Part shown: in pieces, positions 1 through 64,000 of the stretch
How positions within the stretch are numbered: the stretch's first letter is position 1
Layout: each line of letters starts with the position of its first letter
Assembly: GCA_003313425.1 (NCBI GenBank)
Contig: NHZP01000018.1
Coordinates: 1,013,044 to 1,077,043 of the forward strand
DNA from: Pseudopyrenochaeta lycopersici
Lineage: Eukaryota > Ascomycota > Dothideomycetes > Pleosporales > Pseudopyrenochaetaceae
Length of the DNA: 64,000 nucleotides
Reading direction: 5' to 3'
Notes under the pieces: model-generated
Databases searched by the model: none
Told to the model about the DNA's origin: nothing
Seen by the model: only the letters and a program-made list of their open reading frames with translations
Program-made: the position numbers and the translations under genes

Positions 1-2530
1 CTGGGAGGGTAGCGCGCTAATTAGAGTTTCTGTTGCGTATACTAGACACTACGCGCTGTACTGTCTCTACGGGCAGCTAGGCTAGCTAGGGTTCCCTTTG
101 GATATACTCCTTTAGGTAGTCTGCGATACTAAGGACTAGGTTTTGTAGCTAGAGTAAGCCCTAGCAATAGAACTATTCTGCATTATATTCTATATCTCTA
201 CTAGGCTTAGCAGGTTCTGATAGATTTGCGGCGGTTGCCTAACGCATCTCCTCTTAGACCGCTCTTTCAGCCTTACTAGTTAGGGTGTTGCAGGTTAGGG
301 CTCCTAGGTAGAGGATGTAGGCTGTCTCTCTAGGGCTGATATTGCCTAACAGGTCTGCGGTAGTGATAACTTAGACCTAGTTAGTATCTCGCGCGGCCTA
401 CTATTTAAATTCTCTTGTAGAGAATTAAATCTTAGGATTAGCTTCCCTTAGCTATAGGTATCCTAGGATAAGGTCGTAGCCTTTAATATTAGTAGACTAA
501 AACGGTTATAGGCCTACCTGTTTTACTGTACCTTTTAAGTCCTAGTACTAGATAGATAGATCGTATATGGCTCCTAGTAGAAGTAGTTAATTATTAACTA
601 GGCTTGCCGTAGGCTTCTAGTAGTAGTTTGCTCTAGGCAGGAAGTAAAGCTAGGTAATCTCGCTTAATATAATATTAATCTCCGCGCCTAAGTTATATAG
701 GGCTTAGAGGGGGAGCAGGAGTCTATTAGCTACCTATAGCTAGACTTTAATTGCTATCTAGAGTGCTTTCCCTTAGGTGTTAGGCCCTAGTAGTAGTTAG
801 GATAGATTAGCGACTAGGGCGTTACGTTTCCTAATTAAGGCCTAGGTTAAGTTTGTTTATTAGCTCTACTTCTTACGTTTCCCTAATTATAATTCTTCTA
901 GTAGGGTTAGGTTATGCCCTGCTTAGCTAGGTCTTAGGAGTTTTTAGGTATCTCCTAGTACTGTAGCGGGTTCTATATAGGCTTTAGACAGGGCGATCTT
1001 TAGGAGTAGTTTATCTCTAAGGGTCTATTATCTTACTTCTTACTAGTCCTCTACAGGTTAGAGAAGAAGTTTAACGCTAGGCGTTTACCCTAAGAAGGGC
1101 CTTTAGCAGTAGCTTTTTAGGTGTCCCCTAGGAAGTAATTAGCGTAAGTTACAGTTTCTGCGTTACGTAGGGCCCTTTTAAACTTAGGCTATAAGTTAAT
1201 AGTCTTAAGGACCCTAGTACGCATAATCTCCCTACGGTATTCCTCTAGAAGTCTTAACTATATAAAGGCGATCTTTAGCTTATAGTTATCCTCCCTGTCC
1301 TCTAGCTTAAAGAAGTTGTAGGTTAGAAGGGATTCCTTTTTCCTTAGCTAGAGGAGGAAAGTGTTAACGTTATTATCCCTCTGCTACTTAAAGTTAAAGA
1401 ACTAGAGGTAGTTATTATAGCAGGTAAGGATAGGATCTTAAACTAGCTTACGTTCCTCCTATTTAAGGTAAGCCTATAAGGTAATGCTCCCTTTGTTAAT
1501 GCGTTATTAGAGGAGTTCTTAGTAGACGTGATACTAGATTATCCCTAGAGCCTAATAGGTGCGGGTTACTATATCTTCTAGCACCTAGGCGTACGCGAAG
1601 GTAGTTTTAACGTCCTTTACCTATTAGTCTACCTACTGTGCTAATAGAGCTTAGGTTTCTAATCCTACTTTTAGTTTAGGTTGCACACTGTTTAGAGCCC
1701 TAATAAGCTTCCCTACCTTATTAAAGGTAGGCTAGGGGGGTTCTAGTAGCTTCCTGGCCTGTCCTACCCCTAGTGCTTATAACGCGTAATTAATTTAGTC
1801 CTTTAGCTTTTTAATCGCTTCCTCTAAGGCTCTAGTCTCTTCTACCTTAAAGAAGTTAGCTAATAGACCTTAGATAAACGTTTTATTTAAGATTCCTATT
1901 ATTACTTTTTTCCTAGTAGAAAGGAGTTAGGTTTCTGCTAGGACGTTAGCGGCACTAGATACCTCTGTTAGGGTTTCGCTGACCTAGTTAAGTCTACTGC
2001 TGTAAGTGCGTTAGTCTGGGGGTAGTCCTGACTCTTACTGTAAGGTACCCGTTGTGTTAGAGTCCCAGGGGTTTTAGTTTAGGGCGTCTAACGTGTTTAA
2101 TTATTAGGGGTCTTCTAATGTCCCTAGGTCTCTCTGGGCGTCTTTAGTACTTCCTTAGGGAGGCTCTAGGTTAGCGTTGCTCCTGGGTCTTCTGCGAGTG
2201 CCTGCTATAATACTTCCTCTTTTTTTTTCTTCTTTTGCTATTAGAATGTGGGCGTGCTGTCCCTAGGCTCTTAACAGTACTTTAGAGGAGAGTTTCTTAA
2301 CTACTACCCCTAGGGTAAGAAGGATTAGAATTGTTAAGGACTGTTAGTAGAGGTTAAGGTTAAGTAATAGGGGATAGTATTAAGACTAATCCTTAACCTC
2401 TACTCTAAGGGGGTAGCTCTTATTTATATACTAGCCCGTCTCTAGTGTAGTCCTGAGCCTTTCCGGGCTCTATCTGGTATGGGTCTGAGGGCCCTCTGCT
2501 GGGTCGTCCCCCGCTAGGTCTAGTGTGTTC
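1..2530 (-). pseudogene. RIP-degraded retroelement gag-protease remnant, cut by window edge
   Basis: Read on the minus strand, one dominant frame can be followed for about 2 kb and is interrupted almost only by TAG and TAA, the stops made by C-to-T change of Gln and Trp codons. Around 660-710 it reads NLGAEINIILSE, which resembles the active site of retroelement aspartic proteases (D-S/T-G-A-E) with the first Asp changed to Asn, itself a RIP-type change. The upstream part (2,450 down to about 900) is charged and Leu/Lys/Glu rich, as in a Gag. No RT is seen before the window edge. The superfamily (Ty3 or other) is not decided. Confidence 0.5.
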
Positions 2531-3940
2531 GTGACAATACCTAAGTTTATTATAAGTAATAGATATAAGCTGTTTATATCTAACTTCGTGTCTATATTAA
2601 TAGCTATAATAAGAATAAAAAGAAAATTATTAATAGCTTATTACTTATAAATAAATAGATAAATAGAAAGAAGAAATAGAATAATAAATCTTACCTAAAG
2701 AGTTATAGTAACCAATTATAAAATAATTAGGTTTTATTACTACTAATAGTATAACTAGCTTATAATAATAAATTATTAGAATTAACTAGAAAAATACTAT
2801 TCTTTACTAATTATAAAAGATACATTAATTTCTTTATAAAATTATATTTTAGTATAAAAGCTAAAGTAGCTATAAAAATATCTAAAGAAATAAAGAAAAG
2901 ATATAAATAATTCTAAGAAAACCTTAAAAAAGTATAATATAATAATATATTTTAGTAAAATAAGAAAAGAAAAATAGTACTTTAGCTAAGAAAGAGAGAT
3001 AAAGTATATTTACTTATAAAAAATTTGTATATTAAGTAATTAAGTAAAAGACTTAATTATACGTATTTAACTATTTTTAGTTAAAAAAATAAAATAAACT
3101 TATAAGCTATATACTTAAACTACTACTAAATATAAAAATCTACTTATACTTTTATATTACTAAATTAGAATAAGTAAACTTGGTAATACTATTATAAAAA
3201 TTATTCTAGTATAAATTAAAAAAAGAAATAAAATACAAAGTAGAAAAAAATATTAAATATCTATAAAATAGAAAAACTAATAACTTAAAAGTTAAAACTA
3301 AGATACTAATACTTAGTCAAATAAAAAAGATACTTAAACTTAGAAAATATATAAAAATAAGAAGAAGGCTTAATAAACTATTGATAAAGAATTAAGAACT
3401 ATTAGAAAACAGAAAAAACTAAGTAAAAGAATAATATACTTTAAAAATACTAAGAACTAAAAAGAACTACTGAATCTACTACTAATAAGCTATTACTAAC
3501 TAAAGCTTCTTAGTATTTGAAAGAAAAACTTTAAATATACTCTAAGTACTAAGTAATAAGCTAAACCTAAGAGTATTAGAAGTATTCTTAAGTAATAAAG
3601 CTTCTACTACTTCTTACTCTTTAATATCTTACTCTTTTATAGCTATTACTTCCTCTATATATTAATTAATTAAATCTATCTATTATTATAATTACTTTTT
3701 ATAAGCTTAAGTAACGCGTAGCTTTTCTGAAGCTTTTTTATATACTTTTATTATAACTTCTTATATACTTTTAAACTTTTTTATCTACTCTTAAAGCTTT
3801 ACTTTTTAATTAACTTATTATTTAAACTTAGACTTTATAACTTATATATTATAATATTATTCTTAATAAAGATACTAAATATATTTTCATAAATAAATAT
3901 AAACCTTATATACTTAATTATACTTTATATATATTATATA
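2531..3940 (+). pseudogene. AT-rich remnant of a Ty3/Gypsy 3' pol region
   Basis: Very AT-rich and stop-riddled. Near 2985-3060 the plus strand reads RKRDKVYLLIKNLYIK, nearly the same as the integrase C-terminal segment of the Gypsy element near 25575-25625 (KKGDKVYLLIKNLYIK). The chromodomain-like tail is too decayed to follow. No LTR could be placed. Beyond about 3430 nothing specific is recognisable. Confidence 0.45.
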
Positions 3941-5775
3941 ACGTGTTCTACTAGTCGCCGGCTAACACTAGTCGCCGGCTAACACTAGTCGCCGGCCCAC
4001 CTCATCAACACTAACGCGCTTGCCTCCACAACAACAATTATAACCACCTAATAACAGCCTATAGTAGCTTAAAAGGAGGGTCATGTCCTCTTACATCTTA
4101 GGTAATTAATTTAAGACAGATAAAAAGTGTACGCAGGGCTACAGAGCTATTTAATGTTCTCTAATTACTCCTTTAGCAGCGCCTCTAAGGCTGCTAGCCT
4201 CCTTTAATAATTAACGCATAAAAATCTAAGCTATTATCTACTAAGGAATAGAGCTTTATTTAATAGATACTAGAGCTTAATTAATAAGGCTTTCTACCTT
4301 ATATTATTAACGTACGTTAAATAGGAGACACTCTTCTTACTGCATAAGGCTAGTAGCCTCCTCTACCTCCTCTTAGTAAGAACTAGGTCTATTATTTTAT
4401 TAAGGCTTAGTTAGAGCTTTAGATAAAGTAGAACTATAAATTCTACTTATAGCGCGTAAAATATAAAGATCGTATAAAGATAAACGCCTAGTATAGCCTT
4501 ATAAAGGATATAATTAAGATATATAAGATAGCTACTAAGGATACCTATAACTTTAATAAGACTAGGTTTATAATAGGTATTACCTTAATATTAAAGGTTA
4601 TTACTAGCTCTAATACTATTAGATAAGTAACTATTATATAGCCTAGTAACTATAACTAGATAATAATAATTAAGTATATAAGCGCTGTAGGATACGTACT
4701 ACCTCCCTTTATTATCCTTAAGGGTAAGGTCTACTAGGCGTTATAGTATAGTCCTAAGCTTAAGCTGCCTAGCGACTAGAGTATTAGTATAAGTAATAAC
4801 AGATAGATAACTAATAACCTTAGCCTTACTTAGTTAAAGTATTTTAACGTTCTTATAGCTACACGTATAATTAGTTAGCTATAGTAGCTACGTAACGCTT
4901 ATATTTAATACTTACTACGTAGAGAGGAATATTATTACTCTTTATATGCCTCTTTATATATCTTATAAGCTATAGCCTTTTAATATTAGTTACTTCTTAC
5001 TTTTTAAGACAGCGTATAAATAAGTAATAAATAAGCTTACGCGCTAATAGGTGTAGTTTAATAATAAAGATACGTTTCTCTATAATATCCTTATATACGT
5101 ATAACTATTTTCTTAACTTTAAATATCTTTAAAGGCTTTTAAGTAATAGGCTTAGTCCTATTTTATCTTAAACGCGTCCTATTAACGCTAATAGTTATCT
5201 ATATACTATCTCCTCTATAAATAGAAGCTATAGCTAAGGCTGTTTAGATAATAGAAATACCTTATATTACTAATTAACTTAATTAATAGGCCTACCTTAT
5301 ATATAAGCTTCTTTAACGTTAATTAGAGAGCCCCTTAAGCAGGGCTCTTACTTAGCTTATTAAAGGCTGTTAGCTAGCTATAAACTTAGCTATAATTTTA
5401 GTAGAAGAAAATAGTAAACTTTATACTTTAAATACGCGTTTATAACGTAGAAAGGACACATAGTAATAATATATTACAGCTAGAGGGGCTCTACAGGTTA
5501 AGGTAGGTTATGCGTTAGCTGTAGCTGCTAAAATAGCTTTAAACTTAAGAGTAGAGAGTAAGGCTTCTCAGCCTTAGTAACAAGCACTACTAACCTATAG
5601 TAAATGTAGGGTTTAAGGTTATAATTGCACCTCGTGTAGATAGAGATAGAGAATGCTATTACTATATTTACTAGTAAATTTACTGCGTAGTTATCGCGTT
5701 ATCGTGTGTTAAGATCCGCCTGTTTTGATGAGGTGGGCAGGCGAGTGGTGTTGGCCGGCGAGTAGTAGAACACGT
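3941..5775 (-). mobile_element. Tc1/mariner-type DNA transposon, copy 1 (RIP-mutated)
   Basis: Imperfect terminal inverted repeats begin ACGTGTTCTACTA at both ends and continue with CGCCGGC-containing subterminal repeats (three tandem copies of an ACTAGTCGCCGGCTAAC-type unit at the left end). The element is flanked by TA on both sides (3939-3940 and 5776-5777), the target duplication of the Tc1/mariner/pogo superfamily. Its length of 1,835 bp fits a single-transposase fungal element such as Fot1/pogo types. The best coding frame is on the minus strand but is full of TAG/TAA. An inverted, 5'-truncated copy lies at 15737-17490. Assignment to pogo/Fot is inference; the TIR and TA duplication are seen directly. 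Confidence 0.72.
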
Positions 5776-5777
5776 TA

Positions 5778-7260
5778 CTTTTAAACTATAGCTTCTTTAA
5801 ATAACTTAATAAAATTATAAAGATATAAGTAACAAATAATACTAGATTTTTATATATATTTAAGTATAGTAAGATATAATATAGTAGAAAGTAGAAAATA
5901 CTTATATTATATAATAAGTACTAAAGATGATACTAAAATAAGAAAGAAATAGTATTATAATCTTACTAAGACTCTATCTTAGTAGCTTTAATAGAACCTT
6001 ATAGATATTAGGTAGATAACTAAAATTATATAACGTGCTTAGTTAATTAGTATAATTAGTAGTACTTAATATACTAAGTAACTTATATAATCTTAATATA
6101 TATAATTCTTAGTAATAAACTCTTATAGCTTATTATATTTAACTTAATATTATACTTTATAGTATAGTAATAGTAATACTAATTATTTTTAAACTTTTAG
6201 TACTCTATATAGAAGCGCCTTCTTACTATCTTAGCATACAACCTCTCTTCTATCTAGTCTCTTACTCTATCTCAGAGAACTAATCTTATAGTCTTATTAG
6301 TTATCCTTACTAATAGCTTTTAAGATCTTTATACTAAGTAAGAAGAGTAGTAGTTATAAAGATAAAGAAAAGAGGTATAGATAACTAATAAAGAGGCTAA
6401 GCCTCTACATTAACTAATAACGCTAAAGTTATATAATCTTAGAAAACCTACACTAAAGTAGACTTAGTCTTATAAGATAGAGATAAACTTAAAGAACTTA
6501 GAAGAGGCTTTATAAGAAACCTATAAGAAAATTAGATATATAGACTTATATAATATAGCTTTTATAGTATATTATAATTAACCTTTAATAATTAATAAGT
6601 ATACTACTAGTTACTCTTTCTATATTTAGCTCTCTTAATACTACTTATCTATAAAAGACTTTAAAGAACTTAAACTAGTTAATATTAATTACTTTATATT
6701 AGAACTACTTAATTAGATCTTTAATACTATACTTCTAAGCTATATTTCTATAGAGTCTTCTTTTTTCGTATTATAGATATTCTTTTCTATAGTACTAATA
6801 TTAAGCTTTTATTACTCTAAACTTTTATAGAATAGTTTTATCTAAGCTTTAGAACCTCCCTCTAATACTTTTAGATATAATTTAATATATAATAACTTTA
6901 TTAGCTTCCTTACTTTTAAGCTTTAAACCTAACTATTACTTCTCTACTAAGTTAATAAAAGGCTTTTAGTCTTACTCTATAGAAGAAGAATATAATTATA
7001 AAGTAAGATAGAGTAGAATAGCCTTTAGTAGTAATATAGCTATGATATAGTTAAATAATAAATAGTTTCCTTTTTAGTAGCGCACTTTTACTTTAATATA
7101 TAATAGATATAACTTAATTAGATTATTTAGATTTATAATATATAGTAGAGCTATAATAATAGTAATATTTAGTAAGATAATATACTATCTAACTTAGGGC
7201 TCTATGCTATTCTATTACTAAAAATAATAGTTATATCTCTTTATAACGTTATTTATTCTA
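5778..7260. other. AT-rich RIP-degraded repeat DNA
   Basis: Apart from the LTR remnant listed at 6330-6730, I recognise nothing. TpA-rich with no open frame of note on either strand. The AT-rich character stops sharply near 7260, where base composition becomes normal. Confidence 0.5.
6330..6730 (+). repeat. Degenerate LTR of the Gypsy-1 family
   Basis: Aligns by eye with the LTR at 21041-21435: shared stretches include the region corresponding to the transcript-start side (AGATATATAGACTTATATAAT at 6535 onward, against the same area near 21245) and the 3' end AATTAGATCTTTAA. Heavily converted to TpA. Boundaries are approximate. Confidence 0.5.
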
Positions 7261-7882
7261 GGCATTTATAGCAAGGTCTGTGCTAGAGTGGCTCGGCTGT
7301 CCTCCCCGCTAGCCTCATTGGAGGAGTTCGTTAGTTTGACGAGGCTGAAGTAGCGAATCCAAGGCGTCCACTGGTTTCTAGAATTAGCCGTCTCACTACC
7401 ACTCGATCTAGTGCTCGAAGCTTCACTGTGGCAAATTAGCAGGCTATATACTCATATCGGTCCCCGGCTCTCTATGAAATAGAGAAAACAATACACAACA
7501 GAAATACCCTAGTAAGAATAGATATTCCAGTGTTTGTACCACAATTTTTTCCAGCTTTAGCCGCTGGTTTTAGTAGTCCAAACACCTGCACCTACACTAT
7601 GAATCTCTGAAACTATTAGTTAAGTCTGTAGAGCGTAAAACCTATATGTATCCTAACAGCTAACCTCTCTCGCTAATCCTAATTCCAACCTCCCATTCAT
7701 CACAATAATCACGGACGCGTGCAGGGATTAACATGAAGTAAAAACCCCGCGTCACACTTTAAAATTAAGCTAGCTGGATGAACATATTAAAGTTACTGCA
7801 GCAAATAAGAGATTTTGGAAGTGGCCCACGGCAAATAATTCATTGATTTTATCGAGAGCATGTATGTCTCCATATCCAGATT
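7261..7882. other. Non-RIP flank downstream of the secreted-protein gene
   Basis: Normal base composition, sharply different from the AT-rich sequence to the left. It contains the presumed 3' untranslated region of the minus-strand gene ending at 7883. No further gene, RNA gene or repeat recognised. Confidence 0.4.
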
Positions 7883-8290
7883 TTATGCTAGCTTGATGAA
7901 CACGTTGAAGTTATCTCCGGTTTTGGGGACGTTGACGGTAGTGGTTTGCCCGGGAGTGAGGTTAACCGACGCGAGAGTGTTACCGCCGTAGGAAATTCGG
8001 TAGTTCAGGGCGGCGGTGTTAGCTGGGGAGGAGTTCCAGAATTGGAACTTGTAGTTGCCGTTCCCTTGGTTAATGGCCTGGAATTGGGCGCCTAGACCAC
8101 CCCCGGTGACCTGGGTGTCGGGCCATGAGTAGGTTCGATCGAAGTTGCTGAAACCCTGGCGAGGTTCTAGAGCGGCGGTAGCATCGAGCGACTCGGTGCG
8201 GACAGCCAGAGAGGTCTTCTCAACCGGAACGATGGCTGGGAGGGCGGCCGCAAGGGCGACGAAGCTGGCAATGATGAATGAGGAACGCAT
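7883..8290 (-). CDS. Small secreted protein, cysteine-free (135 aa), candidate effector
   Basis: A 135-residue protein with a clear N-terminal signal peptide: Met-Arg, then a hydrophobic run of Ile/Ala/Leu/Val ending near Ala-Leu-Pro at about residue 18. A short pro-like stretch ends in LEPRQG (about residues 41-46). The mature part is rich in Asn, Gly, Thr and aromatic residues with alternating hydrophobic positions, suggesting a beta-sandwich of about 90 residues; it has no cysteine. No family is recognised. It is the only intact-looking host gene outside the telomeric array, sits in an island without RIP damage, and uses ordinary codons. The ATG is the first in frame, with an A at position -3 in the mRNA sense. 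Secretion is inferred; a role in plant or insect interaction would be speculation. Confidence 0.75.
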   Translation of the reverse strand: MRSSFIIASFVALAAALPAIVPVEKTSLAVRTESLDATAALEPRQGFSNFDRTYSWPDTQVTGGGLGAQFQAINQGNGNYKFQFWNSSPANTAALNYRISYGGNTLASVNLTPGQTTTVNVPKTGDNFNVFIKLA

Positions 8291-9379
8291 GATTGATGTT
8301 CAGCAATATGGGCTTTGGTAGTATGCAAAAATATCGTAAATCAAATAGAGCTTTGTAAGCGTAGACGCAGCTTGTTCGATATGAAGATGAGGCAAGAGCG
8401 TCATCGCGTCGCCCTTTAAACCAAACTGTTCGGACGGCTCCCCGGCTAAATCATGCAACTGCCGGTAGGTAAGGTAAAATCAGAACTTGGTCGTCAATAA
8501 GTTTGGGAACCCTTTAGCATGTATCTCCGTGTGTGACGCCAATATGTGATGGACCAGGGGCGGGGACAAATGTTGTCATAGGACTAGTGAGGGTGCCTTG
8601 CAAACATGTTTCAAAACATTGTGGTTTTATGCAGACGCTGCCACCAATCAACTGGAATTAAAGCGAACAGACAGGGATGCACTGGCTTTCAAGGTTGCTA
8701 TATTGCTATACCTTGTAATGTTCATTGCAATGGTGGAAAATTGTTCTACTGTGTACAGTGTGTCCTGCAAACCGCCAGGATAACAAATTGCGCTTTGACG
8801 TTCGCCTGAAAATATAAATTCCGAAGTTATTATTATTTGGGCAGGAGGTCCCCCAGATTACTTAACGTGGTTGGTGATGCCCCACTTCAGGTACTTGTGC
8901 AATATTTTGTGATCACTCGAGTTATTGCGCTGGATATGGCAACTGCGCCGTTATGGACAGCGGGTCATGGCATAACGTCGGCGCGAAGTGCCTTGAAAAC
9001 GCTTTGACGTGTTCCACCACTCAGTGGGCAGCCCCACCAAAACTGAAGCAACTTTTTGCTCAATTACTCAACAACAGCATAATAAATTGTAAATTTAATA
9101 AGGAGATAAGCTAGTCTATCTACCCCTACACTGAGTTTGCGTATGTCCTTAAATATGATAGTTGCTGCACGTTAGCGGTGCGCGCTGGCGCACTCGCTTA
9201 GGCTAAGCTGAACTACCCGTATTAACTACCCTACTAGCCTCTACAGCAAGCACCTAGCCCTGCTTAACCTGCAGAGCTCCTCTATAGGCTATAGATGGCC
9301 TACGCTACTTCTTCTTATATTATTTACACTAAATAGCTGCACGTAGCTTTATATTCTTATCTATGAGAATAACTTTAAA
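8291..9379. other. Non-RIP upstream region of the secreted-protein gene
   Basis: Normal-composition DNA upstream of the minus-strand gene, with a TTTAAA at about 8416-8421, some 125 bp upstream of the ATG, as a possible core promoter element. Two small overlapping open frames near 8600-8810 have no supporting features. From about 9060 the sequence becomes mixed and repeat-like. Confidence 0.4.
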
Positions 9380-9604
9380 TGTTAGTTGACTCCTACCTCT
9401 CTAGATGGTTATGCATCTAGTGGTACCAATAGGAGCGGCACACGCGTACGCTTAGGGGTGAGGTAAAAGGTAGTTGTATTCCTTTACCTGGTCTCGCTCT
9501 CGTGTGAGAGAGAGACCTCTATATAGGCTGCCTAGGAGCCCCTAGGAGCCCCTAAGAGTCAGAGCGAATAGGCACAAGAATAAGCAATTCATTTCGTACG
9601 GACA
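9380..9604. repeat. Candidate solo LTR (about 225 bp)
   Basis: Starts TGTTAG and ends CGTACGGACA, with an internal TCTATATAGG TATA-like box. Flanks TTAAA and ATAAA match at four of five positions, an imperfect target duplication. Length and 3' end (CGTACGGACA) resemble the better supported solo LTR at 15434-15659 (226 bp, same last ten bases). Not RIP-mutated. Confidence 0.45.
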
Positions 9605-11340
9605 ATAAAGCGTATAGTAAGATAATAACTCTTAATAAGCCAGTAAATAGCTTAGCTACTTAAGCTCTAAGATTAATAATACAGGAGATCTTAAACTAGC
9701 TAAGCCTGTTTCTGTAAAGATCCTAAAAGCTATTAGTAAGGATAACTAATAAGACCGCAAGGTTAGTTCTTAGGGATAGAGTAAGAGACTTAATAGACAG
9801 GGGATTTAATACTAAGATAGTAACAGGGCGCTTCTATAAAAAGTACTAAGGTTTTTAAGAATAATTAGTATTAGTATTACTATACTATAAAGTATAATAT
9901 CAAGTTAAATATATTAAGCTATAGGGGTTTATTATTATAAATTATATATATAGATATTATGCGGGTTGCTTAGTATGCTTAGTGTGCTTAGTACTACTAA
10001 TTATACTAATTGACTAAGCACGTCACGTGATCTCGGTTGTCTGTCCAATGTACATGAGGTTCTATTGGAGCTGCTGGGACAGGGTCTTAGCAGGATCGTA
10101 ACAGTTTCTTAAGCTAAGATACTATACATAGCTGTTATAGCCTACAGAGACAGGCTTTATGTAGCGAAGTACTATAGGACACAGCTCGAGCATAAATAGC
10201 TAGTAGAGCGGCTTACAACCTTATAACAAAGTATTATAAATCTAAATCTTAGTATTATAGTATTACTGCGCTAAGCCTTTTTAAGGGCTAGCGCGCAACG
10301 TAAAGGACTTACTTAAAACTTACGCTAACTATATAGAGTAGAAATAATAAGTATTATTCTCTCCTATAGATAAGTTATAGTAATATAAAACTATCTCTTT
10401 ACTATTATTTATAGTATAGAGTGTTAGAACTAGTTCTATATAGTTATAGCCTAGTCCTTAGGGTTATTAGGGTTAGATAGGTATAAAGGCGTTTAATAAG
10501 GGATAATAGGGTTACATTAGTAACTAGAAGGATTGCTACCGCACGGGCAGGATCCTAAGGGGCTTTTATATTCCTCTTACCCTGCACTTAGGACTAATTA
10601 GGCTAAAGGAGGTTAGCTCCGCCTTTAATAGCTATAATCTAGCCTATTCTAGGCTAAACTAGCTAAGTATACTTTAGGTATACTAGACTTATTAGCTAGT
10701 CTACTTAGAAGTTATTAACTCCTAATATTATCCCCCCTCTTAGATAAAAATATCTTATCTTATCTTAAGGAGATAGCTATATAACTTAATTATCTCTTAT
10801 AAAGGCTAAATTAGTATAATTTAGCTAAGTATAGTATATATAAAAATAAAAGAGAGTTATAAGTAATAAAAAGGCGTAATAGCTTATACTACTAAGTAGT
10901 CTATAAGTAAACTTAAGTAAGAGAAAGTTCTAGACTTTTACTTATATATAAACTACTCTATATAGACTATAAGTATATAAAGCTTATATTCTCTCTCTTT
11001 CTTATACTCTACTCCTATTTTAAAGATTTTTTAGTAAGTCTTTCTTTAGCTAAATTAATATAGATTCTCTTATTTTACTATAGTTTAAGCTATATTAGGC
11101 TAATTTAGCTTAATAAAGCCTAAAGCACTATAAACAAAAGTAAGTTTATCTAGAATATAGCTAACCTAACTATTTAGAGCTAGTTACTAGTAGTCTATCT
11201 TACTTTTACTTATATTTAGCTTAATCTTTCTCTTTCTTACTTAATCTAGTCTATTTTAGCCTAATTTAGTATAATAGTTCCTATAGATTACTAGTATTAC
11301 TTAGAAGACTTCTCTACTACTAGAGTAGTAACTATCTTAC
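9605..11340. other. RIP-degraded repeat DNA, unresolved
   Basis: Alternates AT-rich tracts with less damaged ones. A less damaged stretch ends near 10100 in GGATCGTAACA, whose reverse complement TGTTACGATCC looks like an LTR start, so a minus-oriented LTR may end there; its other edge cannot be set. No coding frame is recognisable. Confidence 0.35.
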
Positions 11341-11740
11341 TGTTAAATATCTAATCAAGTAGTTACAATATAAAGTAACTAGTGTTAACTAGTAGCTCTT
11401 TAGAGTATTCTGTAGATAGGCAGTACTAGAGGGAGGTTAAATAGAAAAGTATAGTTTATAGTATACTTATAGATTATCTAAAGTTTATTATCATGTGCTA
11501 TAGGGGCTATATTATGCGAGTCTATATACATAATTATCTTATAGAATTTCTATAAGGCCCCCTCTAGGTTTTCTAGGTTTGTCTCTGTCCTATAGGACTA
11601 AGTCTGTCTTAGCGTAGGTTTTCTAAGATTACGTAACCTTAGCGTTATTAGTTAGTTTAGAGGCTTAGTCTCTTTATTAGTTATCTGTGCCTCCTCCCTT
11701 ATTCTTATAACTGCTACCCTTCCTACTTCTATTTATAACA
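11341..11740 (-). repeat. Gypsy-1 family 3' LTR (minus orientation)
   Basis: A 400-bp block beginning TGTTAAA and ending TATAACA; it is the reverse complement of the LTR at 21041-21435 apart from RIP changes. It carries the shared middle segment with GCTATAGGGGC and GTCCTATAGGAC. It bounds the minus-strand element running to 19837 on its 3' side. Confidence 0.7.
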
Positions 11741-14584
11741 CTATCCTCCTCTCCTCTAGTCCTTATATCTTTATAACTAATATATAGCTTCTTATAGTAC
11801 TACGTAGTATTATTCTATTAGAGATTATATAAATACTATTAGTTAGGTTACTATAGTTTCTCATAAATAATATTTAAAGAAGAAGTTAGAGTATAAGATA
11901 TTATTATTAAAAGAGAAGTATAGAAATTATTATTATAATAAGGTGTTATTATATAAGCTAGTAAATATACTAGTTCTAAACTTTTTTTATTTAGATAAAG
12001 AGTTAGCTTAATTAGACGCGTAAGAAGCTAAAGCTAATAATATAAAAGAGAAAGTACTAAATATTCTTCTTACTACTTACGTAAAAAAGAATTAACTTTA
12101 TAAATAATAAAAGTTATTATAGTATTTTAAGTAATAATAAGTAGATAACTCTAGTTATATTATAGAAGAGATTAAAGTATTAGAAGTAATTAAAAATATT
12201 AACTAAGAAGTTAATATTCTTAAGTAAGAGTTAATACTTAGTACTTCTACTTTAGACTAGAGTATCTTTACTCTATCTTAGCTTAAAAGCAATCCTCTTC
12301 TTCTAAAGATTATAGTATTAAATTAAGTTAGTTATATACTCTATTCTTAAAGTTCTCTTATTCTTTATTATATTTATACTTATTAATTTATTTCTTATAG
12401 TTTTATAGATTTAATATTAGTTCTTAAGTATTCTTAGAGTTAGGATACTCTTTCTATTTAATTAAGTACTTAGTTTCTCTATACTTATCTTTTATAATCT
12501 TAGAATATTATATATTAAAGATTTTCTTAACTTTATATTCTTTTTCTTCTTTAGTTTTATATCTAAAAGTCTTTTATAGTAGTATTACTAAGTATATAAG
12601 TTCTAAGAGTTTAATATAGAACTTTAGGTAGATCTTTATATCTTTAGGTAGCTCTAATATATATATAACTAGTCTATTATATTATTTAATTAAAAATAAT
12701 CTAACTTTAACGTAGTCTAATTCTTTATTAGGTTATTTTATATAAAAGTTTTTTATAAGTAAATACACTTTATCCCTCTTTTTTAGCTTCAGCGCTATTT
12801 TTCTTTTCTTATTAATATATAAAATTTATTATTCTTATTTCTTTTTAAGCCTTTTCTATAGTTATTTTAGTATTTCTTATAATTCTCTAGCTATTTTAAC
12901 TACTACTTCTACTTTAATACTTAGAAGGTTTCTCTTAAATAGGTTTAGGTATTTTCTATAGTAGGCGTAAAATAGTATTTTATCTATTACTTTAGATTTA
13001 CTATTATTAAATATAATTTATACTATAAGTAATAGAGATACTTAATTATTCTATTATCTATTATAGTACGTCTATAGATATTATTTTAGAGTTCTATTAA
13101 TTCTTTCTATTTATTTATTAGTTTCTAGGTAGTATACTATAAATAGTTTCCTTTATATACTTATCTTAGCTATAAAAGTTAACTAGAAATTAGATATAAA
13201 TAATTTATTCTTATTACTTATAATAGTTTTTAGTATACTATAGTATTAAAATACTTAGTCTTTTATTATTTCTATAAGTTATAGTACTATAAAGTCTTTC
13301 TAAATAGTATACACTCTATATATTTAATATATCTATATACTATATTATATATTATATTATACTTATATCTAGTTACTTTATCTATAGACTTAGGTAAATC
13401 TATAATAAAGTCTATTACTATATCTTCTTATAGCTTTATAGGTATTTTAATTACTTATAACTTATTATAGAGTACGTATATAGTATATTTATTTTATTAG
13501 TACGCTATATATATCTTAATATATACTTCTACTTTTTACTTAAGGTTTATAATATAGTAATTTTATTATATAAGTTTTATAGGTTTTATAATTCCTAGGT
13601 ATCTATATATTAGATTATTATAGTATTATTAGATAATAATCTTTTATAGGTTCTTAGAGACTTCTACTTATATTTTTAAGATTACGTAGTATTCTTATAA
13701 AAGTTCTAAGGTCCTATCCTTATTTATTCTTAGGATTACTATATAAACTTTAGTCTTTTTTCCTACTATATTATATTTTTTACTTAGTGCGTTTACTCTT
13801 CTATTTTCCTTCTCTAGTATATATATACTCTTAAACTTATATTATCTTAAGAGTTCTAAGTATCTTACTTATCTATAATTAAGTTATTTAATTATTATAA
13901 AGTATATTAGGTTGTAGTAGTCTATATAGATAGTAAGTTCTAAGTAATATTTTACATATACTGTCTAATATTATAGTACGTTAATAATAGCTATAAGTTC
14001 CTTATTATAGATATTATATTATTCTTCTACTTATAAGAATTTTTATAAGTAATACGCTATAAAGTACCATTTTCTATCTTTTTTTTATAAGGCTACTACT
14101 CTAATTATAAGGTCTAATATATCTATTTTAATCTTTAGTAGCTATCTACTAGTAAATAATATAAATACTAGTTTAGTAGTATATACTTTTTTTAATATTT
14201 TAAAGGCTTAGTACTATTTCTTATTTTAGTCTTATTTTTCTTCTTTCTTTATTAGTTTTATTAAGGGTACTATAATCTTTAAGAAGTCCTTAATAAATTA
14301 TTAATTAAAGTTAATAAATCCTAGAAATAACTAAATATCTTTAACTATTTATAGTATTTTCTATTCTTAGATTATTCTAATTTTAGATTTACTAATCTAT
14401 ACTTCTTATCTTTTAACTATATATCTTAGGAATTCTACTTCTTTTTTATAAAATTTATACTTTTCTAGTTTTAGTTTTAGGTAGTAGTCCCTTAGTTATT
14501 ATAGTTTTTCCTTAATATAGTCTTAATATTTATTTATATTCTTTAAGTAAACTAGAATATTATCTAAGTAGGCTATAGTATATA

Positions 14585-14950
14585 TGTGGAGGAAAAAGGG
14601 AGAGCTTGGCAACAGTTACCCAGGTGATCTATGAGATGGACCACTGTTTTGTCTAGGAGGCTTTGAGAGCCAGCTATATAAAGGAGAGCTGAGCACGGCC
14701 TATTACAGGGGCCATTATACGGTAGGAGCGTGAGCAGCGTGTACGCGTGCGTGAGCGCGTACGTGCTCGCGCACGTGAGTCTACCTTCAGGTGTTCTCCT
14801 GCGTGAGCTTGCCCATCAGCTTGCACGTGAGCGTGCACGTGAGCGCGCCCGTGAATGTGCACATAAGTACGTGTCTCTCCAGGGTAAGCTCCTACGTCAG
14901 CGCGCACGTGAGCCTACCGTACTCCAGGTCACAGCGCGTTGTTTGCAACA
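14585..14950. repeat. Solo LTR, family L, 366-bp long form
   Basis: Starts TGTGGAGG and ends TTTGCAACA, flanked on both sides by ATATA (exact 5-bp target duplication at 14580-14584 and 14951-14955). It contains the TATA box CTATATAAAGG. Compared with the 245-bp copies at 16391-16635 and 30272-30516, it has about 120 bp more of CACGTG-rich, alternating inverted repeat sequence (about 14735-14905). It is not RIP-mutated although it sits inside a RIP-mutated Gypsy RT gene. Confidence 0.8.
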
Positions 14951-15433
14951 ATATATATTAAGAAATTCTACTAAGATATTATTTATTAAGTCTTAGTATA
15001 TTACTAGTATATTTATTAAGCTAAATAGTATTACTATATACTTATAATATTTATATTATATCTTGAAAGTAGTTTTCTATTCTTCTCTTTTCTTTATTCT
15101 AATAAAGTTATATATTCTTTTTAAATCTAATATAGTAAAGTATTAAGCTGTTATTAATCTATTATATAATTCTTATATATTAAGTAGTAGGTAGTAGTTC
15201 TTTTTAGTCATATTATTTAACTTTCTATAGTTAATATATAATTTTAGTACTCTATCTTTCTTTAGTATAAATATTTAAAGTATTCTACTAAGAACTTAAT
15301 TTTCCTAATAAAACTCTTTACTAAATTTTTATTAATATATTTCTTTAAAATACCTAGTTTATAGTTACTAAGGTAGCATATTAGTATAAACTTAAGCTAC
15401 TTACTTTCTATAAGTTCTATCTTATAGTCTTAT

Positions 15434-15659
15434 TGTGGGTGGAACTTCCTCTGCAGCTGCAGCGTGCGGTAAGTTATCGTGTATGTAGTAGGTATCTGTG
15501 TTCGTGGTAATTATTCTCTATTGTCTACGTACAGTTAAGGAGAGTTCTTATATAGGGGGTACAGAGCTTTGGCCCTCGTGCCTAAAGCTTCTGTTGTCAT
15601 GTAATAGCGCGCGACAGCTTAACGTCGTGCGTACCAACCTCATGCATTACGTACGGACA
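15434..15659. repeat. Solo LTR of a second family (226 bp)
   Basis: Starts TGTGGGTGG, ends GTACGGACA, and is flanked by CTTAT on both sides (15429-15433 and 15660-15664). It has an internal CTTATATAGG TATA-like box. No internal retroelement sequence is attached. Undamaged by RIP, inserted in the RT region of the minus-strand Gypsy element. Confidence 0.75.
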
Positions 15660-15736
15660 CTTATAGTTAATATTTTAGTAGTACTCTCTTTCTTACTTTT
15701 TTAGTAAATATATCTTTAAATTTTTTATATTCCTTT

Positions 15737-17490
15737 AAGATTTAAAGTATAAAGTTTACTATTTTCTTCTACTAAGATTATAGCTAAGTTTATAGCTAGC
15801 TAACAGCCTTTAATAAGCTAAGCGAGAGCCTTACTTAAAGGGCTCTATAATTAACGTTAAAGGAGCTTATATATAAGGCGGGCCTATTAATTAAGTTAAT
15901 TAGTAGTATAAGGCGTTTCTATTATCTAAACAGCCTTAGCTATAGCTACTATCTATAGAGGAGATAGTATATAAATAACTATTAGCGTTAATATAACGTG
16001 TTTAGGATAAAACAGGACTAAGCCTGTCGCCTAAAAGACTCTAAAGATATTTAAAGTTAAGAAAATAGTTATACGTATATAAGGATATATATAGAGAAAC
16101 TTATCCTTATTAATAAACTGCACCTATTAGCGCGTAAGCCTGTCTATTACTTATCTATACGCTATCTTAAGAGGTAAGAAGTAACTAATATTAAGAGGCT
16201 ATAACTTATAAGACGTATAAGAAGGTATATAAAAAGTAATAATATTCCTCTCTATATAGTAAGTATTAAACGTAAGCGTTATATAGCTGCTATAGCTGTC
16301 TAGTATAAGAAGGCGATAGCGTCTAATTATACGTGCGGCTGTAAGAATATTAAAATACTTTAACTAAGTAAGGCTAAGGTTATTAGTTATTGTTGCAAAC
16401 AACGCGCTGTGACCTGGGGTACGGTAGGCTCACGTGCGCGCTCACGTGCGCGATCACGTGCGCGCTCGCGCACGCGTACACGCTGCTCACGCTCCTACCG
16501 TATAATGGCCCCTGTAATAGGCCGTGCTCAGCTCTCCTTTATATAGCTGGCTCTCAAAGCCTCCTAGACAAAACAGTGGTCCATCTCATAGATCACCTGG
16601 GTAACTGTTGCCAAGCTCTCCCTTTTTCCTCCACAGTTATCTATCTATTATTACTTACACTAATACTCTAGTTACTAGGTAGCTTAAGCTTAGGACTATA
16701 CTATAACGCCTAGTAGACTTTACTCTTAAGGATAATAAAGGGAGGTAGTACGTAGCCTTCAGCGCTTATATACTTAATTATTATTATCTAGTTATAGTTA
16801 CTAGGCTGTATAATAGTTCCTTATCTAATAGTATTAGAGCTAGTAATAACCTTTAATATTAAGGTAATACCTATTATAAACCTAGTCTTATTAAAGTTAT
16901 AGGTATCCTTAGTAGCTATCTTATATATCTTAATTATATCCTTTATAAGGCTATACTAGGCGTTTATTTTTATACGATCTTTATATTTTACGCGCTATAA
17001 GTAGAATTTATAGTTCTACTTTATCTAAAGCTCTAACTAAGCCTTAATAAAATAACAGACCTAGTTCTTACTAAGAGGAAGTAGAGGAGGCTACTAGCCT
17101 CGTGTAGTAAGAAGAGCGTCTCCTATCTAACGTACGTTAATAATATAAGGCGGAAAGCCTTATTAATTAAGCTCTAGTATCTATTAAATAAAGCTCTATT
17201 CCTTAGTAGATAATAGCTTACGTTTTCGTGCGTTAATCGTTAAAGGAGGCTAGCAGCCTTAGAGGCGCCGCTGAAGGAGTGATTAGGGAACGTTAAATAG
17301 CTTCACAGCCCTGCTTGTACTATTTATCTGTCTTAAATTAATCGCCTAAGACGCAAGAAGGACACGACCCTCCTTTTAAGCTACTACAGGCTGTCGTTGG
17401 GTAGTTATAATTGTTGTTGTGGAGGCAAGCGCGTTAGTGATGATGAGGTAGGCCGGCGACTGGTGTTAGCCGGCGGGTAGTGGAACACGT
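15737..17490 (+). mobile_element. Tc1/mariner-type transposon, copy 2 (truncated, interrupted)
   Basis: Reverse complement of the element at 3941-5775, with its terminal inverted repeat at the right end (reverse complement begins ACGTGTTCCACTACCCGCC) followed by TA (17491-17492). The left end is truncated: similarity begins near 15737 within what would be the transposase end of copy 1. A solo LTR (16391-16635) is inserted in it. RIP changes differ from those of copy 1, so the two copies were mutated independently or at different times. Confidence 0.65.
16391..16635. repeat. Solo LTR, family L, 245-bp form
   Basis: Starts TGTTGCAAAC and ends TCCTCCACA (reverse orientation relative to the copy at 30272-30516). 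Flanked by GTTAT on both sides (16386-16390 and 16636-16640). The sequence appears identical to the reverse complement of the 30272-30516 copy, indicating recent mobility. Inserted in the mariner copy. Confidence 0.85.
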
Positions 17491-19561
17491 TAATTTAGAG
17501 GCTAGGCTAAGGCAGGTAGTAACCTTATAGGTTATTATCCTTCCTAGTTTTCTATTTACTACTATTATCTAGTAAGGTTTTTTCTTTAAGATAGGCTACA
17601 GCCTTACTTTTAATATAGCTATCTTAGAGATATAGTTTACTTATAATCTAGAATCTATTAGTACTTTTAGCTCTTTTCCTTAAAGTTTTATTCTAAGTCT
17701 AGAGAGGTTCTCTTCCTTTTATTAGATAGCCTACTACTATTTTTTAGTACTATTTAGTTATAGTTAAATCTCTTATCTAGCTCTAGCCTTCTAGCTATAA
17801 GAAGGTTTCGCTTCTAATTTCTTTCTAAAAAAGAGTTATTATTAAAGCTGTTAGTTCCTTTCTCTAATTTATAACACGTATATCCTACGTTTATATATAC
17901 CTACTATAATTTATTAGTACATTATTTATTTATAATAATATTTTAGTTAGCTATATACTTATTATTATATCTTAGGAAGTAGTTTATTATCTTTTTATCT
18001 TATAAGTAGTTAATATAATTATCCTAGTAATAGTTATACTATTACTATTTATACACTCTCTTTAGTATTAGAAAGTATCCTTCTTATAGTTTAATAACGT
18101 AGTAGTAGTTATAATAATTATATATATAATAAAGGTATAATAGTAGCCTATACTAAGAGTTTCTCTAGTCGTAGTTATAATAAAATAGTTTTTATCCTTT
18201 TTCTACTTATATAATAGCTTTTTATTCTATCTATTATTTAGCGTATTTTGTAAAGAATCCTTCGCACTTAATATTCTTAATTACGTATTCTTAGTATATA
18301 TTTTCTATCTTTAAAGGTTTATACTTTATTTTTTAGTTTTAGTACTTTATATATATATACTTTCTACTTTACGCTTTCTATAGTACTAGTTTACCTTATA
18401 TCTCTTTAATTTTATAGTCTAGTACTTATATTTATACTTCCTTAGTATTCTTTATAGCTAGTAGTTAGTCTTAGTTAACCCTAGTTCTTAGATATAGCTC
18501 TAGTAGAACTTTATTATTCTAATTAGTTTCTTAAGTACAAGTAAGTACTTATCTATAAGTTTCTCTTATTTAGTTATTATCTTACTAAGGTAGTAATAAG
18601 AGTCTAGTACTATAGTTAGGAGTAGTAACTACTTCTTAGTCTCTAATTTAAGTATTATTAAAGCTATTGATTATATTAACTTTAAGTTAAGAAACTTTAT
18701 TCTTTTACTTATAATTCTTTATAAAGTATCTTTTCTTCTTATAATTATAGTAATTACCTTTTAACTTCTCTATATCTATCTTCTAGTATCTTACTTTCTT
18801 ATCTCTTTACTTTTTTTTAATATTATCTAAATATTTTAGTTCTAGTTTATTAGAAGTATAGTAGCTAGTAGTATAAGTATTTTTAGAGTAGTAAATATAG
18901 CCTTTTTATTTACTTATATATATTATTTTTCTTTTCTTATAACTTTATAGTTCTTAGTTTAATTTAGATAAGTTATTATTAATTCTTATATAGTTATTAA
19001 TTAAGTTATTAAGATTTATAATAATATATCTTATTCTTATAAGTTCTTCTCTAACTTATAGCTTTAAGCCTTATTAGAATATCTTTTTAAGAGCTTTATT
19101 ATCTTATCTAATAATTCTAGAGTATTATTTAAATCTATTAGTATAGTTAGTAATAGAAGTGTATTATTTTAATTCTTATATATATTATTCTACTATAATT
19201 TTCTTAATCTATATTCTAAAGATTTATTAGATATATTTTTTAAACTTATCCTAATCTTTAAATATTTTTATATTTTCTATATTAATAATTCTTTAGTCTA
19301 TATATTATTCTAGTTATAGTATAACTTAGTCTAGTACTTTACTTATAAAGTAAGTAATTATAATAAGTACTTTATTACTTTTATTAGTATTCTTATAGAG
19401 GTAGAAGTATAAATTAAGTTAGAGTAACTATTCTTTAAGGTATTATTAGTTACTACTAAATATAGTAGGTTTACTAATAAAGCAACTCTTAGTAGATATA
19501 GTTAAAGAGTTAAGAGTAGCTATATATTTACTAGTATTACTTATCTTAAAGGTAATTAAAA

Positions 19562-19837
19562 TATTAAAGATTTAATTAAGTAGTTATAATATAAAGTAAC
19601 TAGTATTAACTAGTTAGGCTCTTTAGAGTATTCTATAGATATATAATACTAGGTTAGTTAAATATAGAAGTATTAGATAGTAGTATACTTATAGATTAAC
19701 TAAAGGTAATTATAATGTGCTATAGGGGCTATATTATGCGAGTCTATATACATAATTATCCTATAGGATTCCTGTAAGGCCTCCTCTAGGTTTTCTAGGT
19801 TTGTCTCCGTCCTATGGGACATAGTCCGTCTTGGCGT
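19562..19837 (-). repeat. Gypsy-1 family 5' LTR, truncated
   Basis: Minus-oriented LTR matching 11341-11740 from its inner end (TATTAAAG, a RIP form of TGTTAAAG) through GTCCTATGGGACATAGTCC. The outer end is cut near 19837, where unrelated sequence begins. Confidence 0.6.
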
Positions 19838-20358
19838 GGGCACTAGGTGCCGCAATAATTCGTGAGACGTTTTCTGCTGAGGTAATCAACCCCGCCAAAC
19901 CTAACCCATCTCATCTCGACAGTGAATGTTCACAAGGCCACAATAACATGGAATTGCGCTCAAATAAAGTATATAATAGCTCATTTAAAAGGCTAAAGAC
20001 TCCTAAACAAAATCCTGTACTCAAGGTACCTAATACTAAAGAGCGCGCCTACTTTTTCTAGCATATAGACTATAGACAGCCTAGCAAGAAGATTAAGGAT
20101 ATAAACGCTTAACATAGGATAAGTAGAGCTACAGGTAATAGATAGCGTAAGGAGTATAAGAGATAGGGTAATGCTTACTATGTAAGAAAGAGGGGGAGCC
20201 TAAAAAGGAGTATAAAGCTTAGGAGGCCTTAGTAAGTAAATATTTAAAAGTTAGAGCTACTCCTAGAAAATTCTACTAACCCTGTAAGAGATAAGCCCTA
20301 TTAAATTTAAGCTAAAGTAAATAATATTCTGCTCTATTTATAATCTATAGAGTATAAC
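19838..20358 (+). other. Unclassified, partly undamaged sequence
   Basis: A short open frame runs from the truncated LTR to about 20061 (76 codons, Asn/Ser/Lys rich); the same frame continues with TAG/TAA stops to about 20240 and is Lys/Arg rich. It may be the 5' part of a transposon gene that escaped RIP in its first half. No family recognised. Confidence 0.3.
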
Positions 20359-21040
20359 TGTTAAAGATCTAATTAAGTTGTTACAATATAAAGCAACTGG
20401 TGTTAACTAGTAGTATCTTTAGAGTATTCTGTAGATGTGCAGGCTAGGTTAAAGGTAGAAGTATTAAATAGTAGGATACTTATAGATTATCTAAAGTTAA
20501 TTATAATATGCTATAGGGCTACATTATGCGAGTCTATATATATAGTTATCTTATAGAATTCCTATAAGGCCCCCTCTAGGATTTCTAGGTATATCTCTGT
20601 CCTATAGGATATAGTCTGTCTTAGCATAGGTTTTCTAAGATTACGTAATTCTAGCGTTATTAGTTAGTTTAGAGGCTTAGTCTCTTCGTTAGTTATCTGT
20701 GCCTCCTCCTACATCCTTATAACTGCTGCCTTCTTACTTCCTACTCGTAATACTATCCTCCCCTTTAGTCCTTATACCCTTATAACTAACTTATAGCTTC
20801 TTATAGTACTACCTATTATTATTCTATTAGAGATTATATAAACACTATTAGTTAGGTTACTATAGTTTCTTATAAATATTACTTAAAAAAGAAGTTAGAG
20901 TGTAGGATATTATTATTAAAAGAGAAGTATAGAAATTATTATTAAAATAGGGTGTTATTATACGAGCTAGTAGATATACTAGTTCTAAACTTTTCTTATT
21001 TAGATAAGGAAGTAGCTTAGTTAGATGCGCAGGAAGCTAA
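20359..21040 (-). mobile_element. Gypsy-1 family fragment: 3' LTR plus 3' internal end
   Basis: LTR at 20359-20752 (TGTTAAAG to a RIP-altered CGTAATA end), followed by about 290 bp that parallels 11741-12030. It stops at AGCTAA exactly where the LTR at 21041 begins, so the plus-strand Gypsy-1 element inserted into this one. Confidence 0.65.
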
Positions 21041-24000
21041 TGTTACGAACAGGAAGTGGGAAGGCGGCGGTTATGAGGATGTGGGAGGAGGCACGGACGA
21101 CCAAACGAGGAGACCGAGCCTCTGAACCAACCGATGACGCCAGGATCACGTGATCCCAGGAAACCCACGCCAAGACAGACTATGTCCTATAGGACAGAGA
21201 CAAACCTAGAGATCCTAGAGGGGGCCTTATAGGAATCCCATAAGATAATTATATATATAGACTTACATAATGTAGCCCTATAGTATATTGTAATTAACTT
21301 AAGATAATCTATAAGTATACTACTATTTAATACTTCTACCTTTAATCTAGCCTGCACATCTACAGAATACTCTAAAGATACTAACTAGTTAACACTAGTT
21401 ACTTTATATTATAAGTACTTAATTAGATCTTTAACATTTTAATTACCCTTAAGATAAGCAGCCCTAGCAAATACGTAGCCACCCTTAACTCTTTAACTGT
21501 AACTACTAAGGGTCGCCTAATTAGCAAACTAACTACGTTTAGCAGTAACTAATAACACCTTAAGGGATAGTTACTCTAACTTAACCTATATTTCTATCTC
21601 TATAAGGATATTAATAAAAGTAATAAGGCACCTATTATGATTACTTACCTTACAGGTAAGGCGCTAGACTAGGTTACACTATAACTAGAGTAATACATAG
21701 ACTAAGGAATTATTAACGCAGATAACACAGAAATATTTAAAGATTAGGATAAGTTTAAAAATATATCTAATAAATTTTTAGAATACAGACTAAGAAAGTC
21801 GCAGCAGAAAGACACATACAGGAACTTAAGCAACATACTTCTATCGCTAACTATACTAATAGGTTTAAACAGTACTCTACAATTATTAGATAGGATAACG
21901 AGGCTCTTAAATAAATGTTCTAACAGGGCCTAAAACTACAGGTTAGGGAGGAACTTATAAGAACAGGATGCATTATAAAAGACCTTAATAACCTAATTAA
22001 TAACTATATAAGAATTAATAATAACTTATATAAACTTAACTAGGAACTATAAAGCTATAGAAAAAGAAGAATAACCTATACAGGTAAACAGAAAGGCTAT
22101 ATTTACTACCTAAAGAACACTCGCACTACTAGATACTACACTTCTAATAAACTAGAACTAATATATCTAGATAACGTTAATAAGAAGTAAAGAAATAGGA
22201 AGGTAGGAAACTAGAAGACAGATATAGAGAAGATAAAAAGTAATTACTATAATTATAGGAAGAAGGGACACTTTATAAAGAATTATAGATAAAAGAATAA
22301 GGTTACTTAACTTAAAGTTAATATAATTAAAAACTTTAATAACACCTAATTTAAGGACTAGGAGGTAGTTACTACACCTAACTATAGTACTAGACCCTTA
22401 TTACTACTATAGTAAGATAATAACTAGATTATAGGAACCTATAGACAGGTTCCCTTAAATACTTAGGAAATTAACTAGAATAATAAGGCTCTAGCAGAAC
22501 TATATCTAGAGACCCTAGTTAACTAGGACTAACTACTACTTATAGAAAGTATTAAGGAAGCATAAGCACTAGATAACAAAATATAGAGGATATAAGGTAT
22601 AGCAGTACTATAGAAAATACACAGCAGAAAATACGTATGTATGCGATGCTAGGACTAGAAGATAAAGTGCAAACCCTTAAATTAGAATAATATATATTAG
22701 GAATACGTAATAGAGAATATTAAGTATATTAGATTCTCTACGGAGCGAGCTAAATAATAAATTAAATAAAAAGCCTTAGCCTAAGTAGAGAAAGGATAAA
22801 AACTCTTCTAATATAACTACAATTAGAGAAACCTAAAACACGGGCTACTATTATACCTCTGCTGCACATATAATTACTATAATTACTATTACGCTATTAA
22901 GCTATAAGAAGGACACTTCCTAATACTAAAAGGGGCGTGTAAATAGTAATAGTATAACTGTTAAAGGGATAATTGTATTAACTACTTATAGGACAAACAA
23001 ACAATAAATTATTTCCTAGGACACAATAACGAGCACACTGTAAACTAAAACATTATTATAAATAAATAATGCACTAATAAATTATAGCAGACTTATATAA
23101 ATCTAGGATGTAAGCGCTATAAGCTAGAAAAGGAAGCAAACAGTTTTAAGGAAAATTCTTTTTTAGATAGAAACTAAAAACTAAACCTTCCTATAGCAAG
23201 AAGGCTAGAACTAGACGAGGGATTCGTCTATAACTAGATAACACTAATAAGCAGTGTTAGGCTATCTAATAAAAGGAAGAGGGTCTCTTCTAACTTAGAA
23301 TAAAACTCTAAGGAAAAGAGCTAAAGGCACTAATAGATTCTAGGTTATAAGTAAACTATATCTCTAAGACAGCTATGTTAAAAGCAAGGCTATAACCTGT
23401 CTTAAAGAAAACACCCTACTAGATAACAGTAGCAAACAGAAAATTAGGAGGAATAGTAACTTATAAGGTTACTACCAGCGTTAAAGCTATATATTAACTA
23501 CAGGAAGCTAAACGACATTACTAAAAAGAATTACTACCCGCTACCTAATATATAAGAACTACGCGACAGATTAATAAGAGCTTAATATTTTACTGCGCTA
23601 GACCTAAGAGGAGTATATAACCTTATTAGAATAAAGAAGGGAGAGGAATAGAAAACTGCCTTTAGGATACGATATAGACATTATAAGTACACAGTAATAC
23701 CCTTTAGCCTTATAAACGCACCAGCAACGTGTTAAGACTTAATTAATAACGTCTTAGCAGAATGTCTTAACATATATACTATAGCCTACCTAGACAACAT
23801 CCTAGTCTACTCTAAGAACATAGATAAATATAAGAGACATATTAAGGAAGTACTACGATAACTAAGGAACTATTATCTTAAGTTAAAACTAGAGAAATGC
23901 GAATTTTATAAAGAAGAAGTAGAATTCTTAAGATATATAGTTAGAAGATAAGGAGTATAGATTAGTAAATCTAAGGTTAGGATAATCTAAGAATAGAAGA

Positions 24001-26138
24001 TACTATAAACAGTTAAGGATATCTAGTTATTCTTAAGATTTATTAACTTTAATTAATAATTTATTAAGGACTTTGCTAAGATTACAGCACCCTTAATAAG
24101 ACTAATAAAAAAAGAGGAAAAATAGGACTAGAATAAAGAATAATAATAAGCCTTTAAAATACTAAAAGAAGCATGCGTAGCTAAACTAGTACTTATATTA
24201 TTTACTAGTAAATAACTACTAAAGATTAAAACAGACGCATTAGACTTCGTAATTAGAGTAGTAGCTTTACAGAAGAAGAATAGAAAATAGCACCCTATAG
24301 CGTATTACTTGCGTAAATTCTTATAAATAGAAGAGTAATACGATATCTATAATAAAGAACTAAAAGCTATTATTAACGTACTGTAATATTAGAGAGTATA
24401 TGCAGAAAGTTACTTAGAACTTACTATTTATACTAACTACTAGAACCTAATATACTTTACGATAATAAAATAACTAAATTAAAGATAAGTAAGATAGTTA
24501 GAACTCCTAAGATAATATAAGTTTAAGATTATCTATATACTAGGGAAAGAAAATAGAAGAGTAAATACACTAAGCAGGAGATATAATGTAATAGGGAAGA
24601 AAACTAAAGTTTGTATAGCGATCTTAAAGATAAATAAGGACGGAACTCTAGGACCTTTACAGGAATGTTACGTAATCTTAAAAATATAAGCAGAAGTTCC
24701 TAAGAACCTACACGAAGCTATTATCTAATAATACTACGATAATCTAATATACGGACACTTAGGAATTACGAAAATAATAGAACTTATCTAATAAAACTAT
24801 TATATTATAAACTTTAGGTAAAAAGTAGAAATATATATTAAAAAATGTGTACTCTGCTAACAAAATAAACATACTACTTATACACCCTACAGTAAGTCGC
24901 AGGTAATTAAGATACCTATAAAACTATAGGAAGATATAGTAATAGACTTTATTACAGATTTACCAAAGTCTATAGATAAAGTAACTAGATATAAGTATAA
25001 TGCGATATGCAACGTAGTATACAGATATATTAAATACGCAGAGTTTATACTATTTAAGAAAAATTTTACAGTACTATAACTCGCGGAAATAATAAAAGAC
25101 TAAATATTCTAATACTATAGTATACTAAAAACTATTATTAGTAATAGAGATAAGTTATTTATATCTAATTTCTAGTTAACCTTTATAGCTAAGATAGGTA
25201 CTTAAAGGAAACTATTTATAGTATACTACCTAGAAACTAATAGATAAATAGAATAAATAAACAGAACCTTAAAATAATACTTACAAACGTACTGTAATAA
25301 ATAATAGAATAACTAGGTATTATTATTACCTACAGTATAAATCGCGTTTAATAATAGTAAATCTGAAGTAATAGGCGAAACACTGTTCTACGCCTATCAC
25401 GGGAAATACCTAAATCTATTTAAAAGAAACTTTCTAAGTGTTAAAGCGGAAGCTGTAGTTAGAATAGTAGGAGAACTGCAGGTAACGCTAAAATAGTTAT
25501 AAGAAAGACTTAAGAAAAGATAAGGATAATAAATTTTATATATTAATAAGAAAAGAAAAACAGCGCCTTAGCTAAAAAAAGGGGATAAAGTATATTTACT
25601 TATAAAAAACCTATATATAAAATAACCTAATAAGAGATTAGACTATATTAAAGTTAGACTGTTTTTAGTTAAATAACGTAACAGACTAGTTATATATATA
25701 TTAGAACTACCTAAAGATATAAGAATCTACCTAAGGTTCTATATTAAACTGTTAGAACCTGTACACCTAGTAACGCTACTATAGAAAACCTTTAGGTATA
25801 AGACTAAAGAAGAAATAGAGTATAAAGTTAAGAAAATCTTTAATATGCGATATTCTAAGATTATAGAAGATAAGTATAAAGAGAACAAGTACCTAGTTAA
25901 ATAGAAAGTGTACCCTAACTCTAAGAATACTTAGGAACTAAAATTAAACTTAGGAAACTATAAGGAATAAATTAGCGAATATAACTATGATAGGGAACAG
26001 AAAGAACTTAGATACTAGAATTATAACTAACCTAATCTAACAACGTAATTCCTAAAGGAAGAGGATTACCTTTAAGCTAGGATAGAGTGAAAACGCTCTA
26101 GTCTAGGGCAGAAGTACTAGGCATTAGCCCTTGCTTAA
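21041..26138 (+). mobile_element. Ty3/Gypsy element (Gypsy-1), RIP-mutated, without 3' LTR
   Basis: The 5' LTR spans 21041-21435 (TGTTACGAAC to TTTAACA). The first ~90 bp of the LTR are undamaged and the rest is RIP-altered. Internal order on the plus strand: Gag (about 21450-22350), protease region (about 23280-23400), RT with AYLDNILVYSKN near 23785-23815, RNase H with KTDALDFVI near 24230, integrase, and a chromodomain-like end near 25850-25930 (YLVKWKVYPNSKN). Stops are TAG/TAA. It ends at the insertion point of Gypsy-2, and no matching 3' LTR is seen. Confidence 0.75.
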
Positions 26139-29100
26139 TGTCACGGTAACCACCATGGTTCCCGCAACACCTGAATTAGCTAGCCCTGTCGAGGCCTGAG
26201 CTTAAGCACAGGCCTAGCCCCTGAGTATTCTTCTGCACCTAAGTTTCTATTCTCTTCTCTTCTTTACGCAATATCTTATATTATACCTAAGATTGTACGT
26301 AGTATAATAATTAAGCTATTAGTTAAGCGTTAAAATCCCTACTTATAGCCTCTTATAATATTATATTACATTATTTACTATAGCCTCTTAAGAAAATATA
26401 GATCTATTTTAGCTTATCCTATAATAGCTATAGGAACTAAGAGTTAGTAGTAAAGTATTAAAAGCTAGAAATAAAGCCTTATAGGCCTCTCTATCTAAGC
26501 AGGAAGCCTGCTATTATAAAGAGATAGTAACTCTATACTAAGAACTTAAGGTAATTAAGATAAAGTTTACTACTACTCTAGCTATTATAATAACTAAAGC
26601 TAAGAGCTAACTAAGTAATAAAGAGATATTATCTAGTAATAGATCCTCTCCTATAACTCTTACCCTACCTATAACTTAAACTTCCCTTTCTAAACCCTCT
26701 ATAATTAGGCTAAAATTAGAATAACTCTCTAACCTACCTGCGTTTAGTAGAAGGAAGAAGGACCTCCTACTCTTCCTAATAAAACTATAATATAAGTTAA
26801 AAGGAAACGCTAATTAATTTATAAATAAAGGAGCCCGCCTAATTTATATATACTCTTATCTTAAGTATAACTCTACTATACTAGTAGACCCTCTTATAAA
26901 TAAAGATATTATAACTATAGATTAACTTATTAGATTCCTTAATACTACCTATAGAGATCTAAACTAAGAACTTAGTACGTAGAGCTAATTAGATAACTTA
27001 AAATAAGGAAAGAAGAACTTCCTATTTTACTTTATAGATTTTAGAAAGCTAGTAGCTAATACTAACCTAAATAAAGGAGCCTAGATTAACTAACTCTACT
27101 ACTCTCTCTCTAATAATTTAAGAAGAGTTATAGTTAACGTACTAATCTCTTAGTCTCTAAATAGTTATGCGAACCTAATCGCGTTATATAATAATAATTT
27201 ATGTTACTTACTATCTTAAGCTAAATAACGCTAGTATCTAATAGAAATAGAGATTAATATTACTAACTACACACTTATTAGTTCTGCGGAGTATTAAAAA
27301 TAGATTAAGAAAGGACGCTGTTTTAAATATAACTCTAAAGATTATATCTCCTATTACTACTCTATTCCTCTACCCTAACTACGCATAAATAGTTATTATC
27401 TGTAGTTACTAAAAAGCCCTTAGAGTTATAGATCTTTAACCTTAACTAGTAGCTTAAGATAATCTTATAGACGTAAAGCAGCTTATTCTTACTCTTATAA
27501 GGGAAAAGCCTTATCCTAAAGATAAGTTACTCTCTAGGACTATGCACTTACTAAATCTCTACTAAACTCTAGGCTACGCCCTATTAAGACTTATAGAAAT
27601 ATAGTATAACTATACCCTGCTTAATCTAATAAGGCCTTATAAAGAGTAACCTAAAAGTACTTATTAATACTAGAGTAACTAGTATTAGTTATATCTACAG
27701 AGATCTCGCGCGTAACCTAAAACTAAATTAAATACTACTACTTTACGTTATATACTTAACTAGATTTACTAGAACTGTACTTAATAGTAGAGAAGTCTCT
27801 TATACTGTTAACCTAACCCTCTGCTATAGAAACTATATAGAGAACCTGCACCTATACGTTATAAATACAGGCTATTATAATATAATCCTTAGCTAACCTT
27901 AGATATATAAGTATAAGATTAGCGTAGATTATAGATATAAATAGCTAAAGTTTAACGCTTAATAGTATACTAAACGCTGCCTACGTAAGAACTATAACAC
28001 GAACTTACTAAAGACTAAAGCCTTAGCTAGTATACTAGTCTATACTAGTTACTCTAGGCCTACTTACTTAAACCTAACTATCTAATACTAATATAACTAC
28101 TAGTTACTTAAGATAAATTACTAACTAAAAGAACTTATAGAAGAGTCTTTAGAGACTCCTGCTTTAAGACTTAATAGAGAAGAAGAACCTAACCTCTTAT
28201 CTTAACCTAACCTAGATATATACTATATTAGAGCTAAACTACTTATTTACTTAGCTAAGAAGTAAGACTATAAAATATTTATAGTATTAATTACTAATAT
28301 TAATAAAGCCCTTACTCCTAAGACCTATACTAACCTAGTTACTAAAGTACCTACTAAATATTATAATCTGCTTATAGTCTTTTTATAATAAGAGTTAGAT
28401 TAGCTGCCTAAAAGATAGCTACATAATTATAAGATTAACCTTAAGAAAGGTAAATAACCTAACCTTAGGCTACTATATAGTATGTCCTAGAATAAGCTAC
28501 TTATATTATATAAATACCTTAAAGATAACCTCTTAAAAGGCTTTATCTAAGCTAGCTTATCCCTTATTACCTTACCTATTATCTTTATTAAGAAACTAGA
28601 AGAAGGCCTTTAATTCTGTGTAGACTACTAAGGCCTTAATACTATTACTATTAAGAACTAATACCTAATACTACCAATCTAAGAAACCCTAAACTAACTT
28701 AGTAAAGCTAAGTACTATATAAAGCTTAATATTATTACTACCTTTAACCGCCTCTATATTATAGAAGGAGATAAATAGCTAACTACCTTCTATATAAGAT
28801 ACAGCATGTTTAAGTACCTTATTATACTCTTTAGCTTAGCTAACGCGCTAAACACGTTCTAATACTTTGTAAACAACGTCCTACGTCTATACCTAGATAT
28901 TTTCTATACTACTTACCTTAATAATATCTTAATCTATAGTAAGAACTTATAAAAGTACTAAGAATATATCTAATCTGTCTTTAGAGCCTTATAAGAAGCT
29001 AGATTATAACTTAATATTAATAAGTGCGAGTTCTACTAATCTAAGGTTATATACCTAGGCTATATAATTACTATAAGCAGAGTAAAGATAGACCCTAGAA

Positions 29101-31920
29101 AAGTTTAAGCTATCTAAGATTAGGAATACCTAAGGAATATTAAAAACGTACGCGCTTTCTTAGGGTTCGCTAACTTCTACTAGAAGTTTATTAATAACTT
29201 CTTATATATAGTTACACCTCTAGTACACCTAATAAAGAAGGATACTAAGTTCTCCTTTACTAACGCTTACTATAAAGTATTTAATAATTTAAAATAAGCC
29301 TTTATAACTACTCTAATTCTCTGTTACTTTAACCCTAGCCTACCTATAGTTATTAAGGCTAACGCCTTAGACTACGTAATAGCAGGAGTCCTATCTTAGA
29401 AGAATAAGGGAGAGGTCCTCTAGCCTATCACGTATTACTTAAAGAGAATAAACCCTAATAAGAGTAATTATAAGATATATAATAAGGAATTACTTATAAT
29501 TGTACGCTGCTTTAAACACTAGAGACTAGAACTAGAGAGAGCCTACTTCCTAATTAATATATTAAGTAATTATAAGAACCTATAGTATTTCGTAACTATA
29601 AAATAACTAAGCTACTAATAAGCCTACTAGTTAGAGTACTTATCCTATTTTAACTTTATAATTATATATTAACTAGGTAAGCTAAGAGAAAAACCTAACG
29701 CACTAACACAACGCTCTTAAGACTAGCCTACCTAAGAAGAGGTATATAACGCTTATAAATAGATACTACTATAACTAGATCTATTTAAATATCTAATATC
29801 TAAGGTACTCTCTAGCGCCTATAATCTTTCCTTATTAGAAACTAAACGCTCTATCTAAGAGATTATTAACGTAGAATATAACTCTAACCTATTTATATAG
29901 GAAATCTTAGCTCTATTAAGGACTAATACTTAGTAATCTAAAAAAGTCTTACTCTTAGAATATAAAGAATAAAATTAGCGCCTGTACTACTAGGGATAAC
30001 TAGTAATTCCTACACACAACGAACTTATTATTAAGCTCTTACGCGCAGTATATAACTCCCCTACAGGCAGCTACCTAGGATAAAGAAAAATATTAAAAAT
30101 CCTCTAAAGAGAATACTACTAGGTAAATATATTTTAGATAATCTACTATGATATTACCTACTGCTATACCTGCTAATAATTAAAAGCCTCTCGCGAGAAG
30201 TATTACGGCCTGCTTAAGCCTCTACTAGTACCTAAAAGATAATAGTAAGATATATTAGTTAACTTTATAACTGTGGAGGAAAAAGGGAGAGCTTGGCAAC
30301 AGTTACCCAGGTGATCTATGAGATGGACCACTGTTTTGTCTAGGAGGCTTTGAGAGCCAGCTATATAAAGGAGAGCTGAGCACGGCCTATTACAGGGGCC
30401 ATTATACGGTAGGAGCGTGAGCAGCGTGTACGCGTGCGCGAGCGCGCACGTGATCGCGCACGTGAGCGCGCACGTGAGCCTACCGTACCCCAGGTCACAG
30501 CGCGTTGTTTGCAACAATAACTAACCTCCCTAAATTTAAAGGATATACTAATATTATAGTAGTAGTTAATTAGCTATCTAAATACTGCTACCTAATCCCC
30601 TGTACTAAGATAGAAGCTCTAGACGTTACTTAGCTATTCATTCGCTACGTGTAGGTATATCATAGCCTTCTAAATATAATTGTCTCTAACTGTAGCAGAC
30701 AGTTTGTCTCTGCTTTCTTTAACGAACTCTGTAAACAATTAAAAATTAACTAACGCTATTTAACTAGCTACTACCCTGAAACTAATAGCTAGACTAAGAT
30801 TATAAATTTAGTAATAGAGCAGGTCCTACGCGCGTATACGAACTATTAGTAAACTAACTAGGTTAGCTGCTTACCTATTACCTAATTTAAAGCTAATAAT
30901 ATAGTCTTAGAATTAACTAGGTTATCCCTAATAATAGCCTGCTTTAGCTAGAACCTACAAATAGGTTTTAAACTGCCCTTAAATATAAGGAGAGCCTTGT
31001 ACTAAGCTCTACATGCCTAAGAAGCTAACTAGATAATTAAGAAGATACGTAACATAATAGAGTTTATCCGCGAAGAAATAATATAGGCCTAAGCTTATTA
31101 ATAGGAACACGTAAATAAGAAACGCCTCTTAGTACCTGCGTATAAAGTAGGCGATAAAGTCTAGCTTAATACTTAAAATATCTATACTTAATAAGCCTTA
31201 AAGAAGCTAGACTAGAAGAATCTTAGCCCCTACTGCGTAGCTAAGAAGATCTCCTCTTACGCGTATAGACTTAAACTGCCTAAATCTATAAAGATATACC
31301 TAGTTTTCTACGTCTCTCTACTCTAACTAGCTATAGCTAAGTTAAACTACTTACTTAGTTAATAAGTAATACTACCTAAACTAGTAATAGTAGATAAGAA
31401 GGAGGAGTACTTTATTAAAAGTATAGAGGACCTGCGTCTTAATAGATAACGTAACTAACATAAATATCTAGTAAAGTAGACAGGCTATAATAAGATAAGT
31501 TAGGAACTTACTATAGACCTAAAAGATAATTAAGCCGTAACTAATTTCTATAAGAGGTACCTTAATATCTTAGAGCTACCTAAAACTACGTAAGAGTAAG
31601 AGTAAGGTCCTTACTACGCAAAGACATAAACCTAATACTAGTAATAATACTACTCTATAAACACTCCTCGCAGGAGCTTAAGAGTAAGAGGAGGGTACTA
31701 TTATAGTAACTACTGTAGTTCCTGTAACACCTAAATTGGCTAGCCCTGTTAAGGCCTGAGCTTAAGCACAGGCCTAGCCCCTGAGTATTCTTTTGCACCT
31801 AAGTTTCTGTTCTCTTCTCTTCTTTACGTAACGTCTTATATTACACCTAAGATTATACGTAGTATAATAATTAAGCTATTAGTTAAGCGTTAAAATCCCT
31901 ACTTGTAGCCTCTCGTGACA
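26139..31920 (+). mobile_element. Ty3/Gypsy element (Gypsy-2), complete with both LTRs, RIP-mutated
   Basis: LTRs of 222 bp lie at 26139-26360 and 31699-31920. The outer ends are undamaged (TGTCACGG at the left, TCGTGACA at the right) while the inner copies are RIP-converted (TTATAATA, TATTATAG). TTAA flanks both sides, a possible 4-bp target duplication. Gag spans about 26400-27400, RT about 28560-29000 (TYLNNILIYSKN, with YLDD changed to YLNN), RNase H near 29340-29480 (IKANALDYVIAG), integrase core near 30530-30800, and a C-terminal domain near 31430-31530. A solo LTR (30272-30516) splits the integrase. Confidence 0.8.
30272..30516. repeat. Solo LTR, family L, 245-bp form
   Basis: Starts TGTGGAGG, ends TTTGCAACA, flanked by ATAAC on both sides (30267-30271 and 30517-30521). 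Contains CTATATAAAGG. It interrupts the Gypsy-2 integrase cleanly: removing it and one flank copy restores the frame. Undamaged by RIP and apparently identical to the 16391-16635 copy. Confidence 0.85.
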
Positions 31921-34275
31921 TTAAGTATAAAGACGTTAAGATACTAAACAGGTATTAGGAGGAACCTTTTTTAGAGTCGCGCCTACTAATAAGTAAGAAT
32001 TATAAACTCTATATATAATAAGTATATAAGAACTCCTTAAGCTAAATATTAAGCTTAATAGAAGCTAGATAAAAGTACTAGTAGATTCTAGAGTATAACA
32101 GAGCTATATTTCTGTACAAGCGATAGAATAAGCTAGTCTTATTCTATCGTTAAAATTAGTACTATATCTATTAACAGTAGCTAATAGATAACTAATACTA
32201 TTAGAGTCTGCAATTATATTTAAAGTATAGAACGTGTAACTTATTATCTAGAACTACAGGGAGATAATTACCCTAGACGTCTTTAGACTATTACAACACG
32301 ACGTAATACTAAGACTCTTATAGTTAAGAGAATATAACCTAGAAATAAACTAGAAAAAGAAGAAGTTCTTGTTTAAATACTATAGAACAGACGTAACTAT
32401 AAGTAAGCCTACGCTGTAGCTAGGTACCTAGGTAGATAAGAAGATAATAATTAGGATCCTTACTTTAAATAAGGACAACCTTAGAATATAAAGGTCTAAC
32501 TTAGTAGGTACTAATAAGAGGCCCTTAGACTAATAAGCTAGAGTTAAAGAGTGAAGTATAACTCTAGTAATCTCTAATAAGTATAAAAAATATAAGTTAC
32601 TTTTTTAGGAAGAGATACGTATAAAAGTATTACCTAAGTATTAACCTTAGGATTATAAGATTATTTTATAGGAAGGAAAGTAACTAACTTTTAGCCTAAT
32701 TTATAGATTATTTAAAAGAGAACTTAAGACCCTATATAAATGTATTAAGATAAACTTAAAAAAGAGATTTATTAAAGAATTATAGTTACTAGTAAGATAC
32801 TTTATACTATTTATACTTAAGAAAAATAGGAAGTTAGGATTATATATTAACTACTAGAAACTTAATAATATTATAATAAAGAATTAATACTTTTTACTAA
32901 ATATAGTAGAACTATAAGATTAACTAGCCTTTATAAAAATCTTTATAGTATTAGACTTAAAAAAAGTATATAACTTTATTTATATAAAGGAAAGTAAAGA
33001 ATAGAAGACTACGTTTAGAACCTACTATAGCTACTATAAGTATATAGTAATACTTTTTAGTTTTACTAATATACTAGCTATATACTAGGTACTTATTAAT
33101 AATATATTAAGAGAATACTTAAATATATTTATTATTATATACTTTAATAATATTCTTATATACTCTAATAATCTATAAGAATATATTAAGCACGTTAAAA
33201 TAGTTCTTATCTACTTAAGAAGATTTAGTTTACTACTTAAACTTAAGAAATATAAGTTTTATAAAAAAGAAGTTAAATTCTTAAAATATATAGTAAGTAT
33301 ATATAGAGTAAAGATAAGTAAAGAAAAAATAAGAGTAGTAAAAGAATAGCTTAAACCTAAAATAGTTAAAGATATATAGTTATTTATAAGATTTATTAAC
33401 TTTAACTAATAGTTTATTAAGGACTTCTTTAAAAAATCTATCTTACTTACTAAACTTATAAAGAAGAAAATAAAATAAGAATAAAGAAATAAATAAAGAA
33501 AATTATTCTACATACTTAAAGAACCTTATATTATACTACTAGTATTAATTATATTTTAAATAGGAGAACCTTTATAGTTTAAAACAGACGCTTTAGACCT
33601 TATACTAGGTGTAATAGTACAGTAAGAGCGTAATAGGAAATAGCACCTAATCGCGTACTACTTAAGAAAATTTACAGACCCTAAGGAACGCTATAACGTG
33701 TATAACAAAGAGCTTATAGTAGTTATTAACGCCCTTAACTACTAGCAGATCTATATAAAAAGTTGCTTAGATCTTATAATATTTATAGATTATAAGAACT
33801 TAATTAATTTTACTACTACTAGAGATTTAAACAAAAGATAGGTTAGATAAGCTAAAATATTAAGATAATATAAGTTTAAGATTATACACACGCTAGGAAA
33901 GGGTAATAGTAGAGCTAACGCTCTTAGCTGTAGATTTGATATTATAGGAATAAAAGTAATAGTTAGTAATACTATCCTTTAAGTAAACTAGAATAGAAGC
34001 TTAGGACTTAATAAGTTATTAAATAATACTATAATAATTATATCTAAGGTACTTAGAGAATTATAAGAAGTAATTATCTAATATTACTATAATAACCTAG
34101 TATATAGTTACCTAAAAACTAAAAGAATAATAGAACTTATATAATAATACTATAGCCTTAAGAATATAAAAGCTAAAGTTAAATAGTTTATTAAGAAATA
34201 TGCAGACTATTATAAGAATAAATATAGTACCTACGCGCTATATAGAGAAATATAAGCTATAGAGCTACCTACTCA
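31921..34275 (+). mobile_element. Third Ty3/Gypsy pol fragment, RIP-mutated
   Basis: The plus-strand frame gives a protease-like start (about 32060-32350), RT (about 32740-33330, with IVLDLKKVYNFI and the loop IIYFNNILIYS), RNase H (KTDALDLILG near 33575) and the start of an integrase zinc-binding region up to about 34270. No LTR at either end. It may be the 3' part of the element into which Gypsy-2 inserted, or an independent fragment. It stops where undamaged sequence begins near 34275. Confidence 0.65.
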
Positions 34276-34429
34276 GGTATGCCGCTAGGGAATGCCCCCC
34301 TCTCCTAAACTAAACCCTTTCGGGAAGTCATTGCCTCTTCCAGCCAAACCCCCTCGCATCTTATGCGACCTCTCTACGCGCACACATGTTACGCGTCAAC
34401 GCGCTTTTGCTTGCTAACTTATTACGAAC

Positions 34430-37400
34430 ATCCTTCTCCCCAACTACTACAGCTTACTGATTAGCTCTATCTTACTGCGTACTCCTTGTACTTCTTACTA
34501 GCCGTAGAGCTGCTATAACGGCTTAACTCGGATTAAGAGAGCTCCTTAAGCAGCTTAATCTCCACGTCAACGAGCCTGAGCCAGTTATTATCTGTCGCCT
34601 GTGTAAATTTACTCTGCATAGCACTAGTAAGTCTATCGCTGATTATGTGGTTAAAAAACACAACTATTCTAGGTATATAACGAAGCAGCTACGCGAACTT
34701 CTTAAACTGTACAACATCCTAGGCCTAAGAGAGCTCCGCCTGCGACTAGACTACTCTCCGCCTTATCCCTATCTTACTAATTACCTTAGAAATACGTGTA
34801 AGCATTATAGCTATAAGACGACGAGCATTAACCTTATAGGTCGCTATTTATCTGCTAAGCACGGCGTAAAGCGCAAGTCCTTGATATAGCTCCATGATCA
34901 TGTTAGCTGAGGCCTGATGCTCTAAAGCTAGGACTATAATAGGGCGTACGGTTATTAGATTGTGAAACAGGATTGTACATCTGCTACTCGCAGTTCTGTC
35001 GTCGACAGCAGCTTGCAACAGACCTCTGCACCGCGCCTGCAGCGCCTTAAACAGCTACATCTTAAAGAACTTAAACGCATAAATCGTCGTCGAACGAATA
35101 TAACTAATAACCTTGGCGGTTGCGACATAGCTTTGAACACGAACTAGATGCGACGCACTGGATAGGCGGAAACCTTTGCTGGTGCAGAGCGCAGGCTCCT
35201 TGTGCAGCTCGCGCAGATCCCTGTTGTTACGGTGCAGAATCTGCACCTTAGACTCTACGGAGGCGTAGACCTATACAGCTGCAAGGAAGATAAGTATAGA
35301 CTAAGCCTTCTAGTCGCAGCGCTAGACTAAGTCTTTGATTAATATGAAGACACAGTCCGCTATACTGATGTTTTAATCTAGTGTCTGCTTTATAGTTTAT
35401 ACCCTGATCGCACGTATAAGGCGCCTTTTAAGTTAGTTAGTCGTAAGGTAACTACCTAAAGATATAGAAGGATCTTTAAGATAGTTTTCTGTTTCTGTGT
35501 ACGCTTCTAGAGGCTGGACAAGTGCGCACGATAAAACCTTCTACGTAGGTCTCTTACTAAAGAGTAAGATGAGTTGCTGCACTAACTGTGGTTTGACTAG
35601 GCATGGTCCCTTATGCCCGAGATAAAGACGAAGGAGGTAGAGCCGCGCGCATACTAATTAAAATTAGGCCCTCTAAACTTAGAAACCTGGGAATTAATTT
35701 TAGAAGATAAGAGCGACGAGTCTGCCTCTGTTATTACAGACGATAGTAAGGAAGAGTTTGAATTAGCAGAAAGTCTACTAATAACTATATCAGAATTTAA
35801 GGAGCCTTCTAAAAGTTATAGTTTCTTAAAAAGGAATAGTAGAGAAGCTCTTTCTTGGGCTAAGTATATAAAGCGCCGCTAGTCTACTAGTATAGCCTAC
35901 GCTGTAAGTGCTCTAGATTTAAGAAGGGATTATGAAACTCCTTAACCTTTTAAAAAAAAGGAGGCGACATAGAGTAGCCTACTAGAAGATATGCTCTTCT
36001 GCTTTATATATTTTCTATTAATAGAGGAATATAAGGATAGCACGCTGTCCTCTACCCTTCTGATATACTCCAGCGGTGTTCTTAGCTTAACTTAAGGTGG
36101 CTCTACATTCGAACGCGCGGGGAATTATACGTTAAAATTATCTGCTATAATCTATTACGTTTGAATAATTATCCTTAAAGCTACTCTTCCTTAGTTTGCT
36201 TATGTTAGCCTAGGTTAGAGCGTTAGACTACGCTATAGACAAGTAGAGCTCCTTAATTAGGCCTGTAGAAAAAATTTATACCTAAGATCGCTAACACTAA
36301 TAAATAAGCTTCTTAGCCTACACAATTACAGGAGGGTAAGCAGTTACTTAGAAGGGCTCTTATTCCGCGTAACTTAGAGCTAAGACAGCTAGGTTATCTC
36401 TTAGGAAAAACATAGCCTTTCTATAGCAAAGTTCTGTTAGATCAGCTACAACTCTATTTAGGACACTTTAGCAGTATATAGTAAACTTATGTATAGTTAG
36501 AGTCCGCCAATCAATCTAGGTAGTATTCGTGACTATCTTACTAATACTTCTGCTAGCTATTCCTTCGTGACTGACAGTGCGAATAGCCTCTTAGAATTAT
36601 ACCTAGAGCTATCTTACAGGGCTTCCTTAGCGACGGTTAATAGACTGCTAGCTAATGATAACTGGGACGACTAAGCAGTCCGCTAGTACCTAGAGCTATA
36701 CAGTTAAATAACTAAGCTAATAATATTATTACTGTATTTGCTAGGAGGACAGGCTCTAAGGGGAACAGAACTGTCAGCGCTTGAGCACTGTAATAGATCT
36801 TCAACATCTTATAGTGTATGTGTATATTCACGTAAGATAGCGCTAATCTTTAGGCACGCTAAGTCCTAGCGCTTAACTAATTATAAGTTCTACGTAGTAA
36901 GATTTATACTAGATAAAGTTAGTCAGCTTCTCTACTATTATCTTGTGTTCATTTAGCTATTTGTATGCATGCTCTATTAAGAGTTCTACGCAGGGGACAT
37001 TAATAGCACGCTTCTCTTTTTATTACTAACTGTTCTAAAAGAGCTATTAAAGACGTCAGTGCTTACAAAGGTACTTAAGCGTTAAACTACGAGCACTGTA
37101 GGTTTCTAATTAAGCGTTAGGACATATTAATAGCTAGTAATTACAGTAACTAATAAACATATTTAACACATATTAGAACCTTTTAACAGGCATAATAACT
37201 GAAGCACAAAGGCAGATCTAAATATAGTATATGCATGGCAGAGTAGGCACAGACTACTGCAAAGAGGTATGTTATATAGAATTAACGGTGCATTCCTGGA
37301 TACGCTTCAACCTGCGCTGCTTAATATTTATAAATAGGCATTAAATAAGTAGCATAAGTTTCTGCAGCTAGAACCAGCAGCTTATAACGCCTGTATTAAG

Positions 37401-39060
37401 ATAATTAAAGGTTAAAAGCGTAAGGTAGCGTCTTCTTCTAGCGATAGTTCTCCAAAACAGCGTTATACTACTTAGCGAACGGGCATAGATTCATCCCCAC
37501 TAAATAAGTAAGCCCTCCTTAAGCCTATGCCACATAAGATCAGCTAAGGCCTGTAGGCGAAGGAAGTTAAAGTTACCTTTTACAAAAGTACACTAAAACA
37601 AGCATAGCTAGGTTATATACCTATCTTTAGTCGCCTAAGTTACTTTAAGCGCGACAGAGTAATTAAGGAGAGGAAAAAGATTTTAGCCTATATTACGAGC
37701 GAAGAAGCAGAACTTAACAGATACTTTAATTCCTGCTACTAGCTGCATAGTATAGATAAAGAGTTTATACGCTAGAGAAACGTTAGCTGCTAGCTTTGTT
37801 ACGCAGACAGTAGGAAGATAGAGCCTGATTACCTACTTAAGCACTATAACTATTACTGTAGCTCCGCAAGAGCTTAATAAATTTTTAATTAGCTTTAAGC
37901 GCTTAAGCTTCCACAGCGCTTAAGGGGTGCTAGCTAGTGCGATTTATGCTCTATAACTGAATTTGTGTGTGCAGATATTATTACAGGCGTCTGGCTAGGT
38001 AACGCCAAGTACGAGGCCGAAAGAAGTTATTAGAGAGAGCAGGCGGAGAAGTTACTTAACAGGGATAGGAAATGCTAAATAAAGCTGGTAGTAAAGAGGA
38101 CTATTACTGCACTTTATACTTATAATGAACATATCCTAGGAGCCTTTTTAATAGAAAGACTTAGTGAGGAGAACAGAGTAGATATTATGGCGAAGAATTA
38201 GGTAGAGTTCTGGTTCTGGCAACGCGTCTCTCTGGGTAGCAGTACAGTCTTAAGGCTTCTTTTCGTGTTTAAAATACTTATAAGTACTTTCAACTTTAGA
38301 TGATCCTAGCTATTAGCAACAAAGAGCCCTAATTTAAGCGTAATCTCCCTACTACTATGTAGTTACGGCTGGGACAACGACGATAAAGTATAAGGCTAGC
38401 ATAACACGTTAAAGTAGTAGATAGGAAAATGTGGATTCTGTGCTAGACGCGGGCTTAAAGATACTAAGATCAATTACAGTTTAAGCAACTGTAGGCGCGG
38501 GGGATTAACACAGCAGTTAATCTGTATGGGCGAAGCTATCTTTCTTAAAGGTTTTAAAGCAAAAGGTGGTTGTGCGAGGTGCGCTGTGCCTTAAGAAATT
38601 TGTAACAGGTAGGCAAAATTAAGCGACAGAGTCTAGAGAGAGTAACCTCTAGAACGTTATTAATACGGGCGCTTAGTATACAATACAGTTATTAGGCTAT
38701 ACTAATGTACTAATACAAGGTACGCCTTTAACTTATTAATAATGATAGAAGAGGAGGGTAAGGAGGAGTACTGTGACCTGGATAATGTTAACGTGACCAT
38801 GTAGCTATATAGGAAGTTAGTTGTTGCTAACGTTAAAGGTACTAAGATGCTGCGACAGCTTTAGGTATGGACGCAAATGCTATAAAAGGCACGCTTAGAG
38901 TACTAAGATTTTAGAGTACTTTTAGAGTTATTATAATAACACTAGATCTCTACTAAGTAGCTAGAGTACAATAATGCTGCAGCATATCAGCCCTAGTTCT
39001 TCTAATAAGTACCCTTAAAAATGTACTGTTACAAGAAGGAGCGAAGACATTAATTAAAAT
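34430..39060 (+). pseudogene. Telomere-linked RecQ-helicase-type (TLH) pseudogene lacking the helicase core
   Basis: A single plus-strand frame, with small shifts, can be followed through many TAG/TAA stops. The N-terminus has two C2H2-like units (ICRLCKFTLHS...VVKKHN near 34590-34660; YKTTSINLIGRYLSAKHGVK near 34820-34870) as in the OrsC-like N-terminal region of fungal TLH proteins. The C-terminus contains GFKAKGGCARCAVP near 38550-38590, the Cys-rich signature I associate with the end of these subtelomeric helicases. Between about 37400 and 37560, where the RecQ helicase domain should lie, there is only a short low-complexity link, and no Walker A or DEAH motif is seen. Length (about 1,540 codons) is short for a full TLH. 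The family call rests on remembered patterns, not a search. Confidence 0.6.
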
Positions 39061-39294
39061 ATACAGTTACTTACATTACGCGATGTTATTATAATTCTAT
39101 TACTACTCGTATAGAATACGCATCCTTAACTTTTAGACAGGTAGACAAAGGCTTAGAACTACTTAATAATGCTTTCTTAAAGACTTTGGCGTCTTAGTCT
39201 ATAAGCAGCATGGTACTGCAGTCGTTAATCTTAACACGTATCCCCTGCAGTATTATACTATGTACCTAAACTGTACCTTTAGGGTTATATTAGG

Positions 39295-39389
39295 TTGCCC
39301 CTAGGGGCAAGAATTAAGTTAGCCTCTAGAGGCAAGACCCTAGGGGGGTTAACAAGCGTAGGAAGTAATGCCTGCCCCTAGGGGCAAGA
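39295..39389. repeat. Cluster of GC palindromes
   Basis: TTGCCCCTAGGGGCAA at 39295-39310, TGCCCCTAGGGGCA at 39373-39386, and a related GCCTCTAGAGGC at 39322-39333 within 95 bp. Each is followed by AAGA or AGA. They lie in decayed sequence between two pseudogenes; function unknown. Confidence 0.5.
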
Positions 39390-39499
39390 TGCCTGTGCAA
39401 ACAACGTAGCTTTACGAACTTTAAAACTTTATATAGCCTTCCTACCTACTACTCTATAGCGTGCCTATTCTATAAGAAGCTATTTTCCTAGGCTCTATT

Positions 39500-40115
39500 A
39501 TATAAAAACCGCTCCTATAAAACGCAAAGGCGATAAAACAGCTGTTAAGGGAAGGAAGAAGTAACGAGTAGAGGTGAAAGATGTAGACTCCGTTCACGAG
39601 CAGGCTGAGCTATATCAACTGGCTACTGCTAGGTTTCCAATCAATGTGCTTACTTCAGAGTAGACGACTGGCACCAACCGGTCCATCAACGAACACTACA
39701 AGCGCCGCCTCTGCCAGACATTCAGAGAAGTAGGCGTCCTTCGCAGAAATAAAAGCCGCTGACTGCAGGTTGCTTACACAAAAGCGCAAGTGCACCAGAT
39801 GCTTGACTATCTTAGGCTGAGAGAAAGCGGAGTTCTGAGCGATCGTAGTAGCTAGCGAACTAAGGGAGGAGATAATGCGGATTAGCCATCGTTCAAAGAC
39901 TAGAGTAGCGTTGTTGGATAGAGGGCAGAACCTATAGCGTGCAACTATTAAGTAGAGGCCTTAAAGGAATATTTACATAGTTCTTAGTCTGCGCATAGGG
40001 GGCGGTAGTAGATTAGTAACATCTACGACAAAGGTTCCATCCCTTAAGCCGCAGCAGCTAAGACGAGCTAACCCTAACAGCAGACGCAAAAAAAAAGCTT
40101 ATAGGTAGCTGTTAT
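39500..40115 (+). pseudogene. Unrecognised degenerate coding remnant
   Basis: The plus-strand frame, beginning in KRKGDKTAVKGRKK near 39520, continues for about 200 codons with scattered TAG stops. It contains an EQAELYQLATARFPINVL segment and a basic NEHYKRRLCQTFREVGVLRR segment near 39690-39750. Weakly RIP-mutated. No family recognised; start and end are not defined. Confidence 0.35.
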
Positions 40116-40383
40116 TAAGAGCTAAGTTTTTAGGACGGGCTCTTAAGTGGCCGGGACCACGTCTAACCAAAAAACCTTGCCTAAATGCGAGATACTGTCG
40201 TTATTCCGCTACTAACTGTTAAAGTCTATAGGCAGGATATTTAAGTAGAAGCGTCTGCGAACTAATACAGTCTTTGGGTCTAGTCTTGAGCGAAGACTAT
40301 ATAAGGAAGATTATCTACAATATGCTTGTAAGACTACGCTGTGTAATTTAAATAGCTACTAACACGGTAAGAGCTGTAAAAAG

Positions 40384-41151
40384 CTAGATAAGAGGTGTGC
40401 TATGTAGTAACTCGCCGTAGTTCTTATTCTCGTTCTTATTCTCGCTGTCAAAGTTTACAGTAATATTCATAGCCAGCCTCGTTAACTTAGGCCTAGCCTC
40501 CTAAGTTTTGCGCGCTTTCTCAGACCTAGTCCTAGTAGGTCTCTTGCTTTTTGATCGTTCCAGGCTTCTTTTTACCTCCTGTTTACTTAGTGCATTATAC
40601 ACGTTCCCTGCAACGGTGTGTAGGCTAGCCTACGGCTCCACAAACAACGCTGCTGGGTCCTTAGGTTAGCTATCTGTTATGTTTAGAAGAAGCTGTGTAG
40701 AGCTATCTAGTAGAGGCAGGTTACTAGTTAGTAATTCTATAGTATAAGGTGCCTGCGAGGAGAGCTTTTTTGGGTTAATAAGCTCGTATACTATCTTGCC
40801 CGCGAGAAACGTAAGCTAATAGGAGGACACTAGACCTGACTGCATAGAGTAAAGAGACAGAGAGGATGTATTACATCTGGCCTTATCAACTAGAAGGAGC
40901 GTGTAGGAGCTAGGAAGCCTCTGCTCTGTGCCTATCCTTACAGCTATAGTAGGATCTATAGTAGCTGCGGGGCCTACGTGTTAGGGTTATGTTACTATGC
41001 ACAGCGTAGATAGCAACTTACGCTCTACAGGGATGCTAACACCGCTACTAGCAACTGCTGTGTTAAATTCTATAGTAAGATTATCTATAGCTATGCCTCT
41101 TACAGACTGTAAAAGGCTAGCTATTAGAACTGTACGATAAGTAAAGTGCAT
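40384..41151 (-). pseudogene. Secreted-protein pseudogene (about 255 codons)
   Basis: Starting at an ATG (41149-41151) the minus strand reads a typical signal peptide (MHFTYRTVLIASLLQSVRG, 19 residues) and then stays in one frame to the TAG at 40384-40386, with five or six internal TAG/TAA stops at positions compatible with original Gln or Trp codons. A stretch IGTEQRLPSSYTLLLVDKAR (about 40910-40850) faintly recalls the phosphatidylethanolamine-binding fold, but not strongly enough to call. The C-terminal third is Lys/Arg/Glu/Asn rich. Interpreted as a RIP-inactivated secreted protein gene. Confidence 0.5.
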
Positions 41152-42219
41152 TTTTAGTAGGCAGGCGTAAGAGGAGATAGATAGATAAATAGGAGGACAG
41201 GACGTTTAGGCTGGGTAGGTAAGAATAGACGAAAGAAAAGAGAAAGGGGCACAGCGAATCCAAAGATAAAGGAAATGCAGCAGAGACAGATGCCGAAAGA
41301 GCGTTAGTTTTTTATAGCTGTTACCTTGCTGCCGTATATTACATACAGACTTAGTGTAAAGCGCAGTACAAGGTAAAGATAGCATACCTAACACTAGCGT
41401 TTCTCTACGTCCCTGCTGCATTATGTAAAGACCTTAGTTGTTAATAAAACAGTATAGCGAGAATAGCTAAACGTCCAAGTAACTAGCATGTTAGTAAATC
41501 CCGACTGTTAGGCCTGTGTTAGGGAAGTGAGAACCAGCGGTTGAAACAGTTCGCTAAGGGAGGTGCAGTAGAGACGCATAGACTGTTAGAGGTTAGAGTA
41601 AATGCACGAGCTGCGCTAAGATACTTATAGCAGCTTCTAGAAGGCTTTGAAACACTACACAGACTAGACAGGTATTTCTTAGCTGCTAATCCTGTTACCT
41701 AATACAGCTGCTTCGTTTATGCCCCCTTCTGTTCAGTGTAGTAATTAATTAGCGCAATTGTGTTAAGTTCGGCCGCGTTATGCTAAATAGGCCGTGCACT
41801 AGAGGTGCTAGGGAAGTACTGTTCATGCTAAGGCAATGCGGGTCTAGTTATTATTGTTGTCTATGTTGCGACGTCCCTGCCAAGAACAAACCCTACGAGT
41901 TTCTTTAAGAGCCTCCCTTATTATACAATTATTTTTGCTAACAAATAGATAGGTTTAAAGGGCTATCGTTTATGCGTCTGGCTTAGTAGCTAACATGTTG
42001 AAACGATGTAAGCAGCTTAGCATGTTAGGGGCACGATTTTCGTCCTTATAGGAGGTATCTTAAAAGGATATAAAATAAGCATCTTTTACCCTAATTAGAA
42101 CTTATATTATTAGCATCTCTCTATTTCATTTCTAGACACGCATCTTCTGTAAATAATTTTACTTAGCGCTCTTTTCCCTAACTTTAAGACTACTAATCCT
42201 TAATAAAGCCCCTTTTACT
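41152..42219. other. Intergenic, mildly degraded
   Basis: Mixed composition. A 71-codon open frame on the minus strand (41206-41421) probably lies in the upstream region of the secreted-protein pseudogene. Nothing else is recognised. Confidence 0.35.
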
Positions 42220-43470
42220 ATGTAAGCATTAACAGTCGCGGCTATTTTAGTGTTTACTGCAGGCATAACTGCTAATGCTGCACCTGTTATCCTCTTAGAA
42301 GGTCTCTCTGATAGCCTTCTGTCTGGGCTTCTAACTACGGTTGGCCTTAATATACCTGTAGGTGTTAATAATCTGTAGGTCCTACACAGCGAATAATATA
42401 CTAGGTTACTAATAGTATTAGGAGCTAGATAATCTGAGACTAGAGTTCTGAGGAGGCCCAGGCGGTTACAAAGAGAGAGCTACAGCGAGGCTGGGGCCGC
42501 GGTAGACGTAGCTAGGCGGGTCGTGTTAGCGGTGTTGTTAAGGGTGTAACTAAGGGGATTGGCGGCGCAGTAGACGTAATTTTCATTAGGCAGACGATCT
42601 AGAACCAGACATCTCAAGAGGCGCAGCTAGTGGCGAAGAGAGAGCCACAGCGAGGCTGGGGCCGCGGTGGACGTGGCTGGGCGGGTTGTGTTGGCGGTGT
42701 TGTTAAGGGTGTAACTGAAGGTATTAGTAGGGTGGCAGATGGAATCTTTATTGGACAGATAATCTAAGACCAGACGTCTAAGGAATCGCAGCTAGTAGCG
42801 AAGAGAGAGCCACAGCAAGGCTGAGGACGTAGTAGACGCAGGTGAGCTGGTCGTATTAGCGACGTTGTTGAGGGCGTAACTAAAGGTATTAGCGGTACAG
42901 CAGATGCTATTTTCATTGGGCAGACGATCTAAGACTAGACCTCTTAGGAATCGCAGCTAGTTGCGAAGAGGGAGCCGCAGCGAGGCCGGGGACGTAGTAG
43001 ACGCGGGCGAGGTAGTTGTGTTAGCAGTGTTGTGGAGGGCGTAAGTAAGGGGATTAGCGGCGCAGCAGACGCAATTTTTATCGGACAGACAATCCAAGAC
43101 CAGACCTCTTAGGAGGCGCAGCTAGTAGCTAAGAGGGAGCTGTAGCGAGGCTAGGGACGTAGTAGACGCGGGCGAGGTAGTTATGTTAGTGGGGTGGTTA
43201 AGGGTGTAAGTAAGGGTATTAGCGGGGTGGCAGATGGAATCTTTATCGGACAGACGATACAAGACCAAAGCTCTAAGGAGGCGCAACTAGTGGCGAAGAG
43301 GGAGGCACAGCGAGGCCAGGAAGGTGGTAGACTTAGGCAGGCAGGGATTTGCTAAGTGGGGGTTGAGTCAGCGTGTAATGGCGACTCAGCTAGACCAGAT
43401 TTAGAGTTTGGTGCAGATTTAGACTTTACTGGTGCAGATTTCTAAGATAGATTATTAGTAGTTTCTATAA
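42220..43470 (+). pseudogene. Secreted tandem-repeat protein pseudogene
   Basis: Begins ATG-TAA-GCA (the second codon is plausibly a lost Gln or Lys codon), then a signal-peptide-like ALTVAAILVFTAGITANA. From about 42440 it has six repeats of 161-174 bp (starts near 42463, 42637, 42798, 42965, 43129, 43299) sharing GAAGAGRGAGCCACAGCGAG. In the later units the frame reads modules such as VVEGVSKGISG, FIGQTIQDQ and EAQLVAKRE. Repeat lengths are not all multiples of three, and stops are TAG. The last part ends with GADLDFTGADF near 43430. No known family recognised; it looks like a secreted or surface repeat protein inactivated by RIP and indels. Confidence 0.5.
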
Positions 43471-44474
43471 GCAAGTAAAGTACAAAATATAGATTGTTAA
43501 TAAGCAAGTTAATTTATTTAGGGTTGTAATAAGCTACTATAGATAAGGGAGTAATAAAAAGCAGTATATAAAGTATAAAAAAGAATTGTAAAAAGAAGGG
43601 TAAGGGATTGTATTAGAGGTAAGTAGTAATAGTATTATTATTTAGGGGGTTAGAGAGTAGGTTTAGAGTTAATTAAGAATAAGGTAGAGTTAAGTAAAAG
43701 GTATAGAAGTGTTAGATAAAATACTAAAATACGCTTTACAGAATTAATAATTACGATAAATTAATTGTGTGTTGATTATAATTATATTCCTTATTAAGTT
43801 CTGTCTCCTACTTTCTTCTATATGTCCTCTACTTCTAAAGGTTCTGTCAATTAGTAATAGTTATTAGTCCTTCCTATACTGTACTTCTAAGGTTCTCCTT
43901 ATATTTAATAAGAAGAGTAAGTTATTTTAGAGTTTAATAAGAGTAGGTTAAAAAGTGTTAAGATATAATAGAGAGTAGATTAGTAGCAGTAAGAGATTAA
44001 TTAAAATTAAGATTAAGAGTATTCTTATTAGATATAAATGTGTAACTTTAAGGAGGCTAGATAGTAGCATAAGTATTAAGTAGAACTAGTTAGTAGAAGG
44101 GCATATAAAAGAGTTTTAATAGAGAAGACATAATAAAGCAACTAGGGTAATAATAATAAATTTAGGGTTAGTTTAGGTAAATAGTTATTTTATATAACAA
44201 GGGGGATAAGTTATTAATTAGAATAATATAGTAATTTAATTTAGTAATAGTAGAAGGATAAGCATAGAGGTATTTAGTATTATAAGAGAAGAGTTATATA
44301 TATTAGTAGAAGAAGAAGAAGTAATAGGTTATAAATTAGGTAATAGAGGTTAGGTTAGAGTTCTATAGAAGATTAGAAGATTAGAAGATAAAGAAGAGTT
44401 ATAAGTAGATTTTAAAAGTGTAGGTAAAGTAAGTAATAGTAGTAAAGTATTTAGGTTAAAGGTTAGAGTAAGTT

Positions 44475-44605
44475 AAGTAGGGGTAAAAGAGGGGCAAACA
44501 ACTAAAGTAGGGGTAAATAAGAAGGAAAGTAGTAAAGTAGGGGTAAATAAGGAGTAAACAACTAGAGTAGGGGTAAAAAAGGAGTTAGTAACTAGAGTAG
44601 TAGTA
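44475..44605 (+). repeat. Short tandem repeat, about 35-40 bp unit
   Basis: Four imperfect copies built around GTAGGGGTAAA followed by an AACAACTAGAG-type segment, inside the purine-rich tract. Confidence 0.55.
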
Positions 44606-44635
44606 AACTTATAAGAAGGTGTAACCGTAACAAGG

Positions 44636-44920
44636 GGCGGTCTAAGCAGCAGGCTAAGTAGCAGCAATACAAGCGGCGATAGGAGCAGCAGGAGCGCGAG
44701 GCAGCAGTGCACAGTCTGTGGCAGTGTCCGCAGCTAGGGCAGGAGGGTTTCTAAGAGATAGATAAGCTGCGGAGCAGAGTAAGGTATAAAAAGGAGGTTC
44801 AAACGTGCTGGAAGTGTGGGATAATAGAGTATCTCTGCGGCAGAAAGCAAGGTAGCAAGCAGAGCAGTAAGCAGAGCAGCAAGCAGAGTAGTAGGCAGGC
44901 AGATTGCGCATAGCCGAACG
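44636..44920 (+). pseudogene. Possible fragment of a Cys-rich subtelomeric protein
   Basis: A GC-richer patch whose plus-strand frame reads VRYKKEVQTCWKCGIIEYLC near 44775-44835, flanked by Gln/Arg/Lys-rich sequence. The CxxC pattern recalls the Cys-rich tails found with fungal subtelomeric helicase genes, but the fragment is too short to assign. Confidence 0.25.
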
Positions 44921-46456
44921 TAGCGATAGCAGTACTATATAGGCTACGAGCAGGAGCAGAGGCAAAAGCAAGGCTAGAGGTAGGTAGAGGAATTTAAGAT
45001 AGTAGGCTTTGGGAGGTAGGATATCAAGGGCAGGTAGATAGTAAGGAGGAGCTAGGTAGATAGATAGGAGAGGTATATCAAGATAGGCAGATTTTTAAGC
45101 ATATTATTAGTAAAGGAGTAGCTAGTATTATATATAGTATCTTAGAAGAGGAAAGAAGAAAATAGATATATTTTATATAGTATTTATAAAAGAATAGTTA
45201 ACTAGTTTAAATAAGAAAAAAGAAGAAGAGAGTAAAGTAATTTAATATAAGATGTTAGAAGGAGAGTAGAGAATAGCTAGCTACGTTAAATAAGAAAAAG
45301 AAGAAAGAGAGTAAAGTAATTTAATGTAAGACATTAGAAAGAGGGTAAAGAATAGCTAGCTACTTTAAATAATATATAAAATAGCTATAATTAGGTTAAT
45401 TTTAAGAAAAGTTAAGTTTATATATAAGTCTTAGTAGAAAATACTATATAAATAACAATAGTAAGAAGCTATAGTATATAAAATTATTCTAGAAATATAG
45501 TAGTATAACTTTTATAGTAGTATAATAAGAAGTTATTAAAATATAAAAGTTAAAAGATAAAAAGAAAAGAAGAATAAAAATATTAGAGTTAATAATTAAT
45601 AATCTTATAGTAAAGAATAGTTTTTAAAGTAAAGTAGATAAAATAGTAGGAAAGAAGAAAGTAGTAGGTAAAGTAGCAGTAAGTAAAGTAAAGTAGAAGA
45701 TAAAATAGTAGTATGTAAGATAGTAGTATGTAAGATAGTAGAAAGTAAGATAGTAGAAAATAAGATAGTAAGTAAAAGTATAGCTAAAGTAGTAGTAAGT
45801 AAAAGAGTAGATAATATAGTAGTAGGTAATATAGTAGATAAAGAAGTAGATAAGAAAGTAGTAAGTTAAGTAGTAGGTAAAGTAGTTAATAAGTAAGTAG
45901 ATAAAATAAAAGTAGATAAAGTAGTAGTAAAAGAAGTAAAAGTAAATAATAGGTTAGTGGTATTAATAGGAAAAAAGAAGAGGAAGGTAAAAGAATTAAA
46001 ATATAGTATAAAGAAGAGTAAATAATAAGTAAGTATAATTAAAAGAAAGAGGTTAAAAAGAGTAAAGTAATAAAAGATAAGTTAAAAAGCGTAAAGTAAT
46101 AAAATAGAAACAAAAGAAAGTAAAGTAATAAAATAGAGGTTAAAGAAGAATAGATAGTAAGTAGTATTAATTAGAAAAAAAAAGATAGTATAATAATATA
46201 AAAGAGTATAGTAAATAGAGATATTATAAGTAATAGAGAGTAGATAGTATAGTAGAAGTAATATTATAAAAGTTCCGAATTTAAAAAGAATAAAATAGTA
46301 GGAATAGTTTTAAAGTTAATAAGAATAATTAAAGTAAGTAGTAAGTAGTTAAAGACTAAGTAGTAAATAGTTTTATAAAAAAAACGAAAGTAAAGTAATA
46401 TAATATAGTAGAGAAGAATAGTAAGTTATAAGTAATAGAGTAGGTAGTATAGTAGA

Positions 46457-46473
46457 GGGTTAGGGTTAGGGTT
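46457..46473 (+). repeat. Internal telomeric repeat at the left array junction
   Basis: GGGTTAGGGTTAGGGTT: nearly three TTAGGG units in the same orientation as the terminal telomere, directly followed by CCTTTCACTAG, the start of unit 1. Interpreted as the former chromosome end at which the array was joined. Confidence 0.85.
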
Positions 46474-46491
46474 CCTTTCACTAGAAAGTTG
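46474..46491 (+). other. Left half of the unit-boundary hairpin, joined to telomere
   Basis: CCTTTCACTAGAAAGTTG follows the telomeric GGGTT directly. The left arm and TATATATGATT loop half are absent here and reappear only at the right end of the array (63823-63858). Confidence 0.85.
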
Positions 46492-46660
46492 TCAAGTGGT
46501 CGGGAGCCTTGTGCTCCTGGCTACGACGGCTTTACCGTTAAGCAGGGCACGCCTAGGGACTAGGCAGCGGAGCGTTAAACTACGAGTAGTTTAGGGCCTC
46601 TGCCCCCTGTAAGTAACACAACGCACGGGCAGTGCGGTCATCTGACCTTGTGTTGCACGT
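46492..46660 (+). other. Post-hairpin structured region (unit 1 example)
   Basis: Two stem-loops recur here in the units. Stem A: 17 nt at 46502-46518, arms around loop CTTGT; equivalents at 51244-51260 (GGCAGC/GCTGCC), 54371-54387 (AGGAGC/GCTCCT), 55952-55968 (ACCAGC/GCTGGT). Stem B: 18 nt at 46576-46593 (TAAACTAC/GTAGTTTA); equivalents at 48159-48176, 49729-49746, 51318-51335, 60772-60789. Arms change together between units, so base pairing is conserved rather than sequence. The region is upstream of the TATA box, so it probably acts in DNA (replication or packaging) rather than in the mRNA. Confidence 0.65.
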
Positions 46661-46703
46661 GGGAGACACACCTGGCCCCACCACCCTCTCAATCGGGTTT
46701 CTG

Positions 46704-46797
46704 ATTGGTCTATGGATGTAGACGCATGGAGTGGGCACCCTGTTGCGTACTATGTAGTAGTTTCTCTTGGCGGTGCACAAGGAAGAGATGTATATAA
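46704..46797 (+). promoter_or_regulatory. Unit 1 promoter: ATTGG + TCTATG palindrome + TATA
   Basis: ATTGG (reverse CCAAT) at 46704 overlaps the near-palindrome TCTATGGATGTAGA; TATATAA lies 87 bp further at 46791. The leader after it can form ACAGC/GCTGT. Confidence 0.65.
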
Positions 46798-46852
46798 CTA
46801 CAACAGCGTCTCTGCTGTTGGCACGGAGTGTGTTTTTTAAAACTTCATTGCG

Positions 46853-47629
46853 ATGGCATCGTATACCGGGCAGGGAACTAGCCTGGTCAAGGCTGTTGGT
46901 GATGGTGATTTACTGTCACTCGACCAGCTTCGGCCGGGTCAGAGGGGCTCCCCCTTCCCTGGGACAGCGGCAAACATTCAAGAGGTGCGGAGGCACATTC
47001 CTAGTAAGTATGTACTTCTTTCGTTAGGTTGGGCTTCCCCAACTAATAGAATAATAGAGCTGGTGGAGCAAGCTGTGTCCCTTACCTTCTGTATGGAATT
47101 GTCGGGAGAACAGTCTTGGTGGCTCACCAAAGAAAGCGGATGCCTTCCTATCCAATGCCTTTCTCATAAGCGCAGATTATGTCCGGAAGACTACAAGGAA
47201 CGTTATGCGCAGAGATTTATTCGACAGTCGCTCCTTGTGCTCAAGGTAGACGCACGCTTGTATGGGGTGGAGCGGAGCTTTGTTGCGTTTGCGGAGCTCT
47301 CAATAGAGGGACTTGATGTGCTTGTACAGCGCATTTTACCTCTTCTTATACTACCTGGAGGGCAGAGGGCGGAGGCTTCTGTTGTTGACGAAGTGCTTCA
47401 GTTGTTAGACAATGGATGGTATAGCACCAGCGTGGACTGCGCGTGTACGCTGCACAGGGCATGTGAGCCTTGTGGGTTTTTATCTTATAAATCTCAAAGG
47501 TTTGTTCGTCTAGACCGATTCCATTGTGTATGGCCTTTTGGAGAGTCCGTGTGGTTTGCTGGACGCAGCGATGCGGTAGGAGAAGTCCATCCCTTGCGGT
47601 GTGAGTGGCTTTCCTGTTCCAGTCTGTAG
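46853..47629 (+). CDS. Array family-A protein, unit 1 (spliced, 240 aa)
   Basis: First ATG after the TATA box. Proposed exons are 46853-47003 and 47058-47629, with an intron of 54 bp: GTAAGT donor, AACTAAT branch-like site, ATAG acceptor. This phase-1 position matches the other four family members; the intron is a multiple of three without a stop, so an unspliced 258-aa form is also possible. Conserved blocks: ELVEQ at the exon junction, SWWLTKESG, SLLVLKVD, FAELS..LDVLVQRILPLLIL, then a CxC-x5-CxxC cluster (CACTLHRACEPC), and SDAVGEV near the end. No database family is recognised and no HUH, Walker or jelly-roll motif is seen. Shared in five of eleven units, so it probably serves a dosage-varied or host-interaction role (inference). 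Confidence 0.75.
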   Translation: MASYTGQGTSLVKAVGDGDLLSLDQLRPGQRGSPFPGTAANIQEVRRHIPSKYVLLSLGWASPTNRIIELVEQAVSLTFCMELSGEQSWWLTKESGCLPIQCLSHKRRLCPEDYKERYAQRFIRQSLLVLKVDARLYGVERSFVAFAELSIEGLDVLVQRILPLLILPGGQRAEASVVDEVLQLLDNGWYSTSVDCACTLHRACEPCGFLSYKSQRFVRLDRFHCVWPFGESVWFAGRSDAVGEVHPLRCEWLSCSSL

Positions 47630-47867
47630 GTGGCATCATGTTTATCTAAGGTACGGAGTATACTATGGTATTGTTAACAATGGTGTGATCTTGTAATCCA
47701 CGTGTGTTTTTAGTAATCATAGGTGCAGGAATCCGCATCGGTGTGTAGTAGTAGTGTAGCGTCCTAGGTATGTTTGTTATACTAGCAGTGTAATTATTTT
47801 TATCTCTTCGAAAAGAGTATTAATGTAGTAATGGCAGGGCCCTTACAACAAATCAGAATTTGTGGTG

Positions 47868-48020
47868 CGCAGCTTGGTCAGTAAGGGTGTGGGAGCCCTC
47901 AGGATGGAACACCATCTCTCAGAAAAAAATAAAAAATTGGCTAAGTCCAATTTTGTTGTGGCTGGAGGCGATCCCAGGTCACATGGAGTGTGGCGCATGG
48001 AGGGGGCACGGGCCCCGACT
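47868..48020 (+). promoter_or_regulatory. Pre-hairpin conserved block with repeated TGTGGC motifs (unit 1 example)
   Basis: Contains AAGGGTGTGGGAGCCCT and GATGGAACACCATC short hairpins, an AAGTCC motif, and TGTGGC at 47957 and 47989, with a third copy inside the hairpin at 48032. Most units have two to four TGTGGC copies in this region before the hairpin. Such direct repeats beside a replication hairpin resemble Rep-binding iterons of circular ssDNA viruses; this role is inferred. Confidence 0.5.
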
Positions 48021-48074
48021 CAACTTTCTAGTGTGGCGTTTTGCCTATATATGATTCCTTTCACTAGAAAGTTG
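48021..48074 (+). other. Unit-boundary hairpin, candidate replication origin 1/2
   Basis: CAACTTTCTAGTG ... CACTAGAAAGTTG, a perfect 13-bp inverted repeat, enclosing a small GGCgttttGCC hairpin and TATATATGATTCCTTT. Unit 2 begins at CC (48057). Confidence 0.75.
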
Positions 48075-48288
48075 TCAAGTGGTCACCAGCCTTGCGCTGG
48101 AGACCCTCGACACTTTACCTGTAAGCAGAGCCTGTGAGTGGAGGGAACAACGGAGTGTTAAACTAGAATTAGTTTAGAGGCGCTGCACGCTTAAGTAACA
48201 CGCAGCACGGACCGTGTGAGTCAGATGACTGCAGGGTTACCCGTGGGAGGCACCCCTGCCCCCACAACACGGTCAGACTGAAGTTCTG

Positions 48289-48382
48289 ATTGGTCTATGG
48301 ACATAGATTCATGGAATGGGCACTCCGCTGCTCCCTAGGGACTAGGTGCTCTTGGCGTTGCGCAAGACAGAGATCTATATAG
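48289..48382 (+). promoter_or_regulatory. Unit 2 promoter: ATTGG + TCTATGGACATAGA + TATA
   Basis: Perfect TCTATG/CATAGA palindrome; ATTGG-to-TATA spacing is 87 bp, as in units 1, 5 and 6. Confidence 0.65.
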
Positions 48383-48492
48383 GAGGGGAGCCCGCTCACA
48401 GAGTACTGAGACGCAGGGAGTGCGTGTTTCGGAGACAGTTGTTGAAGGTTGTTTTACTTTGAAAACAGCATTTGTAGTACGCAGAGGGGCGG

Positions 48493-49091
48493 ATGGCTGG
48501 ACGGCACAGCACCAGCGTGGAATGCCTACGTTTACCCCGGGCAAGTTCGGGGGCGAGAGCGTGGCGACGGTTTGGCGAAGCACATCGAAGATTAACAACA
48601 ACGGAGTGTTTCTTGCTGCAAACTATACAGGCTGTATATCCAGTTAGTGGTAGCAACTCGTCCACGTCTGTGCTCGACACAACACGACTAGGTGTGTGGC
48701 GGTATGTATCACGTAGTGTCCTGCCAGTGGAGCGTGTGCTTATACAACAGTTTTTTTCAGAGGACGGATTCGTCTCTTGTTGTCGCATTTATCGATATGT
48801 GGTGCATATCTGGAGGATCATGAGAGAAGATGGTTGCATGCTCGTGTTAACGGCTTTAGGGATCGAGTTGCAGAGTTGGTAGGCAGCAGTAGTCTGTATG
48901 CGCAGTATACGGTTTCTTGGAGAGACCAGTTGGATTCTCTCGTGCAGGACGGAAGTCGGCGTTTACCACTCGGAGAGTTATCCCTAGATGCTGTATTGGC
49001 AAGGCAAAGAAACGCTGTTAGTCCGCAAGGGCGTAATTCTCGTGTGCACGATCTCGAAGAGGTAGAGAATGATTATAGTACTACACATTAG
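48493..49091 (+). CDS. Unit 2 orphan protein (spliced, about 179 aa)
   Basis: The first ATG after the TATA box opens a frame that must shift to reach a second long open frame. An intron at 48702-48760 (GTATGT donor, TTTTTTTCAG acceptor, 59 bp) joins them in correct phase (exons 48493-48701 and 48761-49091). The protein is rich in Arg in its first third (RASSGARAWRRFGEAHRR), then has a Leu-rich likely helical segment (LLLSHLSICGAYLEDHERRW) and a polar C-terminus ending EEVENDYSTTH. No known domain recognised. If unspliced, the first frame alone would give 129 aa. The splice sites are strong; the function is unknown. Confidence 0.6.
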
Positions 49092-49602
49092 ATCTTTTGT
49101 AGATCTTGTTATTTGCTATGGTGGTCGCGGACTGCGTTACGATCTGGGTGAGGCATGGTATGTGTTTTATGCTATGTGTTAGTATCTATTGTAGGAACAC
49201 GTACATTTGTTTAAGGTACGTATGTAACGTTCTATCGAGAGTAAGGTAAGTAATAACATTCCTTCTGCTAGGTATGTAGTTAGTATTAAGTATGCTTTAA
49301 CCATGTTACTAGGTTGCTTTATAGGATGTACATATCTATACATAATTATAGTTGTACGTTTAATTTTCCTGGAAATAAGTACTACTGTAGTAAAGGTAGG
49401 GTTATTGCGAAGAATAAAGAATTTGTATGGCAGAGCTTGGTTAGTAAGGGCTCCCACCCTTAGGATGGAATATCGAACATCCATTCTTCTCAAAAAAATG
49501 GCGAAGTCCAATTGTGTGTGGCTGGAAGACAGGCTGAGTCAGATGGGGGCTGTGGCGCGTTCTGCGCACAGACGGGTTGTGATGGGCACGGGCCCATTCT
49601 CT

Positions 49603-49645
49603 CAACTTTCGAGTGCTATATATGATTCCTTTCACTAGAAAGTTG
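49603..49645 (+). other. Unit-boundary hairpin, candidate origin 2/3
   Basis: Short form: CAACTTTCGAGTG directly followed by CTATATATGATT, without the small inner GGC/GCC hairpin, then CCTTTCACTAGAAAGTTG. Unit 3 begins at 49628. Confidence 0.7.
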
Positions 49646-49835
49646 TCAAGTGGTCGAGAGCCTTGCGCTCGGGACCACGACGGCTTTACTCTAAGCTTTG
49701 CCCGCGACTGGAGGGAGTACCGAAGGGTTAGGCTCCTTGGAGACTAGGGGCAAAAGCCCTGGTAAGTAACACGAAGCACGGACTGTGCGGGTCACTTGAC
49801 CTCAGTTTACCCACATTTATTCAATCAGAGTCCTG

Positions 49836-49931
49836 ATTGGTCTATGAACGTAGACAGCATGGAAGGGGCATGCCTCTGCCTACTAGGGACTAGTGTGTCT
49901 TGGCAAAGACAGGGTGGACATCGATATATAA
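49836..49931 (+). promoter_or_regulatory. Unit 3 promoter: ATTGG + TCTATGAACGTAGA + TATA
   Basis: Spacing 89 bp from ATTGG to TATATAA. Confidence 0.65.
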
Positions 49932-50089
49932 CCACAACAGCGTCTCTGCTGTTGGCACGGAGTGTGTTTTTATAGAATACTTCTTTTTGATTTAGGGTGG
50001 AGCCCGTTTTCTGTAGGGTTTTTTAAAGTTCCACCAAGCCGAAGGCTGGGGCTTAGGTTCTGTAGGTTTTTCTCGCGTGGAGCGCATTG

Positions 50090-50665
50090 ATGTTTGGGAA
50101 GCTTAGGCTGATCTTTTGTCCTGCAGTACTGCAGACTTTTGTCACGAGCCGCGCTTGTAGTAGTAGTCCGGGTTCGGACGCGATGGACTCAGATGCCATG
50201 GAATGGGAAGGTACGGATGGTACTGGCAACTCAGAAGGGGCTGTTAGGGGACCTGTTGCGGGAGATTCCGTGAAGCTCTCGAAACGTAGGAAGCGGGAGC
50301 GTCGTGGTCTTCGCACGAAGCCATCTTCGTTAGTGCACCAGCCGCCTTTTTTTAGAGAGGTTGTGCGGCGGGAGTCCTTTTCTAGAGCGTGGGAGCGCGA
50401 GGTTGTGGTGTGCCATTCTTGCACTTCCTTGTGTACGCGCGAGTCGTGTCAAGGTGCTCGTGTAGAGGAGCAGTGGGTAGTCAGCTATGTGCAGTTGTAT
50501 GATCGTTCAGGGGCAACGCGGGTGTTGCCTTCGAGTGGAGGGCGGCTTTTATGGAAGAGCGACTGTGGCGCGGAGTCGTGGTTTAATGACATGGGGGAGC
50601 GTGTTCCCTATTCGCAGTCTGGAGCTGCGTTGTTCCGTGTGAGAATGAGTGGAGCTATTGAGTAA
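50090..50665 (+). CDS. Unit 3 orphan: basic, Cys-cluster protein (191 aa)
   Basis: First ATG after the TATA box. The first ~55 residues include an acidic/Gly stretch (MDSDAMEWEGTDGTGNSEG), followed by a strongly basic KRRKRERRGLRTK typical of a nuclear localisation signal (about residues 65-77), and a cysteine cluster CHSCTSLCTRESC (about residues 111-123) that could bind zinc. The C-terminal third is Ser/Gly rich with aromatic residues. NLS plus zinc-binding cluster is a layout seen in small ssDNA-virus regulatory or silencing-suppressor proteins, but there is no recognisable homology, so that role is only a suggestion. Confidence 0.65.
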   Translation: MFGKLRLIFCPAVLQTFVTSRACSSSPGSDAMDSDAMEWEGTDGTGNSEGAVRGPVAGDSVKLSKRRKRERRGLRTKPSSLVHQPPFFREVVRRESFSRAWEREVVVCHSCTSLCTRESCQGARVEEQWVVSYVQLYDRSGATRVLPSSGGRLLWKSDCGAESWFNDMGERVPYSQSGAALFRVRMSGAIE

Positions 50666-51179
50666 ACCGGAGGATTATGGTTATTGGAAGTAACATATCC
50701 GTTACTCTCTTTATTTGTCTGCGTGGAGGCAGTGACTGTAAGGGAAATAGAAGGTTAGGTTTGTTGGGCTAGGCAAAGCGTTTCAGTTACTGTCTGCTAA
50801 TAAGGAGTTGTAGTTTTGTGGTATATGGAAATTTTGTACGGTGTATTCGGAGAAGCTATTTGGATGAATATGGTAAGTTTTCGTTATTTTTCGATAGGTA
50901 GGCATTGAGTTGATAAAGGTGTTGTTTTAACATAGAAGTAGTATCTAGGATACGACTGTTACGTTAATTTGATTTTTGTAATTGCTATACTTTTGTATGG
51001 TTGTGAGGAAAATCGGAGAGTTGTGGTGCGGAGCTCAGTCGGTAAGGGTGTGGGCGCCCTTGGGATGGAATACCGAAGATTAAACCTCTCGAAAATTGGC
51101 CAAGTCCGATTTCCCTGTGGCTGGAGGGCCATGCAGAGTCACATGGGTGTGGCGCGGATTTCGCGCACAGACCCGGACT

Positions 51180-51232
51180 CAACTTTTCTAGTGAGGCGCA
51201 GCCTATATATGATTCCTTTCACTAGAAAGTTG
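51180..51232 (+). other. Unit-boundary hairpin, candidate origin 3/4
   Basis: Left arm CAACTTTTCTAGTG, inner GGCgcaGCC, TATATATGATT | CC at 51214/51215, right arm CACTAGAAAGTTG. Confidence 0.75.
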
Positions 51233-51427
51233 AGCAAGTGGTCGGCAGCCTCGTGCTGCCAGCCCTTGCAACTTTACTCTTAAGCAGGGCCGGCGAGTGG
51301 AACGAGTAGCGAAGCGGTAGTCTTGAATAAGACTAGGGGCCATGCACTTAGTAAGCAAAGCAGAGCACGGACGTGGCGTGTCAGATGACGCTGCTGTGCC
51401 GCTCTGGTAGATCAGTTTTCTGATTTG

Positions 51428-51480
51428 ATTGGTCTATGGATATAGATGCATGGAGGTGCGGTTATGTGGGAACTATAAAG
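51428..51480 (+). promoter_or_regulatory. Unit 4 promoter: ATTGG + TCTATGGATATAGA + TATAAAG
   Basis: Spacing is only 46 bp here, against 87-91 bp in most units, so the promoter has lost or never had about 40 bp. Confidence 0.55.
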
Positions 51481-51713
51481 GGAGGTCCCTCCGCTCTCCT
51501 GGGTGGTTATCTTATAACTACCTTTTTCCTCTGTGGAGCTGTCCCCGCCATAGACGGAGTCGGCGCAATTTATGTTGTGGTTTCACGGACGTGGATATAC
51601 AGAGTACTCGCCCTAACCATCCAAAGGGGTGTCCTTTGTTGCGAAGCATTCTGTAAAGCGCAGTGTCGCGTTTGGGAATCGGCTGTTGGCCGTTTGGTTC
51701 TTCTTGGAAAGAG

Positions 51714-52355
51714 ATGGCGCGGGCGCGGCGAATAGTTGGTCGTTCGGTAGCGAAGCGCGCGAAGCAGGGCGCGAAGCCGCGTTCACCCTATGGGTCGGTT
51801 ATCACGTGCAGCGTGCCGAGGCGTAGAGTGGGTCAGGGAATGGCCTTTCAAGTCGTAGGCTTTGATCTGAACGGACGTGAGGGCGGAGGATTCAGTCGAT
51901 CCTGTGAGAGCGGGGCGATGGAAGCGTATAAGTTGGTTTTGACCTCGAGGGATGCACTCCAGGGAACTAGGAGTGGCATAGTTAAAGCGAATTCTACTGG
52001 TGGACGCACATCACGAGAGTGTTCCAGTGGCGGCGGTGTTGTCGAGGTCCCTCGTGTGGCGATGCCGGATACTACTGTCACGTCGAAGACTACTGGGACG
52101 CTGAACAGTCTTGGTGCGTCTGGTGCGCTTCGGCCGGCTGTCGGTCTTCTGGAATCTTTACAGGCACTGGTAGATGCCAGTGTTTACTTGGCGGAGTTTG
52201 AATTAGCGATTGGCCTTTTCAAGCTTGGTGCCTTTGAGTCTCGTAGTTCTACTTCGTGTAGGGCAGACACGGTAAGATCGATTATCCTGTTTCAATGTAG
52301 TGTATTTGCTAATTGCGATGCCTTTATTCTAGAGCAAGTAGTAAAGCAGGTGTAG
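51714..52355 (+). CDS. Unit 4 orphan: basic N-terminus, helical C-terminus (213 aa)
   Basis: The ATG at 51714 starts MARARRIVGRSVAKRAKQG, a basic N-terminus. A short upstream frame (ATG at 51572, 14 codons) precedes it, so leaky scanning or a leader intron would be needed. The middle is Gly/Ser/Thr rich and the last third is hydrophobic and probably helical (GLLESLQALVDASVYLAEFE), recalling the size and pattern of the unit 8 protein (LLQHLMASFEVV), though no clear alignment exists. DNA- or nucleoprotein-binding is suggested only by charge. No known family. Confidence 0.6.
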   Translation: MARARRIVGRSVAKRAKQGAKPRSPYGSVITCSVPRRRVGQGMAFQVVGFDLNGREGGGFSRSCESGAMEAYKLVLTSRDALQGTRSGIVKANSTGGRTSRECSSGGGVVEVPRVAMPDTTVTSKTTGTLNSLGASGALRPAVGLLESLQALVDASVYLAEFELAIGLFKLGAFESRSSTSCRADTVRSIILFQCSVFANCDAFILEQVVKQV

Positions 52356-52746
52356 TTTTTTGGTGTAACCGTTGTTGCTGCTAGTAAGTTGGCTTCACGG
52401 ATGTGTGCATGGGGTGCGCAGTTGGGTTCCTACTATTCAGGTCATTTTATGTAACGGATTGTATACTAGTATAGTAAGCATTCATGATTTATAATAGTAT
52501 GATGTGTACATTATTTTCTTCTGCTGTAAAGAAAAGCGGTTATTCGTTACTTTTCTTTTGAGTAGGAGTTGTGTATTTTATACGTAGTAAGTGTTATGTT
52601 GTGCGTCGCACGAAGAGGAATGGTTATTTGGCGGAGCTCGGTCAGGAAGGGTGTGGGCGCCCTTGGGATGGAACACCATCTCTCGAAAAAAAAAATGCTA
52701 AGTTCATTTTTGGGTGGCGGTGCGGGTCGCGCACAGGCCCCTCTGA

Positions 52747-52799
52747 CAACTTTTCTAGTGTGGCGCAGCCTATATATGATTCCTTTCACTAGAAAGTTG
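52747..52799 (+). other. Unit-boundary hairpin, candidate origin 4/5
   Basis: CAACTTTTCTAGTG / CACTAGAAAGTTG arms, inner GGCgcaGCC, boundary at 52781/52782. Confidence 0.75.
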
Positions 52800-52989
52800 T
52801 CAAGTGGTCGAGAGCCTTGCGCTCGGGACCACGACGGCTTTACTGTAAGCAGAGCCTGTGAGTGGAGCGAATAACGAAGTGTTAGACTACTTGTAGGCTA
52901 GGGCCTCTGCCCCCTGTAAGTAACACAACGCACGGGCAGTGCGGTCATCTGACCATGGGTTACCCACATTTTATTCAATCATCTATATG

Positions 52990-53083
52990 ATTGGTCTATG
53001 GATATAGAGGTAGGGAGTGTGCGTTTCTTCGCCCACTAGGGACTAGGTGCTCTTGGTAGTTACCAAGTTGTGAAGGTATATAA
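52990..53083 (+). promoter_or_regulatory. Unit 5 promoter: ATTGG + TCTATGGATATAGA + TATATAA
   Basis: Spacing 87 bp. The leader carries an AACAGAGGATCTGT hairpin shared with unit 10. Confidence 0.65.
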
Positions 53084-53161
53084 CAAGAACAGAGGATCTG
53101 TGTTTACGGAGTGTTGCTCTCCCCTAAGGGATTGAACGTTTTCTTATTGTTGTCATTTACG

Positions 53162-54016
53162 ATGGAATCGCAATTTGGAGAGGGTACGACTATCTCCGGT
53201 GTGAAGCGGTCCCATTCGCTGTCTTTGTTTAACTGGGATCAGTTACCGGTGACGTCCAAAGAGGGTAGTAAGGGGTACCCGTTTGCAGGAACAGAGAATC
53301 AGATGCAATCGGTGCGGAGTCACGTGCAAGGTAGGTGGACCTTACAGTGCTTGTTGGGCATCTCCCCAACTGACACCGTCATAGAGCTGGTGGAACAAGA
53401 TAGGTCGCTAACATGCCACGTCTTGCCGAATGGCAGACGACGTTGGTGGTGCACCAAGGAGAGCGGGAAGCCCCCGGATGAATGCATTTCCGGGAAGCAG
53501 TGCGATTGTTTGTTAGGATGCGGCGACATCTACATGGATGATCGGGTCAGGCAGTCCCTGTTGGTCCTTAAGGTGGATGTCCTTGCAGGCGATCAGGTGC
53601 GGAGTCTAGTTGTATTCGCGGAGCTCTCTGTAAAGGCACTGGATGTGCTCTTGCAGCGCATAGTACCTCTGCTCATACTACCGGGAGGTGGTGCTGTGGA
53701 ACCTTCAGTTGTGGAAACGTTGTTTCAGTCGTTAGACAATGGGTGCTTTTCTAGCACTCTTTGGTGTGGGTGTACACTTGCTGTGATTTGTCCACAGTGT
53801 AGGGCGATCCCCTCTCAGCAGTGGAGGTTTACGTGGCGGGATGGCTTTAGTGGGGTTGCTCCAGATGGAATTTCTGGTTGGTTTGTTGGGATCACCGATG
53901 CGGTAGGCATGGTACAGCCGTTCGGAGAAGACTGGCTAAGCTGCGGTACTGTGTTCCCCGAGATAGTATTGAGTAGTTCTGATTGCGGGTGCATGGAGTG
54001 TAGTCCGCATTCTTGA
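53162..54016 (+). CDS. Array family-A protein, unit 5 (spliced, 266 aa)
   Basis: ATG at 53162 starts MESQFGEGT, matching the starts of the unit 6 and 10 members. Proposed exons are 53162-53330 and 53385-54016, with a 54-bp intron (CAAG|GTAGGT donor, CCCAACTGAC branch-like site, GTCATAG acceptor), phase 1. As in unit 1, the intron is in frame, so retention gives a longer product. Conserved blocks: ELVEQDRSLTCHVL, RRWWCTKESGKPP, SLLVLKVDV, FAELSVKALDVLLQRIVPLLIL, the Cys cluster CGCTLAVICPQC, and SDAVGMVQP. It has a longer C-terminus than its paralogs, with extra cysteines (SSDCGCMECSPHS). Function unknown. Confidence 0.75.
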   Translation: MESQFGEGTTISGVKRSHSLSLFNWDQLPVTSKEGSKGYPFAGTENQMQSVRSHVQGRWTLQCLLGISPTDTVIELVEQDRSLTCHVLPNGRRRWWCTKESGKPPDECISGKQCDCLLGCGDIYMDDRVRQSLLVLKVDVLAGDQVRSLVVFAELSVKALDVLLQRIVPLLILPGGGAVEPSVVETLFQSLDNGCFSSTLWCGCTLAVICPQCRAIPSQQWRFTWRDGFSGVAPDGISGWFVGITDAVGMVQPFGEDWLSCGTVFPEIVLSSSDCGCMECSPHS

Positions 54017-54306
54017 TTGTTTGATTGAGTTTGGTAATTGAAGTGTTGTAATGGTAGGTTATGCGTGAGTCGTACTCTTTTAATATAGTTTAGTACAATT
54101 ATTATTTTTCTTGTCCTGCAAACATTGTTTATAGGAAAAATGATGCATTAGATTTTACTACAATGCTTGGTTCGTAAGGGTGTGGGTGCCCTTGGGATGG
54201 AACATCACTCTTCACAAAAAAATTGGCTAAGTCCGATTTCCCTGTGGCTGGAGGCCATGCAGAGTCACGCTGGGGGCTGTGGCTCGGGGGTGCACGGGCC
54301 TGCCCT

Positions 54307-54360
54307 CAACTTTCTAGTGTGGCGTTTTGCCTATATATGATTCCTTTCACTAGAAAGTTG
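54307..54360 (+). other. Unit-boundary hairpin, candidate origin 5/6
   Basis: Perfect 13-bp arms, inner GGCgttttGCC, boundary at 54342/54343. Confidence 0.75.
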
Positions 54361-54544
54361 TCAAGTGGTCAGGAGCCTTGCGCTCCTTGACCCCTGACAC
54401 TTTACGCTAAGCTTTGCCTATGAGTGGAACGAATACCGAAGGGTTAAACTACTTGTAGTTTAGAGGTAAAAGCCCTGGTAAGCACGGCATCACGTGGAGC
54501 GTGAGTCATCTGACGTTGCTGTGCCTCACAAGATCTTTGATCTA

Positions 54545-54638
54545 ATTGGTCTATGAACGTAGACGCAGGGACGGGGCACCACATTGCCTGCTAGGGACTA
54601 GGTTCTCTTGGCGGCGCGCAAGACAGAGAGGTATATAA
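54545..54638 (+). promoter_or_regulatory. Unit 6 promoter: ATTGG + TCTATGAACGTAGA + TATATAA
   Basis: Spacing 87 bp. Confidence 0.65.
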
Positions 54639-54689
54639 CAAGAACAGTGGAGCTGTTTTTACGGAGTGAATTTTTTAAAGCATAGTGCG

Positions 54690-55493
54690 ATGGAGTCGCG
54701 TACTGGGCAAGAGGTTATTATGGTGGAGGCCGATACCAAGAACAGCCTCCCGTCTATTGTAGATGTGCTACAGGAAGGGAGGCCCTGTCCAGTGTCTGTA
54801 GGGACAGAGGCGGAGCGGCAAGTGGTGAGGGATCACGTGCACAGTCAGTGAATACGTCTTCTTTCTGCCTCTCTTAGAAGGCAGGTTGGCCGATGCCCAA
54901 CTGACAGCGTCATAGAGCTTGTAGAGCGTGGAGTGTCGCTAACTGTCCATGTGCCATTGTCGGGGAGACAATCTTGGTGGGTGACCAAAGAAAGCGGGCA
55001 GCCTCCGCGGCAGTGTGAGACGGAGGTCCATTTAGGTTGTCTGGGAGACTATGAGAAGTTGGATTGCCATGGTTGGACCCAGGAGGCACTCTTGGTCCTC
55101 AAGGTGGATGGAGTTCACGATGGCGGGGTGCGGAGCTACGTTCTGTTTGCTCAGCTGTCTTCGAAGGCACTGGAGGTGGTTGTGCAGCGCATTTTACCTC
55201 TTTTTGTGCTGTCAGATGGTCAGACTGCAGATGCGTTAGCTGTCGAGGGATGGTTTGATGCATTCTCTTTAGGGGTTTTTCCTAAAGGTGCTGGCTGCGG
55301 CTGCATGCTAGATGGAATTTGTAGGCCTTGTGCGTTAGGATCGCATTCGTGGCAAGGTTTTCTTTGGCTGAATAGATTTTCGGGTGTATGGCCGTTTGGA
55401 AAGCTTGAGTGGTTCACTGGGGTCAGTGACGCTGTTGGTGTAGTACAACCATCGGGAAGGAACTGGTTGACTTGTGAGCCATGCCCCGAGTAG
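54690..55493 (+). CDS. Array family-A protein, unit 6 (spliced, 243 aa)
   Basis: ATG at 54690 (MESRTGQEV). Here splicing is required, because the first frame stops at a TGA just after the donor. Proposed exons 54690-54843 and 54916-55493, intron 72 bp (GTCAGT donor, CCCAACTGAC branch-like site, GTCATAG acceptor), phase 1, at the same codon as in the paralogs. Conserved blocks: LVERGVSLTVHV, SWWVTKESGQPP, LLVLKVDGV, FAQLSSKALEVVVQRILPLFVL, the Cys cluster CGCMLDGICRPC, SDAVGVVQPSGRNWLTC. The donor with C at +3 is unusual; otherwise intact. Exon 1 is exactly 154 bp, as in units 7 and 10. Confidence 0.75.
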
Positions 55494-55887
55494 GTCAATG
55501 TAGTCCGTCGCTGTGGTACGTGGAGTGTACATCGGAAGGAGTGATCATAGTATTGGTGCGTTAGGATGAAATACTTTGTATTTTAGATTCTATGCTAATG
55601 GTTGCATGCGAGAGTAGTTTGATACGTAGTTTTCATGTGGTATTGTAAGTATGCGTAGTTTATTTTGTGCGGAGGATTTTTGGTATTAGAAAATGTTGCT
55701 GATTTGGTCATGGTAGGGCCATTAAAACAATGACTTCTCGTTGTTGCGGAGCTTGGTTAGTAAGGGCGTGAACCCTTAAAATGGAACACCATTTCAAAAA
55801 AAAATTGGCTAAGTCCGATTTCACAGTGGCTGGAGGCCATGCAGAGTCACCTGGGTGTGGCGCGGATTGTGCGCACAGACCCTCCCT

Positions 55888-55941
55888 CAACTTTCTAGTG
55901 TGGCGAAAAGCCTATATATGATTCCTTTCACTAGAAAGTTG
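55888..55941 (+). other. Unit-boundary hairpin, candidate origin 6/7
   Basis: Perfect 13-bp arms; the inner small hairpin is GGCgaaaaGCC (loop bases differ from GGCgttttGCC while the stem is kept); boundary 55923/55924. Confidence 0.75.
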
Positions 55942-56134
55942 TCAAGTGGTCACCAGCCTTGCGCTGGTTACCCTTGCCACTTTACAATTAAGCAGAGCCT
56001 GCGAGTGGAGCGAGTAACGAAGTGTTAGACTACTTGTAGGCTAGAGGCGCTGCCCCCTGTAAGCAACACGCAGCACGGACCGTGTGAGTCAGATGACGCT
56101 GGGTTGCCACTCTCTTTTTCAGATCTTTAGTCTG

Positions 56135-56238
56135 ATTGGTCTATGAACATAGACAGCATGGAGTGGGCAGAACCCTGCCAAGTATGGAATAGTTTAGCTT
56201 GGCATTGGCAAGGGTCTGAGAAGACAGAGATGTATAAG
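56135..56238 (+). promoter_or_regulatory. Unit 7 promoter: ATTGG + TCTATGAACATAGA + TATAAG
   Basis: Spacing 98 bp; weaker TATA (GTATAAGAG). Confidence 0.55.
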
Positions 56239-56350
56239 AGAGGCGAGTGCCCTCCATCTCTTCTCACGGGTAGTGAGCGTATCTAAATCTACAGTTTCTC
56301 TGTAGTATTTTTCATATCCTTTCCTTAATTTCAACGGGTAGTTGATTGCG

Positions 56351-57036
56351 ATGGAGATGCAAGCCGGATCATGGTCCTGGACAAAGGGTAGCACGCCTAA
56401 GTCGGATTCAGATTTCTTATCTGATTGGTCTATGAAGATAGACCCAGGGACTGCGTTGAAGCTGGATAGCGAGGAGGTGTATACGTTGAAGGCGCAGTTG
56501 CACGGTGAGTGCTCTCTTATCTCTCTATATAAGTTGGGAGATCCCCAACTAATTTGGTCTTGTTCTCTGGGACAGAGTTTGTGAAGCAAGGCACATCAGT
56601 CTGGTGCGAGGCGGAGCCTTCTGGTACTGTCAAGTGGAACCTTGTAAAGGATCAACAGGTTCCTGGCCGCGGTGTATCCGACGAAGACGAGAAAGAGATT
56701 TCGCCAGAGTTTTTGCAACGTTATAGGCACTTTGAGGTTGTTAGTAAGGGCCGACCCTGTGCGAAGGGGTCGCACCTTGTCATCACGTATGCAGGCCACG
56801 GGCGTGGACGGACTGGGTTAGGGATGAGGGAGATTAGTATGTGTGTGCCGTTGACGGACGCAGCGTTTGATTTTCTGGTACAGAGTGTGCTACCGAACGT
56901 CTATAAAGTCGTCGAAGGTTCCAGGTTTAGCGTATTAGTGGTACTATTAGAGGGGTTTGGTGTCATGGATATAACATGCGAATGTGTCTTGAGACCTACT
57001 CGTTGTTTGTCTGATCAGGCGGCGCTGGAGACTTAG
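56351..57036 (+). CDS. Divergent family-A protein, unit 7 (spliced, 204 aa)
   Basis: ATG at 56351 (MEMQAGSW). Exons 56351-56504 and 56576-57036, intron 71 bp (GTGAGT donor, CCCAACTAAT branch-like site, GGGACAG acceptor), phase 1. Exon 1 has the same 154-bp length as in units 6 and 10, and the junction reads EFVKQGTSV where the others read ELVEQ..SL. Downstream it keeps the outline (VKWNLVKD for WWxTKES; FDFLVQSVLPNVY for LDVLLQRILPLLI; CECVLRPTRC for the Cys cluster) but lacks the last CxxC and the SDAVG end. Exon 1 includes a copy of the ATTGGTCTATG regulatory motif (56424-56442), read as DWSMKID. Function unknown. Confidence 0.7.
56424..56442 (+). promoter_or_regulatory. Intragenic copy of the ATTGG/TCTATG palindrome
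   Basis: ATTGG followed by TCTATGAAGATAGA, inside the unit 7 coding region, about 290 bp downstream of the regular copy. Preceded by CTG, as in the promoter copy. Confidence 0.5.
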
Positions 57037-57476
57037 ATGGAAGGGATTGTTCGTATGTAGGACAATTATTTTGCACGAAGTGTGTATGTTGTATACTGTA
57101 CGTTGGGCTGTGAGTGACAGGTTTTGTACTCTGTATACGTGAAGCGAGTATAGGTTGTTGCTAAGAATTAGCAGTAAAGATGATGATTTTCTCTCGTGTC
57201 TGTAGAGAGGGAACTAGGAATAGTTGTTGTAGCACACATGATATTTGTGTTGCAGTATGTTGCGGCTGTAGGAGCTCAGGGAGCGGGGTGTGTAAACAGA
57301 GTCAGTAGATTGAGATGTGGAACAACCAAAAACAAAAAACGGTAAGTCCAAGAAAAAAATCGCAAATTTTTTTGGCTATGTCCGATTGTGTGTGGCTGGA
57401 GGCGATGCTGAGTCACGGTTGCTCGAGAGAGCACGCGCTGGGGGTGTGGCGCGGATTTCGCGCACAGACCCTCCCT

Positions 57477-57530
57477 CAACTTTCTAGTGTGGCGAAAAGC
57501 CTATATATGATTCCTTTCACTAGAAAGTTG
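57477..57530 (+). other. Unit-boundary hairpin, candidate origin 7/8
   Basis: Perfect 13-bp arms, inner GGCgaaaaGCC, boundary 57512/57513. Confidence 0.75.
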
Positions 57531-57722
57531 TCAAGTGGTCGGGAGCCTTGTGCTCCTGGCTACGACGGCTTTACCGTTAAGCAGGGCACGCCTAGGGACT
57601 AGGCAGCGGAGCGTTAAACCACTTGGGGTTTAGGGGCGCTGCACTTAGTAAGCAAAGCAGAGCACGGACGTGGCGTGTCAGATGACGCTGCTTTGGCACG
57701 CTCTTCTTTTCAATCAGTACTG

Positions 57723-57820
57723 TGATTGGTCTATGAACGTAGACATAGGGAGTAGGCACGCCTCTGCCTCGTAGGGACTAGCATTCCTTGGCATTGCGCA
57801 AGGTATCGAGGAATATATAA
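57723..57820 (+). promoter_or_regulatory. Unit 8 promoter: ATTGG + TCTATGAACGTAGA + TATATAA
   Basis: Spacing 91 bp. Confidence 0.65.
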
Positions 57821-57943
57821 GATGGGAGGGCCTCCCACCCACGGAGGTGAGGTTGTTAGGGATCTAAACTTCTAATTACGATTTCCGTACAGGTACTATA
57901 GTCTACAGTGCGCGGATGCGGGCCTGTGAATGCTGGTTAGTGT

Positions 57944-58402
57944 ATGGAGGGAGTACACTCTATTCGTCGTGGTAGCACGACTTCGGGTAACAATGGTTCT
58001 CTGGTAGGACGTCGTCGTTTTTCGTCATGGGTGACGAGTTCTTTGTATGGGGGCCGGCGGAGCCGTTCCAGTCAGGTTTTTGCGGAGGCAGTTTTGGAAG
58101 AAGTGGATGCTTCGTCTTTGCATCACGCATGGGTATTGCGGGCACAGGAGGTAGCCATGGCGGTGTGCTACGTCAGACGGGCGGTGGACGTACTTCGTGA
58201 CACGCCTGAGGTGCTGTTACAGCATTTGATGGCATCTTTTGAGGTGGTCAACCACGCTATTACTCTATTGGTGGATCTCTTCCACGTAGAGGTGATCGAT
58301 TTGCAGGGCGCGACAGGCGAGCAAGCTGCGGAAGCGTTGGAGGACCTCGTCGGCAACATTGTACTTTGTGTTGGGGAACCGGCGTCAAGTGATTTGGTGT
58401 AA
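57944..58402 (+). CDS. Unit 8 orphan: small helical protein with basic N-terminus (152 aa)
   Basis: ATG at 57944 begins MEGVHSIRRGS; residues 1-45 are Arg/Ser/Gly rich (VGRRRFSSWV, GGRRSRSSQV). The rest is dominated by Ala/Val/Leu/Glu with regular hydrophobic spacing (AVLEEVDASSLHHAWVLRAQ, LLQHLMASFEVV, ITLLVDLFHVEV), strongly suggesting a helical bundle. Two short upstream frames (ATGs at 57916 and 57929) overlap the start; a CTAATTAC...CCGTACAG acceptor-like sequence just upstream (about 57870-57892) hints at a leader intron. No family recognised. Confidence 0.6.
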   Translation: MEGVHSIRRGSTTSGNNGSLVGRRRFSSWVTSSLYGGRRSRSSQVFAEAVLEEVDASSLHHAWVLRAQEVAMAVCYVRRAVDVLRDTPEVLLQHLMASFEVVNHAITLLVDLFHVEVIDLQGATGEQAAEALEDLVGNIVLCVGEPASSDLV

Positions 58403-59056
58403 GTGTTGTCATCTATTGGTTTCTAGGTCATGTATCTTCATGACCATGACATTCTTTCAGTAGTAGCCATGTTAACGTGAAGCGTGTTCATAGGATTATT
58501 GCAGATGGAGAGAAGATGGTGCTCCGTTGTGCTGTGTATACGGAGCCTGGTAAATTTCTCTTTGCGGAGCTTCCGGCGGATTAACCTATTAGGTGTATGT
58601 AAAACAGAGTTTTTTGTTATCGTCTGATAGATTGTAGAGGCAGTGGTCTCGGTTGTGGAGCTATTACTGTAGTTAATTGTTTGCTATAGGAAAGCTGCTG
58701 TGTTGTGAACGTAAGTTACTTGTTATTACCTTATTAATAAGGTAGAGATATGTTAGGGTAGTCTAATAATACGAATGTAGTTTTACATGTTATTTGTGGA
58801 GAGCGATGATTATTTGAAGTGTGAGGGGAGCATTATGAGTATACTTGTATGTCGATTTTTTGTATAGTAATGTTGTATGGAGAGTAACGTGTGGCAGCTC
58901 CATAGGACGAGAATTTTTTTGGAAAATTGAAAATTATTCTTCAAAAAAAAAAAGCGTAAGTCCATTTTGTTGTGGCTGGGGGCACACTAAGTCACGTTAG
59001 ATGCTGTGGCTCGGGAGAGTCACTTGTGGCGCAGATGGTGCGCACAGGCCAGGCCT

Positions 59057-59110
59057 CAACTTTCTAGTGTGGCGTTTTGCCTATATATGATTCCTTTCAC
59101 TAGAAAGTTG
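59057..59110 (+). other. Unit-boundary hairpin, candidate origin 8/9
   Basis: Perfect 13-bp arms, inner GGCgttttGCC, boundary 59092/59093. Confidence 0.75.
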
Positions 59111-59297
59111 TCAAGTGGTCAGGAGCCTTGCGCTCCTTACCCTTGTCACTTTACATGTAAGCAGGGCCGGCGAGTGGAACGAGTAGCGAAGCGGTAGACT
59201 ACTTGTAGGCTAGGGGCGCTGCACTTAGTAAGCAGAGCAGAGCACGGACGGTGCGGGTCAGATGACTATTGCTGTGCCTCACAAGATCTTTGATCTA

Positions 59298-59527
59298 ATT
59301 GGTCTATGTTCATAGACACGGGGAGTGGGCAGGATATGGCCGACTATGGAATAGTCCTGCTTGGCATTGGTTATCACTGGACGGTGATTGGATATGTCGT
59401 ATGTAGTGCGGCGTTTCGGAGATTGGTTTTCTCATCCTGGATAGGTTGGTGTGAAGCACGAATTGCGTACGTTGACGCAGTCGGGTTTGGCTGCGTCGGT
59501 TAATTCCTCAGAAGGGTGTATATAAAT
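59298..59527 (+). promoter_or_regulatory. Unit 9 promoter: ATTGG + TCTATGTTCATAGA ... TATATAAAT
   Basis: Perfect TCTATG/CATAGA palindrome with a changed centre (TT). The TATA box lies about 220 bp further, so about 130 bp appear to be inserted compared with other units. Confidence 0.55.
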
Positions 59528-59615
59528 GGGGTCCCCGTAGTGTCGGGGTGCAGTGACTGCCTTTTAATGCTATTTAACCCTTCTTATTTTTTTCCTTGTT
59601 ATCAGCGTGGTTGCG

Positions 59616-60248
59616 ATGCCAACTGGAAAGGAGTATTCTGCGCGGAGGCGGTGCGAAGTTCGACTTCGGTCTGCGGTAATACGCTATACGCTTGTTCCCG
59701 GAGGGAAGATGTTAAGTGTGGAGGACTTCAGCAAAGCCTTTCATCGCTACTTGATGAACCCCACGATGAGTGGTCAACGTAGTGCCGATGCGTGGATAGC
59801 AAGGCCTGTTTTGTCTAGTCGAAGCGAGGCCGCGGATGGCGATTTATTCGACGTGTTTGATGTACTCGTCGTCTTTCCTGCGCAGATCCGGGTAGGGTCT
59901 TGTTCGCGTAGGTTTACCTTTGCGCCGCGTGTCTGGAAGGCGGCCGTTGTTGTCAAGGCAGCACAAAGTCGCAATATGTGCGTATTTGCGGTGTCGATAC
60001 TTTGCCAGTGGAGCGACGCTTGTGAGGACCAGGTGTCGTTGGGATGTTTCGGCATTGGGTTTGACAGAACCGGCTTGGAGCTCGATACGGAGTCGTTTGC
60101 TGTTTGTCGTCAGTTAACGCTGTTCGGGTATGCCGAACTTTTGGATGGAACGATCTCAGACCCAGCTGCCCTTAGGCCGTATGTTGTACGTCCGGATTTT
60201 GAGCCGATTATGGAGTATTGCGTTCCCGTTTGCCTACGGACCGGTTAG
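59616..60248 (+). CDS. Unit 9 orphan protein (210 aa)
   Basis: ATG at 59616 (MPTGKEYSARRRCEVRLRSA): a basic N-terminus, then mixed alpha/beta composition with VEDFSKAFHRYLMNP (about residues 35-49) and several cysteines (ILCQWSDAC, FAVCRQL, EYCVPVC). An upstream ATG within a pyrimidine-rich leader starts an overlapping frame. A likely leader intron (donor near 59537, TTTAACC branch-like site, TTATCAG acceptor ending 59605) would remove it and make 59616 the first ATG. No HUH, Walker or jelly-roll signature visible. No family recognised. Confidence 0.65.
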   Translation: MPTGKEYSARRRCEVRLRSAVIRYTLVPGGKMLSVEDFSKAFHRYLMNPTMSGQRSADAWIARPVLSSRSEAADGDLFDVFDVLVVFPAQIRVGSCSRRFTFAPRVWKAAVVVKAAQSRNMCVFAVSILCQWSDACEDQVSLGCFGIGFDRTGLELDTESFAVCRQLTLFGYAELLDGTISDPAALRPYVVRPDFEPIMEYCVPVCLRTG

Positions 60249-60644
60249 AAGTCTGGTCAAGAACTTTGTGTTGTGGCGATATGGTGACCTTGTTGTTACA
60301 TCACTTCAAGGTGTACGGCTTTTATGTTGGGTACACGGAGTTGTGTGGTATGGAGTATTTTATGGGGATATTGGTGTTTCCCTAACTAAGGTACGTTTTT
60401 GGCAAGTGTTTTGCGCATGTTGGCTAACATGAGGGCGTTAGCGTTTATTGATGACATTGGTCGTATGAGGCATGTGTGGCATTGTTGGAGTATTTGTACG
60501 CTAAACGTCAGTTTTGTGTTAAAAAAAAATTGCTAAGTCCAATTCCTGTGTGGCTGGAAGACAGGCTGAGTCAGGATGCTGTGGCTCGGGAGAGTCACGT
60601 TGGGATGCTGTGGCGCTATTTTTGCGCGCACGGGCCCATTCTCT

Positions 60645-60687
60645 CAACTTTCGAGTGCTATATATGATTCCTTTCACTAGAAAGTTG
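60645..60687 (+). other. Unit-boundary hairpin, candidate origin 9/10
   Basis: Short form: CAACTTTCGAGTG followed at once by CTATATATGATT, no inner hairpin; boundary 60669/60670. Confidence 0.7.
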
Positions 60688-60899
60688 TCAAGTGGTCAGG
60701 AGCCTTGCGCTCCTTGACCCCTGACACTTTACCTTAAGGTTTGCCCACGACTGGAGGGAGTAGCGAAGTGTTAGTCTCTTTAGAGGCTAGAGGCAAAGAC
60801 CCTTGTAAGCCTACAAAAGCACGGACGGTGCGGGTCATCTGACTGTTGTGGGCACGTGGGAGGCACCCTTGCCCCCACACCATCTAAATCTATGATTTG

Positions 60900-60996
60900 A
60901 TTGGTCTATGAACATAGACACAGGGAGTGAGCTTTTGGTTACTTACTAGGGACTAGGTGGTCTTGGCAAAGACAGGATGGATATCACGGTATATAA
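60900..60996 (+). promoter_or_regulatory. Unit 10 promoter: ATTGG + TCTATGAACATAGA + TATATAA
   Basis: Spacing 90 bp. Confidence 0.65.
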
Positions 60997-61069
60997 CAAC
61001 AGAGGATCTGTGTTCATGGACATGTGGCATGGCCTCGAAGGGATTCTTTTCTTTTTGTATCACCCTGCG

Positions 61070-61869
61070 ATGGAGTCGCAAACCGGGCAGGGCACTGGCT
61101 ATGCGGAGGCAGACATGACAAGTGTCCTTCCATTACGAATAGATGGGTTGCAGGAAGGAAGCCCTTCCGCATTGTCCGTAGGGACAGAAGCAGAGTTTAA
61201 CGTAGTGAGGGATCACGTGTCCTGTAGGTGTCTCTTTCTGTTTACGTAGACACGGAAGAAGTTGGGCCCTTCCCAACTAACCTCATCACAGTGCTGGTAG
61301 AGCATCATGTGTCTCTCACGCTCACCATAAATGCGTCGGGAAGACAAGCTTGGTGGTTCACCAAAGAGAGCGGACGCCTTCCTATCCAATGTGTAAAGGA
61401 GGAACACACGTTTTGTCTGAGAGAGTACGGTCAGTTCATTGCCGATGGTGGGACTCGGCAGTCGCTCCTGGTCCTCAAGGTGGAGGCGGTCCGTCGGGAT
61501 GGTGAACTGTGGAGCCTTGTTTCATTTGCGCAGCTTTCGGTAGAGACACTGGATGTTCTCTTGCAGCGGATCCTACCCCTTCTAATACTGCCGCCGGGGC
61601 AGATGGTAGAGGCCTTTACGGCGTCTATGTTGTTGTATTCCTTACAGGATGGATGGTATAATACGCGGGTGGACTGCGCATGTACTCTCAACTGGATATG
61701 TGAGCCTTGTGTGTATGCACATGGTGTTTCATCAAGGTTTGTTCGAGTAGATGAATTTTCCGGGGTACGGCCATGTAGAGAGTCGCCTTGGTTCGCTGGA
61801 ATCAGTGACGCTGTGGGAGCAGTACTACCGTCTGGCAGGAACTGGTTGAGTTGCACTCGTTCTTGGTAA
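61070..61869 (+). CDS. Array family-A protein, unit 10 (spliced, 243 aa)
   Basis: ATG at 61070 (MESQTGQGT). Splicing is required: the first frame ends in the intron. Exons 61224-flanking: 61070-61223 (154 bp) and 61292-61869; intron 68 bp (GTAGGT donor, CCCAACTAAC branch site, ATCACAG acceptor), phase 1. Conserved blocks: LLVEHHVSLTLTI, AWWFTKESGRLP, SLLVLKVEAV, FAQLSVETLDVLLQRILPLLIL, the Cys cluster CACTLNWICEPC, SDAVGAVLPSGRNWLSC. Closest by eye to the unit 6 protein in exon 1 and to unit 1 in exon 2, another hint of recombination among units. Function unknown. Confidence 0.75.
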
Positions 61870-62226
61870 GGTGGTTACCTGTAGGTTCCTCTTCTTGTCT
61901 CTATGTATATGGCGTATACGAAAGTAATAGTGTGTATACTATGAGGATATATTATACATTATGTATCAGGTTCATTTAGTACATTATTGTAAGTGTATTT
62001 ATTTTTTTCACATATAGTTGCTAAGATGGTAATGGCAGGGCTCTTCTGGAAACGAAGAAGTTGTGGTGCGCAGCTTGGTCAGTAAGGGTGGGAGCCCTTC
62101 AGATGGAAATTCGTAAAAAATTGGCTAAGTCCACAGGAACTGTGGCTGGAGGGGCACGCCGAGTCAGGTTGGCTGTGGCTCGGGGAGCGCAGACATGGGT
62201 CGTTTTTGGGCACGGGCCCCCTCCGA

Positions 62227-62269
62227 CAACTTTCGAGTGCTATATATGATTCCTTTCACTAGAAAGTTG
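62227..62269 (+). other. Unit-boundary hairpin, candidate origin 10/11
   Basis: Short form with CAACTTTCGAGTG arm and no inner hairpin; boundary 62251/62252. Confidence 0.7.
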
Positions 62270-62501
62270 TCAAGTGGTCACCAGCCTTGCGCTGGTTACC
62301 CTTGCCACTTTACACGTAAGCAGGGCCTGTGAGTGGAGCGAACAACGAAGTGTTAAACCACCTGGGGTTTAGGGCCATTGCCCCCTGTAAGCGCTAGCCT
62401 TTTTGTCACGTGGAGGCGGGAACACATGGAGTGGGCAGTGTGCCTCTTTCTACGGAGTAGTGTATCTTGGCAAAGATTACTCTGTGTCCTACATGGGTGG
62501 A

Positions 62502-62510
62502 TATATAAAG
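62502..62510 (+). promoter_or_regulatory. Unit 11 TATA box
   Basis: TATATAAAG, 50 bp before the ATG of the capsid-like gene. The only unit promoter without the upstream ATTGG/TCTATG element. Confidence 0.65.
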
Positions 62511-62560
62511 GGGTCCTTCCCCCCGCCTCTTCTGTCTGGACAGACAGCTTGTGGAGCAAT

Positions 62561-63622
62561 ATGGGTTACACTACATCACGTAAGTATGGGTATGGCCGGA
62601 AGGGGCGCTATTCAGGCTATTCGGCCAAAGCGAAGCCTGGTTCTTCGGGACGGAGTACGAGGAAGTACAGTAAGGCCTTTCGACCGAAGGTGCGGAGGTC
62701 TGGCGTTAGCACAGCGCGGCTTGCTCGTATGGAGCGGAAGCTCCAAGAAATGGAGCAAGGGCAGAAGCAGACGGTTGTTCTGACGGGGTACCCTGCGCGG
62801 CCTTTTTACGTCGCACCGACGAGCACTGAGCAGTATCAGCAGCGTTATTTTGCGGTGCCAGTGTCTATGGGGATCCCACCGCAAGGCCCAATGTTGGCAG
62901 CGCCTTACTTGTCGGACAAGTACCGTAAACGCCGAGAAGTGGTTGTGACAGGTGTCACGCTCAATCTGAAGGTCGCATATTCCTTTGGGTTCGAGCTCAG
63001 CGCGGTGCTGTGTCGCAGTTACCCAGGTCATCTCGCCGGTGTTGAATCCGGGGTGGATAGAGTCCCGAGTGACTTTCTCATTGGCTGCAAAGAGCAGGAC
63101 CAACAACGTCTTTACCGTCTTGACGAGACTGGGCTTGATACCCCGGACGGCCCCTACGAAGTGAATACGAAGCGGGAGAGCGTGGATATGGAGGGGAAGG
63201 TTGTCTTTAGTCACTCCCTTAACTCTCCTGATGGGACCATTTTTAAGTGCTCCACGAAGAAGGGTACTAGTGGGCCTATTGGTACTGTGGACTACAGTAT
63301 TGGCGAGAGGGGTGAACCTGGGTATGTTAAGTCTAAGGGGTGTACGACTGTAAATATCAGTGTACCCCAGCCCGCGTTCGGTGCGCACTCTTCGACGGGT
63401 GCGACATCTTGTGTCCAGAGGATTAAAGCTCATTGGACTCTCAACGAAGCGTTAAAGTTTGAGATTGAGGAGGATAATCGTCCCGTTGATAACAATCACT
63501 TCCAGTTGTGGGTTATGGTAACACCTACTTCTGTTGTAAACGACGATGGTACTGGTAAAGGGCAGATCTGGGTTGGAGGTGTATTGGAAGCTGTTGTTGC
63601 GAAGGTGTATTACCGTGTCTGA
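62561..63622 (+). CDS. Capsid-like protein, unit 11 (353 aa)
   Basis: First ATG after the TATA box. Residues 1-55 are rich in Gly, Tyr, Ser, Arg and Lys (MGYTTSRKYGYGRKGRYSGY, RSTRKYSKAFRPKVRRS), the basic DNA-binding and nuclear-import arm typical of coat proteins of circular ssDNA viruses. A short helical RLARMERKLQEMEQ follows, then about 270 residues alternating beta-like hydrophobic strands and loops (VVVTGVTLNLKVAYSFGFEL, FQLWVMVTPTSVV), consistent with a single jelly roll. Length fits the family range. No Rep or enzyme motif is present. The capsid call rests on composition, layout and context, not on recognised homology. Confidence 0.6.
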   Translation: MGYTTSRKYGYGRKGRYSGYSAKAKPGSSGRSTRKYSKAFRPKVRRSGVSTARLARMERKLQEMEQGQKQTVVLTGYPARPFYVAPTSTEQYQQRYFAVPVSMGIPPQGPMLAAPYLSDKYRKRREVVVTGVTLNLKVAYSFGFELSAVLCRSYPGHLAGVESGVDRVPSDFLIGCKEQDQQRLYRLDETGLDTPDGPYEVNTKRESVDMEGKVVFSHSLNSPDGTIFKCSTKKGTSGPIGTVDYSIGERGEPGYVKSKGCTTVNISVPQPAFGAHSSTGATSCVQRIKAHWTLNEALKFEIEEDNRPVDNNHFQLWVMVTPTSVVNDDGTGKGQIWVGGVLEAVVAKVYYRV

Positions 63623-63822
63623 ATCAGGTTGTGTTTTACTTAGTTAGTATAGTTTTTTATGTTTTGGGATAGACGGAGTTAGGATTGGTATAGAATATAC
63701 ATTGTGTTGGAAAATCATTTTAAATTTTTGGAAAAAAAATTGCGTAAGTCCAATTCATGTGTGGCTGGAGGGCACGTTGGGTCACCTGGGGGTGTGGCGC
63801 GGAGAGCGCACAGGCCAGAAAT

Positions 63823-63858
63823 CAACTTTCTAGTGTGGCGTTCCGCCTATATATGATT
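63823..63858 (+). other. Right half of the unit-boundary hairpin, joined to the terminal telomere
   Basis: CAACTTTCTAGTG, inner GGCgttccGCC and TATATATGATT, after which AGGGTT repeats begin at 63859 instead of CCTTTCACTAG. Confidence 0.85.
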
Positions 63859-64000
63859 AGGGTTAGGGTTAGGGTTAGGGTTAGGGTTAGGGTTAGGGTT
63901 AGGGTTAGGGTTAGGGTTAGGGTTAGGGTTAGGGTTAGGGTTAGGTTAGGGTTAGGGTTAGGGTTAGGGTTAGGGTTAGGGTTAGGGTTAGGGTTAGGGT
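63857..64000 (+). repeat. Terminal telomere, TTAGGG repeats
   Basis: About 24 TTAGGG units running to the window end, with one shortened TTAGG unit near 63940. The G-rich strand is the plus strand, so the chromosome end lies to the right. Confidence 0.97.

What the first reader, a model, noticed from the sequence alone, without database searches (positions are those of the whole stretch)
46474..63858. Eleven-component, one-gene-per-unit array with the build of a multipartite ssDNA virus
Seen: eleven same-orientation units, each 1,561-1,607 bp, each bounded by the same hairpin position, each with a common region, its own TATA box and one main gene, including a capsid-like gene. Known: nanoviruses (Nanoviridae) use six to eight ~1-kb circles of near-equal size with a common stem-loop, and a tripartite ssDNA virus is known from Fusarium. 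Inference: this is an integrated multipartite mycovirus, or a satellite set, with more components than I know for any ssDNA virus. The length uniformity across unrelated genes is what a packaging limit would produce.
Basis: partly seen in the sequence, partly recalled or inferred. Interest (0 to 1): 0.97.

Follow-up and report, generated by a model that had tools for sequence, protein, structure and literature searches.

The report
Many-piece virus arrays capping fungal telomeres
This fungal chromosome end carries a row of equal-sized one-gene DNA units that belong to a large set of virus-like minicircles, which seem to have been stitched onto chromosome ends exactly where the virus's own replication enzyme would cut, a plan for which I found no description.

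Summary
In detail: eleven same-sense units of 1,561-1,607 bp, all cut at one point of one hairpin. They are a sample of something larger. The assembly holds 893 exact copies of the hairpin arm. I read 120 complete units (mean 1,579 bp, SD 10.6): 69 types, Chao1 about 113. One type, outside the window, encodes an intact geminivirus/genomovirus-like Rep; another is a Rep-like protein without helicase; unit 11 is capsid-like. Forty-four of 69 types carry one diversified gene family. Arrays sit at telomeres. All 41 telomere-to-unit joints found end TT|CC, none found was inverted, and ten of ten telomere tracts inside fetched arrays are multiples of six bases. Best reading: a CRESS-DNA element with tens to about a hundred one-gene components, whose nick-site ends were joined to each other and to telomere 3' ends and re-extended by telomerase. 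Joining by Rep is inferred; free circles, virions and the capsid's identity are unproven. Nearest described: ssDNA mycoviruses with three or four segments.

The parts
46455..46473 (+). telomere stub of 17 nt (GGG + 2 repeats + TT) to which unit 1 is joined
46474..48056 (+). unit 1 (type T4): accessory-family gene 46853-47629, probable intron near 47004-47057
   Evidence: intron read by eye
48057..49627 (+). unit 2 (T24): orphan gene, ORF 48493-48882
49628..51214 (+). unit 3 (T13): orphan gene, ORF 50090-50665
51215..52781 (+). unit 4 (T30): orphan gene with basic N-terminus, ORF 51714-52355
52782..54342 (+). unit 5 (T62): accessory-family gene 53162-54016
54343..55923 (+). unit 6 (T63): accessory-family gene, main exon about 54918-55493
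55924..57512 (+). unit 7 (T1): divergent accessory-family gene, main exon about 56569-57036
57513..59092 (+). unit 8 (T64): orphan gene, ORF 57944-58402
59093..60669 (+). unit 9 (T19): gene 59616-60248, small family with T8 and T67
60670..62251 (+). unit 10 (T65): accessory-family gene, main exon about 61294-61869
62252..63858 (+). unit 11 (T14): capsid-like gene 62561-63622; promoter block with GGCGGGAA shared with the Rep unit
48021..48074 (+). example of the origin hairpin at a unit boundary; putative nick GATT^CC at 48056/48057 (nick inferred from joints)
63859..64000 (+). terminal telomere (TTAGGG)n starting directly at the unit's nick-site end

Best explanation
The array is chromosomally stored DNA of a CRESS-DNA (circular, Rep-encoding ssDNA) virus-like element of an ascomycete-like fungus. 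Its genome is spread over tens to roughly a hundred circles of about 1.58 kb, mostly with one virion-sense gene each, all sharing one origin hairpin. SHOWN in the part read: 64-69 unit types with one origin and nearly one length; one type with a full Rep, one with a helicase-less Rep-like protein, one capsid-like; heterotypic arrays in near-random order; array edges and internal telomere tracts cut at the same origin position; telomere joints in one register and one polarity. INFERRED: Rep nicks TATATATGATT^CCTTT and stays on the 5'-CC end. It transfers that end to a 3'-OH ending in TT: GATT-OH of another unit, which builds arrays, or GGGTT-OH of the telomere strand, which anchors them. The free GATT-OH end is a telomerase primer, so AGGGTT repeats follow; after one to five repeats another unit may join, or a full telomere forms. 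Chromosome ends act as a store of components that could be copied out again from the hairpins. The expanded accessory family probably serves host interaction; its function is unknown.
For: Equal-length one-gene units with a common hairpin. Rep with HUH and helicase motifs (motif names recalled), 14 homologues; the profile of the 12 aligned Reps finds geminivirus Rep endonuclease structures at E 4e-5. Rep, 9 full identical copies; capsid-like gene, 8. 41 of 41 telomere-to-unit joints found end TT|CC; 0 inverted; internal tracts all multiples of six, 10 of 10. Random order, 2 homotypic neighbours against 2.1 shuffled, and capsid-unit copies with different neighbours show joining of single units. 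Accessory family conserved in protein sequence, dN/dS below 1 in all 494 pairs scored. No RIP in the array against strong RIP beside it.
Against: No reads, so neither circles nor virions are shown. Rep scores below Pfam's curated cut-offs (19.8 and 19.2 bits against 24 and 27.8), although homologues P0006, P0013 and P0014 pass theirs. The capsid-like protein has no sequence relative and no usable model (pLDDT 35.6). Stubs under arrays (8-22 nt) are much shorter than terminal telomeres (71-149 nt), which plain joining to full telomeres does not predict. Some ordered neighbour pairs recur (4 against 0.7), so part of the arrays is copied between ends. Only 120 of at least 893 units were read. Contig ends hold indel errors. 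TT microhomology allows host repair instead of Rep.
Confidence: 0.72

Rival explanations
1. Same element, but host repair does the joining: Rep only opens circles at the origin, and end-joining or break-induced replication fuses the ends to eroded telomeres through the shared TT.
For: GATT, GGGTT and the joint share TT, so microhomology could fix the register. Stubs are short, as after telomere loss. Recurring pairs show copying between ends. Two contig ends (C65, C89) end in a capsid unit cut off inside the gene and followed by telomere, i.e. healed away from the nick site.
Against: A 2-bp homology rarely gives 41 of 41 identical, same-polarity joints with no resected unit among those found (that search would miss unit starts trimmed into the arm). 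Unit-to-unit joints are equally exact.
Confidence: 0.25
2. A domesticated element: the fungus keeps the arrays as chromosome-end caps or as a bank of variable subtelomeric genes, and there are no longer virions.
For: 11 of 13 listed telomere-tipped contig ends carry arrays. The accessory family is large and variable.
Against: Two telomeres do without arrays within the 3 kb read. Rep and capsid-like frames are intact in identical copies, and unit length is held within SD 10.6 bp whatever the gene, which fits circles or packaging better than a chromosomal gene bank.
Confidence: 0.15
3. Not integrated: virus concatemers in the sample or assembler joins gave array contigs and false telomere joints.
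For: Some contigs look array-like over most of their length (hairpins from 1,068 to 296,015 on C61 of 301,352 bases). Indel errors and two likely chimeric units lie near contig ends.
Against: Nine fetched array edges run into chromosomal subtelomere on several different contigs, all at the same base, and C17 supplies the matching empty end of C4. Rolling-circle concatemers would be of one type, but neighbours are heterotypic.
Confidence: 0.07
4. An ordinary transposon or tandem subtelomeric gene family.
For: Subtelomeric place, tandem repeats, one multigene family.
Against: Units with unrelated genes share only the origin regions. Rep is short, with geminivirus-type domains. Pfam showed no reverse transcriptase or transposase in the window proteins scanned.
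Confidence: 0.03

Closest known systems
Botrytis cinerea ssDNA virus 1 (tetrasegmented mycovirus; PMC10731770: outline, passages, section 17 and part 1 of section 18 seen)
   Same: Ascomycete host; equal segments (about 1.7 kb); common regions of about 260 and 38 nt; Rep and capsid on separate segments; nick written TACTCTT^CA, also TT^C
   Different: Four segments; Rep in negative sense with a putative intron; the term 'integrat' does not occur in the text. Here 64-69 types read, all main genes in the sense of the nicked strand, telomeric arrays
Fusarium graminearum gemytripvirus 1 (tripartite; seen in listings, abstracts and the discussion of PMC10731770)
   Same: Multipartite ssDNA mycovirus with Rep, capsid and an extra component
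   Different: Three segments; no telomeric arrays mentioned in what I saw
Nanoviridae (PMC5680193, passages seen; Rep and F-box details recalled)
   Same: One gene per near-equal circle, common stem-loop, all genes in one sense; one F-box-like hit recalls the nanovirus Clink protein (recalled, below cut-off)
   Different: Six to eight segments; plant hosts; about 1 kb (recalled); other Rep type
BdDV-1, endogenous DNA virus of Batrachochytrium (PMC11115238, passages only; details recalled)
   Same: Rep-encoding ssDNA-type virus integrated in a fungal genome
   Different: Single small genome (recalled), not a many-component set
Telomeric retroelements (HeT-A/TART of Drosophila, MoTeR of Magnaporthe; listing and recall only)
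   Same: Repeated addition to chromosome ends in one polarity
   Different: Reverse transcription; here a Rep element alternating with telomerase-type repeats

Membership tests
CRESS-DNA viruses (Cressdnaviricota) | Rep with HUH endonuclease motifs I-III and helicase motifs (Walker A/B, motif C) | tested here: met
   VTWSQ, HYH, YCFK, GPSRLGKT, HLVLND, VTCN in one 392-aa frame (motif names recalled); profile matches geminivirus Rep structures at E 4e-5; single sequence below Pfam cut-offs
CRESS-DNA viruses (Cressdnaviricota) | Origin in a stem-loop with a nick site | tested here: met
   13-bp hairpin; cut position inferred from joints, not from biochemistry
CRESS-DNA viruses (Cressdnaviricota) | Single jelly-roll capsid protein | tested here: inconclusive
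   Basic N-terminus; model pLDDT 35.6; top BFVD matches are capsids but none at E 0.001
CRESS-DNA viruses (Cressdnaviricota) | Circular ssDNA in virions | not testable with these tools
   No reads or material
Genomoviridae, including tri- and tetrapartite mycoviruses | Rep belongs to the genomovirus clade | not tested
   Geminivirus/genomovirus-like domains; no reference Reps at hand for a tree
Genomoviridae, including tri- and tetrapartite mycoviruses | Rep transcribed opposite to the virion sense | tested here: not met
   Rep lies in the same sense as the capsid-like and other genes, on the strand carrying GATT|CC; assumes that strand is the virion strand
Nanoviridae | Six to eight components of about 1 kb, one gene each in one sense | tested here: not met
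   One gene and one sense hold (no family hit on the minus strand), but 64-69 types of 1.58 kb
Nanoviridae | Nanovirus-type Rep (Viral_Rep domain) | tested here: not met
   Pfam scan of Rep gives geminivirus-type domains and not Viral_Rep at E 1; genome-wide search empty but its control did not ring
Telomere-maintaining mobile elements | Elements added to chromosome ends in one polarity | tested here: met
   41 joints, one polarity
Telomere-maintaining mobile elements | Needed for host telomere function | not testable with these tools
   Two of 13 listed telomere-tipped ends lack arrays in the 3 kb read

The most novel reading that the evidence does not exclude
A rolling-circle virus uses its own Rep to ligate its many one-gene components onto telomere 3' ends, in alternation with telomerase, so that chromosome ends serve as the archive of a genome of about a hundred parts: a new mode of integration, a new genome plan and a new way to extend telomeres.
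Probability: 0.5. Interest if true: 0.97.

Novelty: new variant of a known kind. Interest (0 to 1): 0.93.

Why it matters
How a genome in many separate pieces persists is an open problem of multipartite viruses. The review I saw in passages segments an extreme case and describes theory that limits the number (PMC5680193). A set about ten times larger, with stored copies of its pieces on host chromosome ends, would suggest an answer: the archive removes the need for every piece to meet again at each infection. It would also be a site-specific route by which a Rep writes DNA into telomeres, testable with one protein and two oligonucleotides. And end contigs of long-read fungal assemblies may hold more such sets.

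Tried and rejected
Capsid proof: the PDB by sequence, 5.8 billion proteins, Pfam, PHROGs and NCBIfam gave no match above noise. The AlphaFold2 model without an alignment is poor, so its fold matches are only a hint: of the 50 matches shown, 27 bear names, 16 of those are called capsid or coat, 3 of the 16 from RNA viruses; none reaches E 0.001.

Accessory family: one distant homologue, on a 42-kb JGI contig; the model from five sequences is useless (pLDDT 32.4). F-box: of four candidates one matches at E 7.3e-4, below the cut-off; three do not match. Viral_Rep in the genome: nothing, but no control rang. IMG/VR: no relative of Rep in four protein scans and no hairpin in one pattern scan (40). 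Rfam: nothing in 44001-64000. The intron count (38 of 44) used a loose pattern without a control.

Reading the arrays as a closed set of eleven was dropped. An ordinary gene family was rejected because unrelated genes share only the origin regions.

Host: not named. At least 150 Zn2Cys6 domains (150 of 398 candidates scored; the 14 control genomes showed none), TTAGGG telomeres and RIP-like flanks point to a filamentous ascomycete.

Print: searches listed no paper on telomeric CRESS arrays; the library lacks most subscription journals and preprints. Apart from the three papers named, I saw listings and abstract openings only.
Full report
Observation. The window is the right end of contig C18 of a 62.7-Mb, 188-contig assembly. 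From 46474 to 63858 lie eleven units of 1,561-1,607 bp, each starting CCTTTCACTAGAAAGTT and ending TATATATGATT. The arms at a boundary fold into a 13-bp stem (-11.8 kcal/mol, z -6.5; two other boundaries z -3.6 and -6.1). The first unit follows GGGTTAGGGTTAGGGTT directly and the last is followed directly by a TTAGGG telomere.

Scale. The hairpin arm occurs 893 times in the assembly and 0 times for the reversed control; at 1,579 bp each this would be about 1.4 Mb. It was seen on 26 contigs in capped listings. I read 120 complete units, about one in seven: 1,536-1,609 bp, mean 1,579, SD 10.6. A first 107 gave 64, 65 or 66 types at 85, 95 or 99% identity; the 120 gave 69, 39 seen once and 16 twice, Chao1 113. 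Two of the 69 (T60, T61, near the end of contig C61 and the longest and shortest units) look like exchanges between two others and may be assembly errors. Chao1 assumes random sampling, which copying between ends would breach. Copy numbers agree with it: 8 full capsid-like copies and 9 full Rep copies, near 893/113.

What the units encode. One type (C23:1005355; locus L017:5645-6823) encodes a 392-aa Rep with the CRESS motifs (motif names recalled). Pfam gives Gemini_AL1_M 8.7e-4 and REP_ORF2-G2P 1.5e-3, both below curated cut-offs; homologues P0006, P0013 and P0014 pass them, and the 12-sequence profile finds geminivirus Rep structures at E 4e-5. Fourteen homologues include Pyrenophora tritici-repentis (52%, on a 1,600-bp contig, one unit long), P. 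seminiperda (57% over 78%) and Colletotrichum sojae (40%, 1,422-bp contig). Besides the 9 full copies there are broken copies on C99 and C166. A second type (L029:1592-3188; three places) has only the endonuclease half (REP_ORF2-G2P 1.4e-4, below cut-off; E 3.4e-35 to Rep). Unit 11 encodes a 353-aa protein with 20 K+R against 3 D+E in its first 75 residues; its poor model finds a circular-virus capsid first in BFVD, nothing at E 0.001. Rep, the capsid-like unit and one accessory unit share a promoter block with GGCGGGAA at nt 162-163 (3 of 69 types in that orientation, 4 of 69 in either). Forty-four of 69 types carry one gene family, with no hit on the other strand. Among 38 usable members median amino-acid identity is 41%; of 703 pairs, 494 have a usable dS and all of these have dN/dS below 1 (median 0.34; for the 12 closest pairs 0.43; pairs are not independent). 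Intron-like GT..CTAAC/CTGAC..AG precedes the main exon in 38 of 44 (no control). The other types are orphans or tiny families.

Telomere joints. All 41 telomere-to-unit joints found, with a gap of 0-5 bases allowed, end TT|CC; 40 read TTAGGGTT|CC and one TTAGGGGTT|CC. With the telomere's C strand leading and 0-8 bases allowed there are none. Thirteen unit-to-telomere joints GATT|AGGG were found, only that register being searched. In fetched sequence 10 of 10 internal telomere tracts are 6-30 nt and multiples of six, nine array edges sit on stubs of 8-22 nt, and seven terminal tracts measure 71-149 nt, some perhaps cut by contig ends. Of 13 telomere-tipped contig ends (listing capped at 100 places), 11 carry arrays; C17 and C95 show none in the 3 kb read. 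C17 ends in the same subtelomere sequence as C4, which carries an array, so it serves as an empty site. Two ends, C65 and C89, stop inside a capsid unit and continue as telomere, i.e. healed away from the nick site.

How the arrays were built. Type order is near random: 2 homotypic neighbours against 2.1 shuffled, and 104 distinct pairs among 108; but recurring ordered pairs number 4 against 0.7, so some stretches were copied between ends. The eight capsid-unit copies share no neighbour in the flanks compared; three of their flanks match none of the 69 types. So single units, not concatemers of one circle, were joined. Same-type copies are identical in 59 of 80 pairs; the nine distinct differing comparisons show 0-2 substitutions plus small indels, except T1, with 19 substitutions, all in the first 350 nt. 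Exact blocks of 60 nt or more are shared by 150 of 2,346 type pairs, 117 in the 5' common region: origin regions move between components.

Age. The flanking 46 kb has strong RIP-type indices (TA/AT 1.56-2.06; (CA+TG)/(AC+GT) 0.10-0.72), the array none (1.12; 1.03). No RIP-decayed Rep copy was found at E 1. The arrays are recent or escape RIP.

Mechanism. Shown in the part read: origin-exact ends, fixed register and polarity, alternation with telomerase-type repeats. Inferred: Rep holds the 5'-CC end and transfers it to a TT-3'-OH. The last reaction of rolling-circle replication is this transfer, to GATT-OH (recalled for HUH Reps); GGGTT-OH of a telomere resembles that acceptor, and GATT-OH in turn can prime telomerase. 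Short stubs are not explained by joining to full telomeres; eroded ends, or cutting near the telomere base, would fit. TT microhomology keeps host repair as a rival.

Comparison. The nearest described systems are the four-segment Botrytis virus (PMC10731770) and the three-segment Fusarium virus. Nanoviruses share the plan of one gene per equal circle but have 6-8 components (PMC5680193, passages) and another Rep type. By membership it is a CRESS element; Genomoviridae fails on the sense of Rep and was not tested by a tree. In working it resembles nanoviruses in plan and telomeric retroelements in place.

Verdict. Open: free circles, virions, capsid proof, accessory function, host name.

Noticed in passing
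window 1-46470: Subtelomere with strong RIP-type indices next to an array without them.
   Followed up: partly
window 44001-46473: Purine-rich, AT-rich repeat field (GC skew 0.63 in 44001-46000) just inside the array; related repeats stand before the telomere on C4, C17 and C23.
   Followed up: no
window 34527-34889: OrsD-like C2H2 fragment, Pfam PF12013 at 4.4e-4, below cut-off.
   Followed up: no
window 7883-8299 (minus strand): Small ORF with a signal-peptide-like start, no Pfam match.
   Followed up: no
L034 (end of C89) and C65:291085-291171: Two contig ends stop inside the capsid-like gene and go on as telomere: array ends healed away from the nick site.
   Followed up: partly
C61:1085-4230 (L026): T60 and T61 look like a reciprocal swap of common regions between T12 and T63; recombination or an assembly chimera.
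   Followed up: partly
P0003, P0006, P0007, P0009, P0011, P0013, P0014: Seven Rep relatives whose longest contig is only 1.2-1.6 kb, hinting at other fungal elements with Rep alone on one small circle.
   Followed up: no
array edges on nine contig ends: Stubs beneath arrays (8-22 nt) are far shorter than terminal telomeres (71-149 nt); unexplained.
   Followed up: partly
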